From Actomonas aquatica (GTDB taxonomy: Bacteria > Verrucomicrobiota > Verrucomicrobiia > Opitutales > Opitutaceae): DNA of 64,000 nt. Where the stretch lies: the NCBI RefSeq assembly GCF_019679435.2, contig NZ_CP139781.1, positions 4,001,753 to 4,065,752 of the forward strand, in the 5' to 3' direction. The notes under the pieces were generated by a model, which worked only from the letters and a program-made list of their open reading frames with translations, did not search any database and was not told where the DNA came from. The position numbers and the translations under genes are program-made. How positions within the stretch are numbered: the first letter of the stretch is position 1; each line of letters starts with the position of its first letter. Positions 1 through 64,000 of the stretch are shown here, in pieces.

Positions 1-2
1 AG

Positions 3-3000
3 AACGCCAACGTCTCCACCGGCGACGCCGCCACCATCACCTACACCGCCGACACCGCTGGCATCATCATGGCCGACGGCACCACGACCACCACGGTCAC
101 CGGCGACATCACTTACACCGCCGCGACCAACGTCGCGCTCTCCCGCCTCCTCAGCACCGACGGTAACCTCACCGTCACCGCCACCGCTGGTGCCATCACG
201 GACAACACCCTCGCCGAGTCCACCAACCTGAGCACCTCCGCGCTCGCGACCCTCACGGCCGCGACGGGGATTGGAGCGACGGGGGCAGCAGACATCGACA
301 CGGCCGTCGGCTCCCTCACGGGTCGCAACACGACTTCGGGCGGGATCGTGATCGAGGAAGACGACGCGCTGACGATCACGCCGGCAGGCCTGATCAACGA
401 CGCGAGCGGGCAGCCGATCATCCTGACGACGGAAGCGGGCACGCTGACGATCACGGGCGTGATCACGGCGACGGGCGCGGGCAAGATCCGCCTGAGCGTG
501 GCCGGAGCGACGTCCGACATCATCACGAGTGCCGCGATCAGCACGGGCAGCGGCCCGATCAGCCTGATCGCCGCGCGCAGCATCAATCTCAATGCCGGCA
601 CCTCGATCGCCACGACCGGCGCCGGCACGATCGACCTCGAAGCGACGGCCGGCTCGCTCACCCTCTCCGACAACGTGGCAGTGACCACCGCCGGCGGAAA
701 CATCCGCTTGCTGGCGCAAATCGACGTGACGCTGTCGGGCCTGAACGCGGCGAGCGGCAACATCTCGGTGACGGCGACGACCGGCTCGATCGCCGACGCC
801 GGCGAAACCCTCACCGACCTCACCGCGACGGCCACGCGCCTGTGGGCGGCGATCGGCATCGGCACGGCCGACGCGATCGACACGAACATCGCGACCCTGG
901 CCGCCGCCGCGACGACCGGTGGCATCCGGATCAGCGAGGAAGACGACCTCACCATTGGCACCGTGGCCGCCGTGCCGGTCAGCCGCGTGACGACGGCCGA
1001 CACGACCACGACCGCGACCAATACCGCGTCGACCTCGGACCTCGAAGCGACGACCGGCGCCACCGAGATCACCTCGCTGGCCGGCTCGATCCTGCTGACC
1101 GACGGGGTGGACGCCGACACCCGCGCGATCCAGTCGACGACCGGCGACATCACGCTGACCGCGGCGAACAACATCACCTTCGAAGCCTCGATCGAATCGA
1201 CCTCGGGCAACCTGAGTCTGACCGCGCAGACCGGCGGTATCATCGACAACACGGTCACCGAAACCGCGCTGCTGATCACCACGACCGACGCGACGCTCAC
1301 CGCGGCGACCGGCATCGGCAGCGCGAACGCGGCCGACATCGATACGACGGTCGGGCGCATCACCCTCACCAACACGACCAGCGGCGGCATCTTCATCCAC
1401 GAAACCGCCACGCTGACCCTCCTCGGTGCGCAGACCCAAGCCGGCAACGGCCCGATCTCGATCCTGGTCACGACCGGCGACCTGCTCACCACCGGCGCAG
1501 TCACCGCGCACGGCTCGGGCAATATCTTCATCCAAGCGGCCGCCGGCAACGCGACCCTGCAAGCCGACCACACGTCCACCAGCGGCCACCTCACCGTCCT
1601 CGCCGCCCAGACCCTCACCCTCGAAGCGGACCTCAGCACCGGCACGACCGGCACGGTGGACTTGGAAGCCAACGCGATCAGCGCCATCGCCACGGCCGAC
1701 ATCACCACGGCCGACGGCGACGTCCGCCTGCTCGCCACCACCAACATTATCCTCGGCGGCGTCATCACGACCAACACCGAGGTCTCACTCACCGCGACCA
1801 CCGGCTCGATCACCGACGTCGATACCGACAACACGGTCGACATCGTCTCCAACAAGCTCCGCATCGTGGCCGGCGTCGGAGCCGGCGAATCCACCAACCA
1901 CCTGGAAACCACCACCGGCACCTTGTCGGCGCGCGCGACCTCGGGCGGCCTGTTCCTGACCGAGACCGATGCGCTCATTATCGACGACGTGGCGGTCACG
2001 GTGCAAAAGGTGGGCGTCGACACCGGCGTCACCCCGACGACCGACGCCACTCAGTCCGACCTGATCACGACTGCAGGCAACGGCTCGATCGTCCTCATCA
2101 CCGGCGGCGACCTCACCTTGGAAGACGGCACGGCCACGGCGAACAACCGCGCGATCGAGGCCAACGGCACCGGCAACATCCTCCTTTCCACGACCGGCAC
2201 GATTACGGCCAACGCCGACACGCTCGCGGGCACCGGCCACATCAGCGTCATCGCCTCCGACACGATCACGCTCAACGCGACGGCCGATATCGAGACCGGC
2301 GGCACGGGCACGATCAACTTGGAGGCCACCAGCGGCTCGATCACCCAAGCCGACAACAGCCGCATCACCTCGGCCACCGGCGACATCCGCTTGCTCGCCA
2401 ACGTGGACGTTACCCTCGGTGGTATCACCACGGACGCGAACGCGTCCGTCACTGCCTCAACCGGCCAGGTTGTCGACGCTGGCGACGTGAGCGGCGGCGA
2501 AGACATCAACGCGGTGGGCCTGCGGATGGTGGCCGGCCTCGGCATCGCCGGAGCGACGACCCACCTCGAAACGCAGGTCACGACGCTCACCGCACGCGCC
2601 ACCTCTGGCGGCATCTACCTTACCGAAACCGACAGCCTCGGAATCGACGACGTCGCGGTGACGATCCAGCAAGTCGACACCGACGCGACGGTCGACCCGG
2701 TTACGGACGCCACGCAGTCCGACGTCATGACGACGGCCGGCGACGGCAATATCGTCCTCGTTACCGGCGGCGACCTGCTCATCAACGACGGCACGGCCGC
2801 TACCGATGACATCGGCGTCCAGGCTGACGGTGCCGGTAACATCCTGCTGTCCACGACCGGCACGATCACCTCGAACGTGGATGTCAACTCGACCACGGGT
2901 CACATCACGCTGATCGCGTCCAACTCCATCTCGCTCACCGACACGGCCGACGTGCGCACGGGCGGCACGGGCACCATCAATCTCGAAGCGACGACCGGTA

Positions 3001-6000
3001 GCATCACGCAGGACGACAACAGCCGGATCATCAGTGACGCTGGTGAAATCCGCCTCCTGGCGAACGTGAACATCACGCTGGGCGGCATCACGACCAACAC
3101 CGACGCCTCGCTCACGGCGACCACCGGCTCGATCATTGATGCTGGCGACGCGTTTGGCGGCGAAGACGTCATTGCGGCAGGCCTGCGCCTGGTGGCCGGC
3201 CTCGGCATCGCCGGACCGACGACGCACCTTGAAACGCAGGTGACGACGCTCACCGCACGCGCCACCTCCGGCGGCATTTACCTTACCGAAACCGACAGCC
3301 TCACGATCGACGACGTCGCGGTGACGATCCAGCAGGTCGACACCGATGCGACGGTCGACCCGGTGACCGACGCGACGCAGTCCGACGTCATGACGACGGC
3401 CGGCGACGGCAACATCGTGCTGGTTACCGGCGGCGACCTCTTGATCAACGACGGCACGGCCGCGACCGACGACATCGGCGTCCAAGCCGACGGTGCGGGT
3501 AACATCCTGCTGTCCACGACCGGCACGATCACCTCGAACGTCGATGTGAACAGCACCACGGGTCACATTACGCTCGTCGCCTCCGACTCGATCTCGCTCA
3601 CCGACTCGGCTGACATCCGCACCGACGGCGGAGCGGGCACGATCAATCTCGAAGCGACGACCGGTAGCATCACGCAGGACGACAACAGCCGGATCATCAG
3701 CAACACCGGTGAAGTCCGCCTGATCGCGAACGTGAACATTACGCTGGGCGGCATCACGACCAACACCGACGCGTCGCTCACCGCCACCACCGGCTCGATT
3801 ATTGATGCTGGCGACGCGTTTGGCGGCGAAGACGTGAACGCCCTGGGCCTGCGCCTGTGGGCCGGCCTCGGTATCGGTGGAGCGAATACGCACATCGAAA
3901 CGGCCGTCACGACGCTGACCGCGCGTGCGACTAGCGGCGGCATCTACCTTACCGAAACCGACAGCCTCACGATCGACGACGTCGCGGTGACGATCCAGCA
4001 GGTCGACACGGATGCGACGATCGACCCGGTTACCGACGTCACGCAGTCCGACGTCTTCACCACCGGCGGCGACGGCAACATCGTGCTCATCACCGGCGGC
4101 GACCTGCTCATCAACGACGGCACGGCGGCGACCGACGACACGGGCGTCCAGGCGCACGGCGCGGGTAACATCCTGCTGTCCACGACCGGCACGATCACGA
4201 GCCACGTCGACGTCAACTCGACCACGGGTCACATCACGCTGATCGCGTCCGACTCCATCTCGCTTACCGACTCGGCCGACATCCGCACGGGCGGCACGGG
4301 CACGATCAATCTCGAAGCGACCACCGGTAGCATCACGCAGGACGACAACAGCCGGATCATCAGTGACGCTGGCGAAATCCGCCTCCTGGCCAACGTGAAC
4401 ATCGTCCTTGGCGGTATCACGACCAACACCGACGCCTCGCTCACGGCGACCACCGGATCGATCACCGACGCGGGTGACGCCTTCGGCGGCGAAGATGTGA
4501 TCGCGGTGGGCCTGCGCCTGGTGGCGGGTATCGGCATCGCCGGTCCGACCACGCACATCGAAACGTTGATCACGACGCTGAGCGCACGCGCCACCAGCGG
4601 CGGCATCTACCTTACCGAAACCGACAGCCTCACGATCGATGACGTCGCGGTGACGATCCAGCAGGTCGACACCGATGCGACGATCGACCCGGTCACGGAT
4701 GCGACCCAGTCCGACGTCATGACCACGGCCGGCGACGGCAACATCGTCTTGGTCACTGGCGGCGATCTGCTGATCAACGACGGCACCGCGCTCACCGACG
4801 ACATCGGCGTCCAAGCTGACGGCGCGGGTAACATCCTGCTGTCCACGACGGGCACGATCACCTCGAACGTGGATGTCAACAGCACCACGGGTCACATCAC
4901 CCTGGTCGCGTCCGACTCCATCTCTCTCACCGATACGGCCGACATCCGCACGGGCGGCACGGGCACCATCAATCTCGAAGCGACCACCGGTAGCATCACG
5001 CAGGACGACAACAGCCGCCTGATCACGGCCAATGGCGACATCCGCCTGCTCGCGAATGTGAACATCGTGCTCGGTGGCATCACGACCAACGTGAACGCGT
5101 CGCTCACGGCGACCAACGGCTCGATCACGGATGCCGGCGACGTGAGCGGTGGCGAAGACGTGAACGCCGCGGGCCTGCGCCTGTGGGCGGCGATTGGTGC
5201 GGGTGAATCAAGCGCACACCTGGAGACTGCGGTCGATACGCTGAGCGCGCGTGCAACCTCGGGCGGCGTATTTATTGATGAAACCGACGCGCTCGTAATC
5301 GACGACGTCGCCGTGACGATCCAGCAAGTCGACACCGACGCGACGGTCGACCCGGTCACGGATGCGACGCAGTCCGACGTCATGACGACGGCCGGCGACG
5401 GCAATATCGTCCTGGTTACCGGCGGCGACCTCTTGATCAACGACGGCACGGCTGCGGCCGACAACGCCGGCATCGCCGCGCACGGCACGGGTAACATCCT
5501 GCTGTCCACGACGGGCACGATCACCAGCAACGTCGATATCAGCAGCGGCACCGGCCACATCAGCTTGATCGCCTCCGACTCGATCACGCTGAACGCGACT
5601 GTGGATGTGACGACGGCCGGCACGGGCACGATTAACCTTGAAGCGACCACCGGTAGCATCACGCAGGCCGACAACAGCCGCCTCACCACGGCCGATGGCG
5701 ACATCCGCCTCCTCGCCAACGTGGACATCACGCTCGGTGGCCTCACCACCAACGTGAATGCGTCGCTCACCGCGACCACCGGCTCGATCATCGATGCCGG
5801 CGACGCCTTCGGCGGGGAAGACATCAACGCCGCGGGTCTGCGGATGGTGGCGGGAATCGGCATCGCCGGCCCGACGACCCACCTCGAAACCGCGGTCACG
5901 ACGCTCACCGCGCGCGCCACCTCGGGCGGCATCTATCTTACCGAAACCGACAGCCTCACCATCGACGACGTCTCTGTGACGATCGAGCAGGTCGACACGG

Positions 6001-9000
6001 ACGCGACGACCGACACCGTCACGGACGCCACGCAGTCCGACGTGATGACGACGGCTGGCGACGGCTCAATCGTCCTGGTGACCGGTGGTGATCTGATGAT
6101 CAACGACGGCACGGCCGCGACCGACGACATCGGCGTCCAAGCCGACGGCGCGGGTAACATCCTGCTGTCCACGACGGGCACGATCACCTCGAACGTGGAT
6201 GTCAACAGCACCACGGGCCACATCACGCTGGTCGCGTCCGACTCCATCTCTCTCACCGATACGGCCGACATCCGCACGGGCGGCACCGGAACGGTGAACC
6301 TCGAAGCGACGACCGGTAGCATCACGCAGGACGACAACAGCCGGATCATCAGCGCGACCGGCGACATCCGCCTGCTCGCCAATGTGGACATCACCTTGGG
6401 CGGCATCACGACAGGCGTGAATGCTTCGCTCACCGCCACGACCGGTAGCATCACCGACGCTGGCGACGCCTTCGGCAACGAAGACATCATCGCGGCGGGT
6501 CTGCGGATGGTGGCCGGAATCGGCATCGCCGGCCCGACGACCCACATCGAAACGGCCGTCACGACGCTGACCGCGCGCGCCACCTCTGGCGGCATCTACC
6601 TTACCGAAACCGACAGCCTCACCATAGACGACGTCTCTGTGACGATCGAGCAGGTCGACACCGACGCCACGACCGACACCGTCACGGACGCCACCCAATC
6701 CGACGTCATGACGACGGCCGGCGACGGCAACATCGTGCTCATCACCGGTGGCGACCTGCTGATCAACGACGGCACCGCGCTCACCGACGACATCGGCGTC
6801 CAAGCCGACGGTGCGGGTAACATCCTGCTGTCCACCACCGGCACGATCACCTCGAACGTGGATGTCAACAGCACCACGGGCCACATCACGCTGGTCGCGT
6901 CCGACTCCATCTCTCTCACCGATACGGCCGACATCCGCACGGGCGGCACCGGAACGGTGAACCTCGAAGCGACGACCGGTAGCATCACGCAGGACGACAA
7001 CAGCCGGATCATCTCGGTCAGCGGCGACATCCGTCTGCTCGCCAATGTCGACATCACCTTGGGCGGAATCACCACCAACGTGAATGCGTCGCTCACCGCG
7101 ACCACCGGATCGATCATCGACGCCGGCGACGCCTTCGGTGGCGAAGACATCATCGCGGCGGGTCTGCGGATGGTGGCCGGTATCGGCATCGCGGGTCCGA
7201 CGACCCACATTGAAACCCTGGTGACGACGCTCACCGCGCGCGCCACCTCCGGCGGCATCTACCTTACCGAAACCGACAGCCTCACGATCGACGACGTCGC
7301 GGTCACGATCCAGCAGGTCGACACCGATGCGACGATCGACCCGGTCACCGACGTGACCCAGTCTGACGTGATGACGACGGCTGGCGACGGTGACATCATC
7401 CTGGTGACCGGCGGCGATCTGCTCATTAATGACGGCACGGCGGCGACCGACGACACGGGCATCAGCGCGGACGGGGCAGGGGACATCCTGCTGTCCACGA
7501 CCGGCACCATTACCAGCAACGTCGATATCACTAGCGGCACGGGTCACATCACGCTGGTCGCGTCCGACAGCATCTCTCTCACCGATAGCGCCGACATCCG
7601 CACGGGCGGCACGGGCACGATCAACCTCGAAGCGACCACCGGTAGCATCACGCAGGACGACAACAGCCGGATCATCTCCGATACTGGCGAAGTCCGCCTG
7701 GTCGCCGACATCGACATCGTCCTCGGCGGCATCACGACCAACACCGACGCCTCGCTGACGGCGACCACCGGCTCGATCACCGATGCGGGTGATGTGAGCG
7801 GCGGCGAAGACATCATTGCTTCCGGTCTGCGCCTGGTGGCTGGCCTCGGTATCGGTGGAGCGAATACGCACATCGAAACGGCGGTCACGACGCTCACCGC
7901 GCGCGCGACCTCGGGCGGCATCTACCTTACCGAAACCGACAGCCTCACCCTCGACGACGTCGCGGTGACGATCGAGCAGGTCGACACGGACGCGACGACC
8001 GACTCGGTCACCGATGCGACGCAATCCGACGTCATGACGACGGCCGGCGACGGCAACATCGTCTTGGTCACCGGCGGCGACCTGCTCATTAACGACGGCA
8101 CGGCCGCGACCGACGACATCGGCGTCCAGGCTGACGGCGCGGGTAACATCCTGCTGTCCACCACCGGCACGATCACGAGCAACGTGGATGTGAACAGCAC
8201 CACGGGTCACATCACGCTGGTCGCGTCCGACAGCATCTCTCTCACCGATAGCGCCGACATCCGCACGGGCGGCACGGGTACGATCAACCTCGAAGCGACC
8301 ACCGGTAGCATCACGCAGGACGACAACAGCCGGATCGTCAGCGCGACCGGCGACATCCGCCTGTTCGCCAACGTGGACATCACCTTGGGCGGTATCACCA
8401 CGGGCGTGAATGCGTCCCTCACCGCCACGACCGGCTCGATCACGGACGCTGGCGACGCGGCTGGTGGCGAAGATGTCATTGCAGCGGGCCTGCGCTTGGT
8501 GGCCGGCCTCGGCATCGGCGGTGCCACGACCCACCTTGAAACGCAGGTGACGACGCTCACCGCGCGCGCCACCTCCGGCGGCATCTACCTTACCGAAACC
8601 GACGCCCTCACCATCGACGACGTCGCGGTGACGATCGAGCAGGTCGCTACCGACGCGACGACCGCCACCGTCAATGACGCCACCCAGTCCGACGTGATGA
8701 CGACGGCTGGCGACGGCGACATCATCCTGGTGACCGGCGGCGATCTGATGATCAACGACGGCACGGCGGCGACCGACGACACGGGAATTAGCGCGGACGG
8801 GGCAGGGGACATCCTGCTGTCCACGACCGGCACCATTACCAGCAACGTCGATATCACTAGCGGCACGGGTCACATCACGCTGGTCGCGTCCGACAGCATC
8901 TCTCTCACCGATAGCGCCGACATCCGCACGGGCGGCACGGGCACGATCAACCTCGAAGCGACCACCGGTAGCATCACGCAGGACGACAACAGCCGGATCA

Positions 9001-12000
9001 TCTCGGTCAGCGGCGACATCCGTCTCCTCGCCAACGTGAACATCACCCTGGGTGGTATCACCACGGACGCGAACGCGTCCGTCACTGCCTCAACCGGCCA
9101 GGTTGTGGACGCCGGCGACGTGAGCGGCGGTGAAGACGTGAACGCGGCGGGTCTGCGCCTGGTGGCCGGCCTCGGTATCGGTGGCGCGAATACGCACCTT
9201 GAAACCGCCGTCGACACCCTCACCGCACGCGCCACCTCCGGTGGCATCTACCTTACTGAAACCGACGCCCTCACCATCGACGACGTCGCGGTCACGATCG
9301 AACAGGTCGACACCGATGCGACGACCGCCACCGTCACCGACGCCACCCAATCCGACGTGATGACGACGGCCGGCGATGGCTCCATCGTCCTCATCACCGG
9401 CGGCGACCTGCTCATCAACGACGGCACCGCGCTCACCGATGACATCGGTGTCCAGGCTGACGGCGCGGGTAACGTCCTGCTGTCCACCACCGGCACGATC
9501 ACCTCGAACGTCGATGTGAACAGCGCGACGGGCCACATCACCCTGGTGGCGTCCGACAGCATCTCGCTCACCGACTCGGCCGACCTGCGCACGGGCGGCA
9601 CGGGCACGATCAACTTGGAAGCGACCGCCGGTAGCATCACGCAAGCCGACAACAGCCGCATCATCAGCGCGGCCGGCGACATCCGCTTGGCTGCCAACGT
9701 GAACATTACCCTGGGTGGCATCACCACGGACGCGAACGCGTCGCTCACCGCCACGACCGGCTCGATCACTGACGCTGGCGACGTGAGCGGTGGCGAAGAC
9801 GTGATCGCCGCGGGCCTGCGCCTGGTGGCCGGCCTCGGCATCGGTGGCGCGACGACGCACCTCGAAACCGCCGTCGACACGCTCACCGCGCGCGCCACCT
9901 CCGGCGGCATCTACCTTACCGAAACCGACAGCCTCGTAATCGACGACGTCGCCGTCTCGATCGAGCAAGTCGGCACCGACGCGACCACCGCCACCGTCAA
10001 CGACGTGGCCCAGTCCGACGTGATCACCACGGCCGGCAACGGCGCGATCGTGCTCTCCACGGGCGGCGACCTGACGCTGAACGACGGCACGGCGGCCGCC
10101 GACAACACCGCGCTCTCCGCGCACGGCACGGGCAACGTGCTGCTGCAAACGAGCGCCGGTTCCATCACGGCCAACGCCGACCTGCTCTCGGGCACCGGCC
10201 ACGTCACGCTGACGAGTGCGGACTCGATCACCTTCACCGCCACCGCCGACCTGCGCACCGCGGGCACGATCACGCTCACCGCGCAAACCGGCGCGATCAC
10301 CCAAGCCGACGACAGCCGCATCGCCTCGACCGCGGGTGCGATCCAACTGAGCGCGGCGACCGACATCACGCTCGGCGGCCTCACCACCACGGGCAACGTG
10401 GCCGTGACCGCGACCACCGGTTCCATCCTCGATGCCGGCGACGCCTTCGGCGGCGAAGACATCCTTGCCTCCGGCCTGCGCCTGTGGGCCGGCACCGGCA
10501 TCGGTGGCGCGACCACCCACCTGGAAATCAACGCCACGACCCTCACGGCGACCGCGACCAGCGGCGGCCTCTACCTCTCTGAAACCGATACGCTCACGAT
10601 CGGCACCGTCACGGTCACCACTCAAGCGGTGGACAGCGCCGCGGGCATCACCGCCGTGACCGCGACCGCCCAGTCGGGTCTGTCCACCACGGCCGGCGAC
10701 GGCAACGTGGTCCTCGCCACCGGCGGCGCGCTCACTGTCACCACCGCGGTCACCACCCACGGCGCGGGCAACCTCCTGCTCGCCACCACCGGCTCGATTG
10801 CAATCGCCGCCAACCTCGCTTCCACCAGCGGTCACCTGACCCTGACCGCGACCGACTCGATCACCCTGGCCGCTGCGACCACGGTCACGACCGGTGGCAC
10901 CGGCACGCTCACCGCGATCGCCACCACCGGCGCGATTACCCAAGCCGACGACAGCCGCTTTATTACCGCCACCGGCGACATCGCGCTCACCGCCGCCACG
11001 GACCTCACCCTCGGCGGCCTCACCACCGACGCGAACGCCTCGCTCACCGCCACGACCGGCTCGGTCCTGGACGCCGGTGACGCCTTCGGTGACGAAGACG
11101 TGATCGCCGCCGGCCTGCGCCTGACCGCCGGCCTCGGCGCGGGCACCAGCACCGACACTCTGGAAACCGCCGTCACGACCCTGGCCGCGACCGCGACCTC
11201 CGGCGGCCTCTTCCTCCTGGAAACCGACGGCCTCACCATCGGCACGGTTGCTACCACCACGCAAACCGTCGGCACCGACGCCACGACCACCACGACCACC
11301 ACCACCGACCTCACGGGTCTAAGCACCACGGCTGGCTCCGGTGCGATCGTGCTCACCACCGGCGGCGACCTGACCCTCAGCGCCCCGGTTACCACCGCCG
11401 CGGCCGGCAACGTCCTGCTTGCGGTCACCGGCACGCTCACCGCCGATGCTGTCATCAGCAGCACGACCGGCCACCTCACGCTCACCGCGACCGACACCCT
11501 GGCCCTCAACGCCAACCTCAGCACCGCGGGCACCGTGACCGTCACCGCCACCACCTTCACCCAGACCGACGGCACCCGCATCACCACGACCGGCGATGTG
11601 GCCATCGAGACCACCGGCGACCTCACCCTCGCGGGCATCACCAGCAGCGGCAACGTGGCCCTCACCGCGGGCAACATCTTCGATGGCGGCGACACCGGTG
11701 GCGCCGATGTGGTCGCCAGCGGCCTGCGTGCTGTGGCGACCGACGGCATCGGCTCGGCCACCGACGCCCTCGAAACCACCCTCGCGACTCTCGCCGCGAC
11801 CGCAACCGGCGGCGGTATCCACCTCTCCAATACCACTGCGCTCACCGTGGGCAGCGTGGCGGTCAGCACCGCGCAGGTGGGCACCGACGGGACCACCACC
11901 GCCGCCGACCTGGCCGCCCTCGCCGGTGTCACCACCACCGCCGCCGACGGCGTGATCGCGCTCACCACCGCCGGCACCCTCACCATCAGCGCCGAGGTCA

Positions 12001-15000
12001 CCGCCCACGGCGCGGGCACGATCGCCCTCACGACCACCACCGGCGACATCGCCTTGGGCGCGCTCGTGAGCTCCACCTCCGGTGACCTCACCCTCAACGC
12101 TGCGGCCCGCGTGCTCGACACCACCGCCACTGAAACCCCGCTGCTCATCACCACCGGTGCGCTCGACCTGACCGCGACCGGCGGCCTCGGCCAAACCGGC
12201 CTGGGCGACCTCGACGTGTCCGCCAGCAGCCTCTCGCTCACCAACAACGGCGCCGGCTCGATTTACCTCAAGTCCCACGCCACCACGACCCTCTCGGCCA
12301 CCAGCCTCACGCCCTCGGGCTCGCTCTTCTTCACCCAAGCCACCGGCAACCTCACCGTGGGCGGCGCCCTCACCGTGGCCCAGGGCAACCTGACCCTGCG
12401 CGGCGCGGGCACGATCGCACTCAACAACGCCCCGGTCAGTGCCGCCGGCACGATCACGATCCAGGGCGGCACGGTCACCGCCACCGCCTCCTCGCTCACC
12501 TCCACCGCCGGTGACATCAAACTGGCCGCCGCCTCGAGCCTCAGCCTCGACGCTAGCTCCAGCCTCACCGCCGCCGGTGACCTCTCAATCGTGAGCGGCG
12601 GCAACGCGACCCTCGCGCAGGCGAGCACCCCGGGCCTCCTGGATATCCGCGTGGCGGGCAACCTGAGCCGCGCCGGTGGTGAACTCCAATCGAACCAGCT
12701 GCGCCTGACGGTCGGTGGCAGCGCGGGCAGCTCGGGCAACCCGATCATCACGCGCACCAGCGGCACGGCCGATGTGCGTGTGAGCGGTGCGACCTATATA
12801 CTGGAGCAAAACGCCCTGTCCGCAGGCCGCGGCGGCGTGACCCTGGCGACCACCTCGGGTGGCAGCTCGGTGCTCAACGTGGCCGGTGGCAGCCTCACCT
12901 CGACCGGCGGTGGCATCACCGCGACCGGCTCGGGCACGCTCATCCTGCAAAGCGGCGGCAGCCTCACGATCGGCACCAGCGTGACCAGCAACTCGGGCAG
13001 CATCACGGTCAACGCCGGCTCCATCGTCGATGGCACCGGTGATGAAGGTGCCTTGTTCGTGACGCCCAACGGCACGCTCACCCTCAACGCTTCCAGCGGC
13101 ATCGGCAGCGCCGGTTCCGGAGACATCGACTTTACCGCCGCCGCCGTGGGGGCCTCCACCTCCACCGGCAACCTGAACCTCTCGACCACGGGCTCGACCA
13201 CCACCACCGGCCTCACGGTGGGCTCCGGCTCGGGCACCCTGCAGATCGCCGCCGGCGATGACCTCACCGTCTCGGGCACGATCTCCCACGGTGGCTCGGG
13301 CGCGGTCAACGTCACCGCCTCGGACAACCTCAACGCCTCGGGTGCGATCACCGGTGGCACCGGCACGGTCACGGTCACCGCGGGCACCAATGCCAACGTG
13401 GGCCGCGTGTCCACCGCGGGCACCGGCGCCGTCACCGTCACCGCTGGCGGCAGCCTGAGCACCGGTCAGGTCAGCACCGCCACGGGCACCCTCGATCTTA
13501 ACGCCGGTGGCACGGTCACGGCCAATGGCACCGTCTCCAGCGGCTCGGGCCGCATCACGGTCCAAGGCGGCGGCAACGTCACCACCACCACGATCAGCTC
13601 CACCTCGGGCAACATCGGGGTGAGCTCCACCTCCGGCCGCATCCAGACCGGCAGCGTGAGCACCGGCAGCGCCGGCACGCTTACCTTCAACGCCGCCACC
13701 ACGCTGTCGACCGGAGCGCTCACCAGCGCCACCGGCCGGATCCAACTGAGCTCCGGCGGCGCCACCACCGTGAACGGCGCGGTGAACACCACCTCGGGTG
13801 CCTTCACCCTGACCAGCGGAGGTAACGCCACCACCGGCACGCTCACCAGCACCACTGGCGCGATCAGCGTCACCGCGGCCGGCTCGGCCACCCTCGGTGC
13901 GATCACCAGCCAAAGCGGCAACGTGAGCCTCACCGCGCAGGGCGGTAGCCTGACGCTGTCCACCGTGGCCACCGGCAACGCCGGCACGCTCACGGCCACC
14001 GCCGCCACCACCTTTACGGCCACCAGCCTCACGACCGGCACCGGAGCGATCAACGTGACCGCCGCCGGCAACCTCACCAGTGGCGCGATCAGCAGCCAGA
14101 GCGGCGCGGTCACCGCGCGCAGCACCGGCGGAGCGACCCAGCTGTCCACCGTGGCCACCAGCGGGGCGATCACGCTCTTCGGTCAAACCGGCCTCACCGT
14201 GACCGGTGCGATCACCGGTGGCGCGAATGCGATCACCCTTACCAGCGCAGCCGGAGCGATCAACGCGGCTGGTGCGGTGACGGGCACCGGCGGCCTCAGC
14301 GCCACTGCCGCCACCACGCTTAACCTGCACAGCTACACCGGCGCGGGTGCCGTGAGCCTGCAAAGCGGCGGCAACCTCCAAAGCGGCGCGATCAGCCTCA
14401 CCTCCGGCAACATCGCCGTTACCTCCACCAGCGGCAGCGTGACCCTGGGCACCGTGTCCACCGCTGGCGCGAGCACGCTCACCCTGCAGTCCGCCGGCGC
14501 GCTCACCACCGGAGCGCTGGCCACCCAGACCGGCCGCATCTCGCTGACCGGTGGCAACACCACCACTGGCGCGATCAGCACCACCACCGGAGCGCTCACC
14601 GTCACCGCCGCGGGCACCTTCCGTGCCACTGGCGCCCTCACCACCACCAGTGGAGCGATCAACCTGTCTGCCACCGGCAACGTCACCCTGGGCACCGTCT
14701 CCAGCAGCACTGGAGCGATCACTCTGGCGAGCACCGGCGGCAGCCTGAGCGTGGGCAACGTCGTGACCACCGGGGCAGTCGACCTGGACGCCCAAGGCAA
14801 CCTGGTGCTCACCGGCACGCTGCAAGGCGGCTCGGGCGCGGTGACGCTGACCAGCGCCACCGGCCAAGTGACCCTCGAAGGGGCGGTCACCACCACCACC
14901 GCCTCTTTGAACCTGCAAAGCGCCGGCGCGCTGGTGCTGCGCGGCGGCTTTACCTCGACCCAAGGCGGCACGCTGAGCCTGCGCTCCACCGGCTCGACGG

Positions 15001-15422
15001 TGAACGTGGGCCGGGTGCAGACCACCGGTCGGGTGGACCTGGAAGCGGCCGGCACGCTGACGGTTGAAGAAGTGGTCGGCGGCGCAGGCGCCGTGAACCT
15101 GACCAGCACGGGCAGCTTCATCGAAATGACCGAGCGCATCTCCACGGGCACTGGAGCGATCACCCTGTGGGCCTACGGGGACGCCAAGCTGCACACCCTC
15201 AGCTCCTCCTCCGGCCTGATCAAAGTCACCTCCCAGACCGGCTCGATCACCAGAACCACCTCCGGCACCAACATCTTCGCTTCGGTTGCTCCGCAGCTGA
15301 CGATTATGGCGGCCGGCAAGGTGATCGACCTCACCGTGGAGTCCGACACGGTCGTCGTGAATGGAACGACGGTCTACCGTCGTCCGCCGTCCCTCACCAT
15401 CAACATCTACGTCGTTCTCTAG
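3..15422 (+). CDS. Giant beta-strand-repeat surface protein, 5'-truncated by the window
   Basis: The frame is open from base 3, so the true start lies upstream; 5139 residues are visible. The protein is almost wholly Ser/Thr/Gly/Ala/Asp-rich short beta-strand repeats of filamentous-haemagglutinin/beta-helix style. Roughly residues 660-3500 are about thirteen long-period units of 221 residues, each with an 'IDDVAV' motif, 'GDGNIVLVTGGDLLINDGTA' and 'DAGDAFGGED'. The last 850 or so residues change to short 25-35-residue repeats. No cysteine was seen and lysine is very rare. The tail ends 'TINIYVVL' with no membrane anchor, LPXTG, PEP-CTERM or barrel. From base 531 to 15286 it appears identical to the next giant gene. 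An extracellular adhesin or matrix role is inferred from repeat style. The N-terminus, perhaps with a LEPR-XLL motif like its paralogue, is not visible. Confidence 0.85.
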   Translation, partial: NANVSTGDAATITYTADTAGIIMADGTTTTTVTGDITYTAATNVALSRLLSTDGNLTVTATAGAITDNTLAESTNLSTSALATLTAATGIGATGAADIDTAVGSLTGRNTTSGGIVIEEDDALTITPAGLINDASGQPIILTTEAGTLTITGVITATGAGKIRLSVAGATSDIITSAAISTGSGPISLIAARSINLNAGTSIATTGAGTIDLEATAGSLTLSDNVAVTTAGGNIRLLAQIDVTLSGLNAASGNISVTATTGSIADAGETLTDLTATATRLWAAIGIGTADAIDTNIATLAAAATTGGIRISEEDDLTIGTVAAVPVSRVTTADTTTTATNTASTSDLEATTGATEITSLAGSILLTDGVDADTRAIQSTTGDITLTAANNITFEASIESTSGNLSLTAQTGGIIDNTVTETALLITTTDATLTAATGIGSANAADIDTTVGRITLTNTTSGGIFIHETATLTLLGAQTQAGNGPISILVTTGDLLTTGAVTAHGSGNIFIQAAAGNATLQADHTSTSGHLTVLAAQTLTLEADLSTGTTGTVDLEANAISAIATADITTADGDVRLLATTNIILGGVITTNTEVSLTATTGSITDVDTDNTVDIVSNKLRIVAGVGAGESTNHLETTTGTLSARATSGGLFLTETDALIIDDVAVTVQKVGVDTGVTPTTDATQSDLITTAGNGSIVLITGGDLTLEDGTATANNRAIEANGTGNILLSTTGTITANADTLAGTGHISVIASDTITLNATADIETGGTGTINLEATSGSITQADNSRITSATGDIRLLANVDVTLGGITTDANASVTASTGQVVDAGDVSGGEDINAVGLRMVAGLGIAGATTHLETQVTTLTARATSGGIYLTETDSLGIDDVAVTIQQVDTDATVDPVTDATQSDVMTTAGDGNIVLVTGGDLLINDGTAATDDIGVQADGAGNILLSTTGTITSNVDVNSTTGHITLIASNSISLTDTADVRTGGTGTINLEATTGSITQDDNSRIISDAGEIRLLANVNITLGGITTNTDASLTATTGSIIDAGDAFGGEDVIAAGLRLVAGLGIAGPTTHLETQVTTLTARATSGGIYLTETDSLTIDDVAVTIQQVDTDATVDPVTDATQSDVMTTAGDGNIVLVTGGDLLINDGTAATDDIGVQADGAGNILLSTTGTITSNVDVNSTTGHITLVASDSISLTDSADIRTDGGAGTINLEATTGSITQDDNSRIISNTGEVRLIANVNITLGGITTNTDASLTATTGSIIDAGDAFGGEDVNALGLRLWAGLGIGGANTHIETAVTTLTARATSGGIYLTETDSLTIDDVAVTIQQVDTDATIDPVTDVTQSDVFTTGGDGNIVLITGGDLLINDGTAATDDTGVQAHGAGNILLSTTGTITSHVDVNSTTGHITLIASDSISLTDSADIRTGGTGTINLEATTGSITQDDNSRIISDAGEIRLLANVNIVLGGITTNTDASLTATTGSITDAGDAFGGEDVIAVGLRLVAGIGIAGPTTHIETLITTLSARATSGGIYLTETDSLTIDDVAVTIQQVDTDATIDPVTDATQSDVMTTAGDGNIVLVTGGDLLINDGTALTDDIGVQADGAGNILLSTTGTITSNVDVNSTTGHITLVASDSISLTDTADIRTGGTGTINLEATTGSITQDDNSRLITANGDIRLLANVNIVLGGITTNVNASLTATNGSITDAGDVSGGEDVNAAGLRLWAAIGAGESSAHLETAVDTLSARATSGGVFIDETDALVIDDVAVTIQQVDTDATVDPVTDATQSDVMTTAGDGNIVLVTGGDLLINDGTAAADNAGIAAHGTGNILLSTTGTITSNVDISSGTGHISLIASDSITLNATVDVTTAGTGTINLEATTGSITQADNSRLTTADGDIRLLANVDITLGGLTTNVNASLTATTGSIIDAGDAFGGEDINAAGLRMVAGIGIAGPTTHLETAVTTLTARATSGGIYLTETDSLTIDDVSVTIEQVDTDATTDTVTDATQSDVMTTAGDGSIVLVTGGDLMINDGTAATDDIGVQADGAGNILLSTTGTITSNVDVNSTTGHITLVASDSISLTDTADIRTGGTGTVNLEATTGSITQDDNSRIISATGDIRLLANVDITLGGITTGVNASLTATTGSITDAGDAFGNEDIIAAGLRMVAGIGIAGPTTHIETAVTTLTARATSGGIYLTETDSLTIDDVSVTIEQVDTDATTDTVTDATQSDVMTTAGDGNIVLITGGDLLINDGTALTDDIGVQADGAGNILLSTTGTITSNVDVNSTTGHITLVASDSISLTDTADIRTGGTGTVNLEATTGSITQDDNSRIISVSGDIRLLANVDITLGGITTNVNASLTATTGSIIDAGDAFGGEDIIAAGLRMVAGIGIAGPTTHIETLVTTLTARATSGGIYLTETDSLTIDDVAVTIQQVDTDATIDPVTDVTQSDVMTTAGDGDIILVTGGDLLINDGTAATDDTGISADGAGDILLSTTGTITSNVDITSGTGHITLVASDSISLTDSADIRTGGTGTINLEATTGSITQDDNSRIISDTGEVRLVADIDIVLGGITTNTDASLTATTGSITDAGDVSGGEDIIASGLRLVAGLGIGGANTHIETAVTTLTARATSGGIYLTETDSLTLDDVAVTIEQVDTDATTDSVTDATQSDVMTTAGDGNIVLVTGGDLLINDGTAATDDIGVQADGAGNILLSTTGTITSNVDVNSTTGHITLVASDSISLTDSADIRTGGTGTINLEATTGSITQDDNSRIVSATGDIRLFANVDITLGGITTGVNASLTATTGSITDAGDAAGGEDVIAAGLRLVAGLGIGGATTHLETQVTTLTARATSGGIYLTETDALTIDDVAVTIEQVATDATTATVNDATQSDVMTTAGDGDIILVTGGDLMINDGTAATDDTGISADGAGDILLSTTGTITSNVDITSGTGHITLVASDSISLTDSADIRTGGTGTINLEATTGSITQDDNSRIISVSGDIRLLANVNITLGGITTDANASVTASTGQVVDAGDVSGGEDVNAAGLRLVAGLGIGGANTHLETAVDTLTARATSGGIYLTETDALTIDDVAVTIEQVDTDATTATVTDATQSDVMTTAGDGSIVLITGGDLLINDGTALTDDIGVQADGAGNVLLSTTGTITSNVDVNSATGHITLVASDSISLTDSADLRTGGTGTINLEATAGSITQADNSRIISAAGDIRLAANVNITLGGITTDANASLTATTGSITDAGDVSGGEDVIAAGLRLVAGLGIGGATTHLETAVDTLTARATSGGIYLTETDSLVIDDVAVSIEQVGTDATTATVNDVAQSDVITTAGNGAIVLSTGGDLTLNDGTAAADNTALSAHGTGNVLLQTSAGSITANADLLSGTGHVTLTSADSITFTATADLRTAGTITLTAQTGAITQADDSRIASTAGAIQLSAATDITLGGLTTTGNVAVTATTGSILDAGDAFGGEDILASGLRLWAGTGIGGATTHLEINATTLTATATSGGLYLSETDTLTIGTVTVTTQAVDSAAGITAVTATAQSGLSTTAGDGNVVLATGGALTVTTAVTTHGAGNLLLATTGSIAIAANLASTSGHLTLTATDSITLAAATTVTTGGTGTLTAIATTGAITQADDSRFITATGDIALTAATDLTLGGLTTDANASLTATTGSVLDAGDAFGDEDVIAAGLRLTAGLGAGTSTDTLETAVTTLAATATSGGLFLLETDGLTIGTVATTTQTVGTDATTTTTTTTDLTGLSTTAGSGAIVLTTGGDLTLSAPVTTAAAGNVLLAVTGTLTADAVISSTTGHLTLTATDTLALNANLSTAGTVTVTATTFTQTDGTRITTTGDVAIETTGDLTLAGITSSGNVALTAGNIFDGGDTGGADVVASGLRAVATDGIGSATDALETTLATLAATATGGGIHLSNTTALTVGSVAVSTAQVGTDGTTTAADLAALAGVTTTAADGVIALTTAGTLTISAEVTAHGAGTIALTTTTGDIALGALVSSTSGDLTLNAAARVLDTTATETPLLITTGALDLTATGGLGQTGLGDLDVSASSLSLTNNGAGSIYLKSHATTTLSATSLTPSGSLFFTQATGNLTVGGALTVAQGNLTLRGAGTIALNNAPVSAAGTITIQGGTVTATASSLTSTAGDIKLAAASSLSLDASSSLTAAGDLSIVSGGNATLAQASTPGLLDIRVAGNLSRAGGELQSNQLRLTVGGSAGSSGNPIITRTSGTADVRVSGATYILEQNALSAGRGGVTLATTSGGSSVLNVAGGSLTSTGGGITATGSGTLILQSGGSLTIGTSVTSNSGSITVNAGSIVDGTGDEGALFVTPNGTLTLNASSGIGSAGSGDIDFTAAAVGASTSTGNLNLSTTGSTTTTGLTVGSGSGTLQIAAGDDLTVSGTISHGGSGAVNVTASDNLNASGAITGGTGTVTVTAGTNANVGRVSTAGTGAVTVTAGGSLSTGQVSTATGTLDLNAGGTVTANGTVSSGSGRITVQGGGNVTTTTISSTSGNIGVSSTSGRIQTGSVSTGSAGTLTFNAATTLSTGALTSATGRIQLSSGGATTVNGAVNTTSGAFTLTSGGNATTGTLTSTTGAISVTAAGSATLGAITSQSGNVSLTAQGGSLTLSTVATGNAGTLTATAATTFTATSLTTGTGAINVTAAGNLTSGAISSQSGAVTARSTGGATQLSTVATSGAITLFGQTGLTVTGAITGGANAITLTSAAGAINAAGAVTGTGGLSATAATTLNLHSYTGAGAVSLQSGGNLQSGAISLTSGNIAVTSTSGSVTLGTVSTAGASTLTLQSAGALTTGALATQTGRISLTGGNTTTGAISTTTGALTVTAAGTFRATGALTTTSGAINLSATGNVTLGTVSSSTGAITLASTGGSLSVGNVVTTGAVDLDAQGNLVLTGTLQGGSGAVTLTSATGQVTLEGAVTTTTASLNLQSAGALVLRGGFTSTQGGTLSLRSTGSTVNVGRVQTTGRVDLEAAGTLTVEEVVGGAGAVNLTSTGSFIEMTERISTGTGAITLWAYGDAKLHTLSSSSGLIKVTSQTGSITRTTSGTNIFASVAPQLTIMAAGKVIDLTVESDTVVVNGTTVYRRPPSLTINIYVVL
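531..15286 (+). repeat. Copy 1 of a 14,756-bp direct duplication
   Basis: This block matches 20200-34955 at a constant offset of 19,669 bp. Every stretch compared was identical, and open frames match in length and sequence in all six frames. Just upstream there are four substitutions at 514-530, then a clean run to about 386, then increasing divergence (about 18 differences in 262-386). Upstream of 262 only the protein remains clearly similar. Downstream identity stops abruptly at 15286. Confidence 0.9.
1978..10560 (+). repeat. Tandem array of about thirteen 663-bp coding units (first giant)
   Basis: Units recur every 663 bp (once 666), marked by the codons for 'DDVAV' near 1980, 2640, 3300, 3966, 4629, 5295, 5955, 6620, 7282, 7945, 8608, 9271 and 9934. 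Each 221-residue unit holds several shorter beta-strand turns. Degenerate units follow to about 11900. The units differ from one another, so most of the array predates the large identical duplication. Confidence 0.85.
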
Positions 15423-15424
15423 CC

Positions 15425-15520
15425 ATGACCGTAGATGCCAAAAATTTACCTTCTTTTGCGTTGTCAGTGGCGAGTGCCGCCAGCTTCCTAAAACCCCTCA
15501 AGCGAGGAGAATACGTTTGA
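15425..15520 (+). CDS. Candidate 31-residue small protein between the two giant genes
   Basis: ATG lies two bases after the TAG stop of the upstream giant gene. The TGA stop overlaps the TTG start of the next gene as TTGA, so translation could be coupled on both sides. The product begins MTVDAKNLPSFALSV, has a mildly hydrophobic Ala/Ser/Leu middle and ends in a basic segment 'KPLKRGEYV'. Its ATG sits where the downstream propeller gene's ATG sits relative to the end of the second giant gene: both follow the shared 'tctacgtcgt' by 6-9 bases. It may therefore be the relic of a signal-peptide start left by duplication. The GAGGAGA that would serve the next gene lies inside it. No family was recognised, and it may be only a coupling device or chance ORF. 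Confidence 0.4.
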   Translation: MTVDAKNLPSFALSVASAASFLKPLKRGEYV

Positions 15521-18500
15521 TAAGCGGCACGCATAATACTTCACCCCGAAAGTCTGCCTTCCTTATCGAAGGGTTGGAGCAGCGCGTGTTGTTGTCTGCG
15601 ACGCCGATGGCCGTGCCGTTTGAGCCAGTCGTGCCGGTGGGTGCCGTTCAGGTCGAAAGCCCGATGTCCGAGACCTCCGCTGAAGTGATGGCGGCCACGG
15701 CAGGGGAGGATGTTTCGCTTTTCTCGCTGGCTGATCTGCCGACCATCGTAATGGAAGCCTCCACCGAGGACGACGCAGCGGCGGCCGGCGCGGATGTGGT
15801 GGGGGATGAGGGAAGCGTGGAAGGTGATGATGCTCCGGCGGTCGACGTGATCGATGAAAACGGTGCGGCTGACCCGACCGAGAGCACTGACGATGAGGTC
15901 GTGGTGGCGGATGATTCCGGCGCCGATTCCTCCGATGAGCCCACGACGATTGCAGACGACGAGCTGACGCAGCTCGCCGAATCGCTCTTTGGTCCGGGAG
16001 CCGGCGATACGACCACCATGATTGGCGGGATCGGCTCGGAAGTGATTCTGCAGGGGGAACACGAAGGCGAAACCGTGACCTTGCTCAGCGACAACACGCT
16101 GTTGGTCGGTGACGAGATCTTCATCCTTTCGCCGCTCCAGACCCAGAACCTCGTCATCTTGGGCGACGGTTCGACCACCACGATTTCCACCAACATTTCC
16201 GGCACAAGCCAGTCCATCAGCGATACGGTGGAGGTGGACGGTGATCGTTCGATCACGGCCACTGCTGGTAGCATCATCATCAGCAATCCCGGTGGCCAGA
16301 TTGATGGCAACGGTGCCGGCTTGGCCGATAGCCTTACCATGAGCGCGACGGGATCCATCTCGGTCGCCAATGGGGTCGGGCAGAACAAGGCCCTGCAAAA
16401 CCTGACAATGACCGCCGGCGGCTCCATTGACATCGGCGGAGCCACGACCCTCACCGGTAACCTCACGGTCAACAACGCCACCACCGTCCGCTTCCGTGGA
16501 GCGGTTACCATCACCGGAAATGTCGTTATCACCAAGGCAACTGACATCACCTTTGACGGGGCGGTGACGATCACCGGCAGCCTCACCATCGCCGAGGGTG
16601 CGTCCATCACGTTTAATGGTAACACTGCGGTGGCGGGCACGGTATCGATCGGAAGTGCGGTGGACTATACGAAGATCGCCTCGATCTACTTCGCCAACAA
16701 TGCCCGGTTCGATTTCGGCGGCCTCGCTTCGATCTACGTCAACGGCGCCATCACGTTCGGCAATGCCGTCGGTGGCCTCGGCGGCGCTTATACGCCCGAC
16801 GGCCTGACCATCGGTCTCAACGCCACGCTCACCTTTAACAACAATATCAATCTCGGATCTTCCTCCCCGTTCAGTGTGGTCAATGCCGCTGAGGTGACCC
16901 TGACGGGATCCCTCACCGCCGGTGATGTCACGATGAGCAACGTGGCGGGGAACCTGATCCTCGCGGCCACGACCACGGTCCGCTCCATCGACCTCACGTC
17001 CACCGGTTCTGGCGCTTCGACGTCGTTGCGGGTCAACACCCTCGAGGTGGGTGATGGCAATGCCATCTTGACCGCCAATCAGATCAATCTCCTCGGCACC
17101 ATTTCCGACACCGGCGCGCAGTCCACGCTGACCATCAAGCCCTACACGGTATCGCGTCCCATTGTCGTTGGGCAGTCCCCGCCGTCCACGACCACCCCGA
17201 CTTTCAATAACCGCCTCGACCTCGAGGCCAGTGAGATCGGCCTCATCCTGCCGGGCTTCGCAGAGGTCAACATCGGTGACGCAGCCGCGGGCACAGGCAC
17301 GGTTTATCTCGCCTATATGGGGTCGCAGATTTCCACCGGCGAGTATTACAACAAGACCCAGATTTTCGGTGGCGACATCATCGTCACCCGCGACCACGAC
17401 ATCAACGCCACCGTTCCCGAGTTCCGCCTCGTGGCCCGCACCGGCGACATCACCGTCAACGAGCGCATCGGCTACGCGGTCAACAACACCTCGGCCGATC
17501 GCAACGACTGGGTTCGCCTCGAAGCCGCCGGCGACATCATTGTCAACAAGGGCATCTACGCTCTGGACCGCATCTCCCTCACCGCAGGCCAGGGCACCGG
17601 CACGGGCACCATCACGGTTGCCTCCACTGGGTTCATTTACACCACCGGCACGACCGGTTCCAATCTCCGCATCGAACTCGTCGCCGGTCTCACCTCCGGC
17701 AACATCAACCTCGCCGCCCCGTCCGCCGAAGCCGCTCTCCTCAGCGCCGCCGGCGACAACAGCTCCATCGTCCTACTCGCCGCCTCCGGTTCGATCACTC
17801 AGACCGACGGCCGTCTCGTCGCCGAGCTCTTCACTGCCCAAAGCAGCGGAACCACTTCCGTCCGCACCACCGTCGAGCGGGTAGGGGCCGCGACCCTCGC
17901 CGGCGAGATCTTCGCCGATGCCACCCCGCGCACCATCGACGGTGTGCTCATCACCGGCAGCGGGGCCTTCGTCCAGACCGAGTCCGACGACGTTCAGGTC
18001 GACCAGATCACCACCCACACCGGTGGCATCGACCTCACGACCACGAACAGCGGCACCATCACGATCGATTCGATTATCTCCAATACCGGTGGCAGCGTGG
18101 TCCTGACCGCCGATGGCGCTATCGCCGACCTCACTCCGGCCAACGACGCAACGGCCAACATTTCCACCACCGGCAATCTCACCTTCACCGCTCAGACCGG
18201 AGTGGGTGCCACCGGTGATGCCGACCTCGATATCGCAGTCACCGGCGTCCAGGGCACCAATGCCGTATCCGGCGACATCGTGCTCCAAGACCCGAGCACC
18301 CTCACGATCTTCGGTGCCCTCGCCACCCTGGCCGGCAACGGCAACATTCAAGTCACCGCCGATGCCGGCACCCTCGCCGCCAACGCCGATGTCACCGCCC
18401 ACGGTTCCGGCAACCTCACGCTCACCGCTTCCACCGGCGCGCTTAACCAAGCCGCCTCCACCACCGCCAGCTCCACGTCGGGTAACCTCGACCTCGATGG

Positions 18501-21500
18501 CGATACAGTCACGCAGTCTGGCGCGCTGAGCACTGGTGACACTGGCACCATCGATGTGGATGCCGACGTCGGCGCCATCACCATGACCGACGGTGCGACC
18601 ACCGACACGGTCGACGGCGCCATCGCCTACACCGCCGCGACCAATGTCGACCTCAGCGACATCGAATCCGCCACCGGCAACCTGACGATCACCGCCACCG
18701 CCGGTTCGATCACCGACAATACCGCCGCCGAGACCGCCAATCTCACCACCACCGGCGACACCGTGCTTACCGCCGATACAGGCATCGGTGGATCCGGCGC
18801 CGCCGACATCGACACCACCATCGCGACCCTCGCCGCCACCAATAATACCAGCGGCGACATCGTCATTCAGGAGTCCGATGGTCTCGTCATCAATGGCACC
18901 GGTGTCCGCACCCTCGCTGGCGACGGCAACATCGACATCGACGTCGACGCCGGCGCTCTCACCAACGACGCCGTCGTCACCGCCCACGGTGCCGGCACCA
19001 TCACCCTCAACACCGACGCCGGCGCCTACACCGCCAACGCCAACGTCTCCTCGACTTCCGGCGCCATCGCGGTCACCGCCGACTCCGTCGCCCAAAACGC
19101 CGACGTCACCACCACCACCGGCACCATCGATGTCACCGCCGACACCGCCGACGTGGTCATGCAGGATGGCACCACCACCTCGACCACCACGGGGGCCATC
19201 ACCGTCGGCGCCGCCACCGACATCGACCTTTCCGTTATCAACTCTACCAGCGGTGACCTCACCCTGACTGCCACGGCTGGTGCCATCACCGACAATACCG
19301 CCGCCGAGACCGCCAACCTCATCACCACGGGCCAAGCCACCCTCACGGCTGCCACGGGCATGGGATCCGGTGGCGGGGATGCCGACATCGACACGACCCT
19401 CTCCACCCTCGCGGCGACCAATACCACGAGCGGCAACATCTTCGTCCACGAGACCGACGGCCTTATCATCAACGGCACCGGCCTCCGCACCCTCGATGGC
19501 AACGGCAACATCGACGTCGATGTTGATGCCGGTGACCTCACTGTCGACAGCGTGGTGACCGCCCACGGCTCCGGTTACGTCACCCTTAATACCGACGTCG
19601 GCACCTTCACCTTCAACGCCGCCGTTTCCTCGACCTCCGGCGACCTCACCTTCTCGGCCGACGATATCGCCCAAAACGCCGACGCCAGCACCTCCATCGG
19701 TGCCATCGTTTATACTGCCGATGTCGCCAACATCACCATGGCCGATGGCACGACCACGTCGACCACCACGGGCACCATCACTTTCACCGCCGCCGACTCT
19801 ATTAATCTGTCCGCCGTTACCTCCACGTCGGGCAACCTGGATCTCGAAGCCACCGCCGGCGCGATCACCGACAACACCTTGGCCGAGGACGCCAACCTCT
19901 CGACGTCCGGTTTGGCTGAGCTCCTTGCGGCGACGGGCATTGGAGCGACGGGAGCAGCAGACATCGACACGGCGGTGGGTTCGCTCACGGGCCGCAACAC
20001 GACCAGCGGTGGAATCGTGATCGAAGAAGACGACGCGCTGACGATCACGCCGGCCGGCCTGATCAACGACGCGAGCGGGCAGCCGATCATCCTGACGACG
20101 GAAGCGGGCACGCTGACGATCACGGGCGTGATCACGGCGACGGGCGCGGGCAAGATCCGCCTGAGCGTGGCCGGAGCGACGTCGGACCTCATCACCAGCG
20201 CCGCGATCAGCACGGGCAGCGGCCCGATCAGCCTGATCGCCGCGCGCAGCATCAATCTCAATGCCGGCACCTCGATCGCCACGACCGGCGCCGGCACGAT
20301 CGACCTCGAAGCGACGGCCGGCTCGCTCACCCTCTCCGACAACGTGGCAGTGACCACCGCCGGCGGAAACATCCGCTTGCTGGCGCAAATCGACGTGACG
20401 CTGTCGGGCCTGAACGCGGCGAGCGGCAACATCTCGGTGACGGCGACGACCGGCTCGATCGCCGACGCCGGCGAAACCCTCACCGACCTCACCGCGACGG
20501 CCACGCGCCTGTGGGCGGCGATCGGCATCGGCACGGCCGACGCGATCGACACGAACATCGCGACCCTGGCCGCCGCCGCGACGACCGGTGGCATCCGGAT
20601 CAGCGAGGAAGACGACCTCACCATTGGCACCGTGGCCGCCGTGCCGGTCAGCCGCGTGACGACGGCCGACACGACCACGACCGCGACCAATACCGCGTCG
20701 ACCTCGGACCTCGAAGCGACGACCGGCGCCACCGAGATCACCTCGCTGGCCGGCTCGATCCTGCTGACCGACGGGGTGGACGCCGACACCCGCGCGATCC
20801 AGTCGACGACCGGCGACATCACGCTGACCGCGGCGAACAACATCACCTTCGAAGCCTCGATCGAATCGACCTCGGGCAACCTGAGTCTGACCGCGCAGAC
20901 CGGCGGTATCATCGACAACACGGTCACCGAAACCGCGCTGCTGATCACCACGACCGACGCGACGCTCACCGCGGCGACCGGCATCGGCAGCGCGAACGCG
21001 GCCGACATCGATACGACGGTCGGGCGCATCACCCTCACCAACACGACCAGCGGCGGCATCTTCATCCACGAAACCGCCACGCTGACCCTCCTCGGTGCGC
21101 AGACCCAAGCCGGCAACGGCCCGATCTCGATCCTGGTCACGACCGGCGACCTGCTCACCACCGGCGCAGTCACCGCGCACGGCTCGGGCAATATCTTCAT
21201 CCAAGCGGCCGCCGGCAACGCGACCCTGCAAGCCGACCACACGTCCACCAGCGGCCACCTCACCGTCCTCGCCGCCCAGACCCTCACCCTCGAAGCGGAC
21301 CTCAGCACCGGCACGACCGGCACGGTGGACTTGGAAGCCAACGCGATCAGCGCCATCGCCACGGCCGACATCACCACGGCCGACGGCGACGTCCGCCTGC
21401 TCGCCACCACCAACATTATCCTCGGCGGCGTCATCACGACCAACACCGAGGTCTCACTCACCGCGACCACCGGCTCGATCACCGACGTCGATACCGACAA

Positions 21501-24500
21501 CACGGTCGACATCGTCTCCAACAAGCTCCGCATCGTGGCCGGCGTCGGAGCCGGCGAATCCACCAACCACCTGGAAACCACCACCGGCACCTTGTCGGCG
21601 CGCGCGACCTCGGGCGGCCTGTTCCTGACCGAGACCGATGCGCTCATTATCGACGACGTGGCGGTCACGGTGCAAAAGGTGGGCGTCGACACCGGCGTCA
21701 CCCCGACGACCGACGCCACTCAGTCCGACCTGATCACGACTGCAGGCAACGGCTCGATCGTCCTCATCACCGGCGGCGACCTCACCTTGGAAGACGGCAC
21801 GGCCACGGCGAACAACCGCGCGATCGAGGCCAACGGCACCGGCAACATCCTCCTTTCCACGACCGGCACGATTACGGCCAACGCCGACACGCTCGCGGGC
21901 ACCGGCCACATCAGCGTCATCGCCTCCGACACGATCACGCTCAACGCGACGGCCGATATCGAGACCGGCGGCACGGGCACGATCAACTTGGAGGCCACCA
22001 GCGGCTCGATCACCCAAGCCGACAACAGCCGCATCACCTCGGCCACCGGCGACATCCGCTTGCTCGCCAACGTGGACGTTACCCTCGGTGGTATCACCAC
22101 GGACGCGAACGCGTCCGTCACTGCCTCAACCGGCCAGGTTGTCGACGCTGGCGACGTGAGCGGCGGCGAAGACATCAACGCGGTGGGCCTGCGGATGGTG
22201 GCCGGCCTCGGCATCGCCGGAGCGACGACCCACCTCGAAACGCAGGTCACGACGCTCACCGCACGCGCCACCTCTGGCGGCATCTACCTTACCGAAACCG
22301 ACAGCCTCGGAATCGACGACGTCGCGGTGACGATCCAGCAAGTCGACACCGACGCGACGGTCGACCCGGTTACGGACGCCACGCAGTCCGACGTCATGAC
22401 GACGGCCGGCGACGGCAATATCGTCCTCGTTACCGGCGGCGACCTGCTCATCAACGACGGCACGGCCGCTACCGATGACATCGGCGTCCAGGCTGACGGT
22501 GCCGGTAACATCCTGCTGTCCACGACCGGCACGATCACCTCGAACGTGGATGTCAACTCGACCACGGGTCACATCACGCTGATCGCGTCCAACTCCATCT
22601 CGCTCACCGACACGGCCGACGTGCGCACGGGCGGCACGGGCACCATCAATCTCGAAGCGACGACCGGTAGCATCACGCAGGACGACAACAGCCGGATCAT
22701 CAGTGACGCTGGTGAAATCCGCCTCCTGGCGAACGTGAACATCACGCTGGGCGGCATCACGACCAACACCGACGCCTCGCTCACGGCGACCACCGGCTCG
22801 ATCATTGATGCTGGCGACGCGTTTGGCGGCGAAGACGTCATTGCGGCAGGCCTGCGCCTGGTGGCCGGCCTCGGCATCGCCGGACCGACGACGCACCTTG
22901 AAACGCAGGTGACGACGCTCACCGCACGCGCCACCTCCGGCGGCATTTACCTTACCGAAACCGACAGCCTCACGATCGACGACGTCGCGGTGACGATCCA
23001 GCAGGTCGACACCGATGCGACGGTCGACCCGGTGACCGACGCGACGCAGTCCGACGTCATGACGACGGCCGGCGACGGCAACATCGTGCTGGTTACCGGC
23101 GGCGACCTCTTGATCAACGACGGCACGGCCGCGACCGACGACATCGGCGTCCAAGCCGACGGTGCGGGTAACATCCTGCTGTCCACGACCGGCACGATCA
23201 CCTCGAACGTCGATGTGAACAGCACCACGGGTCACATTACGCTCGTCGCCTCCGACTCGATCTCGCTCACCGACTCGGCTGACATCCGCACCGACGGCGG
23301 AGCGGGCACGATCAATCTCGAAGCGACGACCGGTAGCATCACGCAGGACGACAACAGCCGGATCATCAGCAACACCGGTGAAGTCCGCCTGATCGCGAAC
23401 GTGAACATTACGCTGGGCGGCATCACGACCAACACCGACGCGTCGCTCACCGCCACCACCGGCTCGATTATTGATGCTGGCGACGCGTTTGGCGGCGAAG
23501 ACGTGAACGCCCTGGGCCTGCGCCTGTGGGCCGGCCTCGGTATCGGTGGAGCGAATACGCACATCGAAACGGCCGTCACGACGCTGACCGCGCGTGCGAC
23601 TAGCGGCGGCATCTACCTTACCGAAACCGACAGCCTCACGATCGACGACGTCGCGGTGACGATCCAGCAGGTCGACACGGATGCGACGATCGACCCGGTT
23701 ACCGACGTCACGCAGTCCGACGTCTTCACCACCGGCGGCGACGGCAACATCGTGCTCATCACCGGCGGCGACCTGCTCATCAACGACGGCACGGCGGCGA
23801 CCGACGACACGGGCGTCCAGGCGCACGGCGCGGGTAACATCCTGCTGTCCACGACCGGCACGATCACGAGCCACGTCGACGTCAACTCGACCACGGGTCA
23901 CATCACGCTGATCGCGTCCGACTCCATCTCGCTTACCGACTCGGCCGACATCCGCACGGGCGGCACGGGCACGATCAATCTCGAAGCGACCACCGGTAGC
24001 ATCACGCAGGACGACAACAGCCGGATCATCAGTGACGCTGGCGAAATCCGCCTCCTGGCCAACGTGAACATCGTCCTTGGCGGTATCACGACCAACACCG
24101 ACGCCTCGCTCACGGCGACCACCGGATCGATCACCGACGCGGGTGACGCCTTCGGCGGCGAAGATGTGATCGCGGTGGGCCTGCGCCTGGTGGCGGGTAT
24201 CGGCATCGCCGGTCCGACCACGCACATCGAAACGTTGATCACGACGCTGAGCGCACGCGCCACCAGCGGCGGCATCTACCTTACCGAAACCGACAGCCTC
24301 ACGATCGATGACGTCGCGGTGACGATCCAGCAGGTCGACACCGATGCGACGATCGACCCGGTCACGGATGCGACCCAGTCCGACGTCATGACCACGGCCG
24401 GCGACGGCAACATCGTCTTGGTCACTGGCGGCGATCTGCTGATCAACGACGGCACCGCGCTCACCGACGACATCGGCGTCCAAGCTGACGGCGCGGGTAA

Positions 24501-27500
24501 CATCCTGCTGTCCACGACGGGCACGATCACCTCGAACGTGGATGTCAACAGCACCACGGGTCACATCACCCTGGTCGCGTCCGACTCCATCTCTCTCACC
24601 GATACGGCCGACATCCGCACGGGCGGCACGGGCACCATCAATCTCGAAGCGACCACCGGTAGCATCACGCAGGACGACAACAGCCGCCTGATCACGGCCA
24701 ATGGCGACATCCGCCTGCTCGCGAATGTGAACATCGTGCTCGGTGGCATCACGACCAACGTGAACGCGTCGCTCACGGCGACCAACGGCTCGATCACGGA
24801 TGCCGGCGACGTGAGCGGTGGCGAAGACGTGAACGCCGCGGGCCTGCGCCTGTGGGCGGCGATTGGTGCGGGTGAATCAAGCGCACACCTGGAGACTGCG
24901 GTCGATACGCTGAGCGCGCGTGCAACCTCGGGCGGCGTATTTATTGATGAAACCGACGCGCTCGTAATCGACGACGTCGCCGTGACGATCCAGCAAGTCG
25001 ACACCGACGCGACGGTCGACCCGGTCACGGATGCGACGCAGTCCGACGTCATGACGACGGCCGGCGACGGCAATATCGTCCTGGTTACCGGCGGCGACCT
25101 CTTGATCAACGACGGCACGGCTGCGGCCGACAACGCCGGCATCGCCGCGCACGGCACGGGTAACATCCTGCTGTCCACGACGGGCACGATCACCAGCAAC
25201 GTCGATATCAGCAGCGGCACCGGCCACATCAGCTTGATCGCCTCCGACTCGATCACGCTGAACGCGACTGTGGATGTGACGACGGCCGGCACGGGCACGA
25301 TTAACCTTGAAGCGACCACCGGTAGCATCACGCAGGCCGACAACAGCCGCCTCACCACGGCCGATGGCGACATCCGCCTCCTCGCCAACGTGGACATCAC
25401 GCTCGGTGGCCTCACCACCAACGTGAATGCGTCGCTCACCGCGACCACCGGCTCGATCATCGATGCCGGCGACGCCTTCGGCGGGGAAGACATCAACGCC
25501 GCGGGTCTGCGGATGGTGGCGGGAATCGGCATCGCCGGCCCGACGACCCACCTCGAAACCGCGGTCACGACGCTCACCGCGCGCGCCACCTCGGGCGGCA
25601 TCTATCTTACCGAAACCGACAGCCTCACCATCGACGACGTCTCTGTGACGATCGAGCAGGTCGACACGGACGCGACGACCGACACCGTCACGGACGCCAC
25701 GCAGTCCGACGTGATGACGACGGCTGGCGACGGCTCAATCGTCCTGGTGACCGGTGGTGATCTGATGATCAACGACGGCACGGCCGCGACCGACGACATC
25801 GGCGTCCAAGCCGACGGCGCGGGTAACATCCTGCTGTCCACGACGGGCACGATCACCTCGAACGTGGATGTCAACAGCACCACGGGCCACATCACGCTGG
25901 TCGCGTCCGACTCCATCTCTCTCACCGATACGGCCGACATCCGCACGGGCGGCACCGGAACGGTGAACCTCGAAGCGACGACCGGTAGCATCACGCAGGA
26001 CGACAACAGCCGGATCATCAGCGCGACCGGCGACATCCGCCTGCTCGCCAATGTGGACATCACCTTGGGCGGCATCACGACAGGCGTGAATGCTTCGCTC
26101 ACCGCCACGACCGGTAGCATCACCGACGCTGGCGACGCCTTCGGCAACGAAGACATCATCGCGGCGGGTCTGCGGATGGTGGCCGGAATCGGCATCGCCG
26201 GCCCGACGACCCACATCGAAACGGCCGTCACGACGCTGACCGCGCGCGCCACCTCTGGCGGCATCTACCTTACCGAAACCGACAGCCTCACCATAGACGA
26301 CGTCTCTGTGACGATCGAGCAGGTCGACACCGACGCCACGACCGACACCGTCACGGACGCCACCCAATCCGACGTCATGACGACGGCCGGCGACGGCAAC
26401 ATCGTGCTCATCACCGGTGGCGACCTGCTGATCAACGACGGCACCGCGCTCACCGACGACATCGGCGTCCAAGCCGACGGTGCGGGTAACATCCTGCTGT
26501 CCACCACCGGCACGATCACCTCGAACGTGGATGTCAACAGCACCACGGGCCACATCACGCTGGTCGCGTCCGACTCCATCTCTCTCACCGATACGGCCGA
26601 CATCCGCACGGGCGGCACCGGAACGGTGAACCTCGAAGCGACGACCGGTAGCATCACGCAGGACGACAACAGCCGGATCATCTCGGTCAGCGGCGACATC
26701 CGTCTGCTCGCCAATGTCGACATCACCTTGGGCGGAATCACCACCAACGTGAATGCGTCGCTCACCGCGACCACCGGATCGATCATCGACGCCGGCGACG
26801 CCTTCGGTGGCGAAGACATCATCGCGGCGGGTCTGCGGATGGTGGCCGGTATCGGCATCGCGGGTCCGACGACCCACATTGAAACCCTGGTGACGACGCT
26901 CACCGCGCGCGCCACCTCCGGCGGCATCTACCTTACCGAAACCGACAGCCTCACGATCGACGACGTCGCGGTCACGATCCAGCAGGTCGACACCGATGCG
27001 ACGATCGACCCGGTCACCGACGTGACCCAGTCTGACGTGATGACGACGGCTGGCGACGGTGACATCATCCTGGTGACCGGCGGCGATCTGCTCATTAATG
27101 ACGGCACGGCGGCGACCGACGACACGGGCATCAGCGCGGACGGGGCAGGGGACATCCTGCTGTCCACGACCGGCACCATTACCAGCAACGTCGATATCAC
27201 TAGCGGCACGGGTCACATCACGCTGGTCGCGTCCGACAGCATCTCTCTCACCGATAGCGCCGACATCCGCACGGGCGGCACGGGCACGATCAACCTCGAA
27301 GCGACCACCGGTAGCATCACGCAGGACGACAACAGCCGGATCATCTCCGATACTGGCGAAGTCCGCCTGGTCGCCGACATCGACATCGTCCTCGGCGGCA
27401 TCACGACCAACACCGACGCCTCGCTGACGGCGACCACCGGCTCGATCACCGATGCGGGTGATGTGAGCGGCGGCGAAGACATCATTGCTTCCGGTCTGCG

Positions 27501-30500
27501 CCTGGTGGCTGGCCTCGGTATCGGTGGAGCGAATACGCACATCGAAACGGCGGTCACGACGCTCACCGCGCGCGCGACCTCGGGCGGCATCTACCTTACC
27601 GAAACCGACAGCCTCACCCTCGACGACGTCGCGGTGACGATCGAGCAGGTCGACACGGACGCGACGACCGACTCGGTCACCGATGCGACGCAATCCGACG
27701 TCATGACGACGGCCGGCGACGGCAACATCGTCTTGGTCACCGGCGGCGACCTGCTCATTAACGACGGCACGGCCGCGACCGACGACATCGGCGTCCAGGC
27801 TGACGGCGCGGGTAACATCCTGCTGTCCACCACCGGCACGATCACGAGCAACGTGGATGTGAACAGCACCACGGGTCACATCACGCTGGTCGCGTCCGAC
27901 AGCATCTCTCTCACCGATAGCGCCGACATCCGCACGGGCGGCACGGGTACGATCAACCTCGAAGCGACCACCGGTAGCATCACGCAGGACGACAACAGCC
28001 GGATCGTCAGCGCGACCGGCGACATCCGCCTGTTCGCCAACGTGGACATCACCTTGGGCGGTATCACCACGGGCGTGAATGCGTCCCTCACCGCCACGAC
28101 CGGCTCGATCACGGACGCTGGCGACGCGGCTGGTGGCGAAGATGTCATTGCAGCGGGCCTGCGCTTGGTGGCCGGCCTCGGCATCGGCGGTGCCACGACC
28201 CACCTTGAAACGCAGGTGACGACGCTCACCGCGCGCGCCACCTCCGGCGGCATCTACCTTACCGAAACCGACGCCCTCACCATCGACGACGTCGCGGTGA
28301 CGATCGAGCAGGTCGCTACCGACGCGACGACCGCCACCGTCAATGACGCCACCCAGTCCGACGTGATGACGACGGCTGGCGACGGCGACATCATCCTGGT
28401 GACCGGCGGCGATCTGATGATCAACGACGGCACGGCGGCGACCGACGACACGGGAATTAGCGCGGACGGGGCAGGGGACATCCTGCTGTCCACGACCGGC
28501 ACCATTACCAGCAACGTCGATATCACTAGCGGCACGGGTCACATCACGCTGGTCGCGTCCGACAGCATCTCTCTCACCGATAGCGCCGACATCCGCACGG
28601 GCGGCACGGGCACGATCAACCTCGAAGCGACCACCGGTAGCATCACGCAGGACGACAACAGCCGGATCATCTCGGTCAGCGGCGACATCCGTCTCCTCGC
28701 CAACGTGAACATCACCCTGGGTGGTATCACCACGGACGCGAACGCGTCCGTCACTGCCTCAACCGGCCAGGTTGTGGACGCCGGCGACGTGAGCGGCGGT
28801 GAAGACGTGAACGCGGCGGGTCTGCGCCTGGTGGCCGGCCTCGGTATCGGTGGCGCGAATACGCACCTTGAAACCGCCGTCGACACCCTCACCGCACGCG
28901 CCACCTCCGGTGGCATCTACCTTACTGAAACCGACGCCCTCACCATCGACGACGTCGCGGTCACGATCGAACAGGTCGACACCGATGCGACGACCGCCAC
29001 CGTCACCGACGCCACCCAATCCGACGTGATGACGACGGCCGGCGATGGCTCCATCGTCCTCATCACCGGCGGCGACCTGCTCATCAACGACGGCACCGCG
29101 CTCACCGATGACATCGGTGTCCAGGCTGACGGCGCGGGTAACGTCCTGCTGTCCACCACCGGCACGATCACCTCGAACGTCGATGTGAACAGCGCGACGG
29201 GCCACATCACCCTGGTGGCGTCCGACAGCATCTCGCTCACCGACTCGGCCGACCTGCGCACGGGCGGCACGGGCACGATCAACTTGGAAGCGACCGCCGG
29301 TAGCATCACGCAAGCCGACAACAGCCGCATCATCAGCGCGGCCGGCGACATCCGCTTGGCTGCCAACGTGAACATTACCCTGGGTGGCATCACCACGGAC
29401 GCGAACGCGTCGCTCACCGCCACGACCGGCTCGATCACTGACGCTGGCGACGTGAGCGGTGGCGAAGACGTGATCGCCGCGGGCCTGCGCCTGGTGGCCG
29501 GCCTCGGCATCGGTGGCGCGACGACGCACCTCGAAACCGCCGTCGACACGCTCACCGCGCGCGCCACCTCCGGCGGCATCTACCTTACCGAAACCGACAG
29601 CCTCGTAATCGACGACGTCGCCGTCTCGATCGAGCAAGTCGGCACCGACGCGACCACCGCCACCGTCAACGACGTGGCCCAGTCCGACGTGATCACCACG
29701 GCCGGCAACGGCGCGATCGTGCTCTCCACGGGCGGCGACCTGACGCTGAACGACGGCACGGCGGCCGCCGACAACACCGCGCTCTCCGCGCACGGCACGG
29801 GCAACGTGCTGCTGCAAACGAGCGCCGGTTCCATCACGGCCAACGCCGACCTGCTCTCGGGCACCGGCCACGTCACGCTGACGAGTGCGGACTCGATCAC
29901 CTTCACCGCCACCGCCGACCTGCGCACCGCGGGCACGATCACGCTCACCGCGCAAACCGGCGCGATCACCCAAGCCGACGACAGCCGCATCGCCTCGACC
30001 GCGGGTGCGATCCAACTGAGCGCGGCGACCGACATCACGCTCGGCGGCCTCACCACCACGGGCAACGTGGCCGTGACCGCGACCACCGGTTCCATCCTCG
30101 ATGCCGGCGACGCCTTCGGCGGCGAAGACATCCTTGCCTCCGGCCTGCGCCTGTGGGCCGGCACCGGCATCGGTGGCGCGACCACCCACCTGGAAATCAA
30201 CGCCACGACCCTCACGGCGACCGCGACCAGCGGCGGCCTCTACCTCTCTGAAACCGATACGCTCACGATCGGCACCGTCACGGTCACCACTCAAGCGGTG
30301 GACAGCGCCGCGGGCATCACCGCCGTGACCGCGACCGCCCAGTCGGGTCTGTCCACCACGGCCGGCGACGGCAACGTGGTCCTCGCCACCGGCGGCGCGC
30401 TCACTGTCACCACCGCGGTCACCACCCACGGCGCGGGCAACCTCCTGCTCGCCACCACCGGCTCGATTGCAATCGCCGCCAACCTCGCTTCCACCAGCGG

Positions 30501-33500
30501 TCACCTGACCCTGACCGCGACCGACTCGATCACCCTGGCCGCTGCGACCACGGTCACGACCGGTGGCACCGGCACGCTCACCGCGATCGCCACCACCGGC
30601 GCGATTACCCAAGCCGACGACAGCCGCTTTATTACCGCCACCGGCGACATCGCGCTCACCGCCGCCACGGACCTCACCCTCGGCGGCCTCACCACCGACG
30701 CGAACGCCTCGCTCACCGCCACGACCGGCTCGGTCCTGGACGCCGGTGACGCCTTCGGTGACGAAGACGTGATCGCCGCCGGCCTGCGCCTGACCGCCGG
30801 CCTCGGCGCGGGCACCAGCACCGACACTCTGGAAACCGCCGTCACGACCCTGGCCGCGACCGCGACCTCCGGCGGCCTCTTCCTCCTGGAAACCGACGGC
30901 CTCACCATCGGCACGGTTGCTACCACCACGCAAACCGTCGGCACCGACGCCACGACCACCACGACCACCACCACCGACCTCACGGGTCTAAGCACCACGG
31001 CTGGCTCCGGTGCGATCGTGCTCACCACCGGCGGCGACCTGACCCTCAGCGCCCCGGTTACCACCGCCGCGGCCGGCAACGTCCTGCTTGCGGTCACCGG
31101 CACGCTCACCGCCGATGCTGTCATCAGCAGCACGACCGGCCACCTCACGCTCACCGCGACCGACACCCTGGCCCTCAACGCCAACCTCAGCACCGCGGGC
31201 ACCGTGACCGTCACCGCCACCACCTTCACCCAGACCGACGGCACCCGCATCACCACGACCGGCGATGTGGCCATCGAGACCACCGGCGACCTCACCCTCG
31301 CGGGCATCACCAGCAGCGGCAACGTGGCCCTCACCGCGGGCAACATCTTCGATGGCGGCGACACCGGTGGCGCCGATGTGGTCGCCAGCGGCCTGCGTGC
31401 TGTGGCGACCGACGGCATCGGCTCGGCCACCGACGCCCTCGAAACCACCCTCGCGACTCTCGCCGCGACCGCAACCGGCGGCGGTATCCACCTCTCCAAT
31501 ACCACTGCGCTCACCGTGGGCAGCGTGGCGGTCAGCACCGCGCAGGTGGGCACCGACGGGACCACCACCGCCGCCGACCTGGCCGCCCTCGCCGGTGTCA
31601 CCACCACCGCCGCCGACGGCGTGATCGCGCTCACCACCGCCGGCACCCTCACCATCAGCGCCGAGGTCACCGCCCACGGCGCGGGCACGATCGCCCTCAC
31701 GACCACCACCGGCGACATCGCCTTGGGCGCGCTCGTGAGCTCCACCTCCGGTGACCTCACCCTCAACGCTGCGGCCCGCGTGCTCGACACCACCGCCACT
31801 GAAACCCCGCTGCTCATCACCACCGGTGCGCTCGACCTGACCGCGACCGGCGGCCTCGGCCAAACCGGCCTGGGCGACCTCGACGTGTCCGCCAGCAGCC
31901 TCTCGCTCACCAACAACGGCGCCGGCTCGATTTACCTCAAGTCCCACGCCACCACGACCCTCTCGGCCACCAGCCTCACGCCCTCGGGCTCGCTCTTCTT
32001 CACCCAAGCCACCGGCAACCTCACCGTGGGCGGCGCCCTCACCGTGGCCCAGGGCAACCTGACCCTGCGCGGCGCGGGCACGATCGCACTCAACAACGCC
32101 CCGGTCAGTGCCGCCGGCACGATCACGATCCAGGGCGGCACGGTCACCGCCACCGCCTCCTCGCTCACCTCCACCGCCGGTGACATCAAACTGGCCGCCG
32201 CCTCGAGCCTCAGCCTCGACGCTAGCTCCAGCCTCACCGCCGCCGGTGACCTCTCAATCGTGAGCGGCGGCAACGCGACCCTCGCGCAGGCGAGCACCCC
32301 GGGCCTCCTGGATATCCGCGTGGCGGGCAACCTGAGCCGCGCCGGTGGTGAACTCCAATCGAACCAGCTGCGCCTGACGGTCGGTGGCAGCGCGGGCAGC
32401 TCGGGCAACCCGATCATCACGCGCACCAGCGGCACGGCCGATGTGCGTGTGAGCGGTGCGACCTATATACTGGAGCAAAACGCCCTGTCCGCAGGCCGCG
32501 GCGGCGTGACCCTGGCGACCACCTCGGGTGGCAGCTCGGTGCTCAACGTGGCCGGTGGCAGCCTCACCTCGACCGGCGGTGGCATCACCGCGACCGGCTC
32601 GGGCACGCTCATCCTGCAAAGCGGCGGCAGCCTCACGATCGGCACCAGCGTGACCAGCAACTCGGGCAGCATCACGGTCAACGCCGGCTCCATCGTCGAT
32701 GGCACCGGTGATGAAGGTGCCTTGTTCGTGACGCCCAACGGCACGCTCACCCTCAACGCTTCCAGCGGCATCGGCAGCGCCGGTTCCGGAGACATCGACT
32801 TTACCGCCGCCGCCGTGGGGGCCTCCACCTCCACCGGCAACCTGAACCTCTCGACCACGGGCTCGACCACCACCACCGGCCTCACGGTGGGCTCCGGCTC
32901 GGGCACCCTGCAGATCGCCGCCGGCGATGACCTCACCGTCTCGGGCACGATCTCCCACGGTGGCTCGGGCGCGGTCAACGTCACCGCCTCGGACAACCTC
33001 AACGCCTCGGGTGCGATCACCGGTGGCACCGGCACGGTCACGGTCACCGCGGGCACCAATGCCAACGTGGGCCGCGTGTCCACCGCGGGCACCGGCGCCG
33101 TCACCGTCACCGCTGGCGGCAGCCTGAGCACCGGTCAGGTCAGCACCGCCACGGGCACCCTCGATCTTAACGCCGGTGGCACGGTCACGGCCAATGGCAC
33201 CGTCTCCAGCGGCTCGGGCCGCATCACGGTCCAAGGCGGCGGCAACGTCACCACCACCACGATCAGCTCCACCTCGGGCAACATCGGGGTGAGCTCCACC
33301 TCCGGCCGCATCCAGACCGGCAGCGTGAGCACCGGCAGCGCCGGCACGCTTACCTTCAACGCCGCCACCACGCTGTCGACCGGAGCGCTCACCAGCGCCA
33401 CCGGCCGGATCCAACTGAGCTCCGGCGGCGCCACCACCGTGAACGGCGCGGTGAACACCACCTCGGGTGCCTTCACCCTGACCAGCGGAGGTAACGCCAC

Positions 33501-35085
33501 CACCGGCACGCTCACCAGCACCACTGGCGCGATCAGCGTCACCGCGGCCGGCTCGGCCACCCTCGGTGCGATCACCAGCCAAAGCGGCAACGTGAGCCTC
33601 ACCGCGCAGGGCGGTAGCCTGACGCTGTCCACCGTGGCCACCGGCAACGCCGGCACGCTCACGGCCACCGCCGCCACCACCTTTACGGCCACCAGCCTCA
33701 CGACCGGCACCGGAGCGATCAACGTGACCGCCGCCGGCAACCTCACCAGTGGCGCGATCAGCAGCCAGAGCGGCGCGGTCACCGCGCGCAGCACCGGCGG
33801 AGCGACCCAGCTGTCCACCGTGGCCACCAGCGGGGCGATCACGCTCTTCGGTCAAACCGGCCTCACCGTGACCGGTGCGATCACCGGTGGCGCGAATGCG
33901 ATCACCCTTACCAGCGCAGCCGGAGCGATCAACGCGGCTGGTGCGGTGACGGGCACCGGCGGCCTCAGCGCCACTGCCGCCACCACGCTTAACCTGCACA
34001 GCTACACCGGCGCGGGTGCCGTGAGCCTGCAAAGCGGCGGCAACCTCCAAAGCGGCGCGATCAGCCTCACCTCCGGCAACATCGCCGTTACCTCCACCAG
34101 CGGCAGCGTGACCCTGGGCACCGTGTCCACCGCTGGCGCGAGCACGCTCACCCTGCAGTCCGCCGGCGCGCTCACCACCGGAGCGCTGGCCACCCAGACC
34201 GGCCGCATCTCGCTGACCGGTGGCAACACCACCACTGGCGCGATCAGCACCACCACCGGAGCGCTCACCGTCACCGCCGCGGGCACCTTCCGTGCCACTG
34301 GCGCCCTCACCACCACCAGTGGAGCGATCAACCTGTCTGCCACCGGCAACGTCACCCTGGGCACCGTCTCCAGCAGCACTGGAGCGATCACTCTGGCGAG
34401 CACCGGCGGCAGCCTGAGCGTGGGCAACGTCGTGACCACCGGGGCAGTCGACCTGGACGCCCAAGGCAACCTGGTGCTCACCGGCACGCTGCAAGGCGGC
34501 TCGGGCGCGGTGACGCTGACCAGCGCCACCGGCCAAGTGACCCTCGAAGGGGCGGTCACCACCACCACCGCCTCTTTGAACCTGCAAAGCGCCGGCGCGC
34601 TGGTGCTGCGCGGCGGCTTTACCTCGACCCAAGGCGGCACGCTGAGCCTGCGCTCCACCGGCTCGACGGTGAACGTGGGCCGGGTGCAGACCACCGGTCG
34701 GGTGGACCTGGAAGCGGCCGGCACGCTGACGGTTGAAGAAGTGGTCGGCGGCGCAGGCGCCGTGAACCTGACCAGCACGGGCAGCTTCATCGAAATGACC
34801 GAGCGCATCTCCACGGGCACTGGAGCGATCACCCTGTGGGCCTACGGGGACGCCAAGCTGCACACCCTCAGCTCCTCCTCCGGCCTGATCAAAGTCACCT
34901 CCCAGACCGGCTCGATCACCAGAACCACCTCCGGCACCAACATCTTCGCTTCGGTCCAGCCTGTCTTCCAAGCTGCGAGGATCATTGACCTCACGGTTGA
35001 AGCGGCATCGGCCTCGATCAACGGCACCGTCGTTTATCGTCGCGATTCCGCCACCACCATTAACATCTACGTCGTCTTCTCATGA
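15517..35085 (+). CDS. Giant LEPR-XLL-type beta-strand-repeat surface protein (6522 aa)
   Basis: The start is taken at TTG 15517. It has GAGGAGA at 15504-15510 with 6-nt spacing, and it places the 'LEQRVLL' motif at residues 20-26, the usual place for the LEPR-XLL signature of very large bacterial repeat proteins (Gln replaces Pro). An ATG at 15361 is in frame but lies inside the previous gene. Residues of about 60-170 are an acidic Asp/Glu/Ala/Val linker. Beta-strand repeats such as 'GAVTITGNVVITKATDITF' then run to about residue 1470, unique to this copy. Residues of about 1561-6479 appear identical to the upstream giant. The tail 'TTINIYVVFS' resembles the first giant's tail but has diverged. 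The stop overlaps the next start as ATGA. There is no C-terminal anchor or barrel. An exported adhesin or matrix component is inferred; the LEPR-XLL function is unproven. Confidence 0.88.
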   Translation: MISGTHNTSPRKSAFLIEGLEQRVLLSATPMAVPFEPVVPVGAVQVESPMSETSAEVMAATAGEDVSLFSLADLPTIVMEASTEDDAAAAGADVVGDEGSVEGDDAPAVDVIDENGAADPTESTDDEVVVADDSGADSSDEPTTIADDELTQLAESLFGPGAGDTTTMIGGIGSEVILQGEHEGETVTLLSDNTLLVGDEIFILSPLQTQNLVILGDGSTTTISTNISGTSQSISDTVEVDGDRSITATAGSIIISNPGGQIDGNGAGLADSLTMSATGSISVANGVGQNKALQNLTMTAGGSIDIGGATTLTGNLTVNNATTVRFRGAVTITGNVVITKATDITFDGAVTITGSLTIAEGASITFNGNTAVAGTVSIGSAVDYTKIASIYFANNARFDFGGLASIYVNGAITFGNAVGGLGGAYTPDGLTIGLNATLTFNNNINLGSSSPFSVVNAAEVTLTGSLTAGDVTMSNVAGNLILAATTTVRSIDLTSTGSGASTSLRVNTLEVGDGNAILTANQINLLGTISDTGAQSTLTIKPYTVSRPIVVGQSPPSTTTPTFNNRLDLEASEIGLILPGFAEVNIGDAAAGTGTVYLAYMGSQISTGEYYNKTQIFGGDIIVTRDHDINATVPEFRLVARTGDITVNERIGYAVNNTSADRNDWVRLEAAGDIIVNKGIYALDRISLTAGQGTGTGTITVASTGFIYTTGTTGSNLRIELVAGLTSGNINLAAPSAEAALLSAAGDNSSIVLLAASGSITQTDGRLVAELFTAQSSGTTSVRTTVERVGAATLAGEIFADATPRTIDGVLITGSGAFVQTESDDVQVDQITTHTGGIDLTTTNSGTITIDSIISNTGGSVVLTADGAIADLTPANDATANISTTGNLTFTAQTGVGATGDADLDIAVTGVQGTNAVSGDIVLQDPSTLTIFGALATLAGNGNIQVTADAGTLAANADVTAHGSGNLTLTASTGALNQAASTTASSTSGNLDLDGDTVTQSGALSTGDTGTIDVDADVGAITMTDGATTDTVDGAIAYTAATNVDLSDIESATGNLTITATAGSITDNTAAETANLTTTGDTVLTADTGIGGSGAADIDTTIATLAATNNTSGDIVIQESDGLVINGTGVRTLAGDGNIDIDVDAGALTNDAVVTAHGAGTITLNTDAGAYTANANVSSTSGAIAVTADSVAQNADVTTTTGTIDVTADTADVVMQDGTTTSTTTGAITVGAATDIDLSVINSTSGDLTLTATAGAITDNTAAETANLITTGQATLTAATGMGSGGGDADIDTTLSTLAATNTTSGNIFVHETDGLIINGTGLRTLDGNGNIDVDVDAGDLTVDSVVTAHGSGYVTLNTDVGTFTFNAAVSSTSGDLTFSADDIAQNADASTSIGAIVYTADVANITMADGTTTSTTTGTITFTAADSINLSAVTSTSGNLDLEATAGAITDNTLAEDANLSTSGLAELLAATGIGATGAADIDTAVGSLTGRNTTSGGIVIEEDDALTITPAGLINDASGQPIILTTEAGTLTITGVITATGAGKIRLSVAGATSDLITSAAISTGSGPISLIAARSINLNAGTSIATTGAGTIDLEATAGSLTLSDNVAVTTAGGNIRLLAQIDVTLSGLNAASGNISVTATTGSIADAGETLTDLTATATRLWAAIGIGTADAIDTNIATLAAAATTGGIRISEEDDLTIGTVAAVPVSRVTTADTTTTATNTASTSDLEATTGATEITSLAGSILLTDGVDADTRAIQSTTGDITLTAANNITFEASIESTSGNLSLTAQTGGIIDNTVTETALLITTTDATLTAATGIGSANAADIDTTVGRITLTNTTSGGIFIHETATLTLLGAQTQAGNGPISILVTTGDLLTTGAVTAHGSGNIFIQAAAGNATLQADHTSTSGHLTVLAAQTLTLEADLSTGTTGTVDLEANAISAIATADITTADGDVRLLATTNIILGGVITTNTEVSLTATTGSITDVDTDNTVDIVSNKLRIVAGVGAGESTNHLETTTGTLSARATSGGLFLTETDALIIDDVAVTVQKVGVDTGVTPTTDATQSDLITTAGNGSIVLITGGDLTLEDGTATANNRAIEANGTGNILLSTTGTITANADTLAGTGHISVIASDTITLNATADIETGGTGTINLEATSGSITQADNSRITSATGDIRLLANVDVTLGGITTDANASVTASTGQVVDAGDVSGGEDINAVGLRMVAGLGIAGATTHLETQVTTLTARATSGGIYLTETDSLGIDDVAVTIQQVDTDATVDPVTDATQSDVMTTAGDGNIVLVTGGDLLINDGTAATDDIGVQADGAGNILLSTTGTITSNVDVNSTTGHITLIASNSISLTDTADVRTGGTGTINLEATTGSITQDDNSRIISDAGEIRLLANVNITLGGITTNTDASLTATTGSIIDAGDAFGGEDVIAAGLRLVAGLGIAGPTTHLETQVTTLTARATSGGIYLTETDSLTIDDVAVTIQQVDTDATVDPVTDATQSDVMTTAGDGNIVLVTGGDLLINDGTAATDDIGVQADGAGNILLSTTGTITSNVDVNSTTGHITLVASDSISLTDSADIRTDGGAGTINLEATTGSITQDDNSRIISNTGEVRLIANVNITLGGITTNTDASLTATTGSIIDAGDAFGGEDVNALGLRLWAGLGIGGANTHIETAVTTLTARATSGGIYLTETDSLTIDDVAVTIQQVDTDATIDPVTDVTQSDVFTTGGDGNIVLITGGDLLINDGTAATDDTGVQAHGAGNILLSTTGTITSHVDVNSTTGHITLIASDSISLTDSADIRTGGTGTINLEATTGSITQDDNSRIISDAGEIRLLANVNIVLGGITTNTDASLTATTGSITDAGDAFGGEDVIAVGLRLVAGIGIAGPTTHIETLITTLSARATSGGIYLTETDSLTIDDVAVTIQQVDTDATIDPVTDATQSDVMTTAGDGNIVLVTGGDLLINDGTALTDDIGVQADGAGNILLSTTGTITSNVDVNSTTGHITLVASDSISLTDTADIRTGGTGTINLEATTGSITQDDNSRLITANGDIRLLANVNIVLGGITTNVNASLTATNGSITDAGDVSGGEDVNAAGLRLWAAIGAGESSAHLETAVDTLSARATSGGVFIDETDALVIDDVAVTIQQVDTDATVDPVTDATQSDVMTTAGDGNIVLVTGGDLLINDGTAAADNAGIAAHGTGNILLSTTGTITSNVDISSGTGHISLIASDSITLNATVDVTTAGTGTINLEATTGSITQADNSRLTTADGDIRLLANVDITLGGLTTNVNASLTATTGSIIDAGDAFGGEDINAAGLRMVAGIGIAGPTTHLETAVTTLTARATSGGIYLTETDSLTIDDVSVTIEQVDTDATTDTVTDATQSDVMTTAGDGSIVLVTGGDLMINDGTAATDDIGVQADGAGNILLSTTGTITSNVDVNSTTGHITLVASDSISLTDTADIRTGGTGTVNLEATTGSITQDDNSRIISATGDIRLLANVDITLGGITTGVNASLTATTGSITDAGDAFGNEDIIAAGLRMVAGIGIAGPTTHIETAVTTLTARATSGGIYLTETDSLTIDDVSVTIEQVDTDATTDTVTDATQSDVMTTAGDGNIVLITGGDLLINDGTALTDDIGVQADGAGNILLSTTGTITSNVDVNSTTGHITLVASDSISLTDTADIRTGGTGTVNLEATTGSITQDDNSRIISVSGDIRLLANVDITLGGITTNVNASLTATTGSIIDAGDAFGGEDIIAAGLRMVAGIGIAGPTTHIETLVTTLTARATSGGIYLTETDSLTIDDVAVTIQQVDTDATIDPVTDVTQSDVMTTAGDGDIILVTGGDLLINDGTAATDDTGISADGAGDILLSTTGTITSNVDITSGTGHITLVASDSISLTDSADIRTGGTGTINLEATTGSITQDDNSRIISDTGEVRLVADIDIVLGGITTNTDASLTATTGSITDAGDVSGGEDIIASGLRLVAGLGIGGANTHIETAVTTLTARATSGGIYLTETDSLTLDDVAVTIEQVDTDATTDSVTDATQSDVMTTAGDGNIVLVTGGDLLINDGTAATDDIGVQADGAGNILLSTTGTITSNVDVNSTTGHITLVASDSISLTDSADIRTGGTGTINLEATTGSITQDDNSRIVSATGDIRLFANVDITLGGITTGVNASLTATTGSITDAGDAAGGEDVIAAGLRLVAGLGIGGATTHLETQVTTLTARATSGGIYLTETDALTIDDVAVTIEQVATDATTATVNDATQSDVMTTAGDGDIILVTGGDLMINDGTAATDDTGISADGAGDILLSTTGTITSNVDITSGTGHITLVASDSISLTDSADIRTGGTGTINLEATTGSITQDDNSRIISVSGDIRLLANVNITLGGITTDANASVTASTGQVVDAGDVSGGEDVNAAGLRLVAGLGIGGANTHLETAVDTLTARATSGGIYLTETDALTIDDVAVTIEQVDTDATTATVTDATQSDVMTTAGDGSIVLITGGDLLINDGTALTDDIGVQADGAGNVLLSTTGTITSNVDVNSATGHITLVASDSISLTDSADLRTGGTGTINLEATAGSITQADNSRIISAAGDIRLAANVNITLGGITTDANASLTATTGSITDAGDVSGGEDVIAAGLRLVAGLGIGGATTHLETAVDTLTARATSGGIYLTETDSLVIDDVAVSIEQVGTDATTATVNDVAQSDVITTAGNGAIVLSTGGDLTLNDGTAAADNTALSAHGTGNVLLQTSAGSITANADLLSGTGHVTLTSADSITFTATADLRTAGTITLTAQTGAITQADDSRIASTAGAIQLSAATDITLGGLTTTGNVAVTATTGSILDAGDAFGGEDILASGLRLWAGTGIGGATTHLEINATTLTATATSGGLYLSETDTLTIGTVTVTTQAVDSAAGITAVTATAQSGLSTTAGDGNVVLATGGALTVTTAVTTHGAGNLLLATTGSIAIAANLASTSGHLTLTATDSITLAAATTVTTGGTGTLTAIATTGAITQADDSRFITATGDIALTAATDLTLGGLTTDANASLTATTGSVLDAGDAFGDEDVIAAGLRLTAGLGAGTSTDTLETAVTTLAATATSGGLFLLETDGLTIGTVATTTQTVGTDATTTTTTTTDLTGLSTTAGSGAIVLTTGGDLTLSAPVTTAAAGNVLLAVTGTLTADAVISSTTGHLTLTATDTLALNANLSTAGTVTVTATTFTQTDGTRITTTGDVAIETTGDLTLAGITSSGNVALTAGNIFDGGDTGGADVVASGLRAVATDGIGSATDALETTLATLAATATGGGIHLSNTTALTVGSVAVSTAQVGTDGTTTAADLAALAGVTTTAADGVIALTTAGTLTISAEVTAHGAGTIALTTTTGDIALGALVSSTSGDLTLNAAARVLDTTATETPLLITTGALDLTATGGLGQTGLGDLDVSASSLSLTNNGAGSIYLKSHATTTLSATSLTPSGSLFFTQATGNLTVGGALTVAQGNLTLRGAGTIALNNAPVSAAGTITIQGGTVTATASSLTSTAGDIKLAAASSLSLDASSSLTAAGDLSIVSGGNATLAQASTPGLLDIRVAGNLSRAGGELQSNQLRLTVGGSAGSSGNPIITRTSGTADVRVSGATYILEQNALSAGRGGVTLATTSGGSSVLNVAGGSLTSTGGGITATGSGTLILQSGGSLTIGTSVTSNSGSITVNAGSIVDGTGDEGALFVTPNGTLTLNASSGIGSAGSGDIDFTAAAVGASTSTGNLNLSTTGSTTTTGLTVGSGSGTLQIAAGDDLTVSGTISHGGSGAVNVTASDNLNASGAITGGTGTVTVTAGTNANVGRVSTAGTGAVTVTAGGSLSTGQVSTATGTLDLNAGGTVTANGTVSSGSGRITVQGGGNVTTTTISSTSGNIGVSSTSGRIQTGSVSTGSAGTLTFNAATTLSTGALTSATGRIQLSSGGATTVNGAVNTTSGAFTLTSGGNATTGTLTSTTGAISVTAAGSATLGAITSQSGNVSLTAQGGSLTLSTVATGNAGTLTATAATTFTATSLTTGTGAINVTAAGNLTSGAISSQSGAVTARSTGGATQLSTVATSGAITLFGQTGLTVTGAITGGANAITLTSAAGAINAAGAVTGTGGLSATAATTLNLHSYTGAGAVSLQSGGNLQSGAISLTSGNIAVTSTSGSVTLGTVSTAGASTLTLQSAGALTTGALATQTGRISLTGGNTTTGAISTTTGALTVTAAGTFRATGALTTTSGAINLSATGNVTLGTVSSSTGAITLASTGGSLSVGNVVTTGAVDLDAQGNLVLTGTLQGGSGAVTLTSATGQVTLEGAVTTTTASLNLQSAGALVLRGGFTSTQGGTLSLRSTGSTVNVGRVQTTGRVDLEAAGTLTVEEVVGGAGAVNLTSTGSFIEMTERISTGTGAITLWAYGDAKLHTLSSSSGLIKVTSQTGSITRTTSGTNIFASVQPVFQAARIIDLTVEAASASINGTVVYRRDSATTINIYVVFS
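20200..34955 (+). repeat. Copy 2 of a 14,756-bp direct duplication
   Basis: Partner of 531-15286. Colinear alignment continues outside the block on both sides without indels for the roughly 500 bases visible upstream. At the 3' end the last 42-44 codons are similar but diverged. Old paralogues homogenised by gene conversion therefore fit better than a fresh insertion. Confidence 0.9.
21647..30229 (+). repeat. Tandem array of about thirteen 663-bp coding units (second giant)
   Basis: Same array as in the first giant gene, unit for unit and variant for variant, at the 19,669-bp offset. The single 666-bp unit with the inserted 'DGGAG' codon is also shared (near 23290 here and 3625 in the first gene). 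Confidence 0.85.
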
Positions 35086-37556
35086 GCGCTTTAACTTTTG
35101 CAAAAGTGATCACTGGGGCGGTGGGACTTTCGCTGGGCGCGGGAACCCTGCTCCATGCCCAAGTGGTCGAAGAAAACCTCGCCGCGCTGGCCCAAGCCGA
35201 TTCCGCCCTGGTTGCCATCGCTTCGCCTTCGGGTGACTTGGTGCAATCCACCGATGGTGGCGCCAACTTCAGTGTCACCCGCACGGCGACTGCCACGGGC
35301 CTGATTAACCTCAATGCCTCGGGCGACACCGTCATAGCCGTGGGCGACGCCGGTTTTATCGTCCGTTCCACTGATGGCGGTTCTACGTGGGCCGGTGCCT
35401 CGTCGCCGGCCTTTACCGGAGAATTGCGCGATGTGGTGTCCGATGGCACCCGTTGGGTTGCGGTGGGCACGGCCAATTTCAACACCGCGGTGTTTTACTC
35501 CAACAATGCCGGCAGCAGCTGGTCGACCGCGTCGGTTCCGGCCATCAGTGGTGTGCTCCACGGTGTTACCCATGATGCCGGCACGGGCTTGTGGACGGCG
35601 GTGGGCACGGACGGCATCTTCAGCGCCCGCATTCTTTCCTCGAGCGATGGTATGACTTGGACGTCAGTGACCGTGCCGACCGGAGCCTCGGGTCTCACCG
35701 ATGTGGCTGCCGATGGCGCGGGTAATCTGTTGGCCGTTGGCGAGGCGGGTTCACTCCTCGTTTCCAGCGATGGCGGCGCGACCTTCGCGCTCGCGGCCAA
35801 CTCTGGCCTCGTTTCGGAAAACCTCAACGTGGTCGCCTACTCGTCTACGGCGGGCTGGGTCGCGGGTGGTGACGATCTCGCTCAAATCAGCTATACGACG
35901 GGCGGCGGTGCGGTGCTCATGCAGGCACCTGTGCCCGGAGCTGGTGACATAACGGCGCTTGCGGTGGATGCGACCGGTGCGGTGATCACTGCCGGACAGC
36001 TCGCTGGTTTCCAGTCCATTACGTTCGCCCCGATCGACGACCAATCACTCTCCGTGGGCACCTTGACGCTCACTGCCACGGCCAGCTCCGGCCTGCCGGT
36101 CGCCTTTGAATTGGTCTCGGGCCCGGCTACCCTCGCTGGCGATCAACTCACGCTTACTTCCACGGGCACGGTCACGGTGCGTGCAGTGCAAACCGGTGAT
36201 GAAACCTACGGACCGGCGGCGCCGGTCGAGCGTTCCTTTGCCGTCGTCTTGGAGGCTGCGACGGTATCGCTGTCCGATTTGAGTGCGACCTACGACGGTT
36301 CACCCAAGGCCGCTTCCGCCACCACGGACCCGGCGGGGCTGACGGTTGTCCTCACCTATGATGGCAGTAGCACGGCCCCCAGCGACGCCGGCAGCTACGC
36401 GGTTGTCGCCACGATCTCCGATGACACTTATTCTGGCTCGACGACCGGCACCCTGGTCATCGCCAAGGCTGACCAATCGATCACCTTCAGTGCGCCGGCG
36501 GATCGTGATCTTGCAGACGGAGGCTTTGTGCTGAGTGCCACTACTTCGTCTGGTCTCCCAGTGAGTTTCACGGTCGATTCGGGTCCCGCTACGCTCGCGG
36601 GCAACACCCTCACGCCCAACGACGTGGGCACGATCACGGTGACCGCCAGCCAATCCGGTGGGGTCAACTACAACGCCGCGTCGCCGGTGACGCAGAGCTT
36701 TGACGTCACGGTGGCCACTCCGGAGATCATCCTGAGCGACCTCGAGGTGCCCTATGACGGCAGCCCTAAAACGGTGACGGCTACGACTGTGCCTCCGGGT
36801 CTCACGGTAGTGATCACCTACGATGGTTCGGCTACTCCGCCCACTGCGGTGGGTTCCTACACCGTGTATGCGGAGATCGATGATATCCAATACTCGGGCA
36901 ATACCACGGCCACCTTCGTGATCACCAAAGGTGCGCAAACGATCGATTTCCCGGCTCCGGCCGACATCGCCTTCACGGCTGATCCGCTGGCGCTCACCGC
37001 AACCGCGAGCTCTGGTTTGCCGGTGACCTTTGAGGTGGTGAGCGGCCCGGCGGCGGTCGTCGATGGTGCGCTCGAGTTGAGCGGTGCGGGCACGATCACC
37101 GTGCGTGCGCTCCAGGCGGGTGATGCGACCTACGCGGCGGCCTCGCCGGTCGAGCAGAGCTTCAACGTTTCGGTCAACTTCGGCTCCTGGCGCGCCGAGA
37201 ACTTTAACCCGACCGAGCTGGGCGATCCGGCCGTCAGTGGCGCCGATGCGGTCTATGCTGATGACGGCATCAACAACCTGTTGAAATATGCGCTCGGCCT
37301 GCCGGTGGCCGCCAACACCGTCCTACCGACCGCGATCACGGCCGAGACCGGGGTGTTCGTTTTCACCTTCGACCATCCCGAGTCGGTGACCGATGTGACC
37401 TACGAGGTGGAGGTCTCGAGCGACCTGCAGAACTGGTCGACTGATGGCGTGAGCCTTGAATCCACCGGCACCAGCGAAGGTCGCGTGCACTGGCGTGCGA
37501 CCCACGCGAGTGATGGGGTGCAACGGCTCTTCTTCCGCCTTAAAGTGACGCTTTGA
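35082..37556 (+). CDS. Secreted BNR/YCF48-like propeller protein with MBG/YDG-type repeats
   Basis: Product of 824 residues. Residues 1-26 are a signal peptide (MSALTFAKVI start, cleavage after 'LLHA'). Residues of about 40-300 carry Asp-box-like repeats ('STDGGANF', 'STDGGSTW', 'YSNNAGSSW', 'SSDGMTW', 'SSDGGATF') typical of a BNR or YCF48-like beta-propeller. Residues of about 310-700 alternate 'ASSGLPV.F' strands with MBG/YDG-type modules ('YDGSPK..TATT.P.GLTV'). The last 125 residues hold the 'NLLKYALGLPV' tail common on secreted verrucomicrobial proteins. The ATG overlaps the preceding stop (ATGA) and no Shine-Dalgarno is visible, so coupled translation from the giant gene is likely. No catalytic residues of a sialidase were recognised. 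An accessory surface or matrix protein is inferred. Confidence 0.82.
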   Translation: MSALTFAKVITGAVGLSLGAGTLLHAQVVEENLAALAQADSALVAIASPSGDLVQSTDGGANFSVTRTATATGLINLNASGDTVIAVGDAGFIVRSTDGGSTWAGASSPAFTGELRDVVSDGTRWVAVGTANFNTAVFYSNNAGSSWSTASVPAISGVLHGVTHDAGTGLWTAVGTDGIFSARILSSSDGMTWTSVTVPTGASGLTDVAADGAGNLLAVGEAGSLLVSSDGGATFALAANSGLVSENLNVVAYSSTAGWVAGGDDLAQISYTTGGGAVLMQAPVPGAGDITALAVDATGAVITAGQLAGFQSITFAPIDDQSLSVGTLTLTATASSGLPVAFELVSGPATLAGDQLTLTSTGTVTVRAVQTGDETYGPAAPVERSFAVVLEAATVSLSDLSATYDGSPKAASATTDPAGLTVVLTYDGSSTAPSDAGSYAVVATISDDTYSGSTTGTLVIAKADQSITFSAPADRDLADGGFVLSATTSSGLPVSFTVDSGPATLAGNTLTPNDVGTITVTASQSGGVNYNAASPVTQSFDVTVATPEIILSDLEVPYDGSPKTVTATTVPPGLTVVITYDGSATPPTAVGSYTVYAEIDDIQYSGNTTATFVITKGAQTIDFPAPADIAFTADPLALTATASSGLPVTFEVVSGPAAVVDGALELSGAGTITVRALQAGDATYAAASPVEQSFNVSVNFGSWRAENFNPTELGDPAVSGADAVYADDGINNLLKYALGLPVAANTVLPTAITAETGVFVFTFDHPESVTDVTYEVEVSSDLQNWSTDGVSLESTGTSEGRVHWRATHASDGVQRLFFRLKVTL

Positions 37557-37625
37557 AGGCGTTCGTTGCTGCTGTATTGATCCTGGCCTGAATCGAGCTA
37601 ACGCTTGTTTCCGCTGGTCCTATCT

Positions 37626-37645
37626 GCGGGGCTACCCGCTTTCCT
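37626..37645 (+). terminator. Weak hairpin between propeller and barrel genes
   Basis: A 5-bp stem GCGGG/CCCGC with a GCTA loop is followed by TTTCCT. It could attenuate transcription into the barrel gene, but the T-run is poor. The rest of the 135-bp gap (37557-37691) shows no clear promoter. Confidence 0.2.
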
Positions 37646-37691
37646 ATTCACCGAACTGAACGCCCGAACCCGGATTCATTCCTTTTCACTC

Positions 37692-38696
37692 ATGAAGACC
37701 ACACGCACTTTGCGGATCCTTGCACTCGGCCTCACCGGCCTGCTGATGAGTGGCGCCCTTCGCGCCCAAATTGATAATTTCGACAGCCTCAACGGTTACG
37801 CCGCCGGCTTGGAAATGCGCCTGACCAACTGGCACTCCGATCTGAGCACGCTGCGCAGTCCGGCGCAGGGCTGGACGGTTTCCGTCGATGGTGAGCATTT
37901 CGAACGTGACGTCGATCCCGCCACCGACCGGCTGAAGCGCGACAACTCCGGTCAGCAATTTGCCCTCAACATCGGTTGGGGCACCACCGAATGGAACGCG
38001 GGTGTGTCCGTCGGTATGACCGACGCGAGCAGCGACTACGAAGAGATCAATTCGCCCGCGCCGGTGCCCACCACGGGCTCCGTCGATACCGAAGGCGTCT
38101 CGGGTCGCCTCTGGGTCGTGGGTAAGGTGGGAGCGGTCACCATCGATGCGGCGCTCGGCATGGCCGAGACGAGCTACGATGGTATTCGCAACAGCGACAT
38201 CGGCTCATCGATGGCCGAGTTCGACGGCTCCGACACCTTTGGCTACGTCCGTGCGTCCTACGATTGGGCGGTGAGCGATTCGATCGTCATCGTGCCTTTC
38301 GCCGGTCTGGTTTGGGTCGATTCCGATGCCGATGGTTTCACCGAGCAGGGCACCTCGCCGGATCGCCGCATCGTGGGCGACTTCTCCACCAGCGAGAGCA
38401 ACGCGGTCTTCGGCGCGACCATCATGGCCGCCAAGGGCAACTGGAAGCCCTACCTCACGCTGGGCTACTTCACCGAGCTTTCCTCCGACGCCGCAGTGCT
38501 GTCCGTGCAAGCGATCAACGGCTTTGACCTCGGTCAAGGTGTCGTGCCCAACGCCTCGGAGAGTCTCTTCCATGCCTCCCTCGGCGTTGATGCCGACTTG
38601 GGTGAAGGCTGGGCCCTGCGTGGCTCCGTCGACTTCTACACCGGCGGTGACGAAGAGCAGACCGGCCTCCGCCTGAGCGTCGGCCGCAGCTTCTGA
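37692..38696 (+). CDS. Stand-alone autotransporter-type outer-membrane beta-barrel protein
   Basis: ATG 37692 is chosen because it begins a clean signal peptide (MKTTRTLRILALGL..., cleavage after 'GALRA', residue 25). An in-frame ATG at 37605 would bury it. The mature part (about 309 residues) alternates amphipathic strands and Gly/Tyr/Asp turns ('TIDAALGMAETSYDGIR', 'PFAGLVWVDSDADGF', 'PYLTLGYFTELSSDAA') in the manner of the autotransporter translocator domain. It ends in the outer-membrane signature 'LRLSVGRSF' with terminal Phe. There is no passenger. It is the last gene of the giant-protein run, 135 bp after the propeller gene, and is followed by a strong terminator. It could export or anchor the upstream proteins, or be an ordinary porin-like barrel. 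Confidence 0.82.
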   Translation: MKTTRTLRILALGLTGLLMSGALRAQIDNFDSLNGYAAGLEMRLTNWHSDLSTLRSPAQGWTVSVDGEHFERDVDPATDRLKRDNSGQQFALNIGWGTTEWNAGVSVGMTDASSDYEEINSPAPVPTTGSVDTEGVSGRLWVVGKVGAVTIDAALGMAETSYDGIRNSDIGSSMAEFDGSDTFGYVRASYDWAVSDSIVIVPFAGLVWVDSDADGFTEQGTSPDRRIVGDFSTSESNAVFGATIMAAKGNWKPYLTLGYFTELSSDAAVLSVQAINGFDLGQGVVPNASESLFHASLGVDADLGEGWALRGSVDFYTGGDEEQTGLRLSVGRSF

Positions 38697-38726
38697 AGCG
38701 GCCCGGTCTCCTTTTCACGTTCCAGA

Positions 38727-38755
38727 CCCCCGTCGTCTTCTGACGGGGGTTTTTT
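38727..38755 (+). terminator. Rho-independent terminator after the barrel gene
   Basis: Perfect 8-bp stem CCCCCGTC / GACGGGGG with a 7-nt loop followed by six T. It starts 31 bp after the barrel stop and ends the plus-strand surface-protein run. Confidence 0.92.
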
Positions 38756-38796
38756 GTATCCATTTGGACAGGACACTGCGGCCCGGCCCGCGCCCC

Positions 38797-38830
38797 AAAG
38801 AAAAGCCGCGTTCCGGGGAGGGAACGCGGC
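38797..38830 (-). terminator. Rho-independent terminator after gnd
   Basis: Perfect 10-bp stem GCCGCGTTCC / GGAACGCGGC (38805-38814 and 38821-38830) with a 6-nt loop. Read on the minus strand it is followed by TTTTCTTT. It lies 41 bp past the gnd stop. Confidence 0.88.
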
Positions 38831-38871
38831 GAGAAGGATGAGAGAAAGGGAATCCTTAGTCAGACCCGGGC

Positions 38872-40377
38872 TCAGGCCTCGAGCTGCGGACGGTCCTTCT
38901 GCGGCCAATCAACGTGGTAGAACTTACCGCGGGGCTGGTCGACGCGCTCGTAGGTGTGGGCGCCGAAGTAGTCGCGCTGAGCCTGAAGCAGGTTGGCCGG
39001 GAGGCGGGCACTGCGGTAGCCGTCGTAGTAGGCGAGGGAGGAGGCAAAGGTCGGGGCCGGGATGCCGTGTTCGGCAGCGAGGGCGACCACCTTGCGCCAG
39101 TTTTCCTGGGCGGCCTGGATCGTCTTGTTGAAGTAGGGATCGAGGAGCAGGTTGGCCAACTTCTTGTCGCGAGCGAAGGCCTCGGTGATCTTCTGCAGGA
39201 AGCCGGCGCGGATGATGCAACCGCCCCGCCAGATCTGAGCGATTTGGCCGAAGTTGAGTTTCCAGCCATACTCGTTTTGCGCCTCGCGCATGAGCTGGAA
39301 GCCCTGGGCGTAGGAGCAGATCTTGGAGCAGTAGAGGGCGTCGTGGATGGCCTGGATAAGGGCCTTCTTGGCGCCGGTGTATTTCTTCTTCTTCGGACCC
39401 TTGAGGATCTTGGAGGCGGCGACGCGCTCGTCTTTGACGGCGGAGAGGCAGCGGGAGAAGACGGACTCGGCGATGGTCGGGGCGGCGACGCCCATGTTGA
39501 GGGCGTTCACGCTGGTCCACTTGCCGGTGCCCTTTTGGCCGGCGGTGTCGAGGACAACGTCGACGAAGGCCTTGCGGGAGGCGGGGTCCTTTTGGCCGAG
39601 GATGTCGGCGGTGATCTCGATGAGGAAGGAGTCGAGCGCGCCCTTGTTCCACTCGCCGAAGATCTCGCCCATTTCCTTCGGCTTGAGGCCGAGGATGCCC
39701 TGCATGAGGTCGTAGGCCTCACAGATCATCTGCATGTCGCCATACTCGATGCCGTTGTGGACCATCTTCACGTAGTGACCGGCACCGTTTTCGCCGATGT
39801 AGGCGGTGCAGGGCACGCCACCCTTGACGGGCTTGCCGGGCTCGGCGCCCTCGAGGGGCTTGCCGGTGTCCTTGTCGACCTTGGCGGCGATGGCCTTCCA
39901 GATCTTGGCGAGTTCCTTGAAGGCGGCCTTGTCGCCGCCGGGCATGAGGGACGGGCCGAAGCGCGCACCCTCTTCGCCCCCGGAAACGCCGGAGCCGATG
40001 AAGCGCAGACCCTTGGCCTTGAGCTCCTGCTCGCGACGGATGGTGTCGGTCCAGAGGGCGTTGCCGCCGTCGATGATGATGTCGTCCTTGTCGAGCAGCG
40101 GGATGAGGCCGTCGATCACGGCATCGGTCGCACGACCGGCCTGCACGAGGATGATGACCTTGCGCGGCTTGGCGAGGGACTTGACGAAGTCCTCCATGGT
40201 GGCCGTGCCGACGAGACCGCCCGGGGTGTCGGGATTGGCTTCAACAAACGCATCGGTCTTTGCCGTGGTGCGGTTGTAGACCGAAATCTGGAAACCGTGG
40301 TCGGCGATATTGAGGGCAAGATTTTGACCCATCACGGCGAGGCCGATGAGTCCAATGTCGGAGTGTTCTTTGGGCAT
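38872..40377 (-). CDS. gnd: 6-phosphogluconate dehydrogenase, decarboxylating
   Basis: Oxidises 6-phosphogluconate to ribulose 5-phosphate, CO2 and NADPH in the cytosolic oxidative pentose phosphate pathway. The 501-residue product has the dinucleotide-binding 'GLAVMGQN' at residues 12-19, '[18 protein letters not shown]' at 131-148, and the catalytic block '[13 protein letters not shown]' at 204-216 with the expected Lys, His-Asn and Glu. Near the C-terminus is '[14 protein letters not shown]', the family's helical tail. The usual length is about 470-480, so there is a modest insert around 165-190 ('[20 protein letters not shown]'). ATG 40377 gives a family-like N-terminus; ATG 40398 adds seven residues, and neither has a Shine-Dalgarno. 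It is a single gene, not part of the neighbouring surface cluster. Confidence 0.96.
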
Positions 40378-40500
40378 ACGGAAAGGGTGAACGTGCATGA
40401 ATAACGCCGATGTGGCTATCGCAAAACCCGCACCGGGATTGTGAAAAGACGCAAGCAGTTGAGCGCTTCATCCAATTGATGAACGCACCCATGGCGGGAG

Positions 40501-40785
40501 CTAACGGGACTGGTAAAACCCCTTGGTGGGGAGGAACTGGGCCAGCACATCGACCACCGGAGTGAGGACCCGCGGTTCGTTGCGTTCGTAGATCCACTGG
40601 AAGCCGACGGTGCTGACGAACAGGAATATGAGCAGGCCGAGCACGTATTTATTCATGCGCGCGGCGTGACGCACCAGAATGAGCGCGAGGACGCCACCGG
40701 CGATGATCAGGAGCACGTTGATCCAGAAACGCTGCGGCACCGCCTGCAGCTTCTCCAACGTGGTCATGGCCATCAGTAACAACAT
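40501..40785 (-). CDS. Small two-helix membrane protein, function unknown
   Basis: A 94-residue protein with two predicted membrane helices, residues of about 21-43 ('FWINVLLIIAGGVLALILV') and 47-65 ('YVLGLLIFLFVSTVGFQW'), joined by a basic turn ('RHAARMNK'). The C-terminal third is soluble and proline-containing. The ATG at 40785 has AGGG eight bases upstream; later ATGs at 40773 and 40767 are possible. The stop is 123 bp before gnd on the same strand, so cotranscription is possible but not shown. No family was recognised. Confidence 0.65.
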   Translation of the reverse strand: MLLLMAMTTLEKLQAVPQRFWINVLLIIAGGVLALILVRHAARMNKYVLGLLIFLFVSTVGFQWIYERNEPRVLTPVVDVLAQFLPTKGFYQSR

Positions 40786-40793
40786 GGTGGTTT

Positions 40794-40804
40794 TCCCTAA
40801 GGGA
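40794..40804. promoter_or_regulatory. 11-bp dyad upstream of the small membrane-protein gene
   Basis: TCCCTAAGGGA is palindromic apart from its central base and lies 9 bp before the ATG at 40785. It overlaps the AGGG that could act as ribosome-binding site. It may be an operator or simply chance. Confidence 0.25.
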
Positions 40805-40916
40805 TACTCCCCCGCATGGACAGGGCAATGGTGGCACTGCGGTTAGTTTGACCAATTTTTGCGCAGCCCGGCTCCGACGTTGCGCGGGTATCGGGCACGG
40901 CCCAAGTTGCCGCATT

Positions 40917-41975
40917 GTGAGCGACGAGCGCCCCCAGTTGAAAAAACCCAGTTTCCCGATCGCGGATCGCTTGCGCGAGTATCTGCTGCACTGGCGGCGA
41001 GAGCGGCCCTTGCCGGTGAGTTACGAGCGGTTGCGCGGGTTTGAGGAGTCCTGCCCGTTACCCGACGCCAAGGGAGAGCCGACCCTATGGGATAGCGTGA
41101 TCTACAGCCGGCTGGAGATGGGTCCTCTGCACGACGACCTCAAACGCATGTATGCGCTCCTGCGCACGGATGGCGACATGTCGGTGATGCAACACCTCTA
41201 CGTCGACCGCATCGACTACTGTTCGTTCGGCAACTCGGCGCCGTTTCGCATTCGCATCGTCAATGCCTACAACGACAACGCCGACTACTTTTACATCAAG
41301 CGCGGTGACGCGTCGCGCGTTTACGGCCTCGAGCTCGAGCACCTGCTCTCACCCAACCGCATGAACTACCTGACTCACGGCGGCACCTTGGTGGAGGAGC
41401 ATGTGGCGGGGGTGCCGGGTGACGCCTTTACCCAGAACTGGCTCACCGGCCGGGATCTCAAACCCGTGCGCGTCGCCAAGGAGTTGGTGAAGTTCAACGA
41501 GCGCTGTTTCGTGCGCCTGCTCGGCGACATGCGCGCCTACAACTGGGTCGTCGTCATCATCCCTGATTTTGAAAACTTCCAGCTGCGCATCCGTGCGATG
41601 GATTTTGACCAACAGAGTTACGAGGGGCGCCTGAACTTCTACCGTCCGCAGTTTTTTAAAGAGAACCGAGAGCTGGCGATGTTCTGCATGAAGCACCTGC
41701 GGGTGGAGACGGCGCAGCAATATCAACGCGAAGAACACGTCGCGATCCTGCACCGCGCCGCCATCACCCAGACCAAGCTGGCTGAGCTGCTCGGAGCGAT
41801 GATGGCAGACCGCATCGCGCCCGACGAACACGTGAAGCAACTGCGCGAAGGCCTCGCGGATTACTTCAAGCGCGAGGCGTATCTGCGCTGCGCCTGCATG
41901 GGCGAAATCGTGCGCGAAAACCTCGAGTCGATCCGACTCGGCGTGACTTCACCGGTGCCTGGCCCGCTGGCTTGA
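40917..41975 (+). CDS. Unrecognised cytosolic protein with kinase-like motifs
   Basis: The frame opens at TTG 40848 and has no ATG until deep in the protein. GTG 40917 is chosen since the residues before it look non-coding, but the start is uncertain. The 352-residue product has no signal peptide or membrane helix. The order of motifs resembles a protein/aminoglycoside-kinase fold: 'DYFYIKRGDASRVYGLELEH' (123-142, possible ATP-anchoring Lys and helix Glu), 'LVEEHVAG' (158-165, hinge-like), 'LLGDMRAYNW' (201-210, like HGD-x4-N) and 'RAMDFDQQSYEG' (226-237, DFG-like Asp). This is pattern recognition, not a family assignment. It is divergent from the small membrane protein and convergent with the TonB-like pair. 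The high Arg/Tyr/Phe content is quite unlike the nearby repeat proteins. Confidence 0.6.
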   Translation: MSDERPQLKKPSFPIADRLREYLLHWRRERPLPVSYERLRGFEESCPLPDAKGEPTLWDSVIYSRLEMGPLHDDLKRMYALLRTDGDMSVMQHLYVDRIDYCSFGNSAPFRIRIVNAYNDNADYFYIKRGDASRVYGLELEHLLSPNRMNYLTHGGTLVEEHVAGVPGDAFTQNWLTGRDLKPVRVAKELVKFNERCFVRLLGDMRAYNWVVVIIPDFENFQLRIRAMDFDQQSYEGRLNFYRPQFFKENRELAMFCMKHLRVETAQQYQREEHVAILHRAAITQTKLAELLGAMMADRIAPDEHVKQLREGLADYFKREAYLRCACMGEIVRENLESIRLGVTSPVPGPLA

Positions 41976-42008
41976 ACGCCGGGCTCGGTGGCCTCGCGAT
42001 CGCGCGTT

Positions 42009-42374
42009 TCAGGAGAACTTCAGCGGCAGGCGCAGGCGCACCCAGACGGCCGCACCGTCCTTCTTGGCCGGCTTGAAGACCCACTGGCTCACGGCCTTCA
42101 CCGAAGCGGCATTGAAGCCGTCGACGGTGGATTTCACCACCTCGGCGGTCGAAACCTTGCCTTGATCGTCGATCACGACCTCGACCAGCACCATTCCGGT
42201 CACGCCTTGGGCTTTAAGCTCCGCCGGGAAAACCGGCGGCGGCGTGCGCAGCGGCTGCGGATTTTCATCCACTTGGGAGTGGACGACCGGGTCGCCCGCG
42301 ACGGCGCACATGGCGCTGCCGACGAAGGCGAAAATCAGACTCAGGAGACGGAGGCGATTCGTATGCTTAGGCAT
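42009..42374 (-). CDS. Secreted TonB C-terminal-domain protein (first of twins)
   Basis: A 121-residue protein. Residues 1-26 are a signal peptide ending 'MCAVAG', not the usual uncleaved TonB anchor. The rest is a TonB C-terminal domain: 'PPPVFPAELKAQGVTG', 'VLVEVVIDDQGKV', 'AEVVKST' and 'FKPAKKDGAAVWVRLRLPL'. The proline-rich periplasm-spanning segment of true TonB is absent, and no exbB/exbD is nearby. It is therefore unlikely to energise outer-membrane receptors by itself; a periplasmic binding or scaffold role is inferred. Two perfect hairpins (GCGCC-TTC-GGCGC and CAAGTCG-AGG-CGACTTG, 42382-42410) lie just upstream of the ATG. Confidence 0.82.
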   Translation of the reverse strand: MPKHTNRLRLLSLIFAFVGSAMCAVAGDPVVHSQVDENPQPLRTPPPVFPAELKAQGVTGMVLVEVVIDDQGKVSTAEVVKSTVDGFNAASVKAVSQWVFKPAKKDGAAVWVRLRLPLKFS

Positions 42375-42381
42375 GACGACA

Positions 42382-42410
42382 GCGCCTTCGGCGCAAGTCG
42401 AGGCGACTTG
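42382..42410 (-). other. Two adjacent hairpins upstream of the first TonB-like gene
   Basis: A 5-bp stem with loop TTC (42382-42394) is followed by a 7-bp stem with loop AGG (42394-42410), both perfect. They lie 8-36 bp before the ATG on the minus strand. A third inverted repeat, GAGGAGAA...TTCTCCTC (42450-42485, 20-nt loop), is further upstream. No T-run follows, so they may be mRNA structures rather than terminators. Confidence 0.35.
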
Positions 42411-42526
42411 AGCCGATTACATGAATTAATTTCAGGTCGTGTCTAAATTGAGGAGAACTTCTGCTGGCGCTGGAGGCTTCTCCTCATCCTGGCGCTGCCC
42501 GCGCCGGCGTGCGGCCGAGCTTCACC

Positions 42527-42892
42527 TCAGGTCTGCGGCGTGAACTTCAAGGGCAGCTTCAAGCGCACCCAGACGGCGTGACCGTCTTTTTGGGCGGGAC
42601 GAAAGCGCCAGTTTTTCACCGCTTCCAGCGAAGGAGCGTTGAAGTCGTCTTCGGTCGATTTCACGACCGCGGCGCTGTCGACCTTGCCGGTGTCGTCGAC
42701 GATCAGTTCGAGCACCACCATGCCGGTGATTCCCTTGATCTGGAGCTTGCGCGGATACTCCGGCGGAGGGGTGCGCAAGGGCTGGGGAAAGACATCCACG
42801 GCGGAGTGGATCTCGGGAGCATCCGCGGCGAAGACGGAGCTCGCAATGGCGAGGCAGAGGGCGAGCAGAAGACAGGATGGTTTTGCTGGCAT
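42527..42892 (-). CDS. Secreted TonB C-terminal-domain protein (second of twins)
   Basis: ATG 42892 begins a signal peptide (MPAKPSCLLLALCLAIASS, cleavage near 'VFA') and has AGGG six bases upstream; the longer frame from 43024 has no such feature. The 121-residue product matches its neighbour in length and layout: 'HSAVDVFPQPLRTPPPEYP', 'GITGMVVLELIVDDTGKV', 'AAVVKSTEDDFNAPSLEAV' and 'WRFRPAQKDGHAVWVRLKLP'. It also lacks a proline-rich spacer. It is 152 bp upstream of the first twin on the same strand, so the two are probably a tandem duplication and a small operon. Coding sequences have diverged, so the duplication is not recent. Confidence 0.82.
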   Translation of the reverse strand: MPAKPSCLLLALCLAIASSVFAADAPEIHSAVDVFPQPLRTPPPEYPRKLQIKGITGMVVLELIVDDTGKVDSAAVVKSTEDDFNAPSLEAVKNWRFRPAQKDGHAVWVRLKLPLKFTPQT

Positions 42893-43104
42893 GTCGGCCC
42901 TGTTTTCGGCCCGATTGCCGCCGAGTTGAGGTGACGAATTGGTGGCGGGCAGGCAGGGCTTTTGGCCTGACGCGAATTTACCTCTGAAAGCCGGGCAGAT
43001 GACCGCGCTCAGCCATGAAAACATTTCAGCCAGAAACTGTCCGATGTATTCAAATTAGTAATACTGAAAGGCTTTTGCGGTTGCCGTGTGCCGCCGACTT
43101 GAAC

Positions 43105-43557
43105 TCAAGCGAGTGGAGGAGAGGCGTCCGCAAAATCGCCGCGGGTGGCGCAGTTGATCCAGGTGGTGGCGCCGCTGGAGTAGTGTTCCTTTTTCCAAAT
43201 CGGCACGCGGGCTTTGAGCTCGTCGATGATGTAGCGGCAGGCGTCGAAGGCGGGTCCGCGATGCGCGGCGGCGACGCCCACCCACACGGCCATGTCGCCG
43301 ATCTGCAGGTGGCCGACGCGGTGCACGGCCTCGGCCGCGAGGAGGTCGAATTTTTCGAGGGCTTCGGCGAGCACGCGTTCACCTTCGCGTTCGGCGAGTT
43401 CGGCGAAGGCCTCGTATTCCAGCGAGTCAACGGGCTGGCCCTCGTTGTGATTGCGCACGCGACCCTCGAAGGTCGCGCAGGCCCCGGCCCGCGGATGGTC
43501 GAGGGCCGTGGCGAGCGGGGCCGGATCGATGGGTTGGTCGCTGATTTTAAAAGCCAT
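43105..43557 (-). CDS. moaE: Molybdopterin synthase catalytic subunit MoaE
   Basis: The large subunit of molybdopterin synthase. With MoaD thiocarboxylate it inserts the dithiolene sulphurs into cyclic pyranopterin monophosphate. ATG 43557 gives 150 residues, the normal family length; an in-frame extension to 43788 is read-through of the upstream gene in another frame. Visible family blocks are 'FEGRVRNHNEG' (30-40), 'SLEYEAF' (45-51), 'HRVGHLQIGDMAVWVGVAAAHR' in two parts (79-88 and 89-100), 'ACRYIIDELK' and the active-site 'VPIWKKEHYSSG' with paired lysines (118-129). It begins 29 bp after the stop of an Ig-repeat gene on the same strand, 15 kb from its partner moaD. Confidence 0.95.
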   Translation of the reverse strand: MAFKISDQPIDPAPLATALDHPRAGACATFEGRVRNHNEGQPVDSLEYEAFAELAEREGERVLAEALEKFDLLAAEAVHRVGHLQIGDMAVWVGVAAAHRGPAFDACRYIIDELKARVPIWKKEHYSSGATTWINCATRGDFADASPPLA

Positions 43558-43586
43558 GCTGAGGCCAAGGTTGAACGGAGGCCGGT

Positions 43587-46500
43587 CTAGTTGTCGACGG
43601 CCGGTGCTTCGTAAACCTCGACCATGGCCTCTCCGCTCTGTTGTTGGGCCGAGGTAATCTGCGCGGTGTAAACCCCGGGCGGGAGGTGAACCAGCAGACA
43701 GGCATCGTTGCTGTCCTCGGCCAGCGCGAATGCGCCCACTTGGGCACTCACGCCGGGTAGCTGGGAGGCGTTGGGGGCGTCGGTCCAACGACTGTTTTGC
43801 AGCAACACCTGCTCGCCTTCGAAGAGTCTGAGCACCGGATCGGGCAGCGGGTTGGCGACGTTGAAGGTGCCCAGAGTGGGGCCGATGCCGCGGATGAGCA
43901 GTCGTTTGGGTTGCGGGCCCGAGACCACAAATCCGAGCACCACCGCGCCTTCGCCGGAGCCCGAGACCTGACCTCGGGCAGAGAGGTTGGTGAGCCGGGC
44001 GGCGTAGCCCACCGGAGCCTGGCGATCGTAGATTTCGATCAGCGTGACGCCCGGCTCGCCGGAGGCGTCGCTGACATGCATGGTCACCGGACCGGCATAC
44101 GCTTGGTAGAGGAGCGCGGCGTCGGTGCTGTTTTCATCGAGGGGAAAGGCGCCGACCTGGCTCGCGGTCAGATTGAGTCCGTTGGCGTCGCTGCCCTGCG
44201 ACCAGTTGTTGTTTTCCAAAAACGGGTAGCCATTGGCGTAGAGCTGCAGGCGAGGGTCGGGCAGGTAACCGGCAATCTGGTAGTTGCTCAGGGTCGGTCC
44301 CACGGCGCGGAGCATGGTAGCGAGTCCGCCTTGGCCGCCGACCACGAAGCCAACGATGATCTGTTGATTGGCACCGAGGCGGGTGCGCGTGGAGAGGTTG
44401 ATCAAGCGCTCGGGGCCGTTGGCTGCCGCTGGCGTGGCAAACAGCGCACCGAAGGTGCCGCCGGTCAGTGTGGCGGTTAAGGAATTGTCATGCAGCGAAC
44501 CGGCCAGGGTTTGCCCATTGGCGGTGAGTTGGAAGGAGCCATTTGGGGTGATGGTTCCCTGCAGTCGGGTCTGGGTGGCGCCGCTCAGGACGAGTGCCTC
44601 GACGTTGCCGTCTCCGAAAACGAAAAGATGGCTCGAGGGCAGTAGGCTGCGCATCGGCGCCAGCGAGTGGTGTCCGATCAAAGCGGATGGGGTGAAGGCG
44701 TCGGGTGCGACCGGGGTGGTTTCGAGAACCACGGACTCGTCCGGCAGCGTGATTGTCGCGCCGGTGGGCGTCAGCCCGATCAGGAGTTTGCCCCGGTAGG
44801 CGCCAGGGACGGCTTCAGTCGAGGTCTGGGCGAGATCGATCTCGGTGGTGTCGTTGTTGGCGAGGGTCAGGTTCTGCGCGAAGGCGACCAGTCCGGTCGC
44901 TGGCACGTGCAGCAACAGCGTCGCCCGGCCGAGGGTGTCGAAGTCCAGGGCGCCAAAATTCGCCGCAGTGGCGGGAGTGCGATACGTGGTGTCGTTGATG
45001 GATGAGCCGACTGAAACCGTGACGGCGGGACCGCGGGTCAGCCCGCGCCCATTTCGGGCCGAGAGCATGTAGAAGCCGGCATCACGGGCGGCGAATCCGG
45101 GCAGGCGCAGGGTCGGCTGATTTTGGTTCGGAATGATCGTGCCGTCCTTTGTCCACCACAGGTCCGGGTCGGGCCAGCCGGTCACGTGGGCCGCGAGGAC
45201 GAGCTCTCCACCCGGCGGCACAGCGACGGTGGTGGTGGCCATGGAGATGGTGGGTTTGGTGAACACCGGGAATGTGACCGGCAGGTCGAGCTCGACGATC
45301 CGGCTGTTCACCGAGCCGACCCCGTTGGTGACGGTGACCCAGTAGGTGCCGTCGTCGGCGGCCTGCACGTTGTTGAGCGTGAGCGTGGTTCCGGTCTCGC
45401 CCTCGATGGGGCCGCCATTGTGGTTCCACTGATAGGTGGGGGCCGGGACGCCGGTGGCCGCGACCGAAAAGGTGACCGTATCGCCAAACGACGCGGAGAG
45501 TCCCTCCGGTTGCTGGGTGATCACCGGGGCCTCGCCGGCCAGCACGGTGACGGTCGCGGTGCGGCTGGGGCGGCTGCCGGTGTAATCGGTCGCGACGAGG
45601 ACGTAGGTGCCGGCGTGGTATGGGCTCGCCGACTGAACGGTGAAATCCGGGGTGCTCAACCCCCGCCACTCTTGCCCGTTTTTCCACCACGTATAGCGCA
45701 CATCGCTGCCGATGGCCTCGCCGATCAGCGCAAACGGTTCGCCGGGGTTGACGGTCACGTCCTGCGGTTGCGTGACGAAGGTGGGGCCACTCAAAGCATC
45801 GACGACTTCGATCACCGCGGGATCGCTTTCGGCCGAGCCCACGTCGTTGGTCACCACCACCGTGAAACTGCCCTCGGGAGAATCGAGCGTTTCGAGAAAC
45901 AGTTGGAAAGAGGTCGCGCCGGGAAGGGCGACGCCGTCGCGATACCATTGGTAGCGCAGGGGGGCCGTGCCGACCGCGGACACGGTGAGGGGCAACGTGC
46001 TGTCGTAGCGCGCGACCACTTTGGATGACGGGTGATAGCGGAGCACGGGAGGCTCCGGCGGTTGAATCACCACGGTGGCGGTCGAAGAGGTGGCTGAGCC
46101 GGCGGCATTGGTGACGACGACGTGGTAGTCCCCGGCGGTCGCGGCGGTAGCCTGGTCGATGCTCAGCGAAGATCCGGTGGCTCCGGTGAGGGCGACGGCG
46201 TCCTTGAACCACTGATACGTCGCCGTGGAATTGCTGGTCACCTGCACGCTGAGGAACAGGGATTCGCCGGCTTTCACGGTGGTCAAGTGAGCGGGACCGG
46301 CGGTGAATTGCGGAGTGTCTCCGCCGGAGCCGGCCCCTACGGTGAGGGTGATGGAGGCGCTGGTGGCGGAGCCAAAGGCATTGGTGACCACGGCGTGGTA
46401 GGTGCCGGAGTTTGCTGCGGTCGCGGAGTCGAAGGAGATGTAGGTCTGAGTCTGGCCGGAGAGCGCGCTGTTGTTTTTAAACCACTGCACGCTGGTGAAC

Positions 46501-46952
46501 GGATGGCCGGTGGCGCCGATGGCCACTGCTACGGAGGATCCGACGTCGACGCGGCGGTCCGGACCGACCGAGGTGATCACCGGTGGGTTTGTGGTGGTGG
46601 GGATGCTGACACGCGCTGTGCGCGAGGTGACGGAGCCATCGGCGTTGCTTACGACGACATCGTAGTCCCCCGCGCGGCTTGGGTCGGTGGCCGAGAAGAA
46701 GAGCGAGTTGTTGGTGGCGCCGCTCACCGGCACGCCGTTGCGTCGCCATTGGTAGGTGAAGCTTAAGTCACTTCGCACATCGACGCTGATACCGATATCG
46801 GCTCCACCCACCAGTTGCGTGGATGCCGGGTGCACGAGGATCATGGGGGGCGCACCGAGGACGAATGCAGCCGTGGTGGCGAACAGGATGACCCATGTGC
46901 TGCGGATGGCGCGCAGGTGGTTGAGTGAAAAGCGCGGAGGCAAAACGCTCAT
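43587..46952 (-). CDS. Secreted Ig-repeat protein with two 'GPTL' beta modules (1121 aa)
   Basis: ATG 46952 starts a long signal peptide (MSVLPPRFSLNHLRAIRS, hydrophobic core 'WVILFATTAAFVLG'). A TTG at 46988 would add 12 residues. About seven Ig-like domains of 80-90 residues follow ('YQWRRNG', 'VQWFKNN', 'YQWFKDA', 'YQWYRDG', 'YTWWKNG', 'YQWNHNG', 'LWWTKDG', each with 'G.Y.V.V.N..G'). After a linker region of about 180 residues come two copies of a module with 'GPTL', 'LPDP.L.L', 'N..W', 'VGAF.L...S.DA.LL' and 'EIY'/'EVYE'. This C-terminus differs from the EF-hand tails of the three upstream paralogues. It is last of the four Ig genes, 62 bp after the previous one and 29 bp before moaE. An extracellular adhesive or binding role is inferred. 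Confidence 0.82.
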   Translation of the reverse strand: MSVLPPRFSLNHLRAIRSTWVILFATTAAFVLGAPPMILVHPASTQLVGGADIGISVDVRSDLSFTYQWRRNGVPVSGATNNSLFFSATDPSRAGDYDVVVSNADGSVTSRTARVSIPTTTNPPVITSVGPDRRVDVGSSVAVAIGATGHPFTSVQWFKNNSALSGQTQTYISFDSATAANSGTYHAVVTNAFGSATSASITLTVGAGSGGDTPQFTAGPAHLTTVKAGESLFLSVQVTSNSTATYQWFKDAVALTGATGSSLSIDQATAATAGDYHVVVTNAAGSATSSTATVVIQPPEPPVLRYHPSSKVVARYDSTLPLTVSAVGTAPLRYQWYRDGVALPGATSFQLFLETLDSPEGSFTVVVTNDVGSAESDPAVIEVVDALSGPTFVTQPQDVTVNPGEPFALIGEAIGSDVRYTWWKNGQEWRGLSTPDFTVQSASPYHAGTYVLVATDYTGSRPSRTATVTVLAGEAPVITQQPEGLSASFGDTVTFSVAATGVPAPTYQWNHNGGPIEGETGTTLTLNNVQAADDGTYWVTVTNGVGSVNSRIVELDLPVTFPVFTKPTISMATTTVAVPPGGELVLAAHVTGWPDPDLWWTKDGTIIPNQNQPTLRLPGFAARDAGFYMLSARNGRGLTRGPAVTVSVGSSINDTTYRTPATAANFGALDFDTLGRATLLLHVPATGLVAFAQNLTLANNDTTEIDLAQTSTEAVPGAYRGKLLIGLTPTGATITLPDESVVLETTPVAPDAFTPSALIGHHSLAPMRSLLPSSHLFVFGDGNVEALVLSGATQTRLQGTITPNGSFQLTANGQTLAGSLHDNSLTATLTGGTFGALFATPAAANGPERLINLSTRTRLGANQQIIVGFVVGGQGGLATMLRAVGPTLSNYQIAGYLPDPRLQLYANGYPFLENNNWSQGSDANGLNLTASQVGAFPLDENSTDAALLYQAYAGPVTMHVSDASGEPGVTLIEIYDRQAPVGYAARLTNLSARGQVSGSGEGAVVLGFVVSGPQPKRLLIRGIGPTLGTFNVANPLPDPVLRLFEGEQVLLQNSRWTDAPNASQLPGVSAQVGAFALAEDSNDACLLVHLPPGVYTAQITSAQQQSGEAMVEVYEAPAVDN

Positions 46953-47014
46953 TGCGAGGCGATTTATGGACCGAGGGTTTAAGTTCAATGGGAGAGGCTT
47001 AGCGCGAGGGCGGA

Positions 47015-50000
47015 TCAGTTTGGGCCCGGAGCGAAACCGTCGAGGGTGGTGGAGTCGAGATGGTAGGCGCCGGTGCGGGTGGTGCCGCTGCGGTGGTTGT
47101 AGAACTCGATGATGCGGAGGAGTTCGGAGAGCGAGAGTTCCGCGTCGCGGTTGGTGTCGGCGGAGTGGAAGCGCGCGAGGATGGGGCGTTCGCCGGTAGG
47201 TGGAGTGAGCGCGGTGGGGTCTGCTTCGACGCCGTCGGGCGTCTCGGCGTTGAGGCGATAGCGACCGGTGCGGGTGGTGCCCGACCGCGTGTTGTAGAGC
47301 TCGATGGCGCGGAGCAGTTCGGAGAGTTCGATCTGTCCGTCGTCATTCAGATCGCTGTCGTGTCGCGTGGGGGGTGCGGGCAGGATGAGCGGATCGGGGT
47401 TGGCCAGCGAGGCGGTGAGGGAGCCGTCGAAGGAGGCTTCGATGCGGGTTACGAGTTCGGCGTCGGCCGCGCCGGAGGTGTTCTCCAGCAGGTAGGTGAA
47501 ATGCAGAACGGAAATGGGACCGCCGGTCCATGTCCATTCGGCGAGATCGGTGTCGCCCGGTTCGGTCGAGGAGGTGGCTGTAGTGGAAGATTCGATACTG
47601 ATGAAGGTCCAGCCGGCGGGCAGGAGGGCCTGGAGCGTGAGTTGGTCCGGCGAGCCCTCGTAGTCGACGGTGTTGCGGATCCACACCCGGGGGCGGCCGT
47701 CGTGCCGGGCGCGGTAGGCTTCGTGTCGCGCGACGAGGGTGCCGGGGGCGATGGCGAGATCGAGCCGGGCGGTTTGACTGCTGGCGTGGCCGAAGGGATT
47801 GGAAGCGATGACGGTGTAGTTGCCAGACAATGACGCGTTGAAATCGGGCAAGGTGAGGGTGGGGCCGGTGGCGCCGGCGATGAGGCGGCCGTCGCGTCGC
47901 CATTGGTAGGTGGGGGTCGGGTCGCCGGAGGCGGCGACGGAGAGGGTCGCGGTCTCGCCGGCGGGGATGGACCGCCCCTCCGGCTGGAGGATGAAGGCCG
48001 GTGCGCTCGGGGGCAGCACTTCGAGGCGGGCAGCGTTGCTTGAGACCAGGGTGGTGCCGTCGTGCACCTGTGCCGTGACGTAGCCATCGTCGCTTAGAAG
48101 GACTGCGGCGAGCTCCAGGGTGGCGCTGGTCGCGTTCGCCACGGGGGTGCCGTTCAGCAGCCATTGGTAGGAGAGGTTGAGTTCCGCGTCGGAGGTCGCG
48201 GTGACGCTGAACGTCGCGGTCGTGCCGGCGTAAACGGTTTGGGCGGCGGGGTGTTCGACGATGACGGGCGGATCTGTCGGAAACAATGTGGTGATCACGG
48301 CCGGTCGGCTGTCCCTGCTGACGGCGCGGTTGGTGACGGTCACGTAGTAGGTTCCCGAAAAGGGCTCGTCGGGTGGGAGTCGCAGCGTGGCCCCGGTGGT
48401 GTCGGTGGAGGCATCAAAGGGTTCGGGCGAGCGATGCCATTGATAGAAGAAGTTGGCGCCGTAGAGCGACCGCGCAGTCACGCTGAGTTGGGGGAGCGCG
48501 GTGGGGTCGGTGATGGTTTGAGAGGCGGGGTGGCTGATGATCACCGGCGCGGTGTCTTCTTGGAGGGTGAGCCGCATGGTTTGGCTGGTGATGGATCCCC
48601 AGGCGTTGGTGATCTCGACGTGGTAGTCGCCGGCCGCTGCCGCGGTGAAGTGGGGAAACTCCAGTTCGGGGCCGGTTTCGTCGGTCAAGGGCTCGCCCTT
48701 GTGATACCACTGGTAGGCAAAAGGTTCTTCGCCACTGACGTGGACATACAGCCGGACCGGTTGGTCGATGCTCCGGGGCATGCTGCCGGATTGGCGAAGG
48801 ATGCGAGGGTGAGGTCGAGAGGTGAGGCGCGACACTTCGATTTCCCGCGTCGTGACGGTGCCATCGGGGGTGGTGACGGTGGCGGTGTAGGTTCCAACGG
48901 TATCTTCGCTTACGGTGAGCGGAAGAGAGGTGGGGGATGTGCGGAGGAGAGGCTGGGTGATGGGCGCGCCGTTCAGCGTCCATTGGACGTCCAGCGACGG
49001 GGCGTAGGGAGCTGCTTCCAGTTCGGTTTCGTAGCCGTAGGCAGCGACGACGTCGCCCGAGACGGAACGAAGGACCGGGTGGTCGGCGAGACGGTGAAAG
49101 TGGACGGTGGTATCGGCGCTGCGGGTTGACCCATATTTGTTGCTGACCAGCACGTGATACGTGCCGGCATCGGCCGGCCCGGCCCCCGTGAGGTCAAGTT
49201 GCGCGGATTGGCCGTCGGCCAAAGCGACGTCGTCTTTGAACCACTGGTAGGTGAGGGTATAGGTGGAATCGGCCACGATCTGCAGGCGGCCCGAGCTGCC
49301 CGCGATGAGCTCCAGGCTGTTGGGCTGTTGATAGATTTTGGGTCCATCGTAGGGCTGGACGGTGAGGGTGGCGGGTTCGCTCTGCACGCTGCCGACGGAG
49401 TTGGTCGCGACCACGTGATAAGTCCCAGCGTGGTCCAGGGTCACCTCGCTGAAACGCAGAGAGGAGCCGGTGGCTTCAGCCAGAAGTTGGCCGTCTTTAT
49501 ACCACTGCAGGGTAGGTTGGGGAGAACCGGTCACGTAAAAGTTCTCCCCGAAGGGGACGAAGTCAAAGGTCAGCCCCACACCTTCGAAGGAGCGTTGTCC
49601 TTCATCGACGATCCGGCTGGAGGGATGGGCGAGGATAGTCGGCGCACGGTCGGGCATGATGGAAATGTTGGCGTCGAGAGAGCGGGTGCTGGTCCCCTCG
49701 CTGGTGGTCGCCACCACGTGGACCGTGCCGGCCAGATTGGGGGAAAGCTGCAGGGTCGAGGAGGTGGCGTCGGGAAGCGCCATGCCGTTGTGATACCATT
49801 GCAGGGAGTAGGGCAGGGAGCATTGTGCGGCGACGCGGATATAGTGATTGGACGAGCCCGGGATCAGGACCTGATCGGAGGGTTGACGGACAAAGATAGG
49901 CCGAGGCGTATCGAGGGTTTGAACGACGATCACGGGGTCGCTGCGCAAGGTTTTGCCGGTGCTGTAGTCCTCCACTCGATAGTTGCCGGGGGTGTCGACG

Positions 50001-51052
50001 CGGAGAGACCAATGGGTTTCATCGGGGATGGGCAGGCCGTTGCGAAACCACTGGATTTGAGTCGAGTCCGTGATGTTTGAAGTGGCCAACAGGGTAAGGG
50101 ACTTTCCCGGGAACAGGGTTCGCTCACCGTCGGCGATGCGGAGGTAGAGTGGGTCTGGCTCGCGGAAAGCGAGTTCCCATGGGTCGGAAGTGATTTCGCC
50201 GGCCACATTGGTCAGGCGGACCCGATAAGTGCCGAGGTTGGCAGCGGTGATGTTGGGGATGTCGAACGATGCTTGAACCCACGTTTCCTGCGTCGCGATC
50301 ACGTCATCGTTGTGCAGGAGCTCGACCGTCATCGGCGGGGTGCCCGTGTGATAGAGGAAAACGCCGAAGTCATCTCCGGGGGAAAGGGAGGCCGGAGCCG
50401 ATAACAGGGTGATGCGCGGAGCGGTATTGGCAGGGGCGGTCACGTGAAAGGGCGGGAGGGAGCTGCTCCCCGCCGCATTGGTGGCTGTGAAGACGTATTC
50501 GCCCGCATCCGTTGGGTAGGAGGGGAGGCCGATTCGCAGAAAGAGATCGGAGCTGTAGGGCTCACCGTTCTTGGTCCATGCGTAGGTGACGGGGAGCGCG
50601 CTTTGCACGACCGGATAAATGCTGAGGGCAGAACCGTAGTTGAGCTCCAGGTCGGGGTCACCGGATAGAAAAACGGCGGGTGGAGCCGGTGTGAGCACTT
50701 CGAGCGCCACGGGAGCGCTGGCCAAGGAGACCTCGTCCTCGCTGGCTGTGACATGATAGAGACCGGCGTCGGCGGTGGTGGTGGAGTCGATGCGGAACCG
50801 ACGCTCCGTCGCGCCGGGCAGTGCTTCGCCGTCGTGATACCATTGGAAGCGGAAAGCGCCGGTCTCCGGCGTGGTGATGGCTTCCATGTCCGCAGGCTCG
50901 CCGGCGTTGACGATCTGGTTGGGGGTAACCACGACCGTGTCGATGGCCGCTTGAGCCGCGAGGGAGAGCGCGAGGCTGAGGCCCAGGCCGACGGTCAGTT
51001 GACGCCACAGAGGTGTGACGACGCGCATGCGGTGAGGCGAAGGCTTCTTCAT
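47015..51052 (-). CDS. Secreted Ig-repeat protein with dockerin-like EF-hand tail (1345 aa)
   Basis: Signal peptide MKKPSPHRMRVVTPLWRQLT... with cleavage near 'SLAAQA' (residue 36); ATG at 51028 is an alternative start. About twelve Ig-like domains follow, marked by 'FQWYHDG', 'YAWTKNG', 'IQWFRNG', 'LQWYHNG', 'LQWYKDG', 'YQWFKDD', 'VQWTLNG', 'YQWYHKG', 'YQWLLNG' and 'YQWRRDG'. Near residue 1110 is a beta domain of 120 residues ('LLPAGWTFISI', 'WTWTGGPISVLHFTYLLE'). The last 110 residues are two calcium-loop repeats, 'DLNDDGQIELSELLRAIELY' and 'DTNRDAELSLSELLRIIEFY', each followed by 'RTG.Y'. The second loop lacks the usual Gly at position 6. It lies 131 bp downstream of the previous Ig gene. 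Confidence 0.84.
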   Translation of the reverse strand: MKKPSPHRMRVVTPLWRQLTVGLGLSLALSLAAQAAIDTVVVTPNQIVNAGEPADMEAITTPETGAFRFQWYHDGEALPGATERRFRIDSTTTADAGLYHVTASEDEVSLASAPVALEVLTPAPPAVFLSGDPDLELNYGSALSIYPVVQSALPVTYAWTKNGEPYSSDLFLRIGLPSYPTDAGEYVFTATNAAGSSSLPPFHVTAPANTAPRITLLSAPASLSPGDDFGVFLYHTGTPPMTVELLHNDDVIATQETWVQASFDIPNITAANLGTYRVRLTNVAGEITSDPWELAFREPDPLYLRIADGERTLFPGKSLTLLATSNITDSTQIQWFRNGLPIPDETHWSLRVDTPGNYRVEDYSTGKTLRSDPVIVVQTLDTPRPIFVRQPSDQVLIPGSSNHYIRVAAQCSLPYSLQWYHNGMALPDATSSTLQLSPNLAGTVHVVATTSEGTSTRSLDANISIMPDRAPTILAHPSSRIVDEGQRSFEGVGLTFDFVPFGENFYVTGSPQPTLQWYKDGQLLAEATGSSLRFSEVTLDHAGTYHVVATNSVGSVQSEPATLTVQPYDGPKIYQQPNSLELIAGSSGRLQIVADSTYTLTYQWFKDDVALADGQSAQLDLTGAGPADAGTYHVLVSNKYGSTRSADTTVHFHRLADHPVLRSVSGDVVAAYGYETELEAAPYAPSLDVQWTLNGAPITQPLLRTSPTSLPLTVSEDTVGTYTATVTTPDGTVTTREIEVSRLTSRPHPRILRQSGSMPRSIDQPVRLYVHVSGEEPFAYQWYHKGEPLTDETGPELEFPHFTAAAAGDYHVEITNAWGSITSQTMRLTLQEDTAPVIISHPASQTITDPTALPQLSVTARSLYGANFFYQWHRSPEPFDASTDTTGATLRLPPDEPFSGTYYVTVTNRAVSRDSRPAVITTLFPTDPPVIVEHPAAQTVYAGTTATFSVTATSDAELNLSYQWLLNGTPVANATSATLELAAVLLSDDGYVTAQVHDGTTLVSSNAARLEVLPPSAPAFILQPEGRSIPAGETATLSVAASGDPTPTYQWRRDGRLIAGATGPTLTLPDFNASLSGNYTVIASNPFGHASSQTARLDLAIAPGTLVARHEAYRARHDGRPRVWIRNTVDYEGSPDQLTLQALLPAGWTFISIESSTTATSSTEPGDTDLAEWTWTGGPISVLHFTYLLENTSGAADAELVTRIEASFDGSLTASLANPDPLILPAPPTRHDSDLNDDGQIELSELLRAIELYNTRSGTTRTGRYRLNAETPDGVEADPTALTPPTGERPILARFHSADTNRDAELSLSELLRIIEFYNHRSGTTRTGAYHLDSTTLDGFAPGPN
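47056..47127 (-). repeat. DNA repeat coding the EF-hand tail (third Ig gene)
   Basis: About 33 bp here match the first two Ig genes exactly and the rest closely. It codes the last 'LSELLR.IE.YN.RSGTTRTGAYH' segment (split here as LSELLR and RSGTTRTGAYH). A second, weaker copy lies at 47250-47340. Confidence 0.7.
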
Positions 51053-51183
51053 ATCGCAAGGGGGAGACGACGGGAGGAGCCGTCACGGAGGGGTCACGGC
51101 GTTGTCGGTCCTAAATGACAACCGACCGCGTCAAACCCGCCGCATTTTTTTTGGGGGGCGCGCGTGGTTGGGGGCGAACTGGA

Positions 51184-54100
51184 TCAGTTCGGGCCCGGGG
51201 CGAAGCCGTCTTCGGTGGTCGCGTCGGGGTGGTAGGCGCCGGTGCGGGTGGTGCCGCTGCGGGTATTGTAGAGCTCGATCACACGGAGGAGTTCGGAGAG
51301 GGACAGGGTGCCGTCTTCATCGGTGTCGGCGAGGTGGTAGTGCACCAACGCAGTAGGGTCGATCGCCGGCGTGAGCAGATCGGTTTCGAAGCCGTCGGTG
51401 CTGTCATGGTTTTCTCGATACCGGCCGGTGCGGGAGGTGCCGTGGCGCGTGTTATAGAGTTCAATGACGCGCAGGAGTTCGCTGAGTTCGAGTCGGCCAT
51501 TGGCATCGGTATCGGCGCTGTGTCGGGACGGTGGTGGGCCCAGGCGCAGCGGGTCGGGTTGGATGAGGAATTCGGTGGGAGTCCCGTCGCTGGTCCAGGA
51601 AATCATTGCGCTCAATTCGGAGAAATCGGTTTGGTCGAGCGGGGCTTGCAGCACGTAGGTGAACGTCAGCGAGTTGGCAGCCGGGGCGTTCCAGGTCCAT
51701 CCGGCGAGGGAAGTTGTTGCGTCTGCCGGGGCGCTGTCCGCGGTCGAATCACTGGAGATCAAACTCCAGCCTTCCGGGAGCAGGGCCTCCCACGTGAGCG
51801 TGTCGATGCCGCTGCCCAGCAGCACTTGGTTTTTAATGGTGACGCGGCGCTGGGTATCCCAGCCCCGACGGAGGACACGATGGGTGCCAATCGCCTGGCC
51901 GTCGCCGGGGGCGACGCGCAGCAGGAAGCTGCGACTGGCGACGCGGCCAGCGGCGGAGGTGATCTCGACCGAATAGACGCCGGCGTCGGTTGCACTGAGT
52001 TCGGTCAAGGTGAGGGAGGCGGCATCGGCATCGGGCAGGAGCACGCCATCCTTGCGCCATTGGTAGGAAAGGTCCGTGGCGGCGATGGCTTCGACGCTGA
52101 ACTGAGCGGTCGAACCTAGCGGCAGCGGGGCGCTCGGTCGGGCAAACCCGGTGATAAGTGGGCGGTCCGGCAAGGCGAGTGTGACCCGTGCGGCTTGAGT
52201 GGAGGCTACGCCATGGTCGTTGCTCACGATAAGGGAATACAGGCCAACGTCGTCGGTGGACTGCAGGTTCACCGTGTGGGTGAGCTGGGTGGCTCCCGGG
52301 ATATCCACGCCGTTGTGGCGCCACTGAAATTGCATGGGGGTCGGGCTAGAGACTGAAGCGGTGAGGACTTTTGAGTCTCCGAAAGCGATGGCGGCATCCA
52401 GCGGGTGGGCGATGATATCAGGCAGGAGGTTTTTCTCGGGTGCCGGGAGCACCGAAACCGTGGCGGTGTGACTGGTCACCGTGCCAGCCGGGTTCGTGGC
52501 GACGACGTGATACGCTCCGCTGATGTCGTCCAAGCCCCAGTCCTTCAGAAAAAAATATTTGTCGGAAGAGGTAGTCAGAGACTCACCGTTGCGGAACCAT
52601 TCATATTGGAGGCCTCGGATGCTTTCCACCTCGACCGTCAGCGCAGGCACTGAACTCATTGAGGAGGAAATCTGGAGACTGGCGGGGTGTCTGGTGATGG
52701 TCGGAGCACCAACAGGTATGACTGCCACAGGGGCGGGCGTGCTGGTGGCGGATCCGTTTTCGTTGGTGACGATGACGGTGTAGTCCCCGGCGTTGTTCGC
52801 CGAGAGATTGCCGATTCCGTAGGTGGGGGAGTTGGCACCGGGAATGTCCTCCCCGTTGAGTTGCCATTGATAGGTCATGGGCGACTCGCCCACGGCCGTG
52901 GCTTCGAGGTAGAGGTATGACCCTTGGTCGAGGGTTTGGGGAGTGGGATGGAGGCTGAGGTATGGGGCCAGGCCATCCGTGAGTCGGGACACTTCAACGG
53001 GCGGCGAGATAAACTCCCCATCGGCAGTTGTAACGATCAAGCGGTAGGTGCCATCCGCTTCTGGACCGGAGCGGTCAGAACGCCAGAGCGATACGCCGGT
53101 TGCACTATAGGGTTCACCGTTACGTTCCCAGCGTGCGTCCACGACAGGCACGCTGAGGCTGAAGTGGATGTAGGTGTCTCGGTTGAATCGAATTTTGCGG
53201 TCGCCCGGAACCACCCGAAAGACCGGTTGCTCACCCTCCGGGTCGACCGTGACCGTGATCGGGTCTGTGGTCACGGTGTTGCCTGAGTAGTCGCTCAACT
53301 CCAGCTGGTAAACACCGGCTTCGCTGACCTGGAGGGTGGTTTGCCTTTCGTCTTCGATGAGCACGCCGTCCATGAACCAACGTCGTTTGTTATGGGAGGA
53401 GTAGAATTCCAACTCGATCTCGAGTTCCGCCGTTGTTCCGGGTAGTAGACTCACGGCACGGGGCTGCGCCAGGATGTTGGGCAAACCGCGGTTGTAGGGC
53501 ATGCCGGTAGGAAACGGGTGGATGACGAGTTCGGCAGGGTGGCTGACGCTGGTGCCCGTGCCGCGAGACACGACGGCGTGGTAAGGGCCGGGTATCGCGA
53601 GCTTACTACCCTCCAACAGTTGCGGCACGACCCGGAGGGGGAGGGTGGCGCTGGTCGCGCCCGATAGCGGACTGTTGTTCAAATACCATTGCACCGTGCC
53701 GTAGCCGTCCCACTCGATCGTCAGATCAGTGCCCTCTCCCTGTTGAATCTCAGTCGAGGTGGGATGGCGGGTGATCACCGGCGCTGTATTTGAGCGGTCA
53801 ATCACCTCCAGCTGGATGGTGCGAGCGGGGGAGCTGCCGGCTTCGTTGTTCACTGTCACCGTGTATTCCCCGGCGTCCGCCAATTTGAGTGGGGCAAGCC
53901 TTAGTGAAGCACCGGTCGCATCCGGCAGCAGGATGCCGTCATGGTGCCAAGTGTAGGTGAAGTCTCCTGAGTCGGTCGCCGTGACTTTCAGGGTGATCTC
54001 ATCCTCGTCGGAGCCGGTGAAGAAGGCGGTGGAGTCGCCGGTGGCCCAGTGGATTTTCGGGGGTTGTAGGTAAGAAACGGATACTCCAATTGGCAGACTG

Positions 54101-54765
54101 CGAAAGGTGCCGGCGAGATTGCTCACCTCCAGGTGGTAGCTGGCCGCATCGGCGATGGTGGCATTGGTTTTTGAGTAGGAGGATTCGGTTGCGCCGGGAA
54201 TGAGGTGACCGTCCTTGAACCACTGAAATGAGAACGGTGGATTTCCGGTGATGCTCGACATCTTTAGTTGGAACGTTTTTCCCGCGGCGACCTCGGTGTT
54301 CCTGTCCATTCGAAAGGCGAGCGGTGGGGGACCTGGGTCGATTTGGATGGTAAATGGGTCGCTGGTGGCTTCGCCCCAGTCATTGGTGGCCCGGATTTGG
54401 TAGGTTCCAGCGTTCTCGAAATTCACTGGGCCGATAAAGAAGTAGCTGGGGTAGGTTGCCTCTTTGATAACCTCATTGTCGCGGATCAGGGCATAAACCT
54501 GAGGACGGGAGCCGAGCGTTTCGAAGGCGCAGGTGGCAAAGCGCCCGTAGACGACGGATTGGTCGGCCGGCATTTTAATGAACGACGGCGCGACAGGTTG
54601 TTCCTCGGGACTCGTTGCCGAGAAGTCGGTGGTGCCCCCCGCCGAATGCTGGCTCTCAGGTGGTGCTGACAGTGGATGAGGTGCACCGGCCGCAGCCACC
54701 CCCGTGACGATGATCGCGAGGGTGAAGCATAGGAAGCGTCGTAGCGGCGGGGGGGAGAGCTTCAT
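51184..54765 (-). CDS. Secreted Ig-repeat protein with dockerin-like EF-hand tail (1193 aa)
   Basis: The ATG overlaps the stop of the upstream Ig gene (ATGA), so translation is probably coupled. Signal peptide MKLSPPPLRRFLCFTLAIIV..., cleavage near 'GVAAAG'. About ten Ig-like domains, for example 'FQWFKDG', 'YTWHHDG', 'VQWYLNN', 'RRWFMDG', 'ARWERNG', 'YQWQLNG', 'YEWFRNG', 'FQWRHNG' and 'YQWRKDG'. A beta domain from about residue 970 ('LLPEGWSLISSDSTADS', 'TFTYVLQAP') precedes two EF-hand loops, 'DTDANGRLELSELLRVIELY' and 'DTDEDGTLSLSELLRVIELY', with full Asp/Asn/Glu ligands. The order of domain subtypes parallels the neighbouring paralogues, which indicates duplication of whole genes. No sortase, PEP-CTERM or membrane anchor was found. 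Confidence 0.85.
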   Translation of the reverse strand: MKLSPPPLRRFLCFTLAIIVTGVAAAGAPHPLSAPPESQHSAGGTTDFSATSPEEQPVAPSFIKMPADQSVVYGRFATCAFETLGSRPQVYALIRDNEVIKEATYPSYFFIGPVNFENAGTYQIRATNDWGEATSDPFTIQIDPGPPPLAFRMDRNTEVAAGKTFQLKMSSITGNPPFSFQWFKDGHLIPGATESSYSKTNATIADAASYHLEVSNLAGTFRSLPIGVSVSYLQPPKIHWATGDSTAFFTGSDEDEITLKVTATDSGDFTYTWHHDGILLPDATGASLRLAPLKLADAGEYTVTVNNEAGSSPARTIQLEVIDRSNTAPVITRHPTSTEIQQGEGTDLTIEWDGYGTVQWYLNNSPLSGATSATLPLRVVPQLLEGSKLAIPGPYHAVVSRGTGTSVSHPAELVIHPFPTGMPYNRGLPNILAQPRAVSLLPGTTAELEIELEFYSSHNKRRWFMDGVLIEDERQTTLQVSEAGVYQLELSDYSGNTVTTDPITVTVDPEGEQPVFRVVPGDRKIRFNRDTYIHFSLSVPVVDARWERNGEPYSATGVSLWRSDRSGPEADGTYRLIVTTADGEFISPPVEVSRLTDGLAPYLSLHPTPQTLDQGSYLYLEATAVGESPMTYQWQLNGEDIPGANSPTYGIGNLSANNAGDYTVIVTNENGSATSTPAPVAVIPVGAPTITRHPASLQISSSMSSVPALTVEVESIRGLQYEWFRNGESLTTSSDKYFFLKDWGLDDISGAYHVVATNPAGTVTSHTATVSVLPAPEKNLLPDIIAHPLDAAIAFGDSKVLTASVSSPTPMQFQWRHNGVDIPGATQLTHTVNLQSTDDVGLYSLIVSNDHGVASTQAARVTLALPDRPLITGFARPSAPLPLGSTAQFSVEAIAATDLSYQWRKDGVLLPDADAASLTLTELSATDAGVYSVEITSAAGRVASRSFLLRVAPGDGQAIGTHRVLRRGWDTQRRVTIKNQVLLGSGIDTLTWEALLPEGWSLISSDSTADSAPADATTSLAGWTWNAPAANSLTFTYVLQAPLDQTDFSELSAMISWTSDGTPTEFLIQPDPLRLGPPPSRHSADTDANGRLELSELLRVIELYNTRHGTSRTGRYRENHDSTDGFETDLLTPAIDPTALVHYHLADTDEDGTLSLSELLRVIELYNTRSGTTRTGAYHPDATTEDGFAPGPN
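51220..51310 (-). repeat. DNA repeat coding the EF-hand tail (second Ig gene)
   Basis: Shares an exact run of about 37 bp (from 51227) with the first Ig gene, and high similarity beyond it. A related copy for the first EF hand lies at 51412-51500. The Ig parts of these genes do not show such DNA similarity. Confidence 0.72.
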
Positions 54766-57700
54766 GGTAAGGTCGATCCCGGTGCGAAACCGTCGTCGGT
54801 GGTGGCGTCAGGGTGGTAGGCGCCGGTGCGGGTGGTGCCGCTGCGGGTGTTGTAGAGTTCGATCACGCGGAGGAGTTCGGAGAGGGAAAGCGTGCCGTCC
54901 CAATCGGTGTCGGCGAGGTGGAAACGGCGTAGGGTGGACTCTGCGCCAACATCGAGATCGGGGTCGGGCGCGTAGCCGTCGACAGCGTCAGGTTCGACGC
55001 GATAGCGGCCGGTGCGGGTGGTGCCGTAGCGGGTGTTGTAGAACTCGATCACGCGGAGGAGTTCGGAGAGGTCGATGAGGCCGTCCGCGTTGGTATCCGC
55101 CGAGTGGCGACTGGGCACCGGGGCCAGCACGATGGGGTCGGGCATGGCGAGGGCCTGGAAGTCGAGAAACTCGTGGGTAGACTCCAGCAACGCGGCGAGT
55201 TCCTCGGTGCCGGTGGTGGTGCTCGGCGGGGTGAGGGTGAACTCGAAATCGAGGGTGCCGGTGGGCAACTCGGCCCAGCTCCATTCCAGCAGATCCGTCT
55301 CGCCGACAGTGGGCGCGGTGGTGGTGCCGGTGGCGTTTTGCGCGGCGAGCGACCAGCCGGCGGGCAGGAGCAGCGCGTAGGTGGCGTCGGTGATGTCGGC
55401 GAGGGGTGTAAGGCTGGTGTGGATACGCGCGGGCTGACCGGTCCACACGCCGTTGCCGACGATGCGATGGCGCCCGCGGAGGGGGCTGCCGCCGTTGGCG
55501 AGGCTGACGGTGGCCGCAGGGCTGGTGTAGTGGAAGTCGCCGATGCTGACTTCGACGGTGTAGTCGCCGACATCGCTGGCTTGGACCGGGTCGAGTTCGA
55601 GACGGTAGGTAGTGGCGTCGGGGATCGCTTCGCCGTTGTGGAACCATTGGTAGCGGGCGGTGCCGGGAGAGTTGAATAGGGTCACCTCAAGATTCACCGT
55701 CTGGCCGGGACTCACGGTGTGACTGTTAGGTGGCACAATTTCCGTCGGAGCGTCGATGGTCGGGGCGCGGGTGACTTCGACCGTATCGGACCAGACTTCT
55801 CCGCCAGCCGAACTGACTTTCACTTGGTAGGAGCCGAGCGCATTCGTGGTGTCGCCGCCGATGGTGTGCCGTTCCCAGTCGGCGTCGGGAATGGGCTCAC
55901 CGTCGTGATACCACTGGTAGGCGACCTCGTGCGCGCTCTCCACTCCGACCGCGAGCGCGAGTTCCGTGCGGGTGGGGTTGCCGACGGCACCGCCTACGGG
56001 CTGTTCTGTGATGACGGGGGGCGTGAGCGGCAGGGGTTCGAGCAGGGCCGGATTGCTGTCGACGTAGCCAAAGATGTTGGTGATGCGGGCAACATACTCG
56101 CCGGCGTCATCGGCTGAGAAGTGATCGAACTCCAGACTGTTGCCGAAGCCCCCCGGCACCGGTTGGCCATCCTTCAGCCATTGCACTCGCATCGGCGCAG
56201 GACCAAATGCCTCGACGCTCAGATAGACCTGGCGGGCGTCGTAGCTGCCCAAGCTCATGGATCGGGATCGAGGGTGTCGCCCAATTTGAGGAAGCGAGCT
56301 GTAGTCAAAATGGTTGATGGTCATGGCGCGCGAGGTGAATTCACCGGCGGCGGTGGTTACAGTCACCGTGTAGGTGCCCTCGCTACCGTCCCATAAGTCG
56401 GTCCAGAAGCTGAGATCAGTCTGCTCGGGCACGACGACTCCGTCCCGTCGCCAAACCACCTGTGACGGGGCGTCAAAGGTGCGCACGGTCAGCAGCGGCT
56501 CGTGGTGCTGGGCCGTGCCGTATCCTGAAAGTTGTGACCATGCGATCACGCTTCCCGACGTGTAGCTGAACACCAGACTCGGGTCGCGCGGGCCGGTGGT
56601 GACAATGGCTTCCGCGCTGGAAAGGGTGTTCCCGTTGCGCGTCACTTCCACGCGGTAGGTGCCGGCGGGGGTGGCACCGATGGTAGCCTGGAAGCTCGAC
56701 TGGGTCTGTCCGTCCACGGCCACATCATCCCGATACCACTGGAAGGACACGCCTTTGTCGCTCCGGAGCTGGACCGCTAGATAGTGGTCGGGGGAATAAG
56801 TGCCTGCCTCGTCGTGAAAACTGGCCGGGTGGCGCACGATGGCCAGGGGCGGGACCGGCTGCACCGTGACCGTGGACGTTTCGCTGCGGGTGGTGCCGGT
56901 GGTGTTGGCGGCTTCAACATAGTAGGAGCCGGCGGTGGCGGTGGTGACGTTGAGCAGGGCCAGCGTGGAGTTGTTGGCATTCGCCAGGGCTTCGCCGTCC
57001 TTGAACCACTGATACGTGATGTCGCTTTCCGATTTGGCAGAGATCGAGAGCCCGTAGTTGTCGCCCTCTTCGAGTGAGAGCTCGGCCACAGGTTGGAAGG
57101 TGATGCGAGGGGCTTCCGGCAGTTTTTCGATGACCCGTGCCACCAGAGTGGTGATCTCACCGGCAACGTTGGTGACTTTGACCGAGTAGTTGCCCACGAC
57201 ATCCGCAGCCTGACCTGTGAGGTAGTAGTTGGAATAAATGGCATCCGGGATCTCTTCGCCGTCGTGATACCAGGCGAAGGTCATGGGTTGGGTGCCGGTG
57301 GGGAAGACAGAGATGGCTTGGCTGCTGCCGGAGGTAAACGCGATGTCGTAGAGCACGCCGCCGCCGATCGCGGGCGGCGTGGGTGGGTAGGGGCCGACGG
57401 TGAGGCGGGCCGGCGGGGTCTCCGCCGTGCCGGCAGCGTTGGTCACGCGCAGCACGTAAACACCGGCGTCGGATTCGCTGAGTGAAGAGATGGACAGGCT
57501 GGGAAGCGTAGCGCCGGGCAGGGGTTCACCGTCCTTGAACCACTGGTAGGCCATGGGCTGCGAGCCGTTGGGGGAAACCTCGAAGGAAAAGTAACTTCCC
57601 TCCGGGCGGGTGCTATCGACGGGAGGGCGACCGTAGGTAAGGAGAACTGGCGCCCGCAACGGCTGGCGCGAGAGCGTAAACGGGGTGCTGACGGTGGACC

Positions 57701-58559
57701 CAGCGGCGTTCGAAGCCCGCACCGTATAGGTGCCGAAGTCTGCCAAGGTTATCTCGGGCCAGCTGAAACTGGCGGTAATGACGTCGCCGTAAATGAAAGT
57801 TGCCTCGAAGGAACGCAGCACGGTTCCGTCGCGCATCAACTCGAACAACATTGGCAGGGATCCGGTGGCGTTGAAATAGGCCTCTGGCTCGCCGAGGCCG
57901 AGCTCGCCGACGAGGTCGCCGCTTACGTGGGTGAAGACCGGTGGTTGCAGCGAGGTGAGGGGAATGGGCGATACCCGTATGGATTGGGTGCGAGTGCCGA
58001 GACGATTGGCCACCCGCACTTCGTAGATGCCGCCGTCGCTCGGTGTCGCTGCGGCGACTTCAAGGCGGGCGCGACCGTCGTTCTGCAGCAGTTCGCCGTC
58101 TTTCCACCATTCAATGGTCACGGGTGTCGAACCTTCCCAATTGACCGTCAGTGCAAAGGGCTCGCCGGGCGCGAGTTCGAAGTCGTTGGTCCAGTTGCGG
58201 ATCGTCGGGGCCGTCCGTTTGGCTACGCGAAGGGCGACGGGTTCACTCTCCGCTACACCAAACGCGTTTGAAACCTGCACGTAGTAGGTGCCCTCCTCGT
58301 AGGAACGAACGGGGTCCAGCACGAACGTGTCCCCCTCTGCGACCGGCTCGGTGTAGTGTTTTTGAAACCACGTGTAGGTGAGCGGCGGTGTGCCGGTGGC
58401 GTGGGCCACCAGTTCGACTCGATTCCCCTCGATCACTTCGAGTAGCGGGGTATCCGGCGTGAGGCTCACCCCGCTGGGGGCGTCCTGGGCGGAGAGGGTT
58501 GTCAGGCAGGCCAAGCCCAAGCCCAGGCCGGCGCGAAGAACACGTTGCAGCGTATGCAT
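54762..58559 (-). CDS. Secreted Ig-repeat protein with dockerin-like EF-hand tail (1265 aa)
   Basis: ATG 58559 begins a typical signal peptide (MHTLQRVLRAGLGLGLACLT, cleavage near 'TLSAQ'); the in-frame ATG at 58703 adds 48 residues with no such pattern. About eleven Ig-like domains, for example 'YTWFQKH', 'IEWWKDG', 'YQWFKDG', 'FAWYHDG', 'FQWYRDD', 'VVWRRDG', 'VQWLKDG', 'YQWYHDG' and 'YQWFHNG'. A beta domain ('LLPAGWSLAAQNATG', 'LDFEFTLTPP') leads to two EF-hand loops, 'DTNADGLIDLSELLRVIEFY' and 'DTDWDGTLSLSELLRVIELY', then 'RTGAYHPD..TDDGFAPG'. It is first of the four Ig genes, 259 bp downstream of moaD. Dockerin-like loops suggest calcium-dependent folding or docking, but no cohesin is seen in the window. 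Confidence 0.85.
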   Translation of the reverse strand: MHTLQRVLRAGLGLGLACLTTLSAQDAPSGVSLTPDTPLLEVIEGNRVELVAHATGTPPLTYTWFQKHYTEPVAEGDTFVLDPVRSYEEGTYYVQVSNAFGVAESEPVALRVAKRTAPTIRNWTNDFELAPGEPFALTVNWEGSTPVTIEWWKDGELLQNDGRARLEVAAATPSDGGIYEVRVANRLGTRTQSIRVSPIPLTSLQPPVFTHVSGDLVGELGLGEPEAYFNATGSLPMLFELMRDGTVLRSFEATFIYGDVITASFSWPEITLADFGTYTVRASNAAGSTVSTPFTLSRQPLRAPVLLTYGRPPVDSTRPEGSYFSFEVSPNGSQPMAYQWFKDGEPLPGATLPSLSISSLSESDAGVYVLRVTNAAGTAETPPARLTVGPYPPTPPAIGGGVLYDIAFTSGSSQAISVFPTGTQPMTFAWYHDGEEIPDAIYSNYYLTGQAADVVGNYSVKVTNVAGEITTLVARVIEKLPEAPRITFQPVAELSLEEGDNYGLSISAKSESDITYQWFKDGEALANANNSTLALLNVTTATAGSYYVEAANTTGTTRSETSTVTVQPVPPLAIVRHPASFHDEAGTYSPDHYLAVQLRSDKGVSFQWYRDDVAVDGQTQSSFQATIGATPAGTYRVEVTRNGNTLSSAEAIVTTGPRDPSLVFSYTSGSVIAWSQLSGYGTAQHHEPLLTVRTFDAPSQVVWRRDGVVVPEQTDLSFWTDLWDGSEGTYTVTVTTAAGEFTSRAMTINHFDYSSLPQIGRHPRSRSMSLGSYDARQVYLSVEAFGPAPMRVQWLKDGQPVPGGFGNSLEFDHFSADDAGEYVARITNIFGYVDSNPALLEPLPLTPPVITEQPVGGAVGNPTRTELALAVGVESAHEVAYQWYHDGEPIPDADWERHTIGGDTTNALGSYQVKVSSAGGEVWSDTVEVTRAPTIDAPTEIVPPNSHTVSPGQTVNLEVTLFNSPGTARYQWFHNGEAIPDATTYRLELDPVQASDVGDYTVEVSIGDFHYTSPAATVSLANGGSPLRGRHRIVGNGVWTGQPARIHTSLTPLADITDATYALLLPAGWSLAAQNATGTTTAPTVGETDLLEWSWAELPTGTLDFEFTLTPPSTTTGTEELAALLESTHEFLDFQALAMPDPIVLAPVPSRHSADTNADGLIDLSELLRVIEFYNTRYGTTRTGRYRVEPDAVDGYAPDPDLDVGAESTLRRFHLADTDWDGTLSLSELLRVIELYNTRSGTTRTGAYHPDATTDDGFAPGSTLP
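54800..54892 (-). repeat. DNA repeat coding the EF-hand tail (first Ig gene)
   Basis: Best-conserved member, sharing about 37 exact bases with 51220-51310. An internal copy for the first EF hand of this gene lies at 54990-55078. Confidence 0.72.
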
Positions 58560-58624
58560 AGGAGAGAAAACAGAGGGTGGGGTTCGCACGATGCTTCCGC
58601 CCGCGTGGATGGGCGGGCGTTGGT

Positions 58625-58659
58625 GATTCCGCACGACGCATCGCGTCGCTCGCGGAATC
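58625..58659. other. Strong imperfect hairpin in the moaD-Ig gap
   Basis: Outer stem GATTCCGC/GCGGAATC and inner stem CGACGC/GCGTCG with an ATC loop. There is no T-run on either side, so a terminator is unlikely. The 259-bp gap 58560-58818 also holds a perfect 14-bp palindrome (GCGACGCGCGTCGC, 58754-58767) and no gene that I can support. It could be a REP-like element or an mRNA processing site. Confidence 0.5.
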
Positions 58660-58818
58660 ATCCTGAGGGCCAGTCGGATGATTAACGGGCCAAGTGGGGG
58701 CATGGGAAGACGCGCACTCTGTGATGCCCGCTACGCAGCAGGCAAGCCCTGCGGCGACGCGCGTCGCGGGAATCCGGCCGCCGAATGAGTGGCAGAAGCA
58801 CTGCTGCCGGCGTCCGCT

Positions 58819-59061
58819 TCAGCCGCCTGCTACGGGCGGAATGAAGACCACTTCGTCGCCGTCGTTAAGCGGGGCGGGCCAGGGGGCGAAGTCGCCATTG
58901 ATGGCGGCGCGCAGGCGGTCGACGGGCAGGGTGAAGCTGTGCGTCGTGGCCAGCTCCTCGTAGAGCGTGGCGGCGTCGGCCGCGGCCGTCTGTAGGGTCT
59001 CGTTGGATACGCCGCGCTGCTCCCGCAGGATGGCGAAATAACGCACGTGGATGGTTTTCAT
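58819..59061 (-). CDS. moaD: Molybdopterin synthase sulphur-carrier subunit MoaD
   Basis: An 80-residue ubiquitin-fold sulphur carrier. Its C-terminal Gly is adenylated and thiocarboxylated, then donates sulphur within the MoaD-MoaE complex. It begins MKTIHVRYFAILREQRG, has the mid-domain 'LRAAINGDFAPW' and 'LNDGDEVVFIPPVAGG' at the end, with the obligatory GG terminus. Length is typical (about 80). The ATG overlaps the moaC stop (ATGA), so translation is coupled. The partner moaE is on the same strand but lies beyond four Ig-repeat genes, an unusual separation. Confidence 0.95.
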   Translation of the reverse strand: MKTIHVRYFAILREQRGVSNETLQTAAADAATLYEELATTHSFTLPVDRLRAAINGDFAPWPAPLNDGDEVVFIPPVAGG

Positions 59062-59582
59062 TCCTCGTATTCGGGGACCGGCTCGCTCGGGTTGGTGCCG
59101 GGCGCGTGGTAGTCGGCTTTGCCGCCGGTCTTTTCAATGAGACGGGTTTCGCAGATGACGATGCCATGGGTCACGGCCTTGCCCATGTCGTAAAGGGTGA
59201 GGGCGGCCACGGTGGCGCCGGTGAGTGCTTCCATCTCGACGCCGGTTTTGGCGGTGACCGACACGCGGCAATGGATCTCGACTTCGACGGAACCGTCACT
59301 GGCGGTCGGGCGCGGGTGAAGCTCGATCGCGCAGTTGTCCAGCGGCAGTGGATGGCAGAGCGGAATGAGGTCGCTGGTGCGTTTGGCGCCCATCACGCCG
59401 GCGAGGCTGGCGGTCTGGAAAACGGGGCCCTTTTTGCCGCTGATTTCCTTGTCGTGAATGAGGGTGGCGAGAGCCGCGGGGAGGCGCACCACGGTGAGCG
59501 CATGCGCGGTGCGCAGGGTGGGGGTTTTGTCGCCCACATCGACCATGCGGGGGCGGTTTTTTTCGTCCAAGTGCGAAAGCAT
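59058..59582 (-). CDS. moaC: Cyclic pyranopterin monophosphate synthase MoaC
   Basis: Converts the MoaA product 3',8-cyclo-GTP to cyclic pyranopterin monophosphate. ATG 59582 gives 174 residues. Visible family blocks are 'RMVDVGDK' (12-19), 'KKGPVFQTASLAGVMGAKRT' then 'LIPLCHPLPL', and the active-site segment 'GVEMEALTGATVAALTLYDM' followed by 'GKAV'. The C-terminal tail after 'IEKTGGK' is slightly long and ends 'VPEYEE'. It starts 26 bp after the moeA stop and overlaps moaD by four bases, so moeA-moaC-moaD is clearly one operon. Confidence 0.95.
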   Translation of the reverse strand: MLSHLDEKNRPRMVDVGDKTPTLRTAHALTVVRLPAALATLIHDKEISGKKGPVFQTASLAGVMGAKRTSDLIPLCHPLPLDNCAIELHPRPTASDGSVEVEIHCRVSVTAKTGVEMEALTGATVAALTLYDMGKAVTHGIVICETRLIEKTGGKADYHAPGTNPSEPVPEYEE

Positions 59583-59608
59583 GTGCAGCAGTCTAGCGGC
59601 AGACTGAA

Positions 59609-60826
59609 TCAGGTCCAGCGCCAGAACGTGAACGTGTCGCCGGCGGCAAAGTCGGTGGCCTCGGCCGGGAGTTCCACGAAGCCGTCGGTGCCGAGCAACC
59701 CGCCGAGGTCGCCCGAGGTGTTGAACGGCGCGGGATGGGCGGCACGACCGCCGGCCCCGTCGTCGCGCACCTGCACCGGCAGCATAAACGCCAGCGGTTT
59801 GGCGAAGCGAAACGGTTCGGCGAGGCGCACGGTTTCGGGCGGCGGCGGCGTGGCACCGAGTTGGTGCCGCAGCGCGGGCAGGACGTAGCGATGCAGACAG
59901 GTGTAGGTGGAAACGGGGTTGCCGGGCAGCGCGAACACCGGCGTGCGGCGTGAGCTGGTGCCAAACCATAGCGGTTTGCCGGGGCGTTGCGCGACGCCGT
60001 GCAGGTGGTTGGTGACGCCGAGTTCGGCGAGGGCTTTGGGGATGTGGTCGAGTTTGCCCTTGGAGACGCCGCCAGTGAGCAGCACGAGGTCGAACTCGGC
60101 TAACACGCGTCGCAGCGTGGCGTCGATCTCCGGTCGATGGTCGCGGAGGTGAAACCGTTCGATGCGTCCGGTCAGGCCGCTCTGTAGGAGGGCGGCGCGC
60201 AAAGCGTAGTCGTTGGAGCGGCGTATTTGGTGAGGCCCTACGTGAGGCGCGTCGACTTCGACCAACTCGTCGCCGGTCGCGAGGATGGCGACGCTGGGGC
60301 GGACGGCGACGCGAAGTTGGGCGGCGCCGACGGTGGCGGCGACCGCGATCTCGCGTCCGGAGAGGCGGGTGCCGGGTGCCACCAACGTGGTGCCGGTCGC
60401 CACGTCGGACCCGGTGCGGTGGAGGCTCTGCCCGGATTCGCAGACGGCGCCTGCCGGGATGATGATCGTCTCTCCGTCTCGCTCGGTTTCCTCGTAGGGG
60501 ATCACGGCGTCGGTCCCGTTCGGCAACACGGCGCCGGTTGCGACTTCGATGCACAGACCGCTGGCCGCGAGGGTTTGGGCCATCATGCCGGCGGCCTGGA
60601 ATCCGGTGCAGCGCAGGCGGCGCTCGACGCTGGAGTCGGTCAGGTCGGCACTGCGCACTGCAAAGCCGTCCATCGTGATCCGGTCAAACGGCGGGAGCGG
60701 GCGATCGGCGGTGATGGTTTGCCGGAGGACGCGTCCGTGGGCCGCCGCCAACGGGCAATCCTCACTTGGGAGGGCGGCGAGGTGGGTGGTGATGAGTTCG
60801 GTCGCGGCGGCGGGAGTGACGAGCAT
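59609..60826 (-). CDS. moeA: Molybdopterin molybdenumtransferase MoeA
   Basis: Inserts molybdate into adenylated molybdopterin, the last common step of cofactor synthesis. ATG 60826 gives 405 residues, the family norm; an in-frame start at 60970 would run into divergent moaA. Visible motifs in order: 'PPFDRITMDGFAV' (46-58), 'ATGAVLPNGTDAVIPYE' (about 96-112), 'LATGDELVE' (about 186), 'LTGGVSKGKLDHIPKAL' (about 250), 'RPGKPLWFG' and 'ALPGNPVSTY' (about 310). A C-terminal domain IV ends 'DTFTFWRWT'. First gene of the minus-strand cofactor operon, with a promoter-like sequence immediately upstream. No mogA/moaB or mobA is in the window. Confidence 0.95.
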   Translation of the reverse strand: MLVTPAAATELITTHLAALPSEDCPLAAAHGRVLRQTITADRPLPPFDRITMDGFAVRSADLTDSSVERRLRCTGFQAAGMMAQTLAASGLCIEVATGAVLPNGTDAVIPYEETERDGETIIIPAGAVCESGQSLHRTGSDVATGTTLVAPGTRLSGREIAVAATVGAAQLRVAVRPSVAILATGDELVEVDAPHVGPHQIRRSNDYALRAALLQSGLTGRIERFHLRDHRPEIDATLRRVLAEFDLVLLTGGVSKGKLDHIPKALAELGVTNHLHGVAQRPGKPLWFGTSSRRTPVFALPGNPVSTYTCLHRYVLPALRHQLGATPPPPETVRLAEPFRFAKPLAFMLPVQVRDDGAGGRAAHPAPFNTSGDLGGLLGTDGFVELPAEATDFAAGDTFTFWRWT

Positions 60827-60836
60827 GGGGCGGGCG

Positions 60837-60866
60837 ATAATAAGGTCAGCGACGGCACGGGTGCAA
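60837..60866 (-). promoter_or_regulatory. Candidate sigma-70-type promoter of moeA-moaC-moaD
   Basis: On the minus strand TTGCAC (60861-60866) and TATTAT (60837-60842) are 18 bp apart. The -10 lies 10 bp before the moeA ATG, so the leader would be very short. It sits in the 111-bp divergent gap to moaA; no equally good promoter is seen for moaA. Confidence 0.45.
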
Positions 60867-60937
60867 CCCTCGGGAGTGGCCGGGAATACAAGCGCGGGGT
60901 TGTCTTGGGCGGCTTTGGCGTCTTGGTGTGCGGACTC

Positions 60938-61963
60938 ATGCCCGATGCCCCTCCGATCCACGATATCCACGGTCGCCCGGTGCGCGACCTGCGCATCTCG
61001 GTGACGGATCGCTGCAACTTTCGTTGTCCGTATTGCATGCCGAAGGAGGTGTTTGGGCCGGGTTATCCCTTTCTGCGTGACCCGCAGTTGATGGCGACCG
61101 ATGAGATCGTGCGGATCGCGGGCGCGTTTGTGCGGCTGGGGGTGGAGAAAATCCGTCTGACCGGTGGTGAACCGCTGCTGCGGGCCGACCTGCCGACGCT
61201 CATCGCGCGGCTCAAAGGCGAATTAGGCGTGCCGGATGTCGCGCTCACCACCAATGGTTGGCTGCTGGAGCGGCGGCTCGACGCCTTGCGGGAGGCCGGT
61301 TTGGACCGCGTTAACGTCTCCGTCGATTCGCTCGATCCCGAGCGGGCGGGGCGCATGAACGGCCAGGGCCTGGACTCTCGGCGCGTGCTCAGCGCGATCG
61401 ACGCCGCCGTGGCGGCGGGGCTGCACGTCAAAATCAACACCGTCGTGCAGCGCGGGGTGAACGACGGCGAAATCGAAACCATGGCGGCCTATTTCCGCGA
61501 GCGTGGCCTGCCGCTGCGCTTCATTGAGTTCATGGATGTGGGTAACACCAATCACTGGGAAGGCTCCCAAGTGGTTCCCGCCCAAGATATTGTTAAAAGA
61601 GTCGCCGCTCGCTGGCCGCTCGATCCGGTGGGGCCGACCTACCGCGGCGAGGTGGCTCGCCGGTATCGTTATCGCGACGGGGCAGGGGAGATCGGGCTCA
61701 TCGCTTCGATCACCGAGCCGTTTTGCGCCGACTGTCACCGGGCCCGCCTCTCGGCTGATGGCAAGCTCTACACCTGTCTCTTCACTGCCCTCGGTTGGGA
61801 TGTTTTGGGCTGCCTGCGCAGCGGGGCGGACGATGCCGCCCTCGATCACTACGTGGGCCGCATCTGGGCGGGCCGGCGGGATCGTTATTCCGACGAACGG
61901 GCCGAGGTGTTGGCCAGTGGCGAGGCGCGACCGAAGGCGGAAATGAGTTATCTGGGGGGGTAG
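60938..61963 (+). CDS. moaA: GTP 3',8-cyclase MoaA (radical SAM)
   Basis: Radical-SAM enzyme that rearranges GTP to 3',8-cyclo-GTP, the first step of molybdenum-cofactor synthesis. ATG 60938 gives 341 residues; the frame extends upstream antisense to moeA but without family resemblance. The N-terminal cluster motif 'CNFRCPYC' has Cys 26, 30 and 33. 'LTGGEPLLR' is the SAM-binding region and 'VSVDSLDP' follows. The second cluster is C-x2-C-x13-C in 'FCADCHRARLSADG...YTC'. The protein ends 'MSYLGG', keeping the C-terminal Gly-Gly needed for activity. It is transcribed divergently from moeA. A 7-bp hairpin CCGAATC/GATTCGG (61972-61992) follows the stop without a T-run. Confidence 0.96.
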   Translation: MPDAPPIHDIHGRPVRDLRISVTDRCNFRCPYCMPKEVFGPGYPFLRDPQLMATDEIVRIAGAFVRLGVEKIRLTGGEPLLRADLPTLIARLKGELGVPDVALTTNGWLLERRLDALREAGLDRVNVSVDSLDPERAGRMNGQGLDSRRVLSAIDAAVAAGLHVKINTVVQRGVNDGEIETMAAYFRERGLPLRFIEFMDVGNTNHWEGSQVVPAQDIVKRVAARWPLDPVGPTYRGEVARRYRYRDGAGEIGLIASITEPFCADCHRARLSADGKLYTCLFTALGWDVLGCLRSGADDAALDHYVGRIWAGRRDRYSDERAEVLASGEARPKAEMSYLGG

Positions 61964-61971
61964 GGCGTGGG

Positions 61972-61992
61972 CCGAATCCGCCGCAGATTCGG
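61972..61992 (+). terminator. Possible weak terminator hairpin after moaA
   Basis: Perfect 7-bp stem CCGAATC / GATTCGG with a 7-nt loop, 8 bp after the moaA stop. It is followed by GTCGGGTTGG, not a T-run, so it is at best a Rho-type or processing signal. Confidence 0.3.
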
Positions 61993-62042
61993 GTCGGGTT
62001 GGGCCGCAGTCGGGTAGGTATATTTACACCCAAAAAGCGTCT

Positions 62043-62071
62043 TGTAGGTTGTAGGGAAAAGTCCCTATTTT
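62043..62071 (+). promoter_or_regulatory. Candidate promoter with an operator-like dyad in its spacer
   Basis: TTGTAG (62043-62048) and TATTTT (62066-62071) are 17 bp apart. The spacer and first -10 bases carry TAGGGA-N4-TCCCTA (62052-62067), a perfect 6-bp dyad. The expected transcription start falls at or next to GTG 62078, so the mRNA could be leaderless. The CCCT arm can also pair with AGGG at 62074-62077, giving two exclusive hairpins if transcription starts upstream (a second -10-like TATATT lies at 62019-62024). Confidence 0.4.
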
Positions 62072-62077
62072 TCAGGG

Positions 62078-64000
62078 GTGCGTCGCCCCTGGTCCCAGCT
62101 TCTTCTTACCATCGTGTCCGTTTTGGCGGCTGCGGCGGGTCTGCATGGCCAGGTTTTGACGGAGAGTTTCACGGGCACCTCGGCTTCCGGCTGGGTCTTT
62201 TCGGGCACCAATTACACGCCGGTGCTCACGGCCTCGCAGGGCATTGATACCGCGGGTGATGGTTGGCTGCGACTCACCTCGAATGGCAACAACCAGGCGA
62301 CCAGCGCCTATTACGATTCTGCCTTCAACGCCGCCGGTGCCACGGTGTATGCATCTTTTCAATACGCGACGTGGGGTGGCAGCGGCGCTGACGGCATCAC
62401 TTTCTTCCTTTTTGACGGGGCGCAGTCCTTTGTGGTCGGCGCGGACGGCGGCTCGATGGGTTACGCGCAGAAGACCGGCGTGGATGGTCTGGCGGGCGGC
62501 TACATCGGCGTCGCCATCGACGAGTTTGGTAACTACTCCAACCCGACCGAAGGCCGTATCGGCGGTATCGGATTCACGCCCGATTCCATCGCGGTGCGCG
62601 GTTCGGAAGCTTCCGGTTACGCCTACCTCGGCGGCAGCGGCACCCTTTCGACTTCGATCGATACGCCCGGGGTCGGCTCGCGTCCCGTGGTCTACAACCA
62701 AGTGCAAGTTCTCCTCAACGCGACCAACCAGCTCACGGTCACGCTCCAGCAGGGCGGCACCTCCCCGCAGACGATTCTCCAGATGGACCTCTCGGCCTAC
62801 GAGCGCCCCGAGACCTTGAAGCTCGGCTTCACTGCCGGCACCGGTGGCTCCACCAACTACCACGAGATTCGTAACATCGACGCCTCCACCATCGGCGCGA
62901 GCCTCTGGTCCAACAATCTCGGCACCTCCAACTGGGACTCGAACAACAACTGGGATCCGACCGTCACCCCGGGCAATGGCGAAGACATTCTCTTCGACAA
63001 CACCCACGTCTCCACCGCGCAGACGATCGATACCTACGCCGACCGCAATGTCCGCTCGATCACCTTCGACGCCCCGTTCGACTACACGCTCAACAATAAC
63101 ACGCTCACGTTCGACAACGGTGGCGTGGCGGGCTTCTCCGGCATCGCGGCCACCCAGACCCACGGCTCTGGTAACCACACCATCAATTCCGACCTCGTCG
63201 CCGACAACGACATCTACATCCGCAACACCAACAGCGGCGACCTCACCCTCAACGGTGACCTCACCACCGGCGGCAACACCGTGACCTTCGATGGCACGGG
63301 CGACACCTTCGCCACCGGCGCCATCACCGGCTCCGGCGACCTCATCAAGAACGACGGCGGCTCCCTCACCCTCTCGGGCTCCAGCACCTACTCCGGTGGC
63401 ACCGCGCTCAACAACGGCACGCTCAACGCCGACTCCTCCACGGCCCTCGGCACCGGCACCGTCACGATGTCCGGCGGCACCCTCGCTTCCACCAACGGCT
63501 CCACGGTCGGCAACGCCATCACCCTCACCGGCGACGCCGCCATGGATGGCTTCGGCACCACCGGCACGCTCACGCAGTCCGGCGGCAGCTACACCCTCGG
63601 CCTCGCCGACTCCACCCTCGGCAACGTCAACCTCTCCAACAACAACACCGGCCGCACCCTCACCACCGAGGTAATCGGCACGAGTGAGATCACCGGCACC
63701 ATAGCCAACGGCGGCACCAGCGCGGGCAACCTCACCAAAACCGGCGCGGGTGAACTCATCCTCTCCGGCGCCAACACCTACACCGGCACCACCACTATCT
63801 CTGAGGGCACGGTCACGCTCGGCGGCAACGACCGCCTGCACAACGCGTCCGATCTCGTCATGGGCGCCGGCGCCAGCCTCAACCTCAACGGCTACTCCGA
63901 GCGCATCGACAACCTCACCGGCGGCGACGGTGCCTCCATCAATTACGGCACGCCGGGTGGCGCCAATACCTTCATGTTCGACAACTACACCGCTCCCGGC
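62078..64000 (+). CDS. Surface protein with L-type-lectin-like domain and autotransporter-associated strand repeats, 3'-truncated
   Basis: GTG 62078 is the only plausible start: an in-frame TAG lies at 62045 and there is no other ATG, GTG or TTG between. The 641 visible codons stay open to the window end. Residues 1-26 are a signal peptide (VRRPWSQLLLTIVSVLAAAA, cleavage near 'GLHGQ'). Residues of about 27-270 resemble an L-type/legume-lectin-like beta-sandwich: 'ADGITFFLFDG', 'GGYIGVAIDEFGNYSN', 'NQVQVLLNATNQLTVTL' and 'LKLGFTAGTGG', with Asp and Asn residues that may bind metal and sugar. 'WSNNLGTSNWDSNNNWDP' then leads into PATR-type repeats such as 'LTKTGAGELILSGANTYTGT'. Autotransporter or PEP-CTERM endings are both possible beyond the window. 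A carbohydrate-binding surface role is inferred. Confidence 0.85.
   Translation, partial: MRRPWSQLLLTIVSVLAAAAGLHGQVLTESFTGTSASGWVFSGTNYTPVLTASQGIDTAGDGWLRLTSNGNNQATSAYYDSAFNAAGATVYASFQYATWGGSGADGITFFLFDGAQSFVVGADGGSMGYAQKTGVDGLAGGYIGVAIDEFGNYSNPTEGRIGGIGFTPDSIAVRGSEASGYAYLGGSGTLSTSIDTPGVGSRPVVYNQVQVLLNATNQLTVTLQQGGTSPQTILQMDLSAYERPETLKLGFTAGTGGSTNYHEIRNIDASTIGASLWSNNLGTSNWDSNNNWDPTVTPGNGEDILFDNTHVSTAQTIDTYADRNVRSITFDAPFDYTLNNNTLTFDNGGVAGFSGIAATQTHGSGNHTINSDLVADNDIYIRNTNSGDLTLNGDLTTGGNTVTFDGTGDTFATGAITGSGDLIKNDGGSLTLSGSSTYSGGTALNNGTLNADSSTALGTGTVTMSGGTLASTNGSTVGNAITLTGDAAMDGFGTTGTLTQSGGSYTLGLADSTLGNVNLSNNNTGRTLTTEVIGTSEITGTIANGGTSAGNLTKTGAGELILSGANTYTGTTTISEGTVTLGGNDRLHNASDLVMGAGASLNLNGYSERIDNLTGGDGASINYGTPGGANTFMFDNYTAPG

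Follow-up and report, generated by a model that had tools for sequence, protein, structure and literature searches.

Two neighbouring giant genes of Actomonas aquatica share an exact 14.76-kb core, most likely kept alike by homologous exchange

The window, the whole stretch of DNA analysed here, comprises 64,000 bp of the Actomonas aquatica genome (G000 below) at G000:C1:4001753-4065752, contains no N, and lies in a contig of 6,109,182 bp that carries both copies of the repeat described here. It opens inside a giant gene, A, which is followed head to tail by a second giant gene, B, and then by genes for a YCF48-like protein and an outer-membrane β-barrel. All features listed are on the plus strand:

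1..15422 (+): 3' part of gene A in the window; stop-to-stop open reading frame without internal stop
387..530 (+): mosaic left edge, 128 identical bases (387-514) and then four differences
531..15286 (+): homogenised core copy 1, in gene A (about A residues 14022-18940); exact match to copy 2
15287..15422 (+): tail of A, a strongly diverged homologue of the B tail; TINIYVV near the end in both
15517..35085 (+): gene B; open reading frame from 15361, 6,574 codons
15559..15627 (+): LEPR-XLL N-terminal motif of B (NF012209); 21.1 bits (fragment from 15562) and 29.3 bits
16030..17640 (+): flank domain of B (residues 224-760), homologous to A residues 12654-13167; input of the tree
20200..34955 (+): homogenised core copy 2, in gene B; exact match to copy 1
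21400..29570, approximate (+): array of 221-residue (663-bp) repeats in the B core, its regularity broken at about 22600-23200
34956..35085 (+): tail of B, a strongly diverged homologue of the A tail
35082..37556 (+): YCF48-like/MBG protein, immediately after B; in G191 and G362 B is likewise followed by a relative
37605..38696 (+): outer-membrane β-barrel (Autotransporter beta-domain, PF03797); homologue, 35% identical, at the same place in G362

Only a fraction of gene A falls within the window, since the upstream sequence extends its open reading frame to 18,984 codons (genome 3960220-4017174), beginning 41.5 kb before the window at window position -41532. The likely start of B, chosen by eye, is the TTG at 15517, which stands behind GAGGAG and 94 bp past the A stop codon, and a consensus scan of 15200-15700 gave no promoter or terminator between the two genes. 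Residues 224-6573 of B align with residues 12628-18984 of A (93.8% overall), and at the sequence level B resembles the last third of A (about 6,360 residues). The LEPR-XLL domain of B is above the curated NF012209 cut-off of 17; gene A was not reported in the NF012209 searches of family and phylum genomes, and a similar motif at its N-terminus (IEPLETRLLLSA) was recognised by eye only. With this domain, this motif and a fitting size class, A and B are best described as putative tandem giants of the LEPR-XLL kind (NCBIfam NF012209, LEPR-8K) and are probably secreted. The repeat array in the core of B is indicated by an identity peak at lag 221, by the profile at lag 663 and by the alignment of eight overlapping two-unit windows.

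The sequence-only reading had described bases 531-15286 and 20200-34955 as a 14.76-kb repeat without visible change at a fixed offset of 19,669 bp, and base-by-base alignment bears this out exactly, with 14,756 bp and 0 mismatches; 531..15286 is the maximal exact match, and the identical tract makes up 75% of the open reading frame of B. Chance is excluded, since the probability of 0 differences in 14,756 sites is about 10^-1759 at 24% divergence. To the left of the block lies colinear but diverged sequence, with substitutions at 515, 519, 527 and 530 just outside the block and 76% identity at the fixed offset over bases 1-500. To the right the match is lost abruptly after 15286, within the last 45 codons; the tails beyond are homologous at the protein level and strongly diverged, and identity at the fixed offset (unaligned) is 22-31% from 15,501 on. 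Simple arithmetic on the coordinates places the start of both core copies at codon phase 0, and because they share this phase a crossover between them would delete or duplicate 19,669 bp and still leave the frames open.

Synonymous sites, on which the sequence-only reading had let its case for a homogenised core depend, change sharply at the block. The left flank (B residues 250-1519) has a dS of 0.642 and a dN of 0.197 (codon by codon; 1,017 synonymous sites), with dS between 0.49 and 1.13 in its 100-codon windows, and inside the block there are 0 differences at about 4,096 synonymous sites; a sharp dS step at tract edges was found both here and in G075 (see below). The flank dN/dS of about 0.31 does indicate constraint, as would be expected if purifying selection alone held the cores identical, but this explanation is refuted by some 4,096 unchanged synonymous sites beside flank windows with dS of 0.5-1.1, and we give it practically no credence: selection at the protein level cannot explain the step, and transfer between the copies can.

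A second case occurs in G075, a genome of another genus in the same family, where head-to-tail giants of 13,828 and 6,255 codons on a single contig share an exact core of 11,531 bp that ends 2 bp past the A stop codon. Its copies are 18.9 kb apart, in a tandem direct layout like that of G000. Just upstream of the core the two G075 genes align poorly (dN 0.6-0.8) and are possibly not positional homologues there; further upstream their flank domains are 70% identical. G075 encodes yet another giant, C, on the opposite strand at a distance of about 0.85 Mb, and this dispersed paralogue is a built-in control for the homogenisation of neighbours. Compared with the A/B core, C shows a mean of 26 differing columns per 300 bp (about 9%) as far as A CDS position ~37,540, and then, after a sharp step, 19 differing columns (about 0.5%) in the last ~3.9 kb; the corresponding dS values are 0.22-0.32 and, in the final tract, 0.009-0.025. 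The neighbours are thus identical and C has diverged, part of it having been homogenised earlier.

Exact identity across 14.8 kb would also fit merged copies, that is, an assembly artefact in which the real cores differ slightly (by up to ~1%) and one consensus was used for both. The region is evidently hard to assemble, since B of G075 crosses the contig origin, the contig being cut 59 bp before the repeat end (a hint that the assembler took the repeat as one node), and since contigs of G406 and G067 break within the region matching the part shared by A and B; two of the G067 contigs share their starting sequence, as unresolved repeats would produce. However, the flanks and tails in G000 differ between the copies on both sides, from which we infer that two copies must exist and that only one linear order fits. 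The G075 assembly, moreover, retained its 19 differing columns in the tract common with C, and we estimate that merging could mask about 1% but not a flank dS of 0.64. Such an artefact is quite improbable. We note that contig C6 of G067 (L130; 6,030 bp) is one open frame throughout, its start matching the end of C3 (L131; reversed) and its end the start of C2 (L049; reversed), a pattern like that of an in-frame, intragenic tandem loop left unresolved in assembly.

The flank domain of about 530 residues is present in both A and B of G000, G075, G191 and G233, and also in G067_A and G121_B; these give a tree of 10 rows, the partial or weak matches G406_A and G075_C having been excluded. In the tree G000_A pairs with G000_B (100/100) and G075_A with G075_B (100/99), and in G191 and G233, which belong to one genus, pairing is by gene (G191_A with G233_A, 99/97; G191_B with G233_B, 93/94). 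Paralogues are thus closer to each other than to their positional counterparts in G000 and G075 and not in G191/G233. AU tests, run without G121_B on groups picked after the tree was seen, reject the union of G000_A with G075_A (p-AU 0.003), that of the four A rows, G067_A outside (p 6e-6), and that of the four B rows (p 3e-41). As read from these alignments, the within-genome pairing in G000 and G075 is the signature of concerted evolution.

The order GAF-HlyD, M50-like, SecA-like, A, B, YCF48-like, β-barrel is common to G000 and G362, a genome of another family (the M50 matches being below or near the Pfam cut-off), and the order in G191 is SecA-like, a 1,411-codon frame, A, B, YCF48-like. 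Because this order extends to another family and in part to G191, the tandem A/B pair is probably old. In G191 and G233, A ends within about 200 residues past the flank domain, which leaves no room for a core; A may thus have gained its core from B independently in the lineages of G000 and G075, which would itself be transfer between neighbours, and the tree does not distinguish such separate gains from repeated conversion of an ancestral pair. Close outgroups are missing, since the C-terminal 461 residues of B have no match in the 7 same-genus genomes (0/7); among the 57 genomes searched they find, apart from their own, weak matches in G027 and G009 only.

The sharp dS step, the second case with its dispersed control and the within-genome pairing together support the proposal of the sequence-only reading that A and B are paralogues whose core was homogenised by conversion or unequal exchange. 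Sequence comparison indicates that sequence has been transferred between A and B, very recently for the core and longer ago for the flank domain. We consider it quite probable that ectopic homologous exchange, mainly gene conversion and possibly with cycles of unequal crossing-over, keeps the A and B cores alike, and that it has most likely acted more than once; such exchange would overwrite the 3' cores and let flank and tail drift apart. At least 14.76 kb would have been overwritten in the most recent event or events, with the mosaic edge at about 387-530 as left limit and the tail as right limit, presumably by RecA-type recombination between sister chromosomes. In this comparison of one genome per species, recurrence of the exchange within A. 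aquatica itself is plausible, the homogenisation of A and B could carry some benefit, and the repeat might be used to shrink or expand the giant proteins.

A single fresh event, in which the 3' part of B (core and some flank) was transferred once to the end of A, or in the opposite direction, overlaps with repeated exchange, so that the two are not exclusive. It would leave an identical picture in G000, where 0 differences show only that the last event was recent, and A can exist without a core, as it does in G191 and G233. Against it, the two G000 genes have homologous yet diverged flanks and tails (flank dS 0.64), so A and B shared homologous ends before the last event; core sequence is present in A of G000, G075 and G067; within-genome pairing extends to the flank domain and forms an older layer of this process; and the comparison of G075 A/B with C gives a further, older homogenised tract. 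That one copying accounts for everything is accordingly rather doubtful. Repeated exchange could also have proceeded by unequal crossing-over instead of conversion, through three tandem copies and a later contraction elsewhere, a sub-mechanism whose likelihood is again not exclusive of the others. Direct tandem copies 19.7 kb apart in one codon phase are an ideal substrate for this, and G075 has the same layout at 18.9 kb, but crossing-over between neighbours cannot yield the tract that G075 C, ~0.85 Mb away on the other strand, has in common with A/B. Conversion is favoured because this dispersed copy takes part, and crossing-over as the main route is somewhat unlikely.

Conversion between paralogues has been measured in E. 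coli in the rRNA operons and in another gene pair, which we take to be tuf. The rates per generation given there are 8.6e-6 per operon per donor for rRNA and 2e-8 for the other pair, and the mutation rate is ~1e-10 per bp (PMC8022953). By arithmetic from the latter, about 3e-6 differences per generation would arise between two 14.76-kb copies, and identity therefore needs a recent or a frequent event. These E. coli paralogues, like A and B, are described as kept alike by intragenomic conversion (PMC8022953), but they are genes of a few kb in dispersed places, and A/B encode repeat proteins with diverging ends. In mycobacteria gene conversion is reported between the tandem PE_PGRS17/18 genes and other paralogues (PMC1762029, PMC13061034), which are, like A and B, bacterial paralogues, some of them tandem and repeat-rich, that exchange sequence; the mycobacterial events are short, with a median of 101 bp according to PMC13061034, compared with 14.8 kb here. 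The Giant1-5 cluster of Apilactobacillus kunkeei likewise consists of consecutive genes for giant extracellular proteins homogenised by recombination, and the median length of its predicted tracts above 1 kb is 3.7 kb, with some exceeding 25 kb (PMC12863079). The homogenisation described there is apparent when strains are compared (according to its authors, both giant4-5 subtypes never occur together in one genome), and here it is between neighbours of one genome, in another phylum and another type of protein.

In the open-licence literature, the titles of the two papers that name LEPR-XLL mention no exchange between neighbours, and titles and abstracts gave no report of homogenised LEPR-XLL or verrucomicrobial giants. 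The process is known; the scale and the setting are new. Giant genes have seldom been studied past their size, and here two of them form a pair whose cores appear to have been overwritten, one from the other, in tracts of more than 10 kb. The recurrence of this pattern in a second genus makes the maintenance, lengthening and shortening of giant proteins testable in bacteria, and G075 offers a bacterial case in which homogenisation affects neighbours and spares most of a distant paralogue of that genome. The contig breaks described above are also a warning that assemblies can break at giant-gene loci.

LEPR-XLL matches were found in 8 of 61 family genomes and 40 of 381 phylum genomes. Twenty-seven giant loci, picked non-randomly by their size or tandem layout (26 match NF012209, all but G009), were compared, and five have an exact direct repeat of at least 1 kb: G000 (14,756 bp), G075 (11,531 bp), G362 (5,612 bp), G154 (3,596 bp) and G191 (2,091 and 1,465 bp). 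The G154 tract is bordered at each end by colinear sequence of 55-71% identity, as in G000, and the G362 tract has abrupt ends at a fixed offset. General instability of giant genes was considered and rejected, as no such repeat was found in the other 22 loci, among which G067, G406, G396, G213 and G261 have a frame truncated at a contig end or at the limit of the fetched stretch. Eight tandem pairs, with G000 treated separately, were compared for homology between A and B, and only in G075 does B have long homology to the end of A. The match covers 573 columns in G191, lies at both ends in G009 (47% and 28% identity) and extends over at most 100 N-terminal residues in G098 and G154; G362, G348 and G420 gave no B against A match at 1e-5. 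A rule that all LEPR-XLL tandem giants are homogenised was dropped on these results.

The neighbouring genes, together with the statement in PMC5177795 that surface proteins or PKS/NRPS are the products of over 90% of giant genes, suggest that A and B may be located at the cell surface. For B the Pfam scan listed one family, DUF4350, of which no individual stretch passed; the TPS secretion domain (PF05860) had no match in B from 15562 on, and it is carried by G348_B, which lies behind G348_A. No autotransporter barrel (PF03797) was detected in B at 27298-35082, the barrel being a separate gene downstream. An AlphaFold2 model of two repeat units is all-β (mean pLDDT 67.5, pTM 0.52), and a Foldseek search of it against the PDB gave 0 of 66 matches at E<=0.001, with β-helical proteins among the weak top rows. 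A polymorphic-toxin reading was discarded, as nothing in the part of PMC3482391 at hand fits these proteins.

Directly upstream of A lie genes for a short SecA-like ATPase (680 residues), an M50-like protein and a GAF-HlyD protein (genome 3953908-3960073, window about -47844 to -41679; L012, L057). G000 has other SecA genes, one of 1,028 codons at 2404470 and another short one at 2846479. The G362 neighbourhood also has HlyD and TolC-type genes. A short SecA ends less than 2 kb upstream of a same-strand LEPR-XLL gene in 16 of the 38 LEPR-XLL genomes tabulated (40 were searched; G377 and G396 are not in the tabulation), and G000 is absent from the 16 because A misses the NF012209 model. From this arrangement the short SecA looks like a dedicated exporter for LEPR-XLL giants, and in the open-licence literature we found no paper that names one. 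It is conceivable, if improbable, that A and B act as partners in building a single very long surface fibre, as subunits that need a matching core and are served by a dedicated exporter (the SecA-like ATPase, M50-like and GAF-HlyD genes, in G362 also the HlyD and TolC-type genes), with recurrent conversion keeping the cores identical while the LEPR ends and tails specialise; were this true, the pair would evolve as one unit, and coding tracts longer than 10 kb would be subject to a homogenisation system.

Several further observations concern G000. A second homogenised pair lies within gene A upstream of the window (genome 3973920-3975278 and 3979962-3981320); it consists of exact stretches of 429 bp and 929 bp one base apart, with a period of 6,042 bp, and its identity falls on the left to 92-95% and then ~70%, and ends abruptly at the fixed offset on the right. 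Another LEPR-XLL giant of 7,781 codons (genome 2854932-2878277; L046-L048) and its 7,221-codon homologue in G001 (230086-251751; L044, L045) have no long exact repeat; both terminate in a motif resembling ALEQPRAL/ALERPRAL, and each is followed, about 6.7 kb beyond its 3' end, by a short SecA. Finally, four consecutive large frames of 1,133-1,345 residues occupy window positions 43587-58703 on the minus strand; immunoglobulin-like domains abound in the three that were scanned, one of which also has sub-threshold EF-hand matches.
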